Positions 1-64,000 of a stretch of 64,000 bases of DNA are shown piece by piece. Where the stretch lies: assembly GCA_030248135.1 (NCBI GenBank), contig JASANC010001886.1, positions 105,157-169,156 on the forward strand, given 5' to 3'. Each line of letters starts with the position of its first letter. The first letter of the stretch is position 1. Both the position numbers and the translations under genes were made by a program. Source of the stretch: Theristus sp. LFF4_11. Taxonomy: Eukaryota; Nematoda; Chromadorea; Monhysterida; Xyalidae. Below the pieces are notes generated by a model. That model had not been told where the DNA came from and did not search any database. It saw only the letters and a program-made list of their open reading frames with translations.

Positions 1-186
1 GCGTTTCGCACAGCCTAAAAAAAGTTCAACGGCATTACACAAATTGAGCGGGTGAAAAGTCTGAAAAGCCACACAAAAACGCGCTTCATCAAGTGCAAAA
101 TCGTTTCTTTTTCCTGATCTGTTTTCCGATCTGCAAACCTTTTTCCATTTTGAGTGTCTGTGCACTCCGCATGCGAACATTTTAAG

Positions 187-226
187 GGGCATTCATGAAG
201 CAGTATTTAGTGACCGAGTATTATCT
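187..226. repeat. Terminal fragment of the hairpin element (motif CATTCATGAAGCAGTATTTAG)
   Basis: The same 30-bp terminus recurs at 3720-3755 (inverted), as both arms of a hairpin at 22918-22997, and at 40286-40318. It adjoins a larger inverted-repeat element here, so it is probably a truncated or nested insertion. Confidence 0.6.
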
Positions 227-228
227 TT

Positions 229-1150
229 ATTATCTGAAAATGCGGGAGACGCATATAAAAGGAGGAATATGGCTTTGTGTAAGCAGTGACAGACTTGGCT
301 CGACAACACTTTTCAAGTCTCTGATGTGGTACACACGGATACAAGTACATAATAGCTATATTTTTGCGCCGCGTTTGTTTTACTGAAAAGCGTAAAAACT
401 TTAATTTTTTTAAATTGTCCTCTTCAGTTCAATCTAAAATCACACCATGTGCGAAATTCTGTAAATTCTGTGCAAAAACAGAAAAATCAGAGATTGCAAA
501 ACATTGCTGCATGTAGCTTTATCGTTGTTACTAACGTACGCACCGCTGTGTACACACCAGAACCAGTGACAGAATGGTGTTGTCTGCCGTTGATTTTCAC
601 CCTTTTTACCAAACTCTTGTGGCAGGATAAACCGTCTGTCCCGTGAGTAATTGCCTTTGCCACAGATGGAAACCTTGCGTTCCGATATACCTCTGCGATA
701 CACTTTGTCCTGGGCAAAGCAGTGTCAGCGATCCAAAGTCTGATCTGATGTTTTGCCCAGACCATAAGATCTGTCTGTGGTAAAACACCTTCGGTAGTTC
801 TGCCTGGTGTCCGTCGCAGTGACGAGCCAGGGGACACCGCGGTATGCGTCTACCTGGCGAAACCGCAAACAGCGAACATTATGTATTGATCGTTATTTTA
901 GTGTTTTTAGTGGTCGCTAAATGCCCGAAATACCGCAAATGTGAAAGTTTCATTTGTCTACAAAGTACGAGGGTTGCCATGTGCAACCGAATTTAATGAA
1001 TAAACGGCGCAAAAATATGGCTCTTATGTACTTGTATCCGTGTGTACCACATCAGAGACTTGAAAAGTGTTGTCGAGCCAAGTCTGTCACTGCTTACACA
1101 AAGCCATATTCCTCCTTTTATATGCGTCTCCCGCATTTTCAGATAATATT
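229..1150. mobile_element. Non-autonomous element with ~135-bp terminal inverted repeats (family R1, copy 1)
   Basis: The left end begins TATTATCTGAAAATGCGGG and continues for about 135 bp; the right end at about 1014-1150 is its reverse complement. Two more copies occur at 7122-7944 and 32367-33424 with the same ends and a related interior. No transposase is encoded. The terminal repeat contains CATATAAAAGGAGG, which resembles a TATA box, but no promoter activity can be claimed. In all three copies a satellite array follows directly, so R1 is the outer part of a larger composite unit. Confidence 0.75.
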
Positions 1151-1244
1151 CTGACTTTTACATGAGCCGCGAAGGTCGGACCAAATTCACAATTCGTTGG
1201 TCACACACATTCTTCTAAACCCCGGAGAACTCAGGTTTTTCATT

Positions 1245-2205
1245 TTTCGTTTTTGGGCCGATTTCGCCTATGCTATTTCCACGGCCGATTCGCCCGAAAT
1301 CGTCACGGTTCAGTACCTAGAATTGCTCACATAAAAAAACTGACCCAAAAGCCGTGATCGGCGCAATGAATTACCCTGGACAACACAATTTTCTTGTTTT
1401 TCATTTCTGGACCGATTTCGCCAATTTCCACGGCCGATTCGCCCGAAATCGTCACGATTCGGTATCTAGAATTGCTCACATAAAAAAACTAATCCAAAAT
1501 CCGTGATCAGCGCATTGAATTACCCTGGAAAACACCGTTTTCTTGTTTTTCGTTTCTGGACCGATTTCGCCAATTCCACGGCCGATTCGCCCGAAATCGT
1601 CACTATTCAGCATTTAGAGTTGCTCACATAATAAAACTAAAAGCAAATTTGCGATCAGCGCATCGAAGAACCCCGCAATTCATTATTTTCTCATTTTTCC
1701 TTCATGGACCGATTTCGCCAAATTCCACGGCCGATTCGCCCGAAATCGTCACGATTCAGCATCTAGAGTTGCTCACGTAAGAAAACTAATACAAAATACG
1801 TAATCAGCGCATTGAATTCCAACGGACTAGACAAGTTTCCTATTTTTTGTTTTTGGACCGATTTCGCCAATTTTCACGGCCGATTCGCCCGAAATCGTCA
1901 CGATTCAGTATATAGAGTGCTCACATAAGAAAACTAATACAAAATACGTAATCAGCGCATTGAATTACCCCGGACTACACCACTTTCTCATTTTGTGTTT
2001 TTGGACCGATTTCGCCAATTTCCACGGCCGATTCGCCCGAAATCGTCACGATTCAGTATGTCGAGTTGCTCACATAAGAAAACTAACCCGAAATCCGTGA
2101 TCAGCGCATTGAATTACCCCGGAATACACCACTTTCTCATTTTTTGTTTTTGAACCGATTTCGCCAATTTCCACGGCCGATTTGCCCGAAATCGTCACGA
2201 CTTTG
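1245..2205. repeat. Satellite A array, ~149-bp unit, about 6.5 copies
   Basis: The core CGGCCGATTCGCCCGAAATC returns about every 149 bp (near 1281, 1430, 1577, 1727, 1880, 2029 and 2176). Each unit also carries GAGTTGCTCACATAA and GTGATCAGCGCATTGAATTA, with moderate divergence between units. The same satellite occurs in opposite orientation at 30935-32290. Confidence 0.9.
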
Positions 2206-2890
2206 GTTATTTAACAGCTATTCCTCAGATTTTTTTAAAAATAAAAGTCAAATTCAAACTCTCCGTTGTTGGTTACCCTTAGAAACTTTTTGATTTGTCA
2301 AATAACGGGTTGTTACACGCGCAGAAATCGCAAATACACGTCAAAATAAGCATTTTTCGTAATTTTGTACAAACAAGCTAAATTTTTAGCCTTGAGAAGC
2401 ATCGGAGAAAAAAATGAATGCGAAATTTGAAAATCCCGAAGATTTTTACCCTAGAAAATGTTTTTCTCATAACAGTCAGAATTTTATTTATATCACTGAA
2501 ACTGCGTACACATTTTATGACATGGTCGAAAAAAAGGGGTATAGAAGAATAAGAAACAGCGAATTCAGAATCGATGTTTTGCGCACACAGCGTGTGTAGA
2601 AGATCACCACGAAAAAATTTCTGGTGCACACAGTGTATCTGTGGATTGTCTGCCTGTGTGCCGCAGAAAAAAATCTCAGCTCCTTTTATGTTCACAGAGC
2701 GAGGCAAAGTAAGTTAGGAATTTACGCGCGAGCGACTGACGGGCCATATTATGCCTGCATCCGCTGTCCGCTCCGGTCCGCTTCGCTCGCGAATGGGCAT
2801 GATTATTAAACGTGACCCAATATGCGTTTGCACGCACAGATAGAGAAAATGTTTCATGGCTGCGCGGCAATTTGAAATCAGCGAAACTTA
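2206..2890. repeat. Degraded conserved end of composite unit 1
   Basis: Bases 2520-2600 (AAAAAGGGGTATAGAAGAAT and following) and the GC-rich block at 2755-2800 resemble the stretch next to the satellite at 11150-11425 and 30245-30500. Open frames here are short and have no recognisable protein, so this is read as repeat. Bases 2890-3100 hold no supported feature. Confidence 0.5.
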
Positions 2891-3107
2891 ACGTGTTCTG
2901 ACGGCAGATTTGTGCAAGAAATTGAGAAAAAAAAACAATTGGAATTTTTTCTCATCACATAAATTTATTTTATTTCATATTCGAATTACGTCCAGGCGCG
3001 TTTTATTCAGGCGAATTACGAATTTTTTTTCAGCTGTGCGGCTTTTCCACACATCATTCAACATTACTCGGCCTCCTTCGTACGAAAATACATAGCACAT
3101 AGCTATG

Positions 3108-3690
3108 TTTTCACGGGGGGGGGGTACAATTCCGGCCCGCTAATTCCGGCCTGAAGAATTCCGGCCCGCTCATTCCGGCCCAAAGAATTCCGGCCCGAAG
3201 AATTCCGGCCCGGAGAATTCCGGCCCGGAGAATTTTCGCCAGCACGAACAATATTAAACCACACGAAGTGATTTTGGTAATGAAATAATAAAATAAAAAT
3301 ATCGATGTTCACATGTTACAGTGTATTTTCAATGATGTTCGTCCTGTTTGCTTTTTTGGAAAGTGAAACCTTTTGGAAAAAAAGAAACTACAACTAAATT
3401 TTTAATTTTTTTTATCATGAACAGGATTTGTGACCCTTTTACCTTATCAAAAGGCTTGGCTTAGGATTAGGAACCTACAACAAGTCACTGCAAGCAAGTT
3501 CTAAACAAAAATAAAAAATCACTTTAAGAATTTATTTACCAAAAATCACTTCGTGTGGTTTATTATTGTTCTTGCTGGCTAATTCTCCGGGCCGGAATTC
3601 TCCGGGCCGGAATTCTTCGGGCCGGAATTCTTCGGGCCGGAATGAGCGGGCCGGAATTCTACGGGCCGGAATTTCGCGGGCCGGAATAGT
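3108..3690. mobile_element. Foldback-type element with minisatellite arms (FB copy 1)
   Basis: Both arms are tandem copies of a roughly 16-17 bp motif (AATTCCGGCCCGAAG on the left, CTTCGGGCCGGAATT on the right), so the arms are inverted relative to each other. Inside the arms is a shared ACCACACGAAGTGATTTTGG sequence, also inverted. Terminal inverted repeats made of short tandem repeats are the hallmark of Foldback/Galileo-type elements. A near-identical copy lies at 59045-59630 and a diverged one at 40325-41200. No transposase is seen. Confidence 0.75.
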
Positions 3691-3810
3691 ACACGAGCCT
3701 GTTTTCACACAGTTGCGTGTCACTAAATACTGCCTCATGAATGCAGCTTGACATTTTGAAGCGTAAACGGTCGTGTTTCTGACGTCTGTCTGTATGCGAG
3801 TGCGGGCATG

Positions 3811-5861
3811 TTAATCGTTCATGAAATGGGTGTTCTCACCGACGCCGCTGCTGCGTAATACGGCAACATGCGAACGCGCGTCAAATGCGCCGTCCGTTTT
3901 GATGTCACCGCCATAGAGAGTGCACGTGGACAGGGCACGATCGATCCATGCGGCTGCAACACAGGACGGTGTGGCTGCGCACAGCTGCAACCGGTGTGCA
4001 ATGTGTTTTTTAGCGGTGTGCATTCGTTTTTGACGGCAAAAAACACACGTGCGCAAAGCTGAAGCCAAAACCAAAGACATTTCACCCTGCAGCATGTCCG
4101 CTGATCAACGTTTTGTATCGGCGTGCCAACGCGATCACCGTTCTTCACCGTTGCAGCCGCGCTCCAGTTGCACGCGCGTTCATCGCTGTTGCATTGCTGA
4201 TCAACGCCATTATTGTGATTTTCATTTGTCCACCAGCACTGCGAGTTTGGCACCAGATAGAAATCCCACTTCATATCGTCACCCGTAGTGCCTGGTGTGC
4301 CGAGAAAATTGTGTTTTTTTTAATCTGCACGATCGAACCTGTACACACACTGGGGTAAATGTTGCAATTGTGTCGATTTCGGTTGTTTTGTTTTATTGGA
4401 AACCGCTGTTTCCGAAAATTAGCAAGCGTTTCAAATTTTTGTTTGAATAAATTTTTTTCTGTTCAAATTCAAAATTCTGTTCCGAAATGGAACCAAATCA
4501 CCAAAGAATTCGGAACAATTTCTTTCTTTGTTTGCTGGAAACAAGCTGGAAACAGAAAAACTGTGTGATGTGTTTTGCGGAAACAGTTTCTGAAAACACA
4601 GAGACTGAAGCTGAAAAGCGTGCCAATTTTGTGCCACCAACTTAGCGCTGTCAACTCGGGCATAAAGAAGCGTGTGTTATCGAACGTCGCCACTCCGCCG
4701 GCAAGCGACTTGAATCCGTAGCCGACTTGCAGCTGTTCGTTGAAGATGATGTTCTCATTGACGACCTCCTGCTGACGGTCGTCACTCGCGGCAGCATTCG
4801 ACTTTGGCCACATTGAGACCGTCAAATACTGTGGTCGACCGTCATCGTCTGTATCGTTGAGCTTTTTAAAGATGCGCGTTTCACCGTCGCACAGGTGTAT
4901 GTAGGTGTATCTAATTTCGGACTTGTCGGGCAGATCAATTTTTGAGCAGAAATTCGTCGTTCGCGAGCAGCAAAACGCGAACAGTTCTGCGTGCTCGAGT
5001 GAATCGTCGATCGCCACTAAATCCGTAATCGATAACGCTGCGCTGCATCGACCGTAGTTCTGTGAGCGCCAGTGAAAGAGTTTCGTTCATCAACAGTTTG
5101 GCTTGAAGTTTTTTGTTCACTGCTTGAGAAATGTGTGGTGATTATTCTGTTTTAGATTTTGCAACAGCACAAATTGGTTCGAGAACACTAAAATTTTGAT
5201 GCACAGACAGCTTCAGAGCGTCACTTGCAATTTTAATTCAACGGTGCAAAATTCAACAAGTTCATGAGTTTGAATGAAAAGTGTATGAACGGAATCGGGA
5301 CGAATCAATCTATGAAACGCGAGAAAGCACATTTGGCATGACCAGGAAGAGCCCGATCAACTGGCGTTTTTGTTTACTCGAAAAGAACATACATGTTGTT
5401 TGTGCAAATAGCTTGTGACCGTCCAGCGAGTTGTGGCATGTTTTGTTTCGTCAACACCCCCACTCATCGCTTTCTCAACCGACTCTCTATCTTTGCAGGA
5501 GTGTCTGTAAAACAATCTTTTATCCAAACATGCATTTCTGAGGAAACGCTTCTTGCAAACTCACATTTTTTCAAGTAGTTCGTGAATATTGTCTCTCCAA
5601 TCAATGCCGTATTGCATGCTCTCCAGTGAACTCGACTTTGCAAGAATATCGGCTGCCCAGTCGACTCGATTGCGCTTCGTTATCTGAGAGATGCGATCAA
5701 TAATTGGGCCCCACTACTCTGCGTGCTATTGTTCGCAGAATTACGGAAAAGTCATTGGGTACACAAGCACACGCAGTCGTTGTTACCCGTTTCAGAGTTT
5801 CATCAACACCGTTTACGTCGCTCTTCTCTGCAGCGTGACAGACGCCAACCATTAGCCACAA
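3811..5861 (-). CDS. Gene A: secreted Cys-rich protein with C-terminal PAN/apple-like module (left-arm paralogue of gene D)
   Basis: Unrecognised family. Exons in transcript order: 5861-5787, 5713-5565, 5504-5393, 5059-4642, 4291-4086, 3984-3811 (stop TAA). Every junction has AG/GT borders and compatible phases (0, 2, 0, 1, 0), giving 377 codons plus stop. The first listed exon reads LWLMVGVCHA then AEKSD, like the end of a signal peptide. A tiny upstream exon at 5982-5974 (ATG AAA ACT before GT) would complete it, but this is tentative. Visible motifs are FCCSR..NFC, ETRIFKKLND and VSMWPKS in exon 4, CWWTNE and DQRTCC in exon 5, and LCAAT.SCVAA...TCTLYGGDI in exon 6. The last resembles a PAN/apple domain (paired Cys, then C-x-L). 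Exon by exon it matches gene D. The gene lies downstream of gene B on the same strand. Role is inferred to be extracellular; function unknown. Confidence 0.72.
4298..4641. other. Gene A intron 4 (AT-rich)
   Basis: This intron, 4292-4641, lies between exons 4 and 5 of gene A. It contains several copies of a GTTTCCGAAA/GGAAACAG-like motif but no convincing coding frame. Confidence 0.45.
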
Positions 5862-6083
5862 CTATAATTTTTAAAATGGCCATAATGCTGAAAAAAGCTT
5901 CAACAACAACAAAACGCTGTGAGCAAACACAGTCTTTACGAACACTAGAAACTGTGTACAGCTTTTAAAACACAGTTTTCATTTTTACTGTTTGCAAATA
6001 CTATTGAACGTGGTCTTTTCGAAGAATGTCAATTGAAATAAAAGATCTGCAAAATTCCTGCACACACATTGTTGGTATGACTT

Positions 6084-9000
6084 TTAAAAAAAGCCACGGG
6101 ACAGAACCTGTTTTACGTATCGCACAGCGTCGTTCCACAGGTTCGGATAGACTTCCGGAGGGACTTTTGAAAACGGCATCGGATAGTTGAATAGATGATC
6201 ATAAAGGGAGCCCATCAGGGCACTTGGCTTCTTGACGACGCAGCGATGTTTGAGCGCATCGAGATCGCTAACGTGGTGCCCGTCGATGTAGTGCAACCAG
6301 TTGACAGCGTGCTGTTTTAGGGCATCAATCTTGAACAACAGGTCGCGAGTCACTTGTCCGATTTCATCAGCAAAGTCGGCAGAATCTAGTTCACGTCTGA
6401 TCTCAGATTGCAGCGTCGTAAGCGCTCGTTTTTCAGCGTTCGCAAGTGCGACCGACGAGTCGTGCGTCAGTTCGTGTTCGTGTTCATCAGAGTTTGCGGC
6501 CAGCGCGTTGCCAGCGGCCAGAATCAGCAGCAGTTCGTTTGCGTTTGACGTTCGTTTCGCAATCCCTGCCAGCTTATCGGCGCTCTGTATTGAATATGCT
6601 AGTGCTACATGTTCCATGAAGTACAGCCTATCTCGCTAATATATGCAACTAACTGATTGGTTAGCCAAAGCAATTCTCGGCGCTGATTGGTTGGTTATGA
6701 GCAATTCCCAGCCCTGACGTCATGTTGCATATATTTTTCAGATGGACTGTACACTGGGAAATAAAAAAAAACTCCTATGGGGCTTGAGATGGGTTGGGAA
6801 ACAGTTCTTGTTTGCAAGTCCACGCACCAAAATCATACATTGTAAATGTCTCATAAAAGCTTCTGTTGTTGTGTATTTCCGAATATTTCATGATGTGATT
6901 CACGGAAACACTTTCGAAAATTTCAAAATGCTGAAAACATTTTGAAAAGCAGAGGCAGAGATACGTAGCTGAAACATATATGATCATGGTGCGTAGACGC
7001 GACTTGCATTTTGTAATAAAGTTTGCTGTTTGCGGTGTCGCCTGCCCGGTGCCCCCTGGCTCGGCAGTGGGATGGACACCAGGCAGAACTTCATAAGGTG
7101 TTTCACCACAGACAGATATGATATTATCTAAAAATGCGGGAGACGCATATAAAAGGAGGAATATGGCTTTGTGTAAGCAGTGAAAGACTTGGCTTGACAA
7201 CGCTTTTCAAGCCTCTGATGTGGTACACACGGATACAAGTACACAATAGTAATATTTTTGTGCCGCGTTTGTTTTGCTGAAAAGCGAAAAAAAAACTTTA
7301 AAACTATTTTATAATTGTCCTCTCCAGTTTAGTCTGACATTCTCGAGCGAAATTCTGTAACTCTGTGCAAAAACACAACAATCAGAGACTGCGATTGCAA
7401 AACACTGCTGCGTGTAGCATTATCGTTGCTAACGTAGTGTACGCACCGCTGTGTACACACCAGCACCAGTGACAAAAAGGTATTGTCTTTCGTTAATTTT
7501 CACCCTTTTTTACCAAACTCTTGTTGATTTGCGTGGGAGTATGAATGTAGGCTAAACCGTCCGTCCCGTGAGCAAATTGCCTTTGCCACAGAAAGGGACA
7601 TTGAGTAAACCAATGCCTCTGCGATACACTTTGTCCTGGGCAAACCAGTGTCAGCGATCTAAAGTCTGATTGTTATTTCAGTGGTTTTAGCTTTAGTGGT
7701 CGCTCGCTAAATGCCCGAAATACCGCAAATGTGAAAGTTTCATTTGTCTACAATGTACGAGTACGAGGGTTGCCATGTGCAACCGAAATAATGAATAAAC
7801 GGCGCAAAAATATGGCTCTTATGTACTTGTATCCGTGTGTACCACATCAGAGGCTTGAAAAGCGTTGTCGAGCCAAGTCTTTCACTGCTTACACAAAGCC
7901 ATATTCCTCCTTTTATATGCGTCTCCCGCATTTTTAGATAATATTCTGACTTTTACATAAGCCCCGAAGGTCGGACCAAATTCACAATTCGTTGGGCACA
8001 CATTCTTCTGAACTTTACATTCGGCAACAACACAGGTTTTTCATGGGGCTGGGGTTGGGTTGGGGCAAAAAACTAATTATAATTTCAAAATCTATATATG
8101 AAATTACCCCAGGAAACATTTTTGGTCGGTTATGAGCCAATTTCAGACAAAAATTGAAAGGGCGACATTTGAAACCAGGCTAAAACTCCGAACATTTGAA
8201 AATGCCCAACGTTTTGCCCAAAAAGGGCCGGGGAAAAAGTAGTTGGATTTTCAAAATCTACGGATGAAATTACCCAGGAAACTGTTTTGTTCGGTTGTAA
8301 AACAACTTTAGACAAAAATTGCCCAATTTTTAACCCAAAAAGGGTCGGGGCAAAAAGTAACCGGATTTTCAAAATCTACGGATGAAATTACCTCAGGAAA
8401 CTGTTTGTTTGATTATGAAACAATTTCAGACAAAAATTGAAAGGGCGACGTTTGTAACCAGGTCAAAACCTGCGAACTTTTGAAAATGCGCGATTTTTTG
8501 CCCAAAAAAGGTCGGAGCAAAAAAGTAATTGGATTTTTAAAATCTACGGATGAAACTACCATAGGAAACCATTTTGTTCGGTTATGAAACAACTTTAGAC
8601 AAAAATTGCTCAATTTTTAACCCAAAAAGGTCGGGCAAAAAAGTAACCGGATTTTCAATATCTACAGCTGAAATTACCCGAGGAAACTTTTTTGTTCGGT
8701 TATGAAACAATTTCAGACAAAAATTGAAAGGGCGACATTTGAAACTAGGTCAAAACCTCCGAACTTTTGAAAAGGCCCAATGTTTTACCCAAAAAAGTCG
8801 GGGCAAAAAAGTAATTGGATTTTTAAAATCTACGGATGAAATTACCCAGGAAACTGTTTTGTTCGGTTGTAAAACAACTTTAGACAAAAATTGCTCAATT
8901 TTTTACCCAAAAAAGGTGGGGGCAAAAAAGTAATTGGATTTTTAAAATCTACAAATGAAATTACCCAGGAAAATGTTTTATTCGGTAGTAAAACAACTTT

Positions 9001-12000
9001 AGACAAAAATTGTCCAATTTTTAACCCAAAAAAGGTCGGGGCAAAAAGAAACCGGATTTTCAAAATCTACAGCTGAAATTACCCCAGGAAACTTTTTTTG
9101 TTCGGTTATGCCATAATTTTTAACCCAAAAAGGGTCGGGGCAAAAAAGTCGACATTTGAAACTAGGTCAAAACCTCCGAACTTTTGAAAATGACCAATTT
9201 TTACCCAAAAAAGGTCGGGGCAAAAAAGTAATTGGATTTTTAAAATCTACGAATAAAATTACCCAGGAAACCATTTTGTTCGGTTATGAAACAACTTTAG
9301 ACAAAAATTGCCCAACTTTTAACCCAAAAAGATCGGGACAAAAAAGTAACCGGATTTTCAATATTTACAGCTGAAATTACCCCAGGAAACTTATTTGTTC
9401 GGTTATGCCTAATTTTTAACCTTAAAAGGGTCGAAGCAAAAAAGTAATTGGATTTTTAAAATCTACAGCTGAAATTACCCCAGGAAATTTTTTTTGTTCG
9501 GTTATGAAACAGTTTCAGACAAAAATTGAAAGGGCGACATTTGAAACTAGGTCAAAACCTCCGAACTTTTGAAAATGCCCAATTTTTAACCCAAAAAAGA
9601 TCGGGGCAAAAAAGTAATTGGATTTTTAAAATCTACGGATGAAATTATCCAGGAAACTGTTTTGTTTGGTTGTAAAACAGCTTTAGACAAAAACTGCCCA
9701 AATATTTTTAACCCAAAAAAGGTCGGGGCAAAAAAGTAACCCGATTTTCAATATCTACAGCTGAAATTACTCCAGGAAACTTTTTTGTTCGGTTATGCCC
9801 AATTTTTTACCCAAAAGGGTCGGGGCAAAAAAGTAACCGGATTTTCAAAATCTACAGCTGAAATTACCCCAGGAAACTTTTTTGTTCGGTTATGAAACAA
9901 TTTCAGACAAAATTTGAAAGGGCGACAATTGAAACTAGGTCAAAACCTCCGAACTTTTGAAAATGCCCAATTTTCTACCCAAAAAAGGTCGGGGCAAAAA
10001 AGTAATTGGATTTTCAAAATCTAGGGATGAAATTACCCAAGAAAACCATTTTGTTCGATTATGAAAAAACTTTAGACAAAAATTGCCCAATTTTTTACCC
10101 AAAAAGGGTCGGGGCAAAAAAGTAACCGGATTTTCAATATCTACAGCTGAAATTACCCCAGGAAACTTTTTTGTTCGGTTATGAAACAATTTCAGACAAA
10201 AATTGAAAGGGCGACATTTGAAACTAGGTCAAAACCTCCGAACTTTTGAAAATGCCCAATTTTTACCCAAAAAAGGTCGGGGCAAAAAAATAATTGGATT
10301 TTTAAAATCTACGGATGAAATTACCCAGGAAACTGTTTTGTTCAGTTGTAAAACAACTTTAGACAAAAATTGCCCAATTTTTTACCCAAAAAAGGTCGGG
10401 GCAAAAAAGTAACCCGATTTTCAATATCCACAGCTGAAATTACCCCAGGAAACTTTTTTGTTCGGTTATGAAACAATTTCAGACAAAAATTGAAAAGGCG
10501 ACATTTGAAACTAGGTCAAAACCTTCGAACTTTTAAAAATGCCCAATTTTTTTACCCAAAAAAGGTCGGGGCAAAAAAAGTAATTGGATTTTTAAAATCT
10601 ACGGATTAAATTACCCAAGAAAACCATTTTGTTCGATTACGAAACACCTTTAGACAAAAATTGCCCAATTTTTAACCCCAAAAGGGTCGGGGCAAAAAAG
10701 TAACCGGATTTTTAAAATCTACAGCTGAAATTACCCCAGGAAACTTTTTTGTTCGGTTATGAAACAATTTCAGACAAAAAATGAAAGGGCGACATTTGAA
10801 ACTAGGTCAAAACCTCCGAACTTTTGAAAATGCCAGTTTTTTACCCAAAAAAAGGTCGGGGCAAAAAAGTAATCGGATTTTCAAAATCTACGGATGAAAT
10901 TACCCTAGGAAAGTATTTTATTCGGTTATGAAACCACTGTAGACAAAAATGGAAAGGGCGAACACTTAAAACTGGTGAAAACCCTGCGAACTTTTAAAAA
11001 TGCCCAATTTTTTACCCAAAAACAAGGTCTGGGTAAAAAATTAACCCAATTTGCAAAATCTCCGGATGAAATTACCCCAGGAAACATTTTTGTTCGGCTA
11101 TGAAAATGCCCCAGTTAAAAATTGAAAGTGCTAACACATCTTGATGATATAGCTGAAAAAAAAGGAGAAACAAGAATAAGTAACCAAGATTTCAGAATAG
11201 GTTTTTCGTGTCTACAACGGACGTAAAGAAGTCTGATGGAATTTTCTCTTCGGCACAGTTAGCAACCACTGCAGGTCTCTTCGTGTGCACAGTAACAAGT
11301 TTCCAGCATGTATGTTCGTTGCTGTAGGACAACGCGTAAATTTTGAAAACCCGCGCAGATCCATGTCCAGCCATATAATGCGTGATGCGCTGTCCGCTCG
11401 CTTCGCTCGCTCGCGCATCCGCATGATAATTTTGAATAATTGGATAATTGTTGCTTTTTAAAAGCAGTTGCAATTTGGGTAAGTTTTTACCGACCTTTAC
11501 TGCAGTTATCTCAAGTTTCCCATTGATATCAGTCGTTACTTCGTCCAGAAATTGAAACGTCGCTGAAAATAGACTGTCCGTTTGACTCCGAAGACGTTTT
11601 AGCTCGTTCGAGATTTTGTTGAACGGATTAATGTTGCTGATGTCTTTGTTCAACAGTTGGTAGATGTCAGCATCGAATTGAATAACTTTCATTCGCATAA
11701 TTAGCTGTGCCTCGAGTGCTTCTTTGATGTGGCTCATGATGTTGCCGTTGTTGTTTTGTGTTGCGCGTTTCTGTGTATTGTGTGAAGTAGCTGACAAAAG
11801 GTATTTATCGTCGGAGAAACGCATATTATTTTCAAATGCACGTGTATAGGCCACAGGGTTAAAGGGTTGGCAAAAAATGTAAGCTTTTTCAGTTAAAAAA
11901 AGTTAAAAATAAAAGTCTTTTGGGGGAAGCAAACAAAGATTTTGCAATTAACGCAGCCAAATTTTGGTTATTTTTAAAAACTGCATTTTCAGTAGTTTTT

Positions 12001-14766
12001 TGCGTTTTTATCAGTTTTTAACAAAAAATGTTTAACACAGCAAATGGAGTCATTGACTCTACGTGGTTGCCCCGGTTTTCAATAACCGCGGACAAAACAA
12101 TAACCAGCACACAAATGGTTTGGCATTGTAAGCAGGACAAAAAAAATAAAAATAAAAAATAAAACAAAAAATACCTGGTAGTGTTCGCGATTCCAGGCCG
12201 CACGTCGGCGACGATGGATGGCCGGCAACCGATTCCCATTTTGGTTTCCGTTGCGATTGAGCGGCACAAATTGGAAAATGTCCAAATTTTTTTCCGGCAA
12301 GCCGTCTGGGAACATTTTTTCGATGATCCTTTGGCAGTAATTTGTACACACCACGGTGCCATTGGCGGCGGGCAGCGCACGTTTTTCACGGTGGTGCTCG
12401 TTTTGTGGTGTTGCTGAGTTTAAAAAGGACATATCCATAATTTTTTGAATTTATTATTAGCGATTTCAGACACGTTTTCCGTTCAGAAACGACAAAAAAG
12501 GACATATCCATAATTTTTTGAATTTATTATTAGCGATTTCAGACACGTTTTCCGTTCAGAAACGACAAAAAAGGACATATCCATAATTTTTTGAATTTAT
12601 TATTAGCGATTTCAGACACGTTTTCCGTTCAGAAACGACAAAAAAGGACATATCCATAATTTTTTGAATTTATTATTAGCGATTTCAGACACGTTTTCCG
12701 TTCAGAAACGACAATAACGAAGCTGTCAGCAACCCAAAATTGACACATACGTACCGGCACCAGCTGCGGTGAAAGTTAGCTGCAGAGTGTACGATGTAAG
12801 ATCTTTCAAATCAGCAGTCAGTTGTTCACGCCTGTCGACCAGTCCCATCTTGTAGGCCAACTCGACCGCCCGCAGCTTTTCCTGAAGTGCGTTTGTGTTG
12901 GCACGCAAAACCGTGACCAAACTACAGTATGACATGTTCAATTGGACACACATCTTGCTTCAAATTTTTTAAACGTATGTCGCAATATGCATTTGCGCGC
13001 ACAAGGAAAAAATATTTCACGGCTGCGCAGCAATTTGAAATCACGAAAACTAAACGTATTCTGACGGCAGATTTTCCGAAAAAAAGAAAAAAGCGAATCA
13101 GTCTCTTTTTCATGCAGATGTTTTACATTTTTTCGGATGCCGTTCCGCCGCAAAACAGCGCGTTCGGTTTTTTAGCGGTGCGGTTTTTCCTCACTATACT
13201 TCGCCTCCTTCTAACTAAAAGGTAATAGCAGTATCATCCCTGATGACACAAAACAGAGCTAAAGTGCATATAATTGGGCAGGTTTCAAAATGACAAAACC
13301 TGTCGTTGATTGAAGTAATCCTGTGTCGACAGTTCCACTTGTGCCATCTCATAGCGTGCCCAGTCGAGTTGCATCTTCTGCTGTTGATAATATTCGCGCA
13401 GCGCGTCAATGATGATTCGTGCTTCTTTTTCGTCACTCTCATTTGAGTTGACTGTTGTACGTGCGCCGAGTACACTAATGGCTGTTAGAACCTGTGTGTG
13501 TTTGTAACTATAATAACTTCACTCAGTGTTACTGTGAGATACGGTATGACCAATTAAACATGGCAGCATTTATCAAGGTGCAAAGGCGCGCGCGAAATTT
13601 GAATGAAAAAAGACGTTCAGAAATTCAATTGCATGTCAAATCTGCCGTGTTTTTTAAACTCATTGGTTCTTCGTGCTGTTCTGTTCATTCTTTGTTTTTT
13701 GCGCATATGATTTTAAAAAATCTTGGCATTTTTGAAAAAGACAACTTCTAGTTTGCGAATGATTCCGCCTTGATTGAAAAGACCAGGACTGCCTTATTTT
13801 TTTCGGCCATACTGTAAGTATCGCAACACATGGACGTTTTTTGTCCCAAAGCGATTGTAAACGTTTTTCCACTTCAAGTTACACCGTTAGGTAAGTTTCC
13901 AATTCACTATTACATTTTACAGCTGTCCAATCAAATTCAAAACCTTGATTGGAATCGACTGATTTTTCTCTTATAGCAGAAAAGCGCAAAATTTTTCTGC
14001 ACGTCATAAACGTTCAAAGCCCGACCGTCCGTACCGAATTACGGCCTTTCGCACGACACGTAGCTATGATCTTTTATTTTGGTCCCGCAACTCAATGCGC
14101 GCATAGATAGGTAAACAGTTTTATGGATGACGCGTGAATTCAAAATTGGTAAAGTGATCCGAGTCCCCTACTTAGGTGACTTTGAATTGCCACATAAAGA
14201 TTGAAACTACGGAATGGCCGAGCAAACATGGCAGCTTTTTTCAGGGTGCAAGGAGCGCGCGAAATTTGAATGAAAGAAAAAAGACCTTCAGACACCAAAT
14301 TCTGTGTCTAATTTGACACGTTTTTTAAACTAATAGATTTTGTGTGATCAATCTTTCTCCGATTGCACACATGGTTAAGAATTATGTTGGCATTTTCGAA
14401 AAAAGACAACTCCCAGTCTGCGACTGATCCCCGCTGAAACTTGCGGAAACGCGTGCAAACAAAACTTTCAGTTTCCGAAAAAAAATTTTGCTTGAACATT
14501 TTATTTGCTCGGGAATTTTAAATTTCAAATATGAATCTGTCTCGATCTTTTTTGGCAACATAACTCACTTCTAGTGGCGGTACCAATTGATGCTCATTGA
14601 AAACTGTTGTCACCATTGCCACACGTTGTTTATTGCGATGCACTGCAGATTTGTCAACGATGTTTAAAGCTGATGTTTCATGGAACAGTAATGTACTGCG
14701 AATCACTGCGGTCAACACCAAAATCACCAGGCTCTGTCTTCGCTCGTTGAATAGAGGCCACTTCAT
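6084..14766 (-). CDS. Gene B: secreted proprotein-like coiled-coil protein, 510 aa (left-arm paralogue of gene C)
   Basis: Unrecognised family. Six exons in transcript order: 14766-14569, 13491-13300, 12881-12755, 12413-12175, 11770-11495, 6584-6084. Phases 0, 0, 1, 0, 0 all close and the total is 1533 nt (510 aa plus stop). Start ATG at 14766 is followed by a basic then hydrophobic stretch (QSLVILVLTAVIRS), a likely signal peptide. Exon 2 opens VLTAISVLGAR, the same as gene C. Exon 3 ends LTSYTLQLTFTAAGAG against FTSYAVGLTPAGGTG in C. Exon 4 has REKR (residues about 181-184), matching the furin pattern R-x-K-R, then two Cys (TVVCTNYC). Exon 5 has VIQFDADIYQLL. Exon 6 contains NWLHYIDG and PPEVYPNLW. 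Intron 5 (4.9 kb) has been enlarged by composite unit 2. The open frame running past the exon 5 donor at 11494 is intron. Function unknown. Confidence 0.78.
6622..6751. mobile_element. MITE family M2 copy (TACAGTC ends, AGCTGATTGGTTG interior)
   Basis: The ends read TACAGCCTATCT and, inverted, AGATGGACTGTA, with TA at both borders. The interior repeats GCTGATTGGTT. Related copies lie near 16801-17000, 39029-39205, 49207-49338, 56651-56831 and 63047-63175. It sits in intron 5 of gene B next to the last exon. Confidence 0.7.
7122..7944. mobile_element. R1 element, copy 2 (~820 bp, long terminal inverted repeats)
   Basis: Left end TATTATCTAAAAATGCGGG and its inverted copy at about 7808-7944 match copy 1. 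It starts composite unit 2 inside intron 5 of gene B. Just left, 7020-7110 carries a piece (CACCAGGCAGAACTTCATAA) that is inverted relative to 770-840 inside copy 1, so the two copies are internally rearranged. Confidence 0.75.
8045..11135. repeat. Satellite B array, ~3.1 kb
   Basis: Tandem units of roughly 130-145 bp alternate in a higher-order pattern. Landmarks are GGTCGGGGCAAAAAAGTAA, GGAAACTTTTTTGTTCGGTT and AACTAGGTCAAAACCTCCGA, the last recurring near 8170, 8450, 8740, 9160, 9550, 9935, 10225, 10515 and 10800. Short open frames on both strands are by-products of the repeat and are not genes. A short inverted stretch of the same satellite lies at 30545-30930. Confidence 0.9.
11137..11450 (-). 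repeat. Conserved end of composite unit 2, with a coding-like tail
   Basis: On the minus strand the frame ends GQRITHYMAG, then TVHTKRP and SVVDTKNLF before a stop. The same order (GQRITHNM, TVHTKRT, AVDTKNLF, stop) occurs on the plus strand at 30290-30492. Conservation of frame suggests a decayed coding segment carried by the element. It joins gene B exon 5 in an open frame only because the intron happens to lack stops; the splice donor is at 11494. Confidence 0.55.
12424..12712. repeat. Tandem repeat: four near-identical 72-bp units in gene B intron 3
   Basis: The unit starts AAGGACATATCCATAATTTT and recurs at about 12425, 12497, 12569 and 12641 with almost no divergence. It makes up most of the 341-bp intron 3 of gene B (12414-12754). 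Confidence 0.95.
13542..13815. mobile_element. MITE family M1 copy (~270 bp, CGGCCATA ends)
   Basis: Left end TACGGTATGACCAATTAAAC and inverted right end TTCGGCCATACTGTA are flanked by TA. The body carries GGTGCAAAGGCGCGCGCG and GACAACTTCTAGTTTGCG. Other copies lie at 14210-14440 (partial), 16006-16275, 25221-25489, 32894-33162, 37304-37571 and 38836-38890 (end only). It lies in gene B intron 1. Confidence 0.85.
14068..14165. repeat. ~100-bp dispersed repeat (TATTTTGGTCCCGCAACTCA)
   Basis: A similar block ending in GGTAAACAGTTTTATG and AAAATTGGTAAAGTGATCC occurs at 22728-22830, at 41270-41345 (inverted) and, diverged, at 43505-43590. Confidence 0.6.
14210..14440. mobile_element. MITE family M1 copy, right end degraded
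   Basis: It starts GAATGGCCGAGCAAACATGG and contains the family blocks GGGTGCAAGGAGCGCGCGAA and AAAGACAACTCCCAGTCTGC. The right terminus is missing or decayed. It lies in gene B intron 1. Confidence 0.7.
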
Positions 14767-16005
14767 GGCGTCAGTTCAGGAAATGACTTTTTTTCGCTAA
14801 TACAGGATGTCTGAAACACTACAATGAAAGCGTTTCGGTTTAGAGTTTGCTCAGGGAGTGTTGTCTGTAATTCGGAACGCAGTTCAAAAAGTGTTTGTTC
14901 GCCACTGATTGAGCTAAAAGTTTTTTGGAAAATTCAACCTGATTTGATGGACAGTGTTGAAAATGCAAGGTTCAAAATTGCAAGTGCAAGCAAAAAACCA
15001 ATCTTTATATATGCATTTTCAGGAATGCTAATCGGGCGAAAAAATTGGTCATTTTCATTCGTGTGACTTTACACGCAAATTTATGGGCATACGAATTATT
15101 CAGCGAGTAATTCTTGAACAAAGATGTGAACAACAATTATTTCAACTTGCGATTGTTGGACGGGGGACCGACTCATTTCCGCACTAGTAAAACTGCTAAA
15201 CATAGCAAAAACACATTTTTAGAGAGTGAGGAGCAAATGCCGTTCCGTAAATACATGTAACCGCTCTGAAACATGAGTTCGACGGTCATGCAAAAAAAAA
15301 TAATCACGAAAAGTAAGAATGTCAGTCAAACGCCTTGAACGTACATATCTAACTTTTGAATTTATTTTTAACACCATAGTTTCACCAAAACCACCAAATA
15401 AGGCAATTGTATTTTCATCACTGATTAACCACACTCCATTGACTAAAATCTAAATGTGGGAACCGTGAAACTACAATGAATGCAATTCAGCATACCAACA
15501 GTTCCGTTTGATAAACGTTTTCTGGTATGACAAATATAACGAAAACAGAAAGTATAAAAATAGAACATATGGCGTTGAACGAACAATGAAGAACATATTC
15601 CAAGCCTACGCAGTTTTATCGTTAGCTTAGTAAAACACTAAGTAATCGTGCTTTTGTAATCGAGAATTTACAGATTGGCACATTCATAAAATAAATTCTT
15701 TTAGTAAGTCGAGAAAAACAGTTCGTTTACAGCTTTTGAAAGACACCATGACACAAAGGAAAATGAGTAACCTCACTTCTAGAGGCTGATTGGCTGTTCC
15801 GACTCATGTCTACTAGGTATATTAAAGCTGGTCTTTCCCTGAGATGTTGTTATAAACTGGTTTTAAAATCTTATCGTTTATCAGTATACAATGGCGTGCA
15901 CGTTTTGCGTTTGAAGTCAAGTGTTTTGTTCGACCAGTCTGACGGTTGGCGCTGTGCCCCGGCCCCCGCCATCCATCGTGTCCTTCGAAAGCCGGAGCAC
16001 ACGAC
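14767..16005. other. Divergent intergenic region between genes B and C
   Basis: Both genes start outward from this interval (14766 leftward, 16573 rightward), so it should hold both promoters. A TATAAAAATAG sequence at about 15552 is the only core-promoter-like motif, but it is about 1 kb from the gene C ATG. No coding frame is convincing here. An M1 MITE occupies 16006-16275. Confidence 0.4.
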
Positions 16006-16275
16006 ACGTATGGTATGCACGATTAAACATGGCAGCTTTTTTCAGGGTGCAAGGTGCGCGCGATTTGAATGAAAGAAAAAGACGTTCAAAACCCGATTCT
16101 GTGTCAAATTTGACATGTTTCTTGAAATAAATTGGTTATTCGTGCTGTTCTGTTCATTCTTTATGCATTGCACACTCGATTGGCGAATATCTTGGCATTT
16201 TTTAGAAAGGCAACTCCTAGTCTACGACTAATCTCGCCTTGAATGAGACTGCCTTATTTAATCGGCCATACTGTA
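16006..16275. mobile_element. MITE family M1 copy between genes B and C
   Basis: It runs from about TATGGTATGCACGATTAAAC to ATCGGCCATACTGTA. It separates most of the divergent intergenic region from the gene C start. Confidence 0.8.
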
Positions 16276-16572
16276 TAATCTCTCTGTATTACGACACTAA
16301 TCTTGAGAATTTTACAGGTTTTGCATGTTTTTCTCAAACGTTCTCTGTAAAGAAACACGCGTGCTTTATGTAGCTTGAAGGGATCACCCGCGGTACTCGG
16401 CAGGTGCATGGCGCCTGTTGAATGAAAAGTCGTCATTTTTCATTTTTCACGTCCACGTCTACGTCACGTGACACACAGTGAAATGAAATGTTTTCTAATT
16501 CGTTCTGTTTTAGAGGCGTCCCGTTCAGCAAAGTAAACCGTCATTTCATATCTTCCCCATTCTGACGCCACA

Positions 16573-19500
16573 ATGTTGCCTCCGTCAAACAATTGGCGCC
16601 ACGCTCTAATGCGGGCGTTGACCATGGTCGTTCTGTGCACCACAGCGATGCCTCACGAAACACCGCACCACATGGCTGAAATATCCGTTACGGAACGAAA
16701 CAATAATCGCCTATCATCGGTGCTGTCCGTACTGAAAGAAGACTTACCTCCAATGCCTGAAGTAAGATGAAGCGTAAAAAGCTTGCAAAAGCTTGATCGA
16801 CGAACAATGGCGCTGACAACAATAATTGATCAGCTGATTGACTGGTTGCGCTACACACGTGCAGTGTGACTGTGATGCATGCAATCTGTGCACGCATTGC
16901 CTCGGAGGCGGAGTCACTGCAATGCATGCATCACGAAATACGAAACGTGTTCACCAACCAATTAATAAAAAAGCTAACTTTATTTTTTAGATGGACTGTA
17001 ATTATCACCAATGATCTCAGTAAACCGCGAAACATGCAGGTTCTGACGGCGATCAGTGTGCTTGGTGCGCGATTGACAAACAACTCGAACGAAAGCGACG
17101 AAAAAGAACTGCACATCATCACCAATGCGTTACAAAACCACTATAGACGCAAGAAGCTGAATGACGACTGGTTGCACGAAACGACACAAAGAGCTAGAGA
17201 GCTAATGTTGCAACATTCCAATCGCCGCAAGGTAATTTAATTTTATGATGAATTTTTAATGTAGTTTTTAAAGCGAAGTTTTATTACTGTTATGCGCTGA
17301 TTTTTAGGGGCTGCTGAAGAACTTCATGGCTGGACGGGACAGAAACTGGAACACTCTAGACAATGAACGCAACGAACTCAAGCGCTTCACATCTTACGCT
17401 GTTGGTTTGACACCGGCTGGTGGCACTGGTATATAAACTATGTTTTTGAAAGTACCTATATACAGGGTGATCCAAAAAAACTACACGATAAAGAATCGGC
17501 TCTAGCTCGCCGTCGGCTAGATCGTTTGGACTGAAATTTTAACCAAGCATTACACAAAGCTTTTATTTTGTGTGTTAAAATTTCAGACGAATTGGTCAAC
17601 CCTGTAATGAATGCAAAATGAAATAGTGAAAACGTAAAAAATTGACTTTTTGCGCCAAATACAGCACGGTGCGCCTAGTGCACGTCCACCACTCACTCAG
17701 CGCTCAAGGAGATGTTTCAGCTTTCTGCTATGAATACCGTATTACCTCTATTAACCCCCCCCCCCCAAATTAACCCCCCCCCCCAAAAATAAACTCCCAC
17801 CCCCTCGACAAGTTTCCAAATAATCCCCCCAAAAATAAACCCCCATGGGGTTTATTAGAAACCTGTTTGAAACACATACCTAGCAAATTCAGTGGCTGAA
17901 TGCAGTGACATTGGTGAAATTGTGCTACCAAAGGCCCCAAAGGGATGAGTTAGTGGTAATTTCATTACAAAAGGCTGTTACAAAAGGAAATCTCTGTGAA
18001 AAGTAGAAGTTTCTGCGACTTTCTTGCCTGCCATGCAAGGTATTTTTGCCATTTTTCAACAAACCCCCACCCCTAGCATTTGTTTGTAAATCAACCCCCA
18101 AAAATAACCCCCCCCCCCAAAATAAACCCCCACCACAGAAGTCGCTGAAGAAATAAACCCCCATTATTAGAGGTAATACGGTATTTGCTTTTTTCATAAA
18201 GAACAACACAGAACGCCTGCTTTCAGTTGTCCAATCCATTTTTTCACAAAATGTAGCAAAAAGAGAAAAAACTCGGAGGCTTGGCTGCTGCAACAAAAAA
18301 CAGTGATTTCAGAGAAAAACGTGCCAGCAAATATATCAAAAACGATTCCTGCGTTGTTACTTTTGAAAAAAAGCAAAAAGTCATAGCAGAAAGCTGAAAC
18401 ATCTCCTTGAGTGCTGAGTGGTGGACGTGCGTTAGGCGCACCGTGCTGTATCTGGCGCAAAAAGTCAATTTTTTACGTTTTTACTATTTCATTTCGAATT
18501 CATTACAGAGTTGTCCAATTCGTCTGAAATTTCAACACACAAAATAAAAAGTTTTTTGTGATGCTTGGTTAAAATTTCAGACCAAACTATCCATCCGTTG
18601 GCGAGCTACAGCCGATTCTTATCGTGTAGTTTTTTTTGGATCACCCTGTACATAGAATACAGAGTCCACGAAACATTGAACTACAGAAGAATGAACCGAA
18701 CCGAATGGTTTGATCGGAATCAAAAATCCAATTTATGAAAAAAATATATCTTTTTTCAATCCCTGTTCTGTTCTTACTTTTCGCGAGCTCTGTTACGGTA
18801 TATACTCAAAAGATATATTGTTTAAGGAAACATACCGTATCAGACACTAAACTCAGACGAATAATGCTGAGTGATTCAGACGCAGACGTTCGTTCGTGCT
18901 GATGCAGATGCAATTATTTATCAGTGTAGATTTTGTCAAAGTAAACATTTTTTGCTCAAATTATTCTTGTTAACAAAAAAAAATTGATCTGCATACCGTA
19001 TTACCTCTATTAAACCCCCCCCCCCCAAAATTACCCCCCCCCCCAAAAATAAACCCCCACCCCCTCGACAAGTTTCCAAATAATCCCCCACCCAAAAATA
19101 ATCCCCATCCCCCATGGGGGATTATTGAAACCTGTTTGGAACACATACCCAGCGAATTCAGTGGCTGGTTGCCGTGAAAATGATGAAATTGTGCTACCAA
19201 AGGCCCCAAATGGATGAGTTAATGGTAATTTCATTACAAAAGGCTGTTGTAAAAGGAAATTTCTATGTAGAGTAGAAGTTTCTGCGACTTCCTTCCTGCC
19301 ATGGAAGGTATTTTTGCCATTTTGCCCACTCCTAAAAATGGTTTCCAAATAAACCCCCCCCAAAATAAAGCCCCCCCCCCAAAAAAAATAAACCCCCACC
19401 CCCAGAAGTCGCTGAAGAAATAAACCCCCATGGGGGTTTATTAGAGGTAATACGGTATGTGTCAAAATTTGCATTGGTTTGTGCATCTACATCAATCAGT

Positions 19501-20982
19501 GCACAAACATTCGTATCTCAGTCTACATTCTTTTTGCGCGTGCAGCTCGGCTGGGCGAACGTCGCCGTGTGAAACGTTACGCAGCATTTCGACTTGCAGA
19601 TGAAGTGAACCAATTAAGAAATGTGCTGATCAGACTTCTTCAATGCCAGGTGCATAAATTATTTTTAATTTGAATTTCAGACATTTTTTGACATGCATTC
19701 AACGAGTCCAAACGCTTCTGCCGTTTTTATGGGGAACTGATTCACTTGAAAATTTCTTGTCTTTTATCTGTTCAAGCTTTTTTCAGTACAACGGAATGAC
19801 GTACAAAATGAATCAAATTTACGCACTGCAAGAAAAGTCCCTGCAAGTCGACCGGGAGATCTACCATACCTTAGAAAATGTGTATAGTAAGACAGAATAC
19901 ACATGGAAGAGAATGGATGATGTGTCCTCGCAAGTGAATCGCCTGCACATGGAAATGGCTTTCAAACTCAGTTTGCTTCTTTCCCAAATGCGCTGGGATG
20001 AAAAACAAAACGAACGAAGGCTTCAAATTTTGTCATCAAAGGTCAGCATTTCACATATCACGTGTTCAGCTTTTTTTACAGTCGTTGGTTTCTAAATACG
20101 AACGGACGCACGGTACTGTACAGGCATGTATACGTACACTGTAGTTGCCGCGGTCGCCGTTACCGTCCAAATTGTTGCGACTCGATTTTTTGAAACGCCG
20201 AAACCTCCATGAAACGGAAAACCGCGAGCGTACCGAAACCGCCAGTCTCATTTTTCAGAAAACCGCGCACCACCGCCATTTGCACTCGTTGCACTTTGCG
20301 TGCACAAAAAACGGGTTCCTATTCCTAAAGTTGACACTCGTTTGCGCCAGTGATAAGCCATCCCGCAATTGCATCTTTTCAGACTGTCAGTGAACTGTCA
20401 GAAGAAATCAAAAGCGCTTCCAACGAAACCAATCATCTGATTCGGACTATGTTTGCGAAAATGAGTGAAAACGCGGACAAACATCAACGAGAGACGGTAG
20501 ATGCGATCAAGCACGCGACGAAAACACTCCTGGATGGACAACAACACGCGTTAGAGGAGTTGCAACAGCAATTGAAGCAAAATACTGCTGCGCTGCAACA
20601 CCAACTAAACCACAATACAACTGCGTTGCAACAGCAATTGAATGATAATACAACGGCGCTGAGACAGCAAATGGATCAGAATACAAAGGCGATTCAGTGG
20701 TACTCTGCGCATCAAGCTGAACAAACCAAACTGAACCACGAAGTTCTACTGCACGAAACCCATTGGATAAATTTCCTCAAGCATCGCGACAACAAAACTA
20801 AGACGTTTGTAATTAAGAAATGTATAATAGCCGAGGGTAGGAGCTTCGATCCGCACTCGTTACTGGTCGGTGTCTACTTAAAAATATTTTCCAAGTCGAT
20901 GGATGACTTACCGCCTGCGCAACACTATTTGGAGTGGCGGAACGAGATGCAGCTACACATTAAACAGGGCCACAATCTGTGA
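16573..20982 (+). CDS. Gene C: secreted proprotein-like coiled-coil protein, 486 aa (right-arm paralogue of gene B)
   Basis: Unrecognised family. Exons: 16573-16761, 17040-17231, 17308-17428, 19546-19649, 19787-20041, 20383-20982. Phases are 0, 0, 1, 0, 0, identical to gene B, and the total is 1461 nt. The ATG is followed by ALMRALTMVVLCTTA, a likely signal peptide. Exon 1 ends PPMPE before GTAAG, as gene B ends PPLE before GTGAGT. Exon 2 starts VLTAISVLGAR and is exactly 192 nt in both genes. Exon 4 has RRRVKR (furin-like RVKR about 175-178). Exon 5 carries LQVDREIYHTL. Exon 6 (about residues 347-393) has four 11-residue repeats of the form LQQQLxxNTTA, which should form a coiled coil, and then HETHWINFL and PPAQHYLEW shared with gene B. 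Intron 3 (2.1 kb) is filled by transposons. No transmembrane segment is seen after the signal peptide. Function unknown. Confidence 0.8.
16801..17000. mobile_element. MITE family M2 remnant in gene C intron 1
   Basis: The right end reads TTTTTTAGATGGACTGTA and the interior has ATCAGCTGATTGACTGGTTG and GGAGGCGGAGTC, as in the 39-kb and 49-kb copies. The left end is decayed. Gene C exon 2 starts 40 bp downstream. Confidence 0.6.
17461..18650. mobile_element. Tc1/mariner-type non-autonomous element (TACAGGGTGATCC ends), nested
   Basis: The left end TACAGGGTGATCCAAAAAAA and the right end TTTTTTTGGATCACCCTGTA are inverted repeats extending at least 180 bp inward, including AGAATCGGCTCTAGCTCGCC. 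No transposase frame remains. A C-rich MITE (17737-18183) is inserted inside. It lies in gene C intron 3. Confidence 0.85.
17737..18183. mobile_element. C-rich MITE (family M3) nested in the Tc1-like element
   Basis: The ends are TACCGTATTACCTCTATTAA and TTAGAGGTAATACGGTA, an inverted pair with TA borders. The interior has homopolymer C tracts (CCCCCCCC) and TGCCATGCAAGGTATTTTTG. Other copies: 18994-19456, 54040-54472, 56216-56395 and 63665 to the window end. Confidence 0.85.
18994..19456. mobile_element. C-rich MITE (family M3), second copy in gene C intron 3
   Basis: It runs from TACCGTATTACCTCTATTAA to AGAGGTAATACGGTA and shares the TTTGCCATTTTGCCCACTCC block and C tracts with the other copies. 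Confidence 0.85.
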
Positions 20983-21209
20983 AGAAACTGAAACACACTG
21001 AGACAGAAAACGCCAAGAGCGTACGCTCAGTGCGCGTACAGTGTCGGAGGATGCCCATTTTTTGTTCAAAAAGTAAAATATACAGTAGGATTGTTTAAAC
21101 CGGTCATTTTACAAGTACAGCACTCGCGAAAGAAGAAACAACGGGATCGGAGTGGCTAAAAAAACACATTCAGCCACAAGGGTTGTGTTTGATGTCGACC
21201 GTGCCCATG
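20983..21209. other. Gene C 3' flank
   Basis: This follows the gene C stop. No AATAAA is seen close to the stop and no coding frame is present. Confidence 0.35.
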
Positions 21210-21843
21210 TACAGTGCCCACCATAATAAGTGGACGCACGCGTGCACCTTGGTGCAGGAGGGTGCACGCACGTGCCCGCAGCTTTTCATGTGTTGAACAT
21301 AGGCACAGATCCCGCCCCCCTCAGAAGATTTTCTGTGTGCTGCTTGCGGCCGTTTGCGTGCACCGCAGTTCGCCCAAGCCACCATTTTTGTTGAAAAACA
21401 CGAATGGAACCAAGAAATGGGGCAACGGAAACATTTTTATGTGCCGTTTGTAGTCTGTTGATTTCATTTTTGTGAAAAAAATTGATCACTAAAACAAAAG
21501 TCATCATAAATTTGTGTTTTGTCGTTTTTCACACTGTTTTTTATTGCGAGCCCACCGATGTTGATTAAAACAACACCCAACAACAAACGACACATCAACG
21601 TGTTCCCGCTACTATGCTGAGTTGATTGAGTCATGGCTTATTAAAATTGGCTAAGGGAATCGTGAGCTGGGCGACATTTTCATTTTGATACTGCACGCAA
21701 ACGCACGCAACCGAACGCAGGCATTTTGAGGGGGGCCAAGCATACTTTACGTGTTGAAATGGTGCGACTGCGTGCGTGCACTTAGGTGCACCTGCGTGCG
21801 CGCAATTGCACGCGTGCGTCCACTTATTATGGTGGGCACTGTA
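21210..21843. mobile_element. Tc1/mariner-type element with TACAGTGCCCACCATAATAAG ends, ~634 bp
   Basis: The left end (TACAGTGCCCACCATAATAA) and right end (TTATTATGGTGGGCACTGTA) are inverted. The arms are rich in GTGCACGCACGTGC palindromes. It is bordered by TA and has no intact transposase. It lies between genes C and D. Confidence 0.85.
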
Positions 21844-22047
21844 TCTAGATACATTCGGTCGTCTTACTTAGTGATTCAAAGTTTTGCATACTCTACATTT
21901 TGCGGAAAAAAGAGACAGGTTTAAACAAACACACTGTGAAAAAGGCAAGGAAAATTTTAATCTGAAGTTCTCTTGAAAGTGGGTCTTGAATTGAGGAAAT
22001 CTCGTTGCATACCTAGTGTGCGGTTTCAAAATTGTTTACTGGCAATG

Positions 22048-22508
22048 TTAAGTGTCGCTTTTTAAGTCGACTGACCCGGCCTCCACTCCTCCAGGCATAG
22101 TTTTTGAAAATTCTCAATTTTAGTCGAAATTAAGCACCAATCGAACCGTCTCGATGCGCTGAGTTCGAAAATCTTATTTGTTCTTTGTTGATTTAATTTT
22201 TTATAGCTAAGGAACAGAAAAAAGCAAATTAAGATTATTATTTTTTTTTTAATTGCCAAGTAAATCACTTAAACCATTTAAACAAAAAGAAGCATTAGGC
22301 GAGTTAAAGGCTTTTATCTTAAGGTCGCTAAAAGCCTTTTTTCTAATTCTTGTCTATAAAAATGTTTAAACCAAAGAAATATGATTTTCAAACTCAGCGC
22401 ATCGAGAAGGTTCGATGGTGCTAATTTTGACAAAATCTGAGAAGTTTAAAAATCCGTGTGTGCCTAGAGGTGTGGAGGCCGGTCGGTCGACTTAAAAGCG
22501 AATCTTAA
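22048..22508. mobile_element. Element with ~60-bp terminal inverted repeats (GTCGACTGACCCGGCCTCCA)
   Basis: Left TTAAGTGTCGCTTTTTAAGT and right ACTTAAAAGCGAATCTTAAC are imperfect inverted repeats. The inner sequence (AAATTAGCACCAA-like) is also partly symmetrical. There is no open frame of note. Confidence 0.65.
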
Positions 22509-22917
22509 CAAGTGCTTGGTTTGGCTTAATTCTCATTAGTGCGAAAGTTGAATTTGGTTATGCATTCATGTGCACGGCTACGGGCTACGTAAATTGCAAA
22601 GGCGTCTGCGTTTTCTGCTTTGGGTTTTTTTCACAAATTGTGACCTCTCCATAGTTGTGGCTTATGATTGGCGTCTGCGATGCTTTGACTGACCACATTA
22701 GTATAAAAATGGTACGGTTCATTTCTGTGATTTTATATTTTAGTCCCGAGACTCAACGCACGCAAAGATACAATGCAGGTAAACAGTTTTATGCATGATG
22801 CGGGAATTAAAAATTGGTAGGACAGGGCTCGTTTTCTAAGAAAATCGACCGTGGTTTTGGCGAATCGAAAATTTTCGATAGTTCGTGTCGTGTTACCGTG
22901 TTATCCTTGAATCTTGG

Positions 22918-22997
22918 GGGCATTCATGAAGCAGTATTTAGTGACGCGCAACTGTGTTGAAACATAGCGGTCACTAAATATTGCTTCATGAATCCTT
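22918..22997. mobile_element. Minimal hairpin element (~80 bp)
   Basis: GGCATTCATGAAGCAGTATT at the left is the reverse complement of the right end (AATATTGCTTCATGAATCC), with a loop of about 17 bp. The same termini flank larger elements near 187, 3720 and 40286, so this could be an extreme deletion derivative. Confidence 0.7.
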
Positions 22998-23305
22998 AAG
23001 TCTGTCATCCTACCAGAGTTTTTAACAAGGAATATGAATCTGCCCTAACTTTTACTCTATTCAGTTGTTTTTTGGCGGCCATGTGAAAATGCGCATTTTG
23101 CCCTTCTTTCATACACTCGACCACAGCTAGAGGATTCAAATTGCAGCCAAAAGTACACAAGCGGTTCCAACTAAATATGCGCATATGGGTTTGCAATAAG
23201 CGTCGTTTTTGGAGAAAACTGCAGATTTAGAAAGTATTACGATTTTTTTCAGGTTTTCCTGAAAAGTGATTCCGGATTTGAATAAATCCACTGTTAATTT
23301 TCCAG

Positions 23306-26300
23306 GCAGAAAGATACACTCACGTTCATCTTGTCACTGATGTTCTGTTAAAGTCGCCAACGGTTGATAAACTGAAATATGGAATCAAATGGGATCACAA
23401 CATTCACTACATGATACATGAAATAATGTCAGTTTTGTTGTCACTGTTTTTTACTGCAATGATTATATTCATGAAACTTGCCACTTAGTTTTATAGGGAT
23501 CGCTTGGTTCACCGTGAGCTGTATAACAAAACGACAAACGACCTGCCCCCGTCAGCTGAGATTCAGCGTCAGTTTCAACACGCCGTTCTTCGTATGTCTG
23601 TCGGAAGCTACGTGCATAAACAAAAGGTTTTTTGACCGCAATTTTAGGTTCGATCTGTTTCCAGTAGTAGCTAGTACACCAGAGAAACGGCAATTCTAAT
23701 GCTTTAGAAGCAAAACAATGCACCTTAGAAGCAACGCACTGCTGTGACAAAAATGCGCAATTTTGAACCTGATCACGGTCGCGCACCAACCAATCATCTA
23801 ATGCCCTAAATTTTCTAGTCGCACCATACGTACAATGTACAGAGTGGGCCAAAAAAAAGGTTCCATTTTCAAACTGCTGTCACTGGCTGGTATTTCAATA
23901 TTATGAGCTGAAATTTTCAGCATTGATAAAACATGTGATGCCATTTTTCTGACAAAATTTTTATCTAGTTTGGTCAAGTAGATTCAGTTTTACAGCACAA
24001 TGTTTAAAAATTCCCAAATTTTCAAAACAAGGATTTTTAACCAAGAATTTAACAATGAAAAATTGCTCATAGACATCCAAATCATCATCAAGGTTTGTCG
24101 TCCGGCAGCGGCTGGATGAAATTTTTCGCGAAACTGGCGAGTCACTGCAGAAAAACTTTCAGATTGCTCCCACCAGATAGCACACCAGACCCGTTGTTCT
24201 GCTGTCCACTTAACCATGACGAAACTGCAGAAAACTGAAACTGAAACACTGTTTTTATTCAAACCGCAGAAAAACTTTTTAAAAGAAACAAATTAGCAGA
24301 CAGAGCAACACAGAAAACAAAAAATCAACTGAACAATTCTTTCTGTCGCAGTCGCATGGCTGCTGACTCGAGTCCGTTGTGAAACATCAGAATTTCGCTC
24401 GAGGTGCTCAAATGCAATTCAAGTGTGAGACCTTTCCACTCTGAGCGCATGATTTGAACTATTACGGGTATCCAAAAAAACCAATTTGTCACCTTCGCAA
24501 CAGTTTCAAAATTGAATCACGCATTTTGATACTAAATTTTTCTTGCACTCATTTCAGTCAATTTGTTGATTTTTCGAGCTTTTTTAAAAAATCTGCCACA
24601 GTGACCGCTAAGAATTATATATCGGAAAAAAAATTTTGTCAGTAAAATGGCAACGCATGTTTTATCAGTGCTGAAAATTTCAGCTCATAATATTAAAACA
24701 CCAGCCAGTGACAGCAGTTTGAAAATGGAACCTTTTTTGGCCCACCCTGTATATTAATAATACTCGTATATTAATACTTGATGACCTTTTTACAAGCTGC
24801 TGTACTGCTGTTATTAATGGGTATTAATTGAATGTTCAAAAACTTTCTCCAGAAATACGAGCCGGGCAACCACCACCCGCACCCCACATCGATGGACATT
24901 GCAATCGCGAACGAAACCAACGAGTATCCGACATTGATGGCGTTTTGTTGTTCCCGGTCGACGAATTTCTGCTACAAAATGACTATCAAGCGGTATATGC
25001 TGTGAAGTATTAGTGAATTTAAGACCCACCCCGTTTACTGCCCCCCTCCCCATTAAAGAACGCAGTGTTCAAGAAAAGCCCAATTTTTGAATTCGTCAAC
25101 AGCTTACTTCCGTGTAGAAAACCAGTTTTTTGTTTTTCAAAACAAGCGTCGCCAGTTACGGTTATCCAACAGGACTGTTACCAAGATAGTCGTCTCCATG
25201 AGCGGCCTCTATGTACATACAGTACGGCCGAATAAATGAGGCAGTCCATCAAGGCGGGATCAGTCGCAGACTAGGAGTTGTCTTTTTCAGAAATGCCAAC
25301 ATAATTCCCAATCATGTGTGCAAGGGAGAAATAATGCACAGAATAGCGCGGATAATCCATTGGTTTTCAAAAACGTGTCAAATTACGCACGCAGTTTGGT
25401 TTCTGAACATCTTTTTTTCATTCAAAATTCGCGCGCTCCTTGAATCCTGAAAAAGCTGCCATGTTTAATCGGCCATACCGTACAATGTATGTCAAAACGG
25501 TATGCGGCTCTTTTGGACGACGGCTCATTATTGCACAGTTCTTTGCTGTTGCTTGGCTGAGAGGTGGCTCATAGGAACGCCTTAATATTCAAGACTGTAC
25601 GGTTCACCGTGAAGTCTTGCATACAAGGTCTTCATTTTAAATTTGAAAATCAAAAATTTCTGAAAGGAGTGGAATTTTGTGTGACAACCTTATAAGTGGG
25701 AGGAGGTCTTATAAAGCGGAGATTAGGAATTCCGGACCTTATAAACAGGGTAGGATTTTCAACCAATTTTGAATTTTTTGGTTTCCCGCCATGTGACACA
25801 CAGCCCACTTTTGGGTGGGGGTTTTATAAGTGGAAGGAACCTCATATGCAAGACTTTCTGGTAACTGCCTGTCCCAGCGGTGACCGCAGCTGAAACAAAT
25901 CAGAACGCCTTCATGGAGAAAAAAAAGGAAGAGATGCCATAATTATTTACTCGGCCATAACAATATATTGCGGATTTACTCAAACGTGTCCTGACTAAAA
26001 TGACATCATTTGCTTTAAAAACGCCCGTTTGTCAAAGTACAGGCACTAAAATGTTAGTTTGGTGTGACTGATTCGACATTCACGATTTATTTACGGGAAT
26101 AAATCGGCTAAACGTAAAGTCTGGTTTGCTGTGGACGGAAAGCGCATGTTTGGCAGCACATGACGTCATTTCAGTGGGACGCGTTTAAAAAAGTAGGTCA
26201 TACCATACTTTTCTTGACATGTTTTTTATTACTGCGTGAACTCAGAGACGACTACATGCGTGTGTGCGATGACGAAACTCGCATCTTTAAAAAGCTCAAC

Positions 26301-29300
26301 GATAAAGACGACCAGGGTCAGACACTGTATTTTGCGGTCTCGATGTGGCCAAAGTCAACAACCGCTGCTTCGGAACAGATAGACCAAGAAGAAGTAGTGA
26401 ACCGGAATATTGCTGTGAACGAGCAGTTCGGTGTTGCATTCGGATTCAAATGGGTTGCCGATATCGATGAGGCCTTTGCGAATGCACAGTTATTTATGCC
26501 CAGAGTGGCAGTTCACGGTAATGAATAGCAATTTCAGTTTTGCTTTGCATCACTTTTTAATGTTAAAAAGTTTAAAAAAAAATTCAGTGCAGTCTTAATT
26601 TAATACATAAAGCGAGCAGCCTGCAGCCTGCATATGCACTTGTACTTGCGATTACACTGTACATTTGGGACAAAAACATCACAGGAGCACAGCAGAACAC
26701 TTGGGACGTCTATATGGCGGAAAACGCGCTATGCTGGTGGACGAATGAAACGAACAATGATGACGAAGATTGCAACCGCACCTGCACGTGGAACTCCCAC
26801 TCACGAGTGCTTGGCGAACGTTTGGCAGGGCCGTTCTTAAACATTGACCAAAAGTCATGCTGCCAAGTAAGCCATTGAAAACAATTATCGGTTGAGGTTA
26901 TGAAATGTGTTTTGAGTTTTGTGAGGAAACAGGATGCGTAACAAGTTGGCTAAAAAAGTTGGCGAGTGTCAACCATTTGTCAGCCAGTTTTTTCTGGTAG
27001 ATTCGGACTATTTATTCGATTAGCGGTTTCGTTACGGGGACTCAAAGCACCAAAAGGGAGATAAAGGACGCGGAAAAACGGGCCTCGGTGGTCAAGTGGT
27101 CTAAGGCACTGGTCCGGACTCCGGATAACCAGGGACGTGGGTTCGAATCTCACTCGAGGTTTCATTACTTTTTCCGATGATGCCAGCATCTCTTTTCAAA
27201 ATATATATTATATATATATATATATATATGAGGCCTTCCGCCGAAAAATCGCCCCACAGTGGACAGTCTAGATTTTTGACTTGTCTCCGAATCGGCTCAA
27301 ATTTTAACACAGTTAAGTATATTCATTTTGCAGGTCAAAAACAAATTTTCAGCCCAATCGGCCCAAAAACACGTCCGCTGTGGCCTTTTTAATGAGGTAC
27401 CCTATTTTTGGAGGAGGTCATTTTTGGACCCCAATTTTAAGGCATGTTCGGAAAAATGTCACCATTGGCTAGTGGTTAAACGAATTTGGCTGAAATTTGA
27501 ATCGTACATTGGCAACATATTGGGCTAATTTCTGAGCAATATTTCATTAAAAATGATTGTTGCACATGTTTGCTGCAGTTGTTTAAACATGATGCTTTTT
27601 GACAAAATTCTCAAAATTCAAAATGCTCTGTAGGCTCTGTTCAAAAGGCGCACGCCCAATGAATGAATTTGGCTGAATTTTTGCATGAAGGTTTCTATTA
27701 TATAGGGAAAACAGTGTACAAAATTTGGACCGGGGACCAGTTGCATTCCTGAGTTGCAGCAGTTTTAAGTTGAACTCAGGAAGAAAAAGTGGTCATTTTC
27801 GGAAAAAACTGAAGTTTTTCGATTCGCTAGCCATTCATTTTGCATTTTTATCGCTCTAAACAAAGTATGTTTTAAACCTCCTAAATACGTTGCTGCAATT
27901 AGTTTTTTGTTTATTAAGTTTTGGGCTTGATTAAACAACTGAAATGGTCGTAAACTTCAGCATTTTTACATACAGTCAATTGCGAAACTGCTCTGTAGGT
28001 GCGCCCAATGAATGAATTTGGCTGAATTTTTGCATGAAGGTTTCTATTATACAGGGAAAACAGTGTACAAAAATTTGGACCGGGGACTAGTTGCATTTTT
28101 GAGCCACGGCAGTTTTATTTTGAACTCGGAGGAAAAAGGAGTCTGTTTCAAAAAAAGCTGGTGTTTTTCAAATCGGATAATTTCGTTTGTTTACACTGCC
28201 CGAATAATGTTTGTGGTGTGCTACATGAATGCCAATGCAATTGTTGTTGTAATCGTTGTTTATTGGATACCGCTGCTATTGCAGCAATGTGACAAGAAAG
28301 AGTAGTGTGTTGAAAACTTCATTTCGTCTTGCTCGCGGCATAAAGTGCTATGTTATTTTAGAAATCATTTCTGAGTTGCAAAAACAATACGGCTGTAGCA
28401 CGTCAAAGGTTCATCCAAACAAAAAGAAAAATTACACGCTGTTACTGTGCCCAAAAACGCTTTTCAAATACCAAATCCGCCGAATTTCCGCAGGCCCCTC
28501 AACTTTCTACTCAAATTCAAAACTGGTTGCACATGAATTATTGAAAAATAACATGGCACTTTATGCTTGAAATTTGTAAAATTTGAAAACTAATTGCAGC
28601 ACCGTATTTAGGAGGTTGAAAAACATACTGTTACTTTGTTTTGAGCAATAAAAATGCAAAATGAATAGCGAATCGAAAAAACTTCAGTTTTTTTGAAAAT
28701 GACCACTTTTTTCTTCCTGAGTTCAACTTAAAACTGCTGTAACTCAGGAATGCAACTGGTCCCCGGTCCAAGTTTTTGTACACTGTTTTCCCTGTATAAT
28801 GGAAACCTTCATGCAAAAATTCAGCCAAATTCATTCATTGGGCGCACCTACAGAGCAGTTTCGAATTTAACTGTATGTAAAAATGCTGAAGGTTACGACC
28901 ATTTCAGTTGTTTAATCAAGCCCAAAACTTAATAAACAAAAAACTAATTGCAGCAACGTATTTAGGAGGTTTAAAAACATATTGTTATTTTGTTTAGAGC
29001 GATAAAAATGCAAAATGAATGACTAGCGAATCGAAAAACTTCAGTTTTTTTTTCGAAAATGACCACTTTTTCTTCCTGAGTTCAACTTAAAACTGCTGCA
29101 ACTCAGGAATGCAACTGGTCACCGGTCCAAATTTTTGTACACTGTTTTCCCTGTATAATAGAAACCTTCATGCGAAAATTCAGCCAAATTCATTGATTGG
29201 GCGCACCTACAGAGCAGTTTCAAATTTCTCAATATGCAAAAATGGTGAGGTTTACGACCATTTCAGCCGTTTAATCATGCTTGAAATTTGTTAAATTTTA

Positions 29301-32300
29301 AAACTAATTGCAGCAACGTGTTTAGAAGGTTGAAAAACATATTGTTACTTTGTTTAGAGCGATAAAAATGCAAAATGAATGGCTAGCGAATCGAAAAACT
29401 TTAGTTTTTTTTCGAAAATGACCACTTTTTCTTCCTGAGTTTAACTTAAAACTGCTGTAACTCAGGAATGCAACTGGTCCCCGGTCCAAATTTTTGTACA
29501 CTGTTTTCCCTGTATAATAGAACACCTTCATGCAAAAATTCAGCCAAATTCATTGATTGGGCGCACCTACAAAGCATTTTGAATTTTGAGAATTTTGTCA
29601 AAAAGCATTATGTTTAAACAGCTGCAGCAAACATGTGCAACAATCATTCTTAATGAAATATGGCTCAGAAGTTAGCCCAATATGTTGCCAATGCACGATT
29701 CAAATTTCAGCCAAATTCGTTTAACCACTAGCCAATGGTGACAATTTTCCGAACATGCTTTAAAATTGGGGTCCAAAAATGACCTCCTCCAAAAATAGGG
29801 TACCTCATTAAAAAGGCCACAGCGGACGTGTTTTTGGGCCGATTGGGCTGAAAATTCGTTTTTGACCTGCAAAATGAATATACTTATCTGTGTTAAAATT
29901 TGAGCCAATTCGGAGACAAGTCAAAAATCTAGACTGTCCACTGTGGGGCGATTTTTCGGCGGAAGGCCTCATATATACAGTGGCGGCCAAAAGTGTTGTA
30001 ACGCTGCGCGCGTGAGTGCTGTGTATTGCGCGCGTGTTGCATCAGCCGTACAAACGCTATTATTAGAATTTAGGAGCAACGTTAGGTCGAAAAGTGTCCT
30101 GTGAACCCAACGTTGCCCATAAATTTTTATAATAGTGTTTGTACAATTGATGCAACACGCGCGCAATACACAGCACACACGCGCGCAGCGTTCCAACACT
30201 TTTGGCCGCCACTGTATATATATGTATATATATTAAAATATATCAATATGAATATATCATGCGGATGCGCGAGCGAGCGCCAGCGAGCGGACAGCGCATC
30301 ACGCATAATATGAGCCGTTATCCCCCTCGCGCGCTTTTTTCAAATTTGCTCGCTGCGTCCAGCGAGCATAGTATAAGCCACAAACTTGGCACTGTGCACA
30401 CGAAACGAACACCCAAAGTTGTGCTTGGAGCCGCGAAAAAAATTTTATCCGACTACTTTTCATACGCTGTAGACACGAAAAACCTATTCTGAAAACAGTG
30501 TTACTTCTTTCCCTTTGTATTTTTTTTTTCAGCTATGTAATCAACATGTGTTCGCCCTTTAAATTTTTGCCTGCGACACTTTCACAAATGAACAAAAATG
30601 TTCCCTGGGGTAATTCCATCCGGAGATTTTGAAAATGGGGTTAATTTTTTACCCAGACCCTGTTTTTGGGTAAAAAATTGGGCATTTTTAATTGTTTGGA
30701 GGGTTTCACCTGGTTTTAAGTGTTCGCCCTTTCAATTTTTAGCTGGGACACTTTCACAGTTGAACAAAAATGTTTCCTAGGGTAATTTCATCCGTATTTT
30801 TTGAAAATTTAGTTTATTTTTTTGCCCGGGCACTTTTTTGAGTTAAAATTGTGCATTTTTGAAAGTTCGTAGCATTTTGACTGAGTATCAGTTTTCACTC
30901 TTACAAATTTTGTCTGAGCTACGAAAAATAATAGGAAAAAAATCTAGTCCGTAGTAATTCAATGCGCTGATCACGGATTTTGGGTTAGTTTTCTTACGTG
31001 AGCAACTCTAGATGCTGAATCGTGACGATTTCCGGCGAATCGGCCGTGGAAATCGGCGAAATCGGTCCAGAAATGAAAAACAAGAAAACTATGTTTTCCA
31101 GTGTAATTCAATGCGCTGATCACGGATTTTGGGTTAGTTTTCTTATGTGAGCAACTCTAGATACCGAATCGTGACGATTTCGGGCGAATCGGCCGTCGAA
31201 ATTGGCGAAATCGGTCCAGAAACGAAAAACAAGAAAAGGGTGTTTTCCAGAGTAATTCAATGCGCTGATCACGGATTTTGGGTTAGTTTTCTTACGTGAG
31301 CAACTCTAGATACCGAATCGTGACGATTTCGGGCGAATCGGCCGTCGAAATTGGCGAAATCGGTCCAGAAACGAAAAACAAGAAAAGGGTGTTTTCCAGG
31401 GTAATTCAATGCGCTGATCACGAATTTTGGGTTAGTTTTTTATGCAAGCAACTCTAGATGCTGAATCGTGACCATGTCGGGCGAATCGGCCGTGGAAATC
31501 GGCGAAATCGGTCCAGAAACGAAAAACAAGAAAAAAATGTTTTCCAGGGTAATTCAATGCGCTGATCACGGATATTGGGTTAGTTTTCTTACGTGAGCAA
31601 CTCTAGATGCTGAATCGTGACGATTTCGGGCGAATCGGCCGTGGAAATTGGCAAAATCGGTCCAGAAACGAAAAACAAGAAAAGGGTGTTTTCCATGGTA
31701 ATTCAATGCGCTGATCACAAATTTTTGATTAGTTTTCTTATGTGAGCAACTCTAGATACTGAATCGTGACGATTTTGGGCGAATCGGTCGTGGAAATTGG
31801 CGAAGTCGGTCCGGAAACGAAAAACGAGAAAAAGATGTTTTCCAGGGTAATTCAATGCGGTGATCACGGATTTTGGTTAGTTTTCTTACGTGAGCTACTC
31901 TAGATGCTGAACCGTGACGATTTCGGGCGAATCGGCCGTGGAAATTGGCGAAATCGGTCCAGAAACGAAAAATAAGAAAAGGGTGTTTTCCAGGGTAATT
32001 CAATGCGCTGATCACGGATTTTGTGTTAGTTTATTCAAGTGAGCAACTCTAGTTACAGAATCGTGACGATTTGGGGCGAATCGGCAGTGGAATTTAGTGA
32101 AACCGGTCCAGAAATGAAAAACAAGAAATCGGTGTTTTCCATGGTAATTCATTGCGCCGATCACGGCTTTTTGGGTCAGTTTTCTTATGTGAGCAATTCT
32201 AGGTACTGAATCGTGACGATTTTGGTTGAATAGGCCGTAAAAATAGCATAGACGAAATTGGCCTAAAAACGAAAAATGAAAAACCTGAGTTGTCCGGGGT

Positions 32301-33679
32301 TTAGAAGAATGTGTGACCAACGTATTGTGATTTTGGTCCGACCTTTGGGGCTTATGTAAAAGTCAGAATATTATCTAAAAATGCGGGAGACGCATATAAA
32401 AGGAGGAATATGGCCTTGTGTAAGCAGTGAAAGACTTGGCTCGACAACGCTTTTCAAGTCTCTGATGTGGTACACACGGATACAAGTACATAAGAGTCAT
32501 ATTTTTGCGCCGTTTATTTTTTATTTCGGTTGCAAGTGGCAACCCTCGTACATTGTAGACAAATGAAACTTTCACATTTGCTTTTTTCTAGCATTTAGCG
32601 ACCTTTAAAACCACTAAAATAACGATCAGACTTTAGATCGCTGACACTGGTTTGCACAAAGTGTATCGCAGAGGCATTGGGAACGCAAGGTCTCCTTCTG
32701 TGGCAAAGGCAATGACTCACCGGTTTATCCTGTCACAAGAGTTTGGTAAAAAGGGTGAAAATCAACGGAAGACAACACTTTTTGCACTGGTGCTGCTGTA
32801 TGCACAGCGGTGCGTACGTCAGCAACAACGATAAAGCTACATGCAGCAATGTTTTGCAATCTCTGATGTTTCTGTTTTTTTGCACAGAATTTACAGTATA
32901 GCCGATTAAACATGGCAGTTTTTTTCAGGGTGCAAGGAGTGCGCGAATTTTGAATGAAAGAAAAAGAAGTTCAGTAACCAAATTGTATGCCAAATTTGAC
33001 GCGTTTTTTTAAACTAATGGATTATCCGTATTATTCTGTTCATTCTTTCTCCCTTGCACACATGATTGGAAATTATGTTGGCATTTTTGAAAAAGACAAC
33101 TCCTAGTCAGCGACTAATCCCGCCTTGATGGACTGCCTCATTTATTCGGCCATGCTGTACAGAATTTCGCACATGATGTGATTTTAGACTAAACTGAAGA
33201 GGACAATTGAAAAATATCTAGATACAATGTAACTTCAAAGTTTTTACGCTTTTCAGCAAGCTTTTAAACAACAAACGCGGCGCAAAAATATGACTCTTAT
33301 GTACTTGTATCCGTGTGTACCACATCAGAGACTTGAAAAGCGTTGTCGAGCCAAGTCTTTCACTGCTTACACAAGGCCATATTCCTCCTTTTATATGCGT
33401 CTCCCGCATTTTTAGATAATATATATATATATTCAAACTTATATATTTATATGATACAAAAACGGAATATTTTTATGATACTTGTTTTTTAAGCTCTGCG
33501 CTGCCACTCGCTCGTGTGTCGCAGCGGAGTTTATTGGGGAATGGTACACGACTTGTTCACTCTACAGCGGTGACATCATGGTTCGTCCACACCACGATGC
33601 TCACCGGCATGTCTCAGTCATGCACCATGACGAAACTAATGAGTGGTGGCACAACTACTGGTACAACTACACTGAATGA
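23306..33679 (+). CDS. Gene D: secreted Cys-rich protein with PAN/apple-like module (right-arm paralogue of gene A), 5' end not found
   Basis: Unrecognised family. Exons found: 23306-23427, 23497-23626, 24853-24992, 26246-26517, 26685-26866, 33494-33679 (stop TGA). Borders are AG/GT and phases 2, 0, 2, 1, 0 all close, giving 343 codons plus stop. Each exon matches gene A: LKYGIKWDHNIH with MQYGIDWRDNIH; SYVHKQK with SYLHKQH; FCCSRSTNFC with FCCSRTTNFC; ETRIFKKLND in both; CWWTNE and DQKSCC; and LCAATRSCVAA...TCSLYSGDI. Gene D has an intron (24993-26245) where gene A has continuous coding sequence. The last intron is 6.6 kb and holds a foldback element, a palindromic MITE and composite unit 3. 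The exon encoding the signal peptide was not located upstream of 23306. Function unknown. Confidence 0.72.
23838..24751. mobile_element. Mariner-related element with transposase N-terminus remnant
   Basis: The ends TACAGAGTGGGCCAAAAAAA and TTTTTTGGCCCACCCTGTA form inverted repeats of about 110 bp that include AATTTTCAGC and CAGCCAGTGACAGCAG. It sits in the gene D intron between exons at 23626 and 24853. At 914 bp it is too short for a full transposase, and the only coding remnant is the N-terminal HTH below. Confidence 0.88.
23990..24217 (-). pseudogene. Truncated transposase N-terminus (HTH, DUF4817-like)
   Basis: The frame from ATG at 24217 begins MVKWTAEQRVWCAIWW and continues AVTRQFREKFHP. 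This matches the known helix-turn-helix pattern of mariner-related transposases (basic start, T-x-E-E/Q-R, then x-A-V-x-R-x-F-R-x-x-F). After about 45 residues homology ends, and there is no DDE/D catalytic domain, so it is a remnant. Confidence 0.65.
25221..25489. mobile_element. MITE family M1 copy in gene D intron
   Basis: It runs from TACAGTACGGCCGAATAAAT to TTTAATCGGCCATACCGTA, in opposite orientation to the 13.5-kb copy. Confidence 0.85.
25597..25870. mobile_element. MITE family M4 copy (ACCGTGAAGTCTTGCAT end)
   Basis: Shared with 63424-63667 in inverted orientation: GTCTTGCAT, CCACTTATAAGACC and GGTTTCCCGCCATGTGACAC. It is bounded by inverted GTCTTGCATACAAGG and CATATGCAAGAC ends. Confidence 0.75.
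25963..26208. mobile_element. MITE family M5 copy (~245 bp), ending 37 bp before a gene D exon
   Basis: Inverted ends are built on ACTCAAACGTGTCC and GGGACGCGTTTAAA, and the inner blocks are AAATGACATCATTTGC and GCACATGACGTCATTTC. Other copies: 47127-47363 (inverted) and 57273-57510. Open frames starting inside it (from the ATG at 26160) run into the real exon that begins at 26246. Confidence 0.8.
27082..27161 (+). tRNA. tRNA-like sequence with enlarged anticodon loop (possible tRNA-Arg-derived pseudogene or SINE head)
   Basis: The acceptor arms GCCTCGG and TCGAGGT pair over 7 bp. The D arm (GGTCAAGTGGTCTAAGGC) and T arm (GTGGG-TTCGAAT-CTCAC) are canonical, with good A and B boxes. The anticodon stem CTGGT/ACCAG encloses 14 nt (CCGGACTCCGGATA) instead of 7. 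CTCCGGA within it would be a CCG (Arg) loop but does not sit in the normal position. It could be a decayed tRNA or contain a non-canonical intron. It lies in gene D's last intron. Confidence 0.55.
27206..27229. repeat. (TA)n microsatellite
   Basis: Alternating TA run directly at the left border of the large foldback element; it was probably its target. Confidence 0.9.
27231..29972. mobile_element. 2.7-kb foldback element with very long inverted repeats
   Basis: The left end AGGCCTTCCGCCGAAAAATC and right end GATTTTTCGGCGGAAGGCCT are inverted, and symmetry continues through TTTTGGACCCCAATTTTAA and CCAGTTGCATTCCTGAGTT. The arms contain repeated ~350-bp units (GGCTGAATTTTTGCATGAAG near 27670 and 28020; inverted near 28805, 29165 and 29530). 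The unique centre (about 28190-28570) has a short frame with no recognisable protein. It lies in gene D's last intron. Confidence 0.88.
29976..30216. mobile_element. Palindromic MITE (TACAGTGGCGGCCAAAAGTG ends), 241 bp
   Basis: TACAGTGGCGGCCAAAAGTG and its reverse complement close a nearly complete palindrome. The arms include GCGCGCGTGTTGCATCA. TA borders and the TACAGTGGCGGCCAAAA terminus are typical of Tc1/mariner-type MITEs. Confidence 0.9.
30245..30520 (+). repeat. Conserved end of composite unit 3, coding-like tail
   Basis: The plus-strand frame ends SGQRITHNM, TVHTKRT, AVDTKNLF and stop, matching the minus-strand tail at 11192-11425. It borders satellite B at 30545 in the same order as in unit 2, seen from the opposite strand. 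Confidence 0.55.
30545..30930. repeat. Satellite B, short inverted segment
   Basis: It contains reverse-complement satellite B landmarks: TTTGGGTAAAAAATTGGGCA, TTCGCCCTTTCAATTTTTAG and CTGGGGTAATTCCATCCG. Confidence 0.8.
30935..32290. repeat. Satellite A array, inverted, nine ~149-bp units
   Basis: GTGACGATTTCGGGCGAATC recurs near 31022, 31172, 31320, 31467, 31619, 31767, 31916, 32064 and 32210. The orientation is opposite to that of 1245-2205. Confidence 0.92.
32367..33424. mobile_element. R1 element, copy 3, with nested M1 MITE
   Basis: The ends TATTATCTAAAAATGCGGG (left) and CCGCATTTTTAGATAATA (right) match copies 1 and 2. An M1 MITE is inserted at 32894-33162. Together with satellites A and B and the 30.25-kb tail it forms composite unit 3. 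Confidence 0.85.
32894..33162. mobile_element. MITE family M1 copy nested in R1 copy 3
   Basis: It runs from TACAGTATAGCCGATTAAAC to TTCGGCCATGCTGTA. Sequence on either side continues the R1 interior, showing later insertion. Confidence 0.88.
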
Positions 33680-33694
33680 TATTCTTATTCACGG

Positions 33695-34155
33695 TCATAC
33701 ACAGTACACATTGAAAACGGTTTCCACACATTTTTGCGAAACACCACATCTTCTGTCGCTACCACTGGCGGCCAAACAAAATTTGTGTTGCAAAGGAAGA
33801 CGCGGGGCAAAATATGTCTGGAAACGGTTTTAAACATGTAAAGCTTTCAAAGATGACGAATTTGTATGCATTGCAACTGTTGCTGAAGAGCGTTCTTTTT
33901 AGTTTTTGCTTTTTTGTTTTTTATTCAGACCTTTCTGAAACCCTGGCTTCCAGTTCCAAGTTCGCTTTCAATGGACAAAAAATCATGTTTTGCACTATTT
34001 ACTCTCACAGATGCATCGCTCTTGTACTTTTTCTAATTTGCAGTTTATGTTGTTTTCACACGTGTGGGTTTTGTCCAGCAATAAAACGATTGAAATGAAA
34101 GCGATGACGAAACTGCCATGACACCGAAAACTGGAACAGACTCATTTACATGACA
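33695..34155. repeat. Left arm of a ~480-bp inverted repeat enclosing 33.7-41.8 kb
   Basis: CATTGCAACTGTTGCTGAAG, TTGCAGTTTATGTTGTTTTC, ACACGTGTG and CATGACACCGAAAAC all reappear in reverse complement at 41340-41825. It starts 16 bp after the gene D stop codon. An AATAAA at about 34079 could serve gene D as a polyadenylation signal. Confidence 0.75.
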
Positions 34156-35490
34156 TGAATATGCTTTAGCTGCTATATAACCCACACATGTTGCACACAA
34201 CTTGCGGATCGACCATAGAAAAAAAGTTGTAGCTTATGATGAGTTCGCCGCAGGACGCAAGACTTTGCGGTGATGCGCGGTCCGCTCGCTGCGCTCGCAT
34301 CCGCACGATATGTTTCCTTTTGTTTTCTTCAAAGGGTTTTTTACCGGCAATTTTCTTATTTTCAAGTGAACGGGTAGCATTATCGCCACAATGTCGAGAA
34401 AAAACTGAAACAAACACGAATTTTCGATTCCAGCAAAACTTCGTAAACAGCGTCATGTTTGTGTCGAAAAAGGTGTGGGCTGTGCAGAGAACTAAATTTC
34501 ATACGCTTGACGTTTCACGCAGCCTGTATAAGAAGAGAGCGGTCGTTGGTCTATTCAGTCATCATGATACACGTTTAGTCATCATCTTCAGGTTGTTTTT
34601 GTGGTGGGCAACTCTCATGAGCGGCTCATAATTGTAAGAACAGTTTTGATGTCCAATAGCTAAAAAATTGGACGGAACAATGGACAAAATAGAACAAATC
34701 GACCAACGCAACTTCAAACCAGTAGACACTTCGCATACTAACGAATACACGAGAAAGATTCGGACAAAATGATTCACAGTTTATTCATTCTACCACGGTT
34801 GTAAAAAATGAAAGGACAGAACACAGTCAGTCAACTAATATCATTGTACATTTTTGGCATTTTGTTGCTGCGTACTTTGTGTTTTTCGATGGGCGATAGA
34901 GTTTCGTCACAAATGCTGTTGACGTTTCACAGGTCGTATGTGAACGCATCAGGACGATTGTCCGCATAAGTTGATTGTTGCTGTATTTTTGACGTGGTGA
35001 ATTGAGCAATTCAAGTCACTGCTGAAGACCAACGTGACTAAAACTTCTGTCTGAAGCTGGTCACTCATGTTTCCTGGAATTCAATTCAGTTCAGTTCTAT
35101 TCTGCACTGAACTGCACACGGCTGAATTCTGCGAAACAAGTGACAGGTTTAAACGGACAACCTACAATATAAAAAAATAACAAACCAACCAACTACCTGG
35201 GAATGGAGCGAAACAACAATATGTGTATGGGGTTGTTGGAATGCTCTTTTTTTGAACAAACAGCACTCGGTTTCTTTGCACAGGTACCAAAACACACACG
35301 CACACCCACACGCTATTTCAGCAGCACGCGCAACAGCGATATACGTGCCTGTGTGTTTGATTGTGGCTGTTTGTAACGTTAGTGCGTTTGTATTGTTGCA
35401 TGCTGCAGCTGCACTGTCTCTGGACTAGGACTCTGCTTTGTTCGAGTTTGTCTTGTTTTGTTACTGCGTTCTTTTGTGATTGTGGAAACT
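34156..35490. other. Repeat-rich stretch without supported gene
   Basis: It contains a GC-rich block (GCGGTCCGCTCGCTGCGCTC near 34275) resembling the ends of composite units, and diverged GTTTCAC repeat copies. No exon-quality frame was found. Confidence 0.4.
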
Positions 35491-38400
35491 ATTCGTCAGA
35501 ATCTGCTGATGTTTCACATGCCGTATATGTCAGCAATGCAGTAATTGTTGTTCTGAACTGTTCTTAGTAGTTTCTTTATTTTTGATGTTGTGAATTGGAG
35601 AATTCACAATTCACTGCAGCAGTGGGCATTGAAGTGACCCAAGTGCTTGTCTGAAGCTGGTTAGTCAGCTTGTATTCAGACTGGGATTTCATTGATCCAG
35701 TTTTCTCTACTTTCTTGCGATGATCTTGCTGTTTTCGCCGAACGAGGTAATGTTGAATGATGTGTGTAAAAAAACAGCTGAAAAATCGGAGTGAAAAACT
35801 AACCAACCGCCTGAATATGGCGAAACAAAAATATGAATATGTCGATGGAGTGGTCTGTTTCTGAACACACTGCACTCGGTTTCTTTACACAGGTACCAGC
35901 AAACACACACACCTACACGCTATTTCAGCAGCGATAGGTATGTGTGCCTGTGTGTTTGGTTGTGCCTGTTTGTAACATTAGTGCGTTAGTATTGTTGCAT
36001 GCTGCACTGTCTTCGGACTGGGTCTCTACCTCGTTCGAGTCTTTGTTTTGTTTTGTTACTGCGTTTTTTATCTGGCAAGTTTTTATTTTTATTTAGATTG
36101 ACAACTATTCGTCAGAATCTGCTGATGTTTTACACGCCGTATATGTCAGCACTGCATTAGTTGTTTTTCTCAGTGTTCCATAGTACTTTCTTTATTTTTG
36201 ATGTTGTGAATTGAAGAATTCACAATTCACTGCAGCTGTCTACATTGCAGTGGCCAAAGTCATTGTCTGAAGCTGGTTAGTCACCTAGTACTTGTCAGAC
36301 TGGAATTTCATTCATTCAATTTTCTCATTTTCTTACGATTACTTTCGATTACTCTGTTTCGCGCCCAAACGTTGTCGGAATATAAATAAAAAAAAACTTA
36401 GTGTACACATAAGAACGACAAGATAAGATAACATAAGAACAGATGAGAACAGACAAAAAATAGGAACGATAGTGTACACATTTTGTGCATTGACGGTAAA
36501 TTTTCTTCTGTACCGCTGATGTTTCACGTACCATATATGTGAACGCATCATGTACTATCGACTAACAGTATTGAAAACAACAGTGATAAAAGAACATTCC
36601 ACTTTTTGGATGCGGTCGATCGAGTGCTCCTCATTCAATTCACTTCCGCAGATTGAACAGAATGACAGAACATATTGAAGTACTTGCGTGACACTATTGA
36701 GTCAGACTGTCTTCAGAAATGCAACTTTCATCTCCAGTTTTTTTTTATATTTTCTCACTGCGTACTTTGTGCCTTCGTACTCCTGCTGATGTTTCACGTT
36801 CCCTATATCACTGATGCATTGTCGTGTGATTGGCATCATAAGTTGTTATTTGCTGTATTTTTGATGCGGTGAATTGAGTAATTCAATTCACGTCAGCAGA
36901 ACACGTTGAAGTGACCAAAGTCCTTTAATAAAGCTGGTGAATCGGACTGTCTTCAAACTGGAAGTTCATTGCTCCAGTTTTCTCCATGTTCTCCCTGCGT
37001 AATTTGTGCTTTCGATTAGAGATAAATTTTCGTCGGTACTGTTCATGTTTCACATGTTCTTACAAGATTTTTTGTTACATTTTTGTTATCTTGTCTGAGC
37101 GTTTTTTGTGATTGTGGCAACTATTCAACAGAATCTGCTGATGTTTCACATGCCATATATGTCAGCAATGCATTAGTTGTTGTTCCGAATCGTTCTTAGT
37201 TGTTTCTTTATTTTTGATGTTGTGAATTGAAGAATTCACAGTTCACTGCAGCAGTAGGCATTGAATTGACCCAAGTCCTTGTCTGAAGCTGGTTTGACAG
37301 CTTGTACAGTATGGCCGAATAAATAAGGCAGCCCGTCAAGGCGGGATCAGTCGCAGACTAGGAGTTGTCTTTTTCAAAAATGCCAACATAACTCCTAATC
37401 ATGTGTTCAAGGGAGCAAGACTGAACATAATAACACGAAGAATCCGTTCGTCTAAAAAAACACGTCAATTTTGGCACACATGTTGGTTTCTGAACGTCTA
37501 TTTTCGTTCATTCAAATTTCGCGCTCCTTGCACCCTGAAAAAAGCTGCCATGTTTACTCGGTCATTCCGTATTTACACTGGGATTTCATTGAGCCAGTTT
37601 TCTCCACTTTCTTGCGATGATCTTACTGTTTTCGGCGAAGGAGGTAATGTTGAATGATGTGTGTAAAAAACAGCTGAAAAAGAAGGAGTGCGCTGTTTCG
37701 CGCCCCAACGTTGTCCGAATATAAATAAAAACTTGATTGTCTCAAGACGTTCAATAAAAACAGTAGTATACACATTTTGTGCGGTCGATTAACAATAAAC
37801 TTTCTTCAGCACCGCTGATGTTTCACGTGCCGTATATGTGTGCACATTATGGCACGATCGACGAACATTTTACGAACATCGTACAACAATAGTGATAATT
37901 GAACATTCCACTTTTTGGATGCGGTCGATTGAGTGCTCCTCATTCAATTCACTGCCGCAAATTGAACAGAATGACAGAACATATTGAAGTACTTGTCTGA
38001 AACTATTGAGTCAGACTGTCTTCAGAAATGCAACTTTCATCTCCAGTTTTTTTTTGTATTTTCTCACTGCGTACTTTGTGCCTTCGTACAACTGTTGATG
38101 TTTCACGTTCCCTATATCACTGATGCATTGTCGTGTGATTGGCATCATAAGTTGTTTATTTGCATCATTAGGCATAATCATTTGCTGTATTTTTGATGTG
38201 GTGAATTGAGTAATTCAGTTCACTGCAACAGAACACATTGAAATGACCGAAGTCCTGCTGAAAAGCTAGTGAATCAGACTGTCTTTAGACTGGAACTTCA
38301 TTGCTCCATCTTTCTTGATGTTCTCACTGCGTAATTTGTGCTTTCGATTAGAGATAAACTTGTTAATACCGCTGATATTTCGCGTTCCCTATATCAATCA

Positions 38401-38810
38401 CGCATTAAGGTGCGATTTGTTATTACGTAGCTCCTACACAGCGTCACTGCCTTTCCCTATGGGGATGAACAACAACAGTTGTTATTTGCTTTTTTTTGAT
38501 GCGGGGAATTGAGTAATTCAACTCACTGCAGCAGAACACTTTGAAATGACCAAAGTCTTATTGAAGCTGGTGAGCCGGACTGTCTTGGGACTTCATTGCT
38601 CCAGTTTTCTCCATGTTCTCACTACATATTTTGTGCTTTCGATACAGATAAATTTTCGTCGGTACTGTTGATGTTTCACATGCCGTATATGGCAGCGTAT
38701 AAGCACCAGTTTGACTATGTTCTTACAGGATTTATTTTGTTACTTTTTTGTTGCGGTGAATTCGCCGAATTCACTGTTGAGCTTCAAATGAAAATGACTA
38801 ATGCTTGAAG
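35490..38810. repeat. Irregular repeat array (GCTGATGTTTCAC / GAATTGAGTAATTCAATTCAC)
   Basis: GCTGATGTTTCAC followed by C(C/G)TATAT..CA..GCATT recurs near 35505, 36115, 36520, 36785, 37138, 37812, 38095, 38370 and 38668. A palindromic GTGAATTGA(G/A)(T/G)AATTCA(A/C)TTCACTGC occurs between copies, along with CTGAAGCTGGT and CTCCAGTTTTCTCCATGTTC. Spacing of 260-600 bp suggests a decayed tandem or foldback structure. No gene. Confidence 0.75.
37304..37571. mobile_element. MITE family M1 copy inside the GATGTTTCAC array
   Basis: It runs from TACAGTATGGCCGAATAAAT to TTTACTCGGTCATTCCGTA. The array resumes on both sides. Confidence 0.87.
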
Positions 38811-38835
38811 AAAACTTTTCCGAACTACTAAACGC

Positions 38836-38890
38836 TTCGCGCGTTCCTTGCACCCTGCAAAAAGCTGCCATTTTTTATCGGGCATACCGT
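38836..38890. mobile_element. Terminal fragment of an M1 MITE
   Basis: CGCGCGTTCCTTGCACCCTG through GGGCATACCGTA matches one end of the family only. Confidence 0.7.
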
Positions 38891-39028
38891 AGCTTGCGCA
38901 CCGCAACGAGCTTTAATTAAATTGAATTTTTTTGTTGTGGTTCATTTTGTCATTTCGCTCCAGATTCGTGTGAACTCATGGGGTGCCTTGGTGGCGAGCC
39001 CACTAGCGCGAGCCGGGGTCCCCTTTTC

Positions 39029-39205
39029 TACAGTGCATCTGGCTAATAAGTATGTACAACTAGCTGATTGGTTGGTTGCACACGCGTGCGGTTGATGCAA
39101 GCAGGCAAACTCCGCCTCCACATCAGTGTCTGCACATAATGCATGCGTCAACTGCACTGCAACCGGCCAATCAGCTAGTTGTATATATTATCCAGATGGA
39201 CTGTA
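39029..39205. mobile_element. MITE family M2 copy with long inverted ends
   Basis: TACAGTGCATCTGGCTAATA pairs with TATCCAGATGGACTGTA, and CAACTAGCTGATTGGTTG pairs with GGCCAATCAGCTAGTTG. Confidence 0.8.
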
Positions 39206-40285
39206 GCCCGCAAGCAGGTGTAGGCAGCCGGTGTCATGCCATATTTTGACCCCCGGTCATTCTATGGCAACTTGTCGCTGCCACGGAATGACCTACCTTG
39301 CCATATTTTGACCCGCAACAAACAACATATCAAATGAACAATCATTGGCATTTCAGTGTAGGCTGGTACTGCGCCCAGCCCACAACTCAAATTTCTTTGC
39401 GGGCTCGCCACACCCATGGTACCCCACCCAACCCCACGGGTTCGCGCGTGTCTGTTTCGTCCACTTCGGTGCAAATCTCCATTTGAAATGGTTATTTTGT
39501 GCGCAAGTCAATCGGCCAATCGAACTTGATGAAAACGTTTTTTTGTCATTGCGGGCCATTTTTAGCTCAAAAATGGCGTTTAAAAAACGTCTCTGTAAAT
39601 CCAGAGAACTGGTACGCGGACGGAAAACTGATGCTTGATAGAAATATACGTTTCATCTATACTGTCCCAGTGAAACATCAGCCAAATCGATTTGGAGACG
39701 ATTGCTTGGTTTTTTTAGTTTTGCATGTAACATCAGTATGATGTTTCACGGATCGTGGAGCTCGCCATCTTATAAGTACGCAAACGTTTCACGCTATGGG
39801 AAAAAACGCACAGCTGAAGCGAAAAACACCGAAATACTACGGCGCCGCAAGTTTGAATTGCCGCGTAATCCATGAAACGTTTTTCTACCCCTGCGTGTAA
39901 ACGCATTGAGTCTGAGACTTGGAATCAAAAAAGGATAATATGGGTACCCTTGTCGTTGCACACCGCATCGACATCACCAATTGATGGTTGATGTTTCATG
40001 CTCCCTATGTATGCTTCAGAAATTCAGCTGTACAGTTAGTAAAATCAATCAATCAAATTTTTTATTTTTTTTGAAGTGAGCAACTCTTTGAGCAGCTCAT
40101 AGTCGCAGCCCATGGAACATTTTTGATTTGACGATTTTCCACGGTCGATGCGCAAGTTCTGTGCAACATGTGTAGGTTATATAGCAGCCAATCTATTATC
40201 ATTTTTTTAGGTTCTGCGACTGTATGTGTGCGCAGACGTAGAAAGGAAACTAGTTTCAATATTTATGTGGCAATTCAAAATCGCC
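39206..40285. other. No supported gene
   Basis: GGGTCATTCTATGG-like inverted motifs occur near 39240-39310 (ATTTTGACCC twice), and two more GATGTTTCA motifs lie near 39735 and 39990. Short frames show no splice or protein support. Confidence 0.35.
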
Positions 40286-40324
40286 TAAAGCGGCATTTAT
40301 GAAGCAGTATTTATTAACGTGCGT

Positions 40325-41200
40325 TCATTTGCGTCCCGTTATTTCCGGCCCACGCGTTTCCGGCCCACCATTTCCGGCCCACTCATTACCGGCCCATCCA
40401 TTCCCGGCCCACCCATTACCGGCCCCGTTCATCTGCGATTTCCGGCCCACTCATTTCCGGCCCACCCATTACCGGCCCAGCCCAATAATTCGCTTCCAGT
40501 GACTTCAACCGCCACCCACCGCTATATTTCATTAAGAAACTCACTCAGTTTTGCAGGCGGTAACACTTTGAATTGGGGTTCGCATTTTTTTTCTTTTTAA
40601 TCGGATTTTTTCAATTATTTTCTTGATCAATTAAAAAGGCAAATTTTATTCATCAAAACTACTTTCTTCTGAAAATGGGTTGAAGAAGGCACTTCCCAAA
40701 AAACTTGCATATTTTTGGCCCAGAATTTTGTGTGAACTTTGTTATTGACAGATTTTTTTGACAATTTTTATTTTCAGGCGAAAGATCGACGAGCAGATAC
40801 TGGCATACAAGCATACGGAACAAAGCAATAAATAAAAACACATCTGCTGTTTCATTGACGAAATTCAAACTGAAACTTTTTTCCAATGTCATGAACAAAT
40901 CGGAGCGAAACGAAAACAAAAACTGAAATAAACAATTTATGTATTTTTGTTGAAAGCATGTCGGTAAGCAGGCAGTACTGTTTAGAGTGCGGTTTTAGTT
41001 CATTTTCGTTGTCCGTGGCGAAAAACAGCGAAGGAAGAACTGATTATTGGGGCGGGCCGGTAATGGGCGGGCCGGAAATTAGTGGGCCGGAAATCTCGGG
41101 CCGGTAACGGGTGGGACGGTAATGGGTGGGCCGGTAATGGGTGGGCCGGAGATGTCGGGACGCTAATGCGTGGGCCGGAAATGCGTGGGCCGGAGTTGAC
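40325..41200. mobile_element. Foldback-type element with minisatellite arms (FB, diverged copy)
   Basis: The left arm repeats TTTCCGGCCCACCCATTACC; the right arm repeats the inverse GGGCCGGTAATGGGTGGG. It is bordered by the hairpin-element terminus (TTTATGAAGCAGTATTTA at 40290) and GCCACTAAATACG near 41240. The unit sequence differs from that at 3.1 and 59 kb but the architecture is the same. Confidence 0.75.
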
Positions 41201-41339
41201 GTGTCACCATAGCTGTGTTAAAAAAATATAGCTACGCGGCCACTAAATACGATCACGAGACTCGGATCACTTTGCCAATTTTGAATGAAACTGTTTACCC
41301 ATCCATGCGCGCATTGAATCTCGGGACCAAAATATAAGA

Positions 41340-41825
41340 TCATGTAAATGAGTCTGATCCGGTTTTTCGATGTCATGGCAGTTTCTTCGTCATAGCTCTC
41401 GCCCGTTTTTTATAACAGTTTTATCATTGCTGGACAAAATTCACACGTGTGAAAACAACACAAACTGCAAATTAGATAGAAGTATAAAAGTGTGATGCAT
41501 CTGGTATATGTGAGTAAATGGTGCAAAACATCATTTTTTTCATTGTAACCGAACTTGGAACTACAACTCAGGGTTCCAGAAAGGCCTGAGTAAAAAGCAA
41601 AAACTAAAAAGAACGCTTTTCAGCAACAGTTGCAATGTATACAAAGTCGTCAGCTTTGAAAGATACACATGTTTACAATTATAATTGGTTCAATTAAACC
41701 GTTTCCAAACATTTTTGCTAAACGCTCCGTGTTCTTTTGTAAAACAAATTTGATTTGGCAGCCAGTGGTAGCCACAGAAGACGGATTGTTTTGCAAAAAT
41801 GTTTGGTGAATAAGAAAATAATTCA
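41340..41825. repeat. Right arm of the ~480-bp inverted repeat
   Basis: Reverse complement of 33695-34155, including CATGTAAATGAGTCTGATCC, CACACGTGTGAAAACAACA and TTTTCAGCAACAGTTGCAAT. Confidence 0.75.
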
Positions 41826-42194
41826 TATTTTTGGTTAACCAAATGCCAAACCATGTTTCAATTTTTTGGCTTTAAAAAACATAAGACAACCACTCCGTAA
41901 ACCTAATGCCAAATCCGAATCATTCACAAAAACCCGAACAAAAAAGTCTTATTGCAACGTAAACTTTTACAATCGCGACAAAACAAAACAAAACAAACAA
42001 TGTAGAAGTTTTTCTCAAACACAATAAATTCGCCGAAATCCATGTCCAGTATCATGATAAGCTAGTGTTTTTTAACCGGGCCTGGTTTCGAACCTTTCAG
42101 GTTTTTTAGCTTGAAGAGGTGTGCTTTTCTTTGTATTTTACAAGTGCCAGTTACGAAACAAACAAAAATTACTGTAAAAACGGTAATTGAATTT

Positions 42195-45100
42195 TTACAG
42201 TGCATCCCATTTCTGGGTCAATTTCAACAAAATCGCCACATCTGATACGCCTGTGTAGCTGTAGGCTTTCTCAAAGAACGCCGTCGGCTGCTCCCGTTGC
42301 TTGTCTCTCAGTTCGGCCAATTGCGCGCCGTCAAATTCCTTCAAATGCACATTGTTAGTCATTATAATTGTTGTCGTTTGGCACCTATATTCTGATTCTC
42401 AGGTTCTATGCAAGAACATTGGGTGTCTATAACTAAAACTACAGTATGTTTGCTTGAACCTGTGCCTGTCACTTTTTTCGGAGAATACAGCGCTCGAGAT
42501 TGAAGAAACAACAGGATGGGAGTGGCACGATAGCAGAATTAGATTTGATTTTAACCAAGCCAGATAGATTCGTTCTTCTTAAATTCAAAGTTTTGCATGT
42601 TCTGCATTCTGCGTAACAGTGACAGGCACACTTTCTGTGTAAAGTTCACAAAAATAACCCGAACCTTCAATTTGCCGCCGATGTGACCGAGATCATTGTT
42701 GACCAGCCACTTTTGCACGTCCTCGTTCGACCATTCCGCCAATGGCCGGCCACCGCCGGCTGGCTTGCGAGTCGCTGAGTGCGTTGGCGAGCCTGAAGCG
42801 AGTTTAGGACAGCTGTCGTGACGATTTTGACTTGGCACAGGTAAAAGCACTTCTCGCCACGGGTAAATCTGTCACCCGTTATTGCTACCACTTTTGCTTA
42901 CAGTCATAGTCGGAAAGATAAAACACTGCTCGGTTAAAACACAGTAATCTTTGGCCGTCACATGCGTGCCAGTGTGTTTGTTCTTTCCTTTCTTTTATTG
43001 TGTTATAACAGAGTGCCCAATCTTCAGGCCAGGACTTTTACCTCCGACGGCGCCCGGCACCGCACCGGCCGCCATTTTGCCCTTTTCGCCCAATTGTTTC
43101 ACAATCTCGTCGATCTTGGCGTCCACCTGATCAGCGTCGAAAACTTCCACCCAAAACTTCGTGCCGAGTATCATGCTCAGCCACCCTGTAGCGTTGTAGG
43201 CCTCCGTGCGCACCGGCACAATTGTCTTCTGCAGTTTGAACGCTTGTTCCGCTTCTGAAACGAGTATAATGCGAATAATGGAGTGGGCGAAGAGGCGAGT
43301 GCTGCTGGATGGTCGAGTGGTCTGAGGCGCATACAGACGTTGGGTTCGAAACCCGGAACAGGCAAATCGTGACGCGCAGCTTGTCACGTTTCTTCATGCG
43401 TGATTACGTTCGATAGTTAGCAATGGACGGTAATGGTATTAGGCCGCACAGTCAAAACTGAATGCCGCAAAAATTCAAATGCACAAATTTCACGTGTTTT
43501 ACAGTTTCACTGTATTATCTTTTATTTTGGTTTCGATGGTCAATGCGTGTGCACACGAAGGTGGGAAAATGTTTCACGGAATTCAAAATTAGGTTACAGT
43601 AAACACTTCGCCGTGTGCTGACGTTTTTCGGTTGTGGGGTTTTCCTTAGGGCGTGAAACTTTTGTACCTCCGGCCTTTTTGAAACAACAGTACACGATAT
43701 TAAAATGAGTGCTCTGCCGCTAACCTATTCTACAGTTGTCACTCTGGTAATAACGCTCCGAGAAGCACAGCAACACAACCGCTGCGTTGTTGATTGCATG
43801 GAACATTGCCTCCAGTGTTGAGCCTTCTGCAACAACAAAAAAAAACAGAAAAGTTAAAGACTAAAAATAAACTTCTTGAGAATCATCACAGAAAAACTCA
43901 CGCATTTGTTCGATGTCGAGCCAAGTTTTGTACCCGCGAGCCCGCAAAGCAGAATGGATTTTGTGGACGATCTGAAAAAATGATTTAGCCTACTCATTTA
44001 GCCTCAGTTTAAGACAAAACTACGTTTAAAAGCGCTCGCTATTCAATCCTGGTTCTTTTACATGGACCAATATCAAGACTCACTCATCTTGCGTGAAATT
44101 CATGCGATTTCCTGAAGTTTTTCATTTCATTTACTGAGAAAAACAAGCGCACCCAAACATTCAACATTTTGCTGTTTGGTCACCACCAGACCAGTAGACC
44201 AAAAAGAGTGTAAAATAAAATAGCTCAACAACTACACGTATTGGCCACCTCTTGTTTGCTGTGACCGTCATTTTTCTCAGTGTTTGTTGCGAGCTCAAAT
44301 CTCGAAACTAATTTCCTGTCGACGACTGCAAAAAAAACGCATTGGATATACCGTCGCAGAAGCAAACGAGATATGATTGTTTACACGTTTATGCATGTGA
44401 TCATAGCTGATCATGACGTGCGGCTGATTATCATCGTGCTTCTTCTTCGTCTTCGGACTGTTGCTGTCGCCGCCGGTGGCGTATTCTTGCGATTTTGACG
44501 TGATGTCCTTCTCCTGGTTCTGCTCGATCAGTTTACCGTCCAAATTGAACAGCGTACTGCTCGCTGCCTTTGAAATCTCACTGACTGCGTGCAGTGTCAG
44601 TGGTGTTAGCACTGAAAAATCAGAAAGAAAGTTTTTTTAATCATTGGAGAGTGCGCGAGGTTCGTGTGTGATAAGCAATGGTTTTTTTCTTGTTCCCGCG
44701 ATGAACTAATCAACCAATCACTGAGCTATTTGCTCAAATTTTGTCAGTTTTTGCCGTGTCAGCTGTCACCATTCATTCTCGCTTCTGTAACATTGATAAA
44801 ATGAAAAAGAAATGAAATTACACCACTCAAATACCGGCAATATAATTCGGGTGTTTTTCTTTCAGTCTCGCCTTTCCCTCCGGCACGAACGTCAGTGTGA
44901 ACAAACCCTGAAAATTTTCGAATTCTTTCGAATATTCAGATTGGTTGAATGTGGACCAAACACCACTAATGTATGAATCAAGGCGCAAAGCATTCAGCCG
45001 AACTATTTCACTCGCTATTGTTCCACTTACATGGGAAATCATCATTATTGTTTTTTTCTGATGGATTTACAAGAGAAAGTTCTTGAATGGAACATGAAAT

Positions 45101-48100
45101 TTGTGACACCCGACTGGCGCAAAAAAAATGTTCGAAACATGTAATGGAATGGCCGCGTGCCTGAATGGCGTGCAGCAGCTCCTCCTGGTCGGCCGGCTTT
45201 GCGACCACCTTCATGTACAGATCGACGGCGCCGCATTTGACCATGCGTCTCTTGTTCGCGTCGTGCTTGGCGAGCGAGTTTAGAGCCTCGACCAGTTCGG
45301 CCACACAGAAACCGTCCTCAGATCTACGGAAACAAGTGATGCAGCTGACGCCGTTTGATTGCGAAATATTGAAGCAACACAGCTCCGATACTGAAAGATT
45401 CAGATGCTGTAAGGCTAAAAAATGGCTTCCGAACAGGTGTCCGCCTGGGTGTCGCGCGTGATGTCCCGGAACTGAAAGTGGCAACACAACGCTCGGCATT
45501 TTGGGTCACTTTTTGCTTGGTTTTTCGGTACACGGAAAAGGACACCGGACACCTGTTAGGAGTCGAACACAATCTTTTTCATACCGCGTGACATGAAATT
45601 CATCTGTATGAATCCGCTTTACTCAGAAAACTAGGGTAACAACTAAAAGTTTACTCAACAAACTGTTGCAAAACTAAAATCTCTCAACAGTGCCGTTGCA
45701 TTCTCTCACCTTCTCGTCTCGCAGTCCATGGCAGTGGTCAGCTTGTGCTCGACCAGATCCAGGACGATGTCCGAGTGCTCGCCGTCGATCAGCTGCATCT
45801 CCTCCTCCTCGATGCTGTACGCCAAGATCATCATCGCGAGCACACGGATCAGCGGAATGTCGCACTGAATGTAGCGTTTCATCGTCATGATCAGACCGTC
45901 CGCGCGGAGGCGACGTTTGGAGGGGATACGATGGCGACGCAGGCAGTTGTGCAGGATGCCTGCAGGCGCAAAATGGAGTTTTTCTTGGATTTGTTGAGTT
46001 GATACAAACGGACGCAGGCTTGGTGTGACACGACCGTGTAGTTTGTGCAACGCGTGTTTTCTTTGTGAAACAGACAAGCTGCTAACGTCTGGTGTGTCAC
46101 TCACGTCCATGTGGCTGTGCTCTTTGTTTCCGCAGGACGCGATGTTGGGTTGAAATTTTACTGTCAATGGTATCACTCATGGCATGGTGTATGGTATTAA
46201 TCATGGTATCAAGTGTGTGTGTGTGGACTGAAAGTGCACGATCGCCAGAGAACACACATTATTAGCGTTTTGCAAAATTTTAGAAAAAAAACTTTATTTA
46301 TAATTATAAAAAAACGTTTTAAAAAATTTATAACCCACCGACTGCCGCCATTGCCGCCTCCATGTGTGGCTCCTCGTTTGCGTGTGACTGTGAGAATGTC
46401 TGCAAAAAAAACAAATCATCCCGATGTTTTTCATGAAAACAACGCTTTCAAACCAATTGAAATCTTAGAATTCTCAGGTCCCAGAAGCCAAGTCATCAAC
46501 TTATCGGAGTTCTTCTTGCGTTTCGCGAAATACTGTAAAATGACTGATCGAATGAATCAATGGAGGAAAGTGAAGCCAAAACCGTAAAAACGAAAATTCT
46601 CAGCCACACGCAGAAGAAAAATTGCATCCTCTGCACTGCAAGTCCGTTTCAGCCGCTTTTTTAAAGATGCCGTGCAGGATAGACTGCAGGATGCAGTGCA
46701 GGAAGCAGTGCAGAGTGCAATTTCTGTGCAGGGCGCAGACACCAACCGTTGGATTCATGTCCTTCCTTGCCAAATGACTGAGCACAGTCTCGAGCCAACC
46801 GTGCTCCTCCAACCGCGCACAGAACGTGGCACTGCAGTCAGACGCGTTCCAAAAGAAGTTCCACATTTGCTTGTAGCATTGGTGGTGATAACTGTCCGTG
46901 TCCCAATCGTCGCCCGCGTCGACACCCTAAAAAAATAATGCGACGAAAAGTCTAAAATTGTTTTTTTTATTTACGTGTGAGGTTTTGTACAAGGTGACAC
47001 TCTCGGTAAACAACCAAATTAGAGAACACACAAAATAACGAAACCACAAACTTCGAATTGTTTCTTATTTGGCCTGCCCTACAAGCCAGAACTTTCGCAA
47101 GAAGAGACAGAAACAGAGAAGTATGGCCTATTTTTTTAAACGTGTCCCACTGAAATGACGTCATGTGCCACAAAACATGCGCTTGTCGTTCACAGCAAAC
47201 CAGACTATCCGTTTAGCCGATTTCTTCCCGTAAACAAATGGTGAATGTCGAATCAGTCACACCAAATTGAAATTTTAGTGCCTGTACTTTGACAAACGGG
47301 CGTTTTTAAATAAAATGACCTCACGTTAGTCCGGACACGTTTGAATAAATCCACAATACATACTATAGATGGTATACTATTGGTCGATTATTCATTAGTT
47401 GACGAATGAATAATGGAGTTTTTAAATTATTTGAATAATACTATTTTGAATAATGAGTAATGGGCCCATTATTCAAATAGTACTATTAATGACGAATGAA
47501 TAATGCAAACATAGATTGGACTTGTTTAAAACAAGTTGCACAAGTTGCAAAAGTTGTGTGCTCAGAACACACCTTGATTGACCACACCAACCTCGCATTT
47601 TGTGATACCTCATGAGCATTGAAAAGTGACAAAAAACATGTACACTGACATGAAGGTACTGAAATCTGATTGTAAATTTCCACAGGTGGTGCACCAAAAC
47701 AACCTTCTGAAACTAAAAATGAACTCGTGGTTGATTTGTTTTGTTTGTTTATGCAGTAAGTCAAAATTGTATCATGTTTTTTCTGCATTTCAACCATGGA
47801 ACACCAGAAACCTGCCTATTGCACTGCTTGTTTTATACATTATTCGCAAATTTGTAATAGCTGTGCAAAATTCAACACATTTTTTGAAATCCTGAGTGCA
47901 TTTTAGTTTGGAAAAGTGAAAGAATCGTTCAATTTGGTTTTATATAACTAGAGATACAGCCATTTTTGTCCAGAAAATCGAAAAATCAACAAACACAAAA
48001 TGAAAGGGAATCATGCGAGGGGGTTGTTTTGTATGTGGCATACACACATACGTATGTGAGCAATTATGCACCCCTCACGCGTAAGTCACAAGAGACAGTG

Positions 48101-49869
48101 TTATGTTTCTCTCTGTTGTTGTTGTGTTTATCTGCGTGCACACACGACAAGCAACGGTTAAATGGCTATATCTTCTGCACCGTTTATCCGTTTGAACTGA
48201 AATTTGGATATGTTATACCTGTACACCTAACAACTGTCGCCAATTAGTTTTATCCTGAACTGATTAGGAAAGCAGACGTTAGGGCCTTTGGTTATAATTA
48301 AACGTTTTGTTTACTTTTATCAGTGTTGATTTGTTTAAAATGGTGATTTGCACTTGATCCTCTCCGCCATTGATGATTTGGACCTAATTCGATAACTAAA
48401 ACATCAATGTGTTAGGGTAAAACTAAAGGGTGGCAGGTAAAAGTCAATGAACAATCGTTCATTATTCATTAATCATTTACTATCGGCAAATTATTCATGT
48501 GAATAATGTATAATTTGAAAAATTACGTGAATAATACTATTTGAATAATATATTACTCATTCGTCATTCATTATTCAAACTCAATGTTTGACGAATGAAT
48601 TATTCATACCATCTATAATACATACATGGCAAGTGAAGACAAACCAGAATATCAACAGCCGCGATTTGCGGCCAAAGTTTCGCGGCCATTTCCAGATACG
48701 AAACATCGAGCGCATGCTCCACCCAAGCGGCTCGCTCCTCTGTGCTTCTTTCTGCAAAATAATATTGACAGAAGATCAGACATAACACTGTAATGTACCG
48801 TGGTCACTATTGCAAATGTACCAGTAGCTTTTATTTCACATGACTCTGCCTGCACCCATTTCAATGTGTATTTCTTGACCCAACACACCAAACACCCTGC
48901 ACTGAATAATGGCAGCCACTGTGTTTGTTTGTACATCACCACAAGACAGAGACAAGAACAGTAGTCGAAATGACAAAGAGACAAAACGAAAATGTCGCAA
49001 AAAAGACACCCCGCCAACCGTCGTCGGTGCTGGCGAAGTTGTTGAACAACGCCAGTCCATTGACGGCCGCCTGACAGTCAACTGACGTCAGCTGGTTCAG
49101 CGCTTTCACGACGCGACGCGCGACTCGGCGGGCCTCGGAGAGTTCGGTGATGTCGCACTGGAATAAGCAAAAAAATACAGTAGCAGCGACGGCGGTTGTT
49201 GAAAACTACAGTCGATCCCAATAACATATCCAACTAGCTGATTGGTTGACGCATGATTTGCTGTGGAGGCGGAGCTTGGTTTGCATAGAATCCATGCATG
49301 ACCATCAACCAATCAGCTAGTTGGATATGTTAGAAAAGTAATGATGCGCAAAACTGTTATGTGTAATAGTTTTGTTGAGTTTCACCGTTTGAAATGAATA
49401 AAGGATTCAAACAAAAGTTACGCAGTAAATTCAGCTCCATGTAAACCGTCAAAATTTTCCGTTGCAATTTTCAACTTCAAAACAGATCCAATCACCGCTG
49501 TCAAGAAAACCTCCCAAGCGCACTGACCCCCTCCAGCAGCTCCTCCGGATCCAGCGTGCCATCGGCTTGCTCGGCCGCCTCCTCCGCCTCATCGCTGTCG
49601 CGCCTCGGTTTGCCCTTCTGTCGGACGTTCTTCGTCGTCTCACGGAACTGCAGCTTCTGCTGCAGGCGATTCATGAAGCCGCCACTGTTTTCTCGTTGCT
49701 TTTTATTATCGTGTTTTGCATTCTGATTGTTTCGCGGTCTCTGGTCGCTCGAAGGACGTACTTGAATGGTGCGCGAGTTCGTGAGCGAGTTTGCGGACGA
49801 GTTCTTCGTGAGCGTCGACCTTTTCTCGGCTGGATAAGTCGCCTCGTTGATGCTGCTTGCGTTGCCCAT
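42195..49869 (-). CDS. N-myristoylated ARM-repeat / TIR / SAM-like protein, 713 aa
   Basis: Exons in transcript order: 49869-49528, 49157-49019, 48751-48645, 46926-46743, 45959-45710, 45323-45161, 44907-44835, 44611-44385, 43971-43902, 43826-43725, 43254-43042, 42792-42665, 42338-42195. All phases close (2142 nt). The start MGNASS fits an N-myristoylation signal, so membrane anchoring is likely. Residues about 160-420 are ARM-like helices (WNFFWNASDCSATFC, AELVEALNSLAKHDANKR, LHAIQGLFTLTF). TIR is about 483-590: HVMISYDH, GYKTWLDIEQM, GSTLEAMF, SDNCRIEAEQAFKLQKTIVP and GWLSMILGTK. E553 (in NCRIEAEQ) aligns with the catalytic Glu of SARM1-type TIR NADases. The C-terminus (EWSNEDVQKWL, then EFDGAQLAELR) is SAM-like. 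The order ARM-TIR-SAM differs from SARM1 (ARM-SAM-SAM-TIR) and fits a TIR family expanded in cnidarians and lophotrochozoans. Intron 6 appears to use a GC donor. An extra phase-0 exon in the 1.7-kb intron 3 cannot be excluded. Confidence 0.88.
43302..43372 (+). pseudogene. tRNA-like pseudogene (A and B boxes) in an intron of the TIR gene
   Basis: GGTCGAGTGGTCTGAGGCGC resembles a tRNA D arm/A box, and TTGGGTTCGAAACCCGG is a T arm/B box. The region between them is too short for a full anticodon arm and the acceptor halves do not pair. It is a truncated tRNA or SINE remnant, on the strand opposite to the host gene. Confidence 0.6.
47127..47363. mobile_element. MITE family M5 copy (inverted) in TIR gene intron 3
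   Basis: TTTAAACGTGTCCCACTGAA and GTCCGGACACGTTTGAATAA form the inverted ends, with ATGACGTCATGTGCC inside. Confidence 0.8.
47364..48626. mobile_element. 1.26-kb element with ATTATTCAT-rich inverted ends in TIR gene intron 3
   Basis: Left CTATAGATGGTATACTATTG and GACGAATGAATAATG pair with right TTGACGAATGAATTATTCAT and CATACCATCTATAATAC. The arms are dominated by ATTATTCAAATAG motifs. The centre has no recognisable protein. It ends 19 bp before exon 3 of the TIR gene. Confidence 0.7.
49207..49338. mobile_element. MITE family M2 copy in TIR gene intron 1
   Basis: ATATCCAACTAGCTGATTGG and CCAATCAGCTAGTTGGATAT are perfect inverted ends about 110 bp apart. Confidence 0.88.
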
Positions 49870-51230
49870 TTTTTTATTTTGTTGGGGCGAATTTAATTGG
49901 GCTAAAAATTGTAGGCCCAGGTTTTTACACTGAATACGTAAAAAAAGCTTTGGTTAAACTTGTCTGAGGTTTACGCTCGGCAACAACTGTGCAGTTTACG
50001 CTATGTTAGCTTTGAAAGAAGTCTGGGCTCAACCGCCTTTGCACTGTTTTACGTTTGCTTCGTTGATTCTACTGGCGTTGCCCATTTTAAAATTTTTACC
50101 CGTTGCCCACCGATGTTAAAAGGTGAATTCAGGCCTTAGGTTTTAAAGACAAATCTTGGCTGTTAGGCTCAGAATCGGGTTTACATGTGTATTATACAGT
50201 AGGTAAGATTTTATGCTCAAGGCTTAAAAATAGGGTTGAATTTGTTGCTGGCCTTTCCCATTAGGAGAGCATGACGGTCGCGATGAAAAACATGGTCTGC
50301 CTTCTTGGCTGGCTGATGTTTTACCCAGACTATAAGGCAAAGGCACCGCGGTATCTGAAAAAAATCTCAAACAGCGAACTTCATGTAATCTATTCTCGAT
50401 TTTTTTGCTTTATGGCCATTTGCATTACCCGGCAAAATTGCTTTTTGATGTTTTGTTGCCTGGTGGTCTACCAATGTCGCCGAAAACTCCGCATGTGAAG
50501 CATGGGGGAAATCAAATCAAATCACATATAAGTCACGGTAACAATATCAATCCTAACCGTAGTCCTTTCAATGAATTGACCGAAATTAGAGAAACACACA
50601 TGGTTGCAGATATGGCAGTGGATAAGTCAAGTATCACATTAGTTCCATCAATATAATGCACGCTGTCACAGCCGGTGATATCAGGTATAAAACATCAGAG
50701 GCATCCCAATTTCAAACTGTATGGTATCCCGGGGTAACCCGCAGAAATTAATTCGATACGCTTAATGGAAAGCGAAGCCAGCCTGGACCAATAGAATCGT
50801 CAATAGTGAAACAACTCAATGCGCTTTACGGCGAGCCCTTTTTACACCGTACACCAAACACCGCGTGGCCTTCATTACAATTTTTAAAAGTTTGGAATGG
50901 ATTTTGGCCTGAATGAATTTTGGCAAGGAATCGTGGGACGCGCGGCAGCGCAGTCCCACAATATTATTTCAGAAAGCTCATTGCGAATATTTTGAAATTT
51001 CAATCGACCATGACATTCATGATAAATGACTAAACCAAGAAATGCTATTTGCTGTGCTAAGGTGGCCCGATACCCTATCCATCCAAACCAAAAAATTAAA
51101 CATCGGTTGCTTCTGTGATTTTACAGAACAAAAAAACCGAAAAAAAATTCAGGTTGTTGTTGTTGTTGTTGTCGACCGTTTCGGTGTCCACACAAAATCT
51201 AAAGTTGTGTTCAAATTCGAATTCCAAATT
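49870..51230. other. TIR gene 5' flank; no supported gene
   Basis: Two GCGTTGCCCATTTT-like repeats flank the TIR gene start (49862 and 50073), as if the start region were partly duplicated. The plus-strand frame from 50271 has a hydrophobic start (MKNMVCLLGWLMFYP) but lacks splice partners and is not called. Confidence 0.35.
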
Positions 51231-51234
51231 GTAC

Positions 51235-52440
51235 GGTATCCTATGTAATCGACCATGCTGCGTCTGATAGGCTAGGTGCCGAATTGTGAAAAAACTGTTT
51301 TTACCCGTACCGGGTATAAAAAGAGTGCCCGTTAAGGGGTTTCCTGGTAAAAATCGTTGTTCTAATTTCATATTCCACGGTATTCATGTAATTGACCATG
51401 CTGCGTCTGATAGGCTAAATGCTGAATTGTGAAACATTGTTTTTTACCTGTGCCGGGGTTGAAAAGGGTACTGTTTTTACCCGTGCCTGGTATAAAAAGG
51501 GTCCCCGGAAGGGTTTCCTCCTAAAAAACGTTGTTCTGATTTCAAATTCCACGGTATCCATGTAATCGACTATGCTGCGTCTGATAGGCTATAGTTTAGG
51601 TGCCAAATAGCAAAAAGCTGATATTTACCCGTGCCTGGGTTGAAAAGGGTCCCCGTAAAGGGTTTCCTCCTAAAAAACGTTGTTCTGATATCAAATTCCA
51701 CAGTATCCATGTAATAGACTATGCTGCGTCTGATAGGCTATAGTTTAGGTGCCAAATAGCGAAAAGCTGATATTAACCCGTGCCTGGGTTGAAAAGGGTC
51801 CCCGTAAAGGGTTTTCTCCTAAAAACGTTGTTCTGATTTCAAATTCCACGGTATCCATGTAATCGACTATGCTGCGTCTGATAGGCTATAGTTTAGGTGC
51901 CAAATAGCAGAAAGCTGATATTAACCCGTGCCTGGGTTGAAAAGGGTCCCCGTAAAGGGTTTCCTCCTAAAAAACGTTGTTCTGATTTCAAATTTTACAG
52001 TATCCATGTAATAGACTATGCTGCGTCTGATAGGCTATAGTTTAGGTGCCAAATAGCAGAAAGCTGATATTAACCCGTGCCTGGGTTGAAAAGGGTCCCC
52101 GTAAAGGGTTTCCTCCTAAAAAACGTTGTTCTGATTTTAAATTCCACGGTATCCATGTAATCGACTATGCTGCGTCTGATAGGCTATAGTTTAGGTGCCA
52201 AATAACAAAAAGCGAATATTAACCCGTGCCTGGGTTGACAAGGGTCCCCGTGAAAGGCTTCCTCCTAAAAAACGTTGTTCTGATTGCAAAATAGCGAAAA
52301 ACTGGTGAAAACTGACATTAACCCGTGCCTGGGTTGAAAAGGGTCTACGGAAGGGTTTGCTCCTAAAAATCCTTGCTCTGAGTACAAATGCAACAGAAAC
52401 CATTGCAGTCGACTATGCTGCGTCTGATAGGCTAAAACCC
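51235..52440. repeat. Satellite C array, ~150-bp unit, about eight copies
   Basis: GCTGCGTCTGATAGGCTA recurs near 51257, 51405, 51580, 51731, 51879, 52026, 52168 and 52420. Each unit also has GGTTGAAAAGGGTCCCCGTA and AAAAACGTTGTTCTGATTTC. It is unrelated in sequence to satellites A and B. Confidence 0.9.
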
Positions 52441-52457
52441 TATAAACTCTTTGAGAT

Positions 52458-52795
52458 ATAAAAGAAAAAGACAAGTTCGGAAAAATGCCCGAAGGGCATG
52501 AAAAAGACCAAATATTATTTCAGAATGACACAGATAGAAAAGTGTGACACAAGGATTTTCACAAGATCAAACATTTTATGAAACGTGTGTGAACTGGAAA
52601 GTTACAAACTGAAATAATATTTACGTCAATATATTTTTGTCATTCTCAAGGAAGGCACAATCTCTGTACAAATTTTATCTCACTTCATTTGATGCTGCAA
52701 AAAAATCATTTGCTGCTGTGAACATGCTCTTTTTATTTGTGAATACTGTATCAAATCAAATGAAAACCCTTCGGGCATTTTTCCGAACTTGTAAA
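52458..52795. mobile_element. ~340-bp inverted-repeat element (CGGAAAAATGCCCGAAGGGC end)
   Basis: Left ACAAGTTCGGAAAAATGCCC pairs with right CGGGCATTTTTCCGAACTTG. The middle contains an AAATATTATTTCAGAATGAC/GAAATAATATTTACG partial symmetry. Confidence 0.7.
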
Positions 52796-52799
52796 AACA

Positions 52800-54035
52800 T
52801 ATTGGAACCGACTTTCACATTATTTGGCTGTCTCTTGGTCAGGCACGAGAAAGGGAAAGGTGACTTACTCCAACAAAATGACCTTTTTGCAAAAATCGTT
52901 TTTTCATGAACAAGGACGAATTCATCAACAAGATCGTGTCGAGACCCACTATAAATACTGTAGCCACCGTGTGCTCCGAAAGCCTATGGTTTTTGACAAT
53001 CAAGCATCGCAGTGTGATGGATAATTTATTGATTATGCAATATTCTTGATCGCCAAACAAACACACGGATATAAAATGACATTCTCAAAAGGCACGGAAC
53101 CGCAATTGTCATTGCGCGAACAAATAACAATAATCAGAAAGGAAAAAAGCGATAATATATAAAAAATGAAAGGTTTTTCATGTAATGACTAAAGGGTAAA
53201 GAAAAAAATCATTTATTGAAACGTTTAAGCAGATGCCCCGTGCCAATCAACGCTCCTTACGCTATTGACAGTCTTGGCTTCGCCTTTGTTCACAGCTTTC
53301 TTTCTACGCAGTTGGAAAAGTATGCCGTGTGTCAGAAGTCCCCGTCGTCAACCATCAAAGGAAGCTGCAGATAATTACTCGTTTGTTATGTTTTTTTGTT
53401 AAAAGTAAGTGTTCAAATGGTGAAAATAGTGAACCTACCGCATATTTCTTGCAGTGACAGGTCGCATGCACAGTTGGTTTGTTGTGGACCTAAAAATGCA
53501 CAATGTCGTTACCGTATATTCATGATGTTTTCATTTTTGTTTATTTCATCGTTAGTGTTACGAGTTCGCGAAGGTGAAGGAGGATATTTCGTTTCGTGTA
53601 TGTAGTTGAACGCCGATAAACTTGGCCCACTCAGGACACCACACCGTCAGATTGCAATCCATCAACGTTGATTTGATCACAGATCGTCTTCGAACTGGAC
53701 ACTTTAGAGGGTCAATGTGTTGCCACTGTTTCAACATTTGACTGAGCTGTTGATCCTTCTCCTCACGCCTGGTGGTAGCAAGTCGAACGACATCGTAGCG
53801 GTTGGTTGTAGAAATTCCCCAGTCAGTTCAACTGAAAACTGCTGGTTTTTTTCAACAATACTCACCGGGAAGACTACCGTAACCCATGAATTAGAAAGGA
53901 AAGTTGCTCATACGAGCATGGTTTTAACACATCGTAACATTAGCTTGACCGTAGTTTCAGCGGAAACAACTGACGACCGCAGTAGTTCGTACGCACGTTG
54001 GCTCCGAGTTTCGTTGCGAGCGATTCAGTCGCTTG
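52800..54035. other. No supported gene
   Basis: Short frames on both strands lack splice signals or protein resemblance. No repeat family shared with the rest of the window was recognised. Confidence 0.35.
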
Positions 54036-54039
54036 CTAC

Positions 54040-54472
54040 CGTATTACCTCCAATAAACCCCCATGGGGGATCAATACGTCAGCGACTTTTAGGGGTGGGG
54101 GTTTATTGGTGGGGGGGGGGGTTATTTACAAACAATTTCTAGGGGTGGGGTTGTTGAAAAATGGCAAAAATACCTTGCATGGCAGGCAAGAAAGTCGCAG
54201 AAACTTCTACTTTTCACAGAGATTTCTTTTTGTAACGCCTTTTGTAATGAAATTACCATTAACTCATCCCTTTGGGGCCTTTGGTAGCACAGTTTCACCA
54301 ATGTCACTGCATTCAGCCACTGAATTCGCTGGTTATGTGTTTCAAACAGGTCTCCAATTAACCCCATGGGGGATTATTTGTGGAAGGGATTATTCGGAAA
54401 CTTGTCGTGGGGGTGGGGGTTTATTGAGAGGGATTAATGGTGGGGGGGGGGGTTGTAATGGGGGTAATACGG
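54040..54472. mobile_element. G-rich MITE (family M3) copy
   Basis: It runs from TACCGTATTACCTCCAATAA to GGGGGTAATACGGTA. G tracts up to ten (GGGGGGGGGG) and GGTTATTTACAAACAATTTC match the family. Confidence 0.85.
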
Positions 54473-54479
54473 TAGTTGA

Positions 54480-55320
54480 CATGTCAGTAACGTCGATTTG
54501 TGCCGTTTAAAAATAACTTTTTCTTTTCTAAGGTTTATGGTTTATTTTAATGCGTTTTACACTGTCAGGAATGTGCAAATTGTGCACCATTTTTCAAATT
54601 ATACATAGCACAAGCACAAAGTCAATAAGCAGGTACAGTTTATCAAAGAATCCAGTGCAGTTTATAAACTAGTGCACCATGGCGAGCAAATGAAAACTGA
54701 AAAATTAGCGTTAAACCAGCATTTATCACTTTATTTTCACACCTTTGTCGTAGGTGACAAATTTCTAAAACTGACTAAATTTCGACTGCTTATTTCGTTC
54801 GTTATTTTGATGCAATCAATCTCGGCGAATTTCACGATGAACATGTATGTACATGTATGTACATGTATGTACAGCTTGAGAAGAATCAGCCAGAATGAAA
54901 AGGAAATTCCGACAGTATATAAAAACGATTGGTAGTTCCATGCCGTCGCTCTTTGCGGGAACTCTGGAAATGCAGAAAGTTGCAATGTTACGTTTCGGTT
55001 CGAAAGAGTTTCAACAGAAAATCGACTTACCTACAAAGCACGGGGTTAACTTTTTATGAACAACATGGAACTTTTTTAGAAATTGTATTTCAATGTTTGC
55101 CATTTCGGTTTTCTGCTCTTTATCAACAACTAAAACATGCGTGTCGCAACGATTTTAAAAAAAACCTTCATTAAATGTTGATGTTTGTCAGTAGTCATAA
55201 TGTGGATATGATTGTTTTGCACTAAAATCTATATTCTATAGAGGATGCAGCGCACCATGGGGAACATTGAATAATAAAAATACAAGAAAACTGTAAAACT
55301 GTGAAACAAAACGCGATTTA
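54480..55320. other. No supported gene; 10-bp tandem repeat
   Basis: ATGTACATGT-type units repeat three times at 54840-54871. The remaining sequence shows no exon-quality frame. Confidence 0.4.
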
Positions 55321-55325
55321 CTAAC

Positions 55326-55888
55326 ATCGGGAATGGCGAAGTGGCACACAATCTTGCCATCTTTGCCGGTGCCTGGCGCGCGCCTCGAGGCCCCCTGCGA
55401 AGTTGTCGAACCGAAGCTCGCAGCAGGTGTCGATGTCTGAAAATGTTTCGTTTTGCCAGCGAATAGTTTTCTTTTTTTTGTTGAGTTTTGACAAACGTAC
55501 GTGTTGCTTTGAGTATGACGAAACTGCTGGTAGCTCGGCGAGTCGTCTGGGATGTCATCCGCCAGAGCTACGCAGGGACTGAAATCATCAAGGACCGTTG
55601 TTGATAGTTAATTGTTGTAAATTTGACTAAAGGCCCGTTCATACTGACGTATGCGCGTACGGCACGGCACGTCACGTCACGTCACGTCTTCGTTCATAGT
55701 GCAAAAAACTAGCCGTACGGCCACGTACGGCACGTCACGTCTTGTTTTAGGATTTGCGCTCGTTTTAGGACATGCAGACGTACGTCGACGTAGGCCGAGT
55801 CCGGCTTTGGGGTTGCCGGAGCAGGTGTAACCTGTGCGTCCCCCGTGTTTCGCTGGTGTGTGGTTGGCGCGGTCGAGGTATTGCCCAT
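55326..55888 (-). CDS. Putative MGN-starting gene, two exons seen, 3' end not found
   Basis: Candidate first exon 55888-55784 starts MGNTSTAPTT and is Thr/Pro/Ala-rich (PAPATPKPDSAYVD) before GTACGT. Candidate second exon 55436-55326 follows TTTTCAG, continues TSTPAASFGSTTSQGAS and ends KIVCHFAIPD before GTTAGT. Phases are 0 and 0, so they join cleanly. MGN at the start could be myristoylated. The two other frames of the second exon are also open, and an overlapping frame 13 bp upstream also starts MGN, so the assignment is uncertain. Family not recognised. Confidence 0.42.
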
Positions 55889-56417
55889 AATTATTACCCA
55901 TGGATCTGGTGATGGGGGCCGCCAGTAACTGGATTTAACTGGCTTGCGGGTGCGTCGCCACCGCCCTCTTTTTATTTTTTTAGACAAAAAACTTGGACTT
56001 ACATCTAAATTGGTTTTAAGGCAAATTTTAAATTAGTCACGTTCTTTTAAAATGAGCGCTGTGAGTTTGCATGCTCTGTATTCTACGAAAGTGACAGGTT
56101 TAAAACAAACATACTACACGTCACTTTTGGGAAGTCTGTAAAGTGACGTCGGCTTCACACGGCCACGCCCAGCCTGGCACGTCTTCGTTCATACCAGACG
56201 TATGCAGACGTAATGGGTTAATGGTAATTTCATTACAAAAGGCTGTTACAAAAGGAAATCTCTGTGAAAAGTAGAAGTTTCTGCGACTTTCTTGCCTGCC
56301 ATGCAAGGTATTTTTGCCATTTTTAAACAAACCCCCACCCCTAAATGTCGCTGACGTATAATCCCCCATGGGGGTTTATTGGGGGTAATACGGTATGTAC
56401 GTACGAACGGGCCTTTA
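55631..56417. mobile_element. CACGTC-rich inverted-repeat sequence surrounding the MGN exon
   Basis: AAAGGCCCGTTCATACTGACGTA at the left matches the inverted TACGTACGAACGGGCCTTT at the right. CACGTCTTCGTTCATA occurs near both ends (55684 and 56177). It may be one element that captured the MGN exon, or two copies flanking it. An M3 MITE (56216-56395) is nested at the right. Confidence 0.5.
56216..56395. mobile_element. Truncated M3 (C-rich) MITE
   Basis: It has the family end GGGGGTAATACGGTA and the block TGCCATGCAAGGTATTTTTG, but lacks the opposite terminus. Confidence 0.8.
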
Positions 56418-56445
56418 AAACTGTTTACCCATGGTCCACTCTCAC

Positions 56446-56592
56446 AGCCGGCAGCGCGTCGTGGAGTTCGAGGCCACACCGTGTACGTCGTTGATGACGC
56501 CGCGAGCTATGGACGCCATCAATGGGCCCACGGTCTCTGGCACACACGGTTGCGCGCCATGCAGGACGTTGCAGTTGTGCAAGTATACGCCA
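56446..56592 (-). CDS. Probable internal exon, gene unrecognised
   Basis: Between CATTGCAG and GTGAGA borders the frame reads GVYLHNCNVLHG, then PETVGPLMASIARGVIND, with a GC-rich third codon position. It needs a phase-2 upstream exon. The nearest upstream exon (56943-56858) ends in phase 1 in its best frame, so they may belong to different transcripts or one frame is wrong. Confidence 0.45.
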
Positions 56593-56650
56593 CTGCAATG
56601 TCATCGTCGTCCTGAATGAAAGCCACTCGTACAGTATACGTTGAACAGTT

Positions 56651-56831
56651 ATCGCAGTCTATCTCGCTAATATATGCAACTAGCTGATGGGCTGGTCATA
56701 GCAACCCACAGCGCTGATTGGTTGGTCATGAGCAAAACTCAGCGCTGATTAGTTAATCATGAGCAAGTAATTCTCAGCGCTGATTGGTTGGTCGTCACGT
56801 CATGTAGCATATATTTTCCAGGTGGACTGTA
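56651..56831. mobile_element. MITE family M2 copy
   Basis: It runs from CGCAGTCTATCTCGCTAATA to TTTCCAGGTGGACTGTA. It contains three GCGCTGATTGGTTGGTC-type repeats and lies in the intron between the two flanking candidate exons. Confidence 0.8.
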
Positions 56832-56857
56832 CAAAAACGTTAAATTCAAAAACATAC

Positions 56858-56943
56858 CTGCGCCTAGATGAAATTCTGCGCTTCCATGAGCGCGATTGAT
56901 CTCCTTGCGCGACATCTTCGCGATGGCGACCGCTGTTCGTTGG
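56858..56943 (-). CDS. Probable internal exon, gene unrecognised
   Basis: Between AAATTTAG and GTATGT borders the best frame reads QRTAVAIAKMSRKEINRAHG with strong GC third-position bias. Other frames are open or end at a stop just before the donor. Confidence 0.45.
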
Positions 56944-57024
56944 CTAAATTTAAAATTGATCATTTTATCAGTTTTTCACATTCATAAAAGTGAAAAAACT
57001 AACAAAAAAAATTGAAAAAAAAAC

Positions 57025-57145
57025 CCGAAAGCGTCGTGCCGTCCGCTTCGCCCTCTGGCTCGCCGACCGACTTGCGCGCAGCCCAGACCCGATCCATCAG
57101 CTGCATTCATTGAGCTTCTTCTGCTTATCCGCCTTTCTGATCTGA
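57025..57145 (-). CDS. Probable exon with interrupted frame
   Basis: IRKADKQKKLNE is followed one frame away by LMDRVWAARKSVGEPEG, both with coding-like codon use. A single-base shift at about 57104 separates them. Either a 1-bp indel or an internal splice acceptor (AATGCAG at about 57103) explains this. Confidence 0.4.
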
Positions 57146-57272
57146 TATTACCGTAATTTAAAAAAATACCGTTCGTTTTTCTTCTTGTGGTTGGCTGATG
57201 ACACCACTCCAGTCCAGTCTTCTCAACGTGTAGTGGTCTGAGTGGTCAGCGAACTGCGTCGCTGGTGCTGGA

Positions 57273-57510
57273 GTATTGTGGATTTATTCAAACGTGTCCG
57301 GGCTAAAATGACGTCATTTGCTTTAAAACGCCCGTTTGTCATGGTACAGGCACTAAAATGTCAGTTTGGTGTGACTGATTCGACATTCACCATTTGTTTA
57401 CGGGAAGAAATCTACTAAACGGAAAGTCTGATTGCTGTGGACGGCAAGCACATGTCTGGCGGCACATGACATCATTTCAGTGGGACACGTTTAAAAAATA
57501 GGTTATAGTT
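57273..57510. mobile_element. MITE family M5 copy
   Basis: TTATTCAAACGTGTCCGGGC and GGGACACGTTTAAAAAATAG are the inverted ends; the inner GGCACATGACATCATTTC matches the other copies. Confidence 0.85.
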
Positions 57511-57739
57511 GGGCCGCGCATCTGCAAAGTATTCCAAGAACAGTTTTGGTGGCTTACTACTGTCAGCTAAAAATGACAGCTAAAAATTTTGGGGCCGTGT
57601 TCTGCGGTTTGAATGTTTAGCATTTCTGCGCTGACGGATTTTTAGGGCGGCGAAATCTTGGTTGTCGTAATGAATTGATAAACAAGAAAATCATAAATAA
57701 CCACATCTACTGGTGCACAAGACAAATTAAAAAGACTAC

Positions 57740-57886
57740 CATGGACGGTTGGTTGCTGCGAGGCGAGCAATTCCAGCTGCCATTGTATTTTCTCCGATTC
57801 GAAATCCGCGCTTACTCCCATCTCCTCATTGAAAGCGGCCCTATTGCTCGCCAGCTCGCATTGAGTAGCAGCATTCTCTTCTTGCA
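57740..57886 (-). CDS. Probable internal exon, gene unrecognised
   Basis: Between GGCAG and GTAGTC borders (phase 1 in, phase 1 out) the frame reads QEENAATQCELASNRAAF, then FESEKIQWQLELLASQQ. It looks helical and charged, possibly coiled coil. Partner exons not settled. Confidence 0.5.
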
Positions 57887-57999
57887 CTGCCGTTGGCAAG
57901 CCGTGTGCTACAAAAACAATACGCATACAAATATTTGCTTATTTGACATTACTATTACATTACATTACATTACTGAAAAAAAATCGTTTATTGGGTTGT

Positions 58000-59044
58000 C
58001 ATAACTTCTTAAAACGAAATAAAAAGTAACTACCTAGCCCACAGTAGTGCTGCTGCGTTTCACCGTCCTGACGTGTCTCAATAGAGAAGCAACACTCCTC
58101 CACAATTACGTTGTGTCAATTATTGAAACCGAAAATAGGTTACTCTCTCCGAATTTTTTCAGTCACAAGCTTTTGAACGGCATTCCAGAACCAATCAACA
58201 GTATTTTCTGAGTTCAGTTCATTAGACTCGTCAAGGTTGTTTGTAAAGTTGTACAGAGTCTTGTACAGTATCTTTTCCGGAAATAGTTTCCCGCAGATTC
58301 ACGGCCGTTTCCGAAACACTGAAATGGAGTGCGCCAGAGCGTGTTGCGAGAGACCGACGGTGCTCTTCACTCTTCAGTGTCTTTCATTTGACGAGACAGC
58401 TTCTGTACCTGCAATTGCAACATATCGGTGCAGAAACGTTATCATGACTGCTGAGAAAAAACACTCACGGGTTGCGAGCCGTCGATGTAATGCAGATGCG
58501 GTGTAGTGGTGTCATTTACTGTGCTCCGAATATTGGGCTACCGGACCGCGTAATGTTGCGGTAACCACGCGGCCACCTGTCAATTGCGTCAATTGCTTTG
58601 ATTTTCGATCGAACACAAAACAGTACAACACAAACTGGATGAACATAGTGATGGATTTATAAACTATCTTAATTTAAAAACGGATGTTACACCAATTCAA
58701 CGGTTGGGTGCATGAGCAAAAGAAACTAGGTTCAATGCGCTCTAAATGGCACGCCATTTTCTTGCATTACAAAGAAACGATTTTTTTACCATTCTCAGTT
58801 CTATGAGATTTGCAAATCATGCGCAACATTAAAGGAAAATGAAAGAAAACGTTGCTGCATGCAGTGTTACAAAGCTCAGAGACAGCACACCACACACAGC
58901 AAAAAAGCCAACAGGCATGAGAAACTGCAGAACACCTCTTAAAATATGCGATTACGATCAGAATCATGTCGCCTGCGGCCCGTCACGGTCACACAGTATT
59001 TGTTTTGAATAAATGAAAAGTATTACAAATTTACAGGTATTTAT
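58000..59044. other. Possible exons, unresolved
   Basis: On the minus strand near 58575-58505 a frame GRVVTATLRGPVAQYSEHSK ends at a stop after an ACAG border. Near 58500-58470 LHYIDGSQP precedes GTGAGT and shares LHYIDG with gene B exon 6. Several frames are open around 58270-58410. None could be joined into a transcript. Confidence 0.3.
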
Positions 59045-59630
59045 ACGGGGGGGGTACAATTCCGGCCCGCTAATTCCGGCCTGAAGAATTCCGGCCCGCT
59101 CATTCCGGCCCGAAGAATTCCGGCCCGAAGAATTCCGGCCCGGAGAATTCCGGCCCGGAGAATTTTCGCCAGCACGAACAATATTAAACCACACGAAGTG
59201 ATTTTGGTAATGAAATAATAAAATAAAAATATCGATGTTCACATGTTACAGTGTATTTTCAATGATGTTCGTCCTGTTTGCTTTTTTGGAAAATGAAACC
59301 TTTTGGAAAAAAGAAACTACAACTAAATTTTTAAATTTTTTATCATGAACAGGATTTGTGACCCTTTTACCTTATCAAAAAGGCTTGGCTTAGGATTAGG
59401 AACCTACAAGAAGTCACTGCAAGCAAGTTCTAAACAAAAATAAAAAATCACAAGAATTTATTTACCAAAAATCACTTCGTGTGGTTTAATATTGTTCTTG
59501 CTGGCGAAAATTCTCCGGGCCGGAATTCTCCGGGCCGGAATTCTTCGGGCCGGAATTCTTCGGGCCGGAATGAGCGGGCCGGAATTCTACGGGCCGGAAT
59601 TTCGCGGGCCGGAATAGTACACGAGCCGTA
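59045..59630. mobile_element. Foldback-type element with minisatellite arms (FB copy 2)
   Basis: Nearly identical to 3108-3690 in the same orientation, including the interior (ATCGATGTTCACATGTTACA, CTTGGCTTAGGATTAGGAAC). The high identity suggests recent transposition. Confidence 0.85.
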
Positions 59631-59639
59631 TTTATACGA

Positions 59640-60600
59640 TGTGCAACATCACGGACACCAGTGTTGTAAGCTTTTTTATTTCTGTCACTAAATGTCTCAG
59701 TGTCTCACCATCCCGGTCTGCCCTTCTCCCACACTGCACCATGCCTGTGTGCTGTGTGTCACTGTCTGAATTTTGTAACACTCTGCCACGCAGCAACGGT
59801 TTCTTTAAATATCTTGTAATGTTGGGTGTGATCTGAGAATCTCATGGAAAGTAAAAAACCGTTTCTTTATATTGCAAGGAAAAAGTCGTTTTATTACCCA
59901 GTTTTTCCCAGCATCCAGTTTTTTCCAAATCGTGACCCTCGAAACCAATCAGAAATACAGTACAGTTGAAATTTGTGTTTTTAAGTGGAGCAAAAACTTT
60001 ATTTGAGTTTGACACAGTTTATTTTTTGAGTTTTGCAAAATGCGATATAATCATCCAACAGTTTTCAACAACCACAATTTAAAAAAATTAAAGAAAAAAA
60101 CGGTTGTTTGCAAGAAAAAAACGCCATCAAAAAAACTGTTTTTAAAGCGGTTTTATTTCCCATACCAACAACTATACTTATGGAACCTTGATGGAATTAT
60201 GGCACTGTCATAACAGTTCGAAGCCGGAGAGGGAAAACGTCATTCAATTTAGGGTGTACATTCAATTTTTTCTCTTTTTATTGCCGACATACCAATCAGA
60301 ACAAAATGCGATTTTTCATCGGTACACACGGTGCAAAAAATACCGATGAAACAACTCCACAACGAACGTGACCAAAGTTGGGAGCACACGTCATAAAAAT
60401 GTCAACATGATCTTGAACATGTTTTTTTGCTGGGAAGATCAGACAGAAAACAAGGAATAATAATCCGAAATCATGCAGAATTTTTGTGAAACGAATCAAA
60501 AACTCGCACGCTCAAAATAGGATAAACTAGTTTTTTGGACATACAGTGGAAATGTTTTTAGTCTGAACGTTACAACTGCAAGCCCAACATCAACGCCACA
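59640..60600. other. No supported gene; 3' flank of the E-V-W gene
   Basis: AT-rich sequence. On the minus strand an AATAAA lies at about 60274-60279, 340 bp after the downstream gene's stop, and could be its polyadenylation signal. Confidence 0.35.
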
Positions 60601-60617
60601 CACGTAAACACAAACTT

Positions 60618-61981
60618 TCAAACGCGTGTGCTGAACTTTTCACGAAAGTCCGAGTTCTTGTAGAACAAGTTTCCGGTCATCAGCGGCGTGGCGACGGTGG
60701 TTTTGGGATTCTTCTCCTCATCCCTCATTTTCTGCCAAATTTCCGGCCGCGACGCCTCTCTGGCCCTCAGATCGGCCCACACTTCCGTGGGACTCTCTGC
60801 ATAATCTGCATCCAACTGTCGCCAGACTTCTCGCAACGATTTCGCTCGTTGTTGTTGGCGTTGTCGTTGCCACACTTCCACGTGTGTACCGGGTGGGTAG
60901 CGGTTGCTGAAAAAAAAACAGTTTTTTTCTATTCAAAGTTATTTATTTATTCATAATTCCAACGTAAACGTTTGATTTTGTTGCGAACGACGTCACGTGA
61001 CTGATGATGAGTGAATGGTTTCAGTGCTATTTCCATGTTATTGATTGTAATTATTCTGATTATAGTAATTAATTGGTTGGTGTGACGATGCGAACCAATC
61101 AACAAGAGAAGGAGATTTTCAAATTTTGTAGTGCTTATTGCTACAGATTTATGCAGCAGCCACACCAGCCATTGTTCTGCGTTTTTACCTTTTACTGGTT
61201 TTGAGTGCCCTACTTTTCCATTATTTCGACAAATCTGTGGCTGCGTTTGGCAAAACCAATACACAATAAACGCATTGGATTTGATCTGATAAAACTACAC
61301 GGCATCACCTGAGCTTCTGCCAGACCTCCTTCGGCGACGGCTGAGCGGGTTTCTTCATCTTTTCACTTCTCATTCGTTGCCAAATCTCTACGGTTCTTGC
61401 CTTCCGAATGTTGAACTGGTCTTCGGCTGTGGAAAGATTTTTTTCGTTTTTTTCGCGTGAAATAAAGTTGATGACAAGGAAATGACAAGATATCATGCGG
61501 TACAGTCTTTGCCGACACCAGTCGCAATGTGGCTAAATTTGTGGACAAAAGGCGCCTGAAATGGGTGTCGCAACATTTGTCCTGGTGTCCTGTGTCCGTC
61601 TTGTGGTGTCCGTGTCCCGGACGGAAAAGTGACCGAAGGAAATGCCACAGGAAAGAGTGTGGTGTTGCCACTTTTATTTCCCGGGGAAGCAACGCGCGTG
61701 AGAGGACACCACGCAGGACACCCAGACGGACAGGACACCTGTTCGGACACGTTTCATGATTGCTAATTTGCATTTTCGAAGCGTTGACATTGAAATTTTC
61801 TGCGCCTGGCCTTCAGAGGCGAACCGATTGTACAAAGCCACAAACCGGCAAACGTGGCTGTGGCGACTTGTGGTGAGCGCGGCACGAAAGTTGGCGTTGC
61901 CACGTCATCACTGGCGGGTGGATCGTCTTTGCTTGTCGTGCCATTCATCGGTGAACTGCCATATTGGTTCTTTTCCGCCAT
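60618..61981 (-). CDS. Short E-[VI]-W repeat protein, 180 aa, three exons
   Basis: Family not recognised. Exons in transcript order: 61981-61846, 61426-61309, 60906-60618 (stop TGA). Phases 1 and 2 close and the total is 543 nt. It starts MAEKNQYGSS with a Ser/Thr/Pro-rich head lacking a signal peptide. From about residue 53 it is built of six short units centred on E-[VI]-W-x-x-[LMQ]: TVEIWQRMRSEK, PKEVWQKL, HVEVWQRQRQQQ, LREVWRQLD, PTEVWADLRARE and RPEIWQKMRDEE. It then ends TPLMTGNLFYKNSDF. Repeats are charged and probably helical, suggesting a cytoplasmic binding or scaffold role, which is inference. Intron 1 contains CCGTGTCCCGGACGGA-like repeats. Confidence 0.72.
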
Positions 61982-62863
61982 TTTTATGAAGCCAAAACAG
62001 TTTGATTATTTTGTAAAACCTAAGACTTATTGGAGGTTGTTTAATATTTGGCAGGTTCTTATGAAAGCAGACACAAAAAAACGATAATAAGCTTAGTTTT
62101 TCAACTGTTTCAAGATTGGCTTCCATTCAGCGCAGTTGTTTGGCGTTTGGCCATGTCATTGAAAATTTAAAATTTATAACCGTAATTCCAGCTGGTTTGG
62201 TGTTTCATACTAATTCGATATCTCAAAATTCGGTTACTGAAATGAACTTGTCAATATTTCACTTTGATAGCGAGGTGTGCGTGTTTGCGTTCAATTTGAT
62301 CAATTGCTTGTTCATTTTTATTTAGCATATTGATTAGTATACCTTTCACTTCGCATACATATGGTCAGTTCGAAATTTTTAATTTATTCATGGAAACTTA
62401 CGCGATGTCACTACGGTTGTTTTTCACTGGAAAACCGTGGCTCTATAGGCACAATAAGCAGACTGTTTTTCAACAATATCCTGACCACCCTCTAAATTTA
62501 CTTGAAAACCAGCTGGTTGATAAAGTTAAATACAATTTATTCCAGTCAGTCAAATGAAATATTGCTGTAACAAAAATATAGTTGATAACAAACAACAACA
62601 GTGGGATGAATACCTTACACAGAGGGGAAGGGCGTCTGCACGCTAAATAAGAGTGTCCGAACTTGTGTCCGGTGTCCTGTCCGCCGGGGTGTCCCGAACT
62701 AAAAAATAGCTCATCTTGACAAGATAATACGGTAATCCATCAGTCTCACCATCCAGTCCAGACACCACCACTTCAGACACACGCACCACCTAGCATATGC
62801 CTGTGTTTCCACTCGGGAAACAATTTCAAATAAAAAACCTTGTGTTAAGTTTCGAAATCATCA
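61982..62863. other. Upstream flank of the E-V-W gene; no supported gene
   Basis: AT-rich. GGTGTCCTGTCCGCCGGGGTGTCC near 62680 resembles the GGACACC-rich sequence at 61560-61750 and 45420-45560, indicating a dispersed repeat. Confidence 0.4.
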
Positions 62864-63030
62864 TCACGTTTTCGCGTCCTTCACATCCTCCACTTCCAGA
62901 CCGGACGTTTTCACACTGTTCTTCCTCTCGGCGTCACGTTTCTGTTCATCGTGCAACATTCCAGCATCCACTGCGATGTTTCGACGCCGATCCATGGGCA
63001 CCGCCTCCGCCGGACGGTTGCCGGTCTGCT
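62864..63030 (-). CDS. Last exon of a gene extending beyond the window
   Basis: After CTGTTTCAG the frame reads QTGNRPAEAVPMDRRRN, then MLHDEQKRDAERKNSVKTSG, and ends DVKDAKT at a TGA (62866-62864). It enters in phase 1. It is charged with no recognisable domain. Earlier exons should lie on the minus strand beyond 63.2 kb or outside the window. Confidence 0.55.
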
Positions 63031-63046
63031 CTGAAACAGAAAAGTA

Positions 63047-63175
63047 TACAGTCTAACTCTATAACATATCCAACTGGCTGATTGGTTGGCGGTCACGTGA
63101 TGCATGGATTCTATGCAAACCAAACTCCGCCTGTCCGCCACCTTCACAGCAATTCATGCACCGAATGCGACTGTG
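63047..63175. mobile_element. MITE family M2 copy
   Basis: TACAGTCTAACTCTATAACA, then ATATCCAACTGGCTGATTGG, and GGATTCTATGCAAACCAAACTCCGCC match the 49-kb copy; the right end is decayed. Confidence 0.65.
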
Positions 63176-63423
63176 GAAAAAGCGGCAAATCTTGACAGGC
63201 AGGGGAGATTTCATTTTTGTCGAAGAAATGCTAGCCTGAAAAACCGTGGACTATTGTAAAGCAGTACAATGTCGCGCAGACACAAACAAACACACAGGCA
63301 CGCATGCGATTTGTGATGACACTCGGTTTTTCATCACAGCGTGCCAGCACGTTTCTGATTCTACTAAGAAGTGGTAAATGGTACTTGATGGTCGAAAAAA
63401 CGACTTTACACACTTCAAACTAC

Positions 63424-63667
63424 CGTAAAGTCTTGCATAAAAGGTTCCTCCCACTTATAAGACCCCCACCCAAAAGTGGGCGAGTGTCACACGGCGGGAA
63501 ACCAAAAAATTCAAAATTTTGACTTGGTCAAAATCCTACCCCGTTTATAAGGCCCGAAATTCCTAATGTTCGCTTTATAAGACCTCCTCCCACTTATAAG
63601 GTTGTCACACGAAATTCCACTTTTTTCAGAAATTTTTGATGTTCAAATTTATATAAGGAGACCTTAC
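63424..63667. mobile_element. MITE family M4 copy
   Basis: ACCGTAAAGTCTTGCATAAA and, inverted, TATATAAGGAGACCTTACCGT border it. It shares CCACTTATAAGACC and GGCGGGAAACCAAAAAATTC with 25597-25870. Confidence 0.75.
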
Positions 63668-64000
63668 CGTATTACCTCTAATAAACCCCCATGGGGGTTT
63701 ATTTCTTCAGCGACTTCTGGGGGTGGGGGTTTATTTTGGGGGGGGTTATATTTGGTGGGGGGGTTTTATTTGGGAAACCATTTTTAGGGGTGGGCAAAAT
63801 GGCAAAAATACCTTCCATGGCAGGAAGGAAGTCGCAGAAACTTCTACTCTACATAGAAATTTCCTTTTACAACAGCCTTTTGTAATGAAATTACCATTAA
63901 CTCATTCATTTGGGGCCTTTGGTAGCACAATTTCATCATTTTCACTGCAACCAGCCACTGAATTCACTGTTTATGTGTATGTTTTTTGGGTATGTGTTTC
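63665..64000. mobile_element. G-rich MITE (family M3), cut by the window end
   Basis: It begins TACCGTATTACCTCTAATAA and carries the family's G tracts and CCATGGCAGGAAGGAAGTCG. The right terminus lies beyond base 64000. Confidence 0.85.

Follow-up and report, generated by a model that had tools for sequence, protein, structure and literature searches.

Introduction

The closest described systems for the locus treated here are head-to-head duplicated gene pairs formed by inverted segmental duplication, secreted coiled-coil proteins processed by furin, and PAN/apple proteins. The PAN/apple domain is defined, in the account of one source, by a core of four to six cysteines, those of the PAN core of HGF being Cys 70, 74, 84, and 96 (PMC9249922). 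Moreover, the PAN domains of LET-653 are described as binding the fibrillar luminal matrix in C. elegans (PMC4970718).

The window analysed here is the final 64 kb of a 169,156-base contig (C1216) in a eukaryotic assembly of 159.4 Mb, and positions are those of the window unless stated otherwise. It contains an old and well-preserved head-to-head inverted duplication of a two-gene unit, the two genes of which belong to unrelated families, and both copies appear to be functional. The unit most likely encodes a lineage-restricted pair of extracellular proteins, a function suggested by features of the predicted products.

Arrangement of the Locus

The four genes are ordered A-B and C-D, mirror-symmetric about an axis at ~15.67 kb (15.7 kb). 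B, on the minus strand, and C, on the plus strand, run outward from this axis with starts at 14766 and 16573, A lies beyond B and D beyond C, and the stop codons of A and D form the outer limits, 3811 and 33679. The splice models were drawn by eye from the DNA and from arm-to-arm likeness, with GT-AG at every junction used in the four genes. Both genes are homologous across the axis and introns are common to both arms, which together support the duplication; thus, the mirrored two-gene cassette centred near 15.7 kb that the earlier note had described is borne out by gene order, strands, the homology of A to D and of B to C, and introns. The A/D and B/C families show no likeness to each other (best E 0.064). 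The spacing is unequal, with 222 bases from the stop of B to the first exon of A and 1672 bases from the stop of C to the first exon of D, and the arm-to-arm matches outside exons (E 1e-3) are mostly repeats, not every match having been classified. In A and D, an acceptor-like site immediately precedes the 5' exon, and sites of this kind also lie upstream of the B and C start codons; a search for SL1 gave no match here, nor in the controls.

Genes A and D

Gene A (3811..5861, minus strand) is made up of open frames without stops joined by GT-AG junctions, with 40% identity to D. Six exons were found (5861-5787, 5683-5565, 5504-5393, 5059-4642, 4291-4086, and 3984-3811), comprising 367 codons before the stop, and the candidate start is either the ATG at codon 4 or lies in an upstream exon. 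Gene D (22655..33679, plus strand), drawn from open frames, GT-AG junctions, and homology to A, has seven exons found (22655-22711, 23306-23427, 23497-23626, 24853-24992, 26246-26517, 26685-26866, and 33494-33679) and 362 codons before the stop, its start codon being unsettled. BLASTP aligns the two products with 39.9% identity over 346 columns (E 1.2e-84), Smith-Waterman comparison gives a z of 118 (300 shuffles), and identity is 43% in the MAFFT alignment, all of these alignment statistics having been computed on gene models that preceded the addition of the 5' exons. Twelve cysteines are aligned, plus one more in the 5' exon, and the best-conserved exon of A gave a poor structure model (mean pLDDT 52).

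The introns of A and D coincide at columns 89, 231, and 300 and nearly at 45/41 (four columns off), with equal phases, and the intron that follows the 5' exon is of phase 0 in both. D has an extra phase-2 intron (24993-26245) that is absent from A, where the single exon 5059-4642 is equivalent to two exons of D. The proposed match between the exons of A and those of D therefore holds for homology and for most introns, but not for this one.

The 5' exon of each gene is short, begins with LWLM(V/I)GVC, and reads LWLMVGVCHAAEKSDVNGVDETLKR in A and LWLMIGVCDALTDHISIKM in D; each has a GT donor and joins the following exon in phase 0. A stretch of 27 bp, comprising the acceptor and the first codons of this exon (LWLMVGVC in A, 5839..5865, minus strand; LWLMIGVC in D, 22651..22677, plus strand), is identical at 25 of 27 positions, the best of 200 mononucleotide shuffles reaching 21; between the codons, CTA/CTT is synonymous and GTT/ATT exchanges Val for Ile. 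A 24-base pattern taken from this stretch, searched with two positions left free and a tolerance of two mismatches, has exactly two occurrences in the whole assembly, both of them here, and 0 control matches. The same likeness could also suggest a promoter element, followed in D by a TATA box; this reading was ruled out because the stretch consists of the acceptor and the codons of an open exon, and the sequence taken for a TATA box is part of that exon. Folding of the stretch as RNA supported no structure (z -0.21 and -1.01).

The sequence LWLM(V/I)GVC(H/D)A resembles the central and final portions of a signal peptide, the peptides LWLMVGVCHA of A and LWLMIGVCDA of D having hydropathies of 1.84 and 2.07 over 9 residues, with an insecure upstream start codon; an additional exon farther upstream would then have to supply the start. 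With initiation at the ATG of codon 4 instead, A and D would have no signal peptide. Upstream start exons can be written in phase, encoding MKT in A and MCTATGY in D, and such short candidates arise easily by chance. Another start exon for D, at 22773-22778, was dropped, since it sits within a dispersed repeat in the first intron (22725-22819). The contig carries four further matches to this repeat, two of them to the left of the window and the others at 14064-14151 and 41282-41342.

At their C-termini, A and D share an aligned four-cysteine core, C-x3-C-x5-C-x12-C, in agreement with the cysteine core of the PAN/apple domain. The region concerned spans the last intron in both genes, and is located at 3894..4136 (minus strand) in A, where it corresponds to aa 269-316 and matches PAN_4, PAN_3, and PAN_1 weakly, and at 26858..33563 (plus strand) in D, where the cysteine core aligned with that of A covers aa 282-308, both numbered in the models without the 5' exon. 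Against the three PAN models of Pfam, full-length A scored 19.6, 16.2, and 15.3 bits, all below the respective cut-offs of 27, 21.1, and 21.4 bits, and its C-terminal piece, in a loose scan at E 5, gave 17.4/21.1, 17.2/21.4, and 17.1/27 bits (score/cut-off). Scanned at full length, D gave no Pfam match at E 1, and its C-terminal piece was counted as matching the same three PAN models in the loose scan (E 5) alone, its own scores not being shown. Since the scores stay under the curated cut-offs, the C-terminus of A and D is, as judged from sequence, PAN-like and not that of a PAN family member.

Genes B and C

Gene B (6084..14766, minus strand) encodes 510 aa in exons 14766-14569, 13491-13300, 12881-12755, 12413-12175, 11770-11495, and 6584-6084, and gene C (16573..20982, plus strand) encodes 486 aa in exons 16573-16761, 17040-17231, 17308-17428, 19546-19649, 19787-20041, and 20383-20982. 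Their products are 36% identical over 186 N-terminal columns in BLASTP (E 2.7e-21, z 35) and 28% identical in the MAFFT alignment. The first three introns lie at columns 66/66, 130/130, and 177/176 with equal phases, intron 5 coincides in the local alignment, and intron 4 has equal phase at differing columns (212/259). When compared exon by exon, z reaches 8.4 for exon 1, 24.3 for exon 2, 4.1 for exon 3, and 5.4 for exon 6, with -0.6 for exon 4 and 1.6 for exon 5 taken alone; wrong pairings reach 3.5, so that exon 3 by itself is weak. Of the six pairings with conserved phases that the earlier note had put forward, those of exons 1, 2, and 6 stand, those of exons 3 and 5 are weak on their own, and that of exon 4 fails by sequence, place and phase being what corresponds there. 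The leaders of B (14767-14780) and C (16557-16572) have 8 bases in common, CTGACGCC, just before the start codon, which may be due to chance.

Both proteins have hydrophobic N-termini, the peaks of 9-residue hydropathy, the one measure applied here, being 3.37 in B (aa 14) and 2.31 in C (aa 15). A furin-type motif, REKR in B (aa 181-184; 12379..12390, minus strand) and RVKR in C (aa 175-178; 19566..19577, plus strand), occupies the same alignment column in the two proteins. Such a motif appears in about one quarter of the shuffles of either protein alone, but R-x-K-R is at column 188 in both B and C, and motifs that close arose in 2 of 4000 local shuffles. Moreover, the BLASTP match (B 4-184, C 3-178) ends exactly at the motif, and the remainders behind it give a z of 8.0, a score that 0 of 500 shuffles reach. 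The last exon of C (exon 6, 20383..20982, plus strand) is predicted to form a long helix of ~130 residues (exon residues 2-133) followed by a small C-terminal part, AlphaFold2 giving block pLDDT values of 72-93 for residues 1-110. In Pfam, B matched no family, and C gave an apolipoprotein-type match (E 9.9e-5; 22.6 bits, cut-off 90), of the type that amphipathic helices often yield. No membrane-spanning stretch or anchor was found after residue 40 in either protein, the best 19-residue means being 1.15 in B (aa 62) and 0.96 in C (aa 58).

Age, Copy Number, and Relatives

For A/D (326 codons), pS is 0.70 and pN 0.37, with a dS of 2.04, near saturation, and a dN of 0.51, and for B/C (469 codons) pS is 0.76, which is saturated, and pN 0.50. 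The duplication is old, as had been supposed from the divergence of the proteins, and synonymous sites are near or at saturation. Because dN is below dS, amino-acid changes appear to be disfavoured at least in A/D, and constraint seems less clear for B/C, given synonymous saturation together with a pN of 0.50.

The earlier note had asked for further cassettes to be sought in the genome, and searches with A, C, and D, which ignore introns and could therefore miss loose relatives, point to this locus only. All nine matches to D, all seven to C, and 10 of the 11 to A fell in this window, the eleventh match to A having an E of 0.74, and no further copy of the cassette was found by these searches in 159 Mb.

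No homologue of A/D or B/C was found among 5.8 billion proteins. The A/D profile, made without the 5' exon, brought up 3737 candidates, none at E ≤0.01, and none of the 7989 candidates scored for B/C was a homologue. The BRAP-like neighbour described below, used as a positive control, yielded 3893 candidates, 1822 of which counted as matches at E 1e-10, so animal proteins are covered by the database. Neither profile matched a solved structure (PDB, by sequence), a search of viral contigs with two short peptide patterns per alignment returned 192 and 38 pattern stretches and 0 relatives, and phage records searched with D gave no match. A literature search aimed at such a cassette returned nothing that, judged by the title and the opening of the abstract, concerned one, a weak test for genes that are unnamed. 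The missing homologues may reflect only unannotated relatives, since no close relative of the BRAP-like gene was listed. Thus, the description of the proteins as novel agrees with the databases searched and the positive control, but has to be qualified by the PAN-like C-terminus of A and D.

Probable Nematode Placement and Neighbouring Elements

The BRAP-like gene is located left of the window (locus L009) and encodes 316 aa in exons read by eye, its label coming from a zinc-finger signature and then from the names of matched proteins. Identities reach 51% among the best 120 of its 1822 matches, and 53% in the tree, which has 30 rows, that is, the query and 29 named rows from those best 120, the other 91 being left out. 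A 12-row set supported at 100/99 contains the query and otherwise only nematodes. Within this set the query is sister (97/94 support) to nine rows, which we take to be Rhabditida in the broad sense, and Soboliphyme and Trichinella are outside those ten. The best reading is that this neighbour would place the locus among nematodes, one gene being thin evidence; COX1 was also looked for and not found.

Repeats are present across the window. An element with terminal inverted repeats of 144-158 bp, whose arms are 96-99% identical, occurs at 222-1149, 7121-7944, and 32368-33422; its three copies adjoin satellite arrays, the first and third a 149-bp satellite and the second a different one. The arrays at 51479-52290 and 1236-2200 have different consensus units and a common period of 149 bp. 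Sequence rich in GCGAGCGAGCG lies by satellite arrays in intron 5 of B (11190-11440, minus strand) and in the last intron of D (30257-30500, plus strand), the two copies being placed mirror-fashion and forming part of a composite repeat. Intron 3 of B contains a 73-bp unit repeated four times with no mismatch (12422-12714). The last intron of D also holds a foldback element at 27223-29977, with a 967-column arm match at 90% identity, and a tRNA match in Rfam (40.9 bits) at 27082-27161 (plus strand), where ARAGORN gave none.

Farther along the window, a gene at 42551-46926 (minus strand) seems by eye to contain armadillo, TIR, and SAM pieces in this order, the TIR and SAM labels being our assumption; four of its pieces scanned in Pfam gave one weak armadillo match (ARMC5, E 3e-4, below the cut-off). 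In contig coordinates, 2660-11953 (minus strand; loci L011-L012) is an open frame of 3098 codons, which by eye we take to be a BEL/Pao-type element.

Proposed Function and Alternative Explanations

As regards the secretion ascribed to all four proteins in the earlier note, it seems likely for B and C from their hydrophobic N-termini, and possible for A and D from the hydrophobic stretch of the 5' exon, the start being unsettled. In the mechanism that we propose, the inverted duplication would have left the nematode with a lineage-restricted two-gene unit in two divergent copies. B and C would be secreted and cleaved at the conserved motif by a furin-type convertase into an N-terminal part and a C-terminal part, the latter a coiled coil that would multimerise, and A and D could be cysteine-bonded extracellular proteins with a PAN-like end that binds a partner; by analogy with the PAN domains of LET-653, they may serve as matrix-binding partners. 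The outcome would be an extracellular assembly of matrix type in two versions, each arm supplying one, for use in different tissues or stages, a tentative proposal to which we would give somewhat less than an even chance. It is plausible that the two products work as a pair, in that both arms kept both genes, yet only a single duplication event is evident. The pairing of A with B and of C with D is a guess. A stronger form, in which A with B and C with D would be the halves of one extracellular complex peculiar to the lineage and present in two versions (e.g., of sexes, tissues, or stages), appears unlikely.

The locus could also be an ordinary old inverted segmental duplication, in which the neighbouring genes are functionally unconnected and were kept for separate reasons. 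This plain explanation, likewise held at a little under evens, is about as likely as the extracellular assembly, and agrees with the single duplication event, with the differing spacing of the arms (222 versus 1672 bases), and with the failure to find an upstream stretch common to B and C (best 19/27); however, the four genes have remained open, in order, and near one another as repeats accumulated in introns and spacers. The palindromic layout alone would also suit an assembly artefact or unmerged alleles appearing as an inverted repeat, but alleles would be near identical, and a divergence that leaves 43% identity in A/D and 28% in B/C, with synonymous sites near or fully saturated, refutes this reading, to which practically no weight is given.

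Two unrelated orphan genes side by side could also suggest a duplicated and diverged selfish or incompatibility gene pair, such as the toxin-antidote pairs of Caenorhabditis; pairs of this type exist in nematodes, according to one report (PMC12136403). This appears very unlikely here, given that B and C have no membrane-spanning stretch after residue 40 and that A/D, being old and constrained, look more like genes with a settled function. Even less probable would be a relict envelope captured from a virus or transposon, to which the layout of B and C bears some likeness through the hydrophobic N-terminus, the furin-type motif, and the helix of C, whereas neither protein has a second hydrophobic anchor or a C-terminal membrane anchor, both are encoded in six exons, the two short peptide patterns used per alignment found no relative in viral contigs, and Pfam gave no family for B and no viral family for C.

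If the paired extracellular reading is true, two unrelated orphan genes were duplicated together and have stayed together beyond the point at which synonymous sites saturate, in a branch of nematodes that yielded no close annotated relative, and the locus would provide a testable lineage-specific pair of extracellular proteins.

Comparison with Known Systems

The locus has the same mirror order, orientation, and common introns as head-to-head duplicated gene pairs that arise by inverted segmental duplication, but here two unrelated families were duplicated jointly, and the event is very old. B and C resemble furin-processed secreted coiled-coil proteins in their hydrophobic N-terminus and in R-x-K-R at one alignment column, with a long predicted helix behind it in C, and differ from them in matching no family save for the sub-threshold apolipoprotein-type match of C. 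As with PAN/apple proteins, including those matching PAN_1, PAN_3, and PAN_4 and LET-653, A and D end in a similar cysteine core, whereas the remainder of A and D matches nothing and, unlike LET-653, they contain no ZP domain that could be found.
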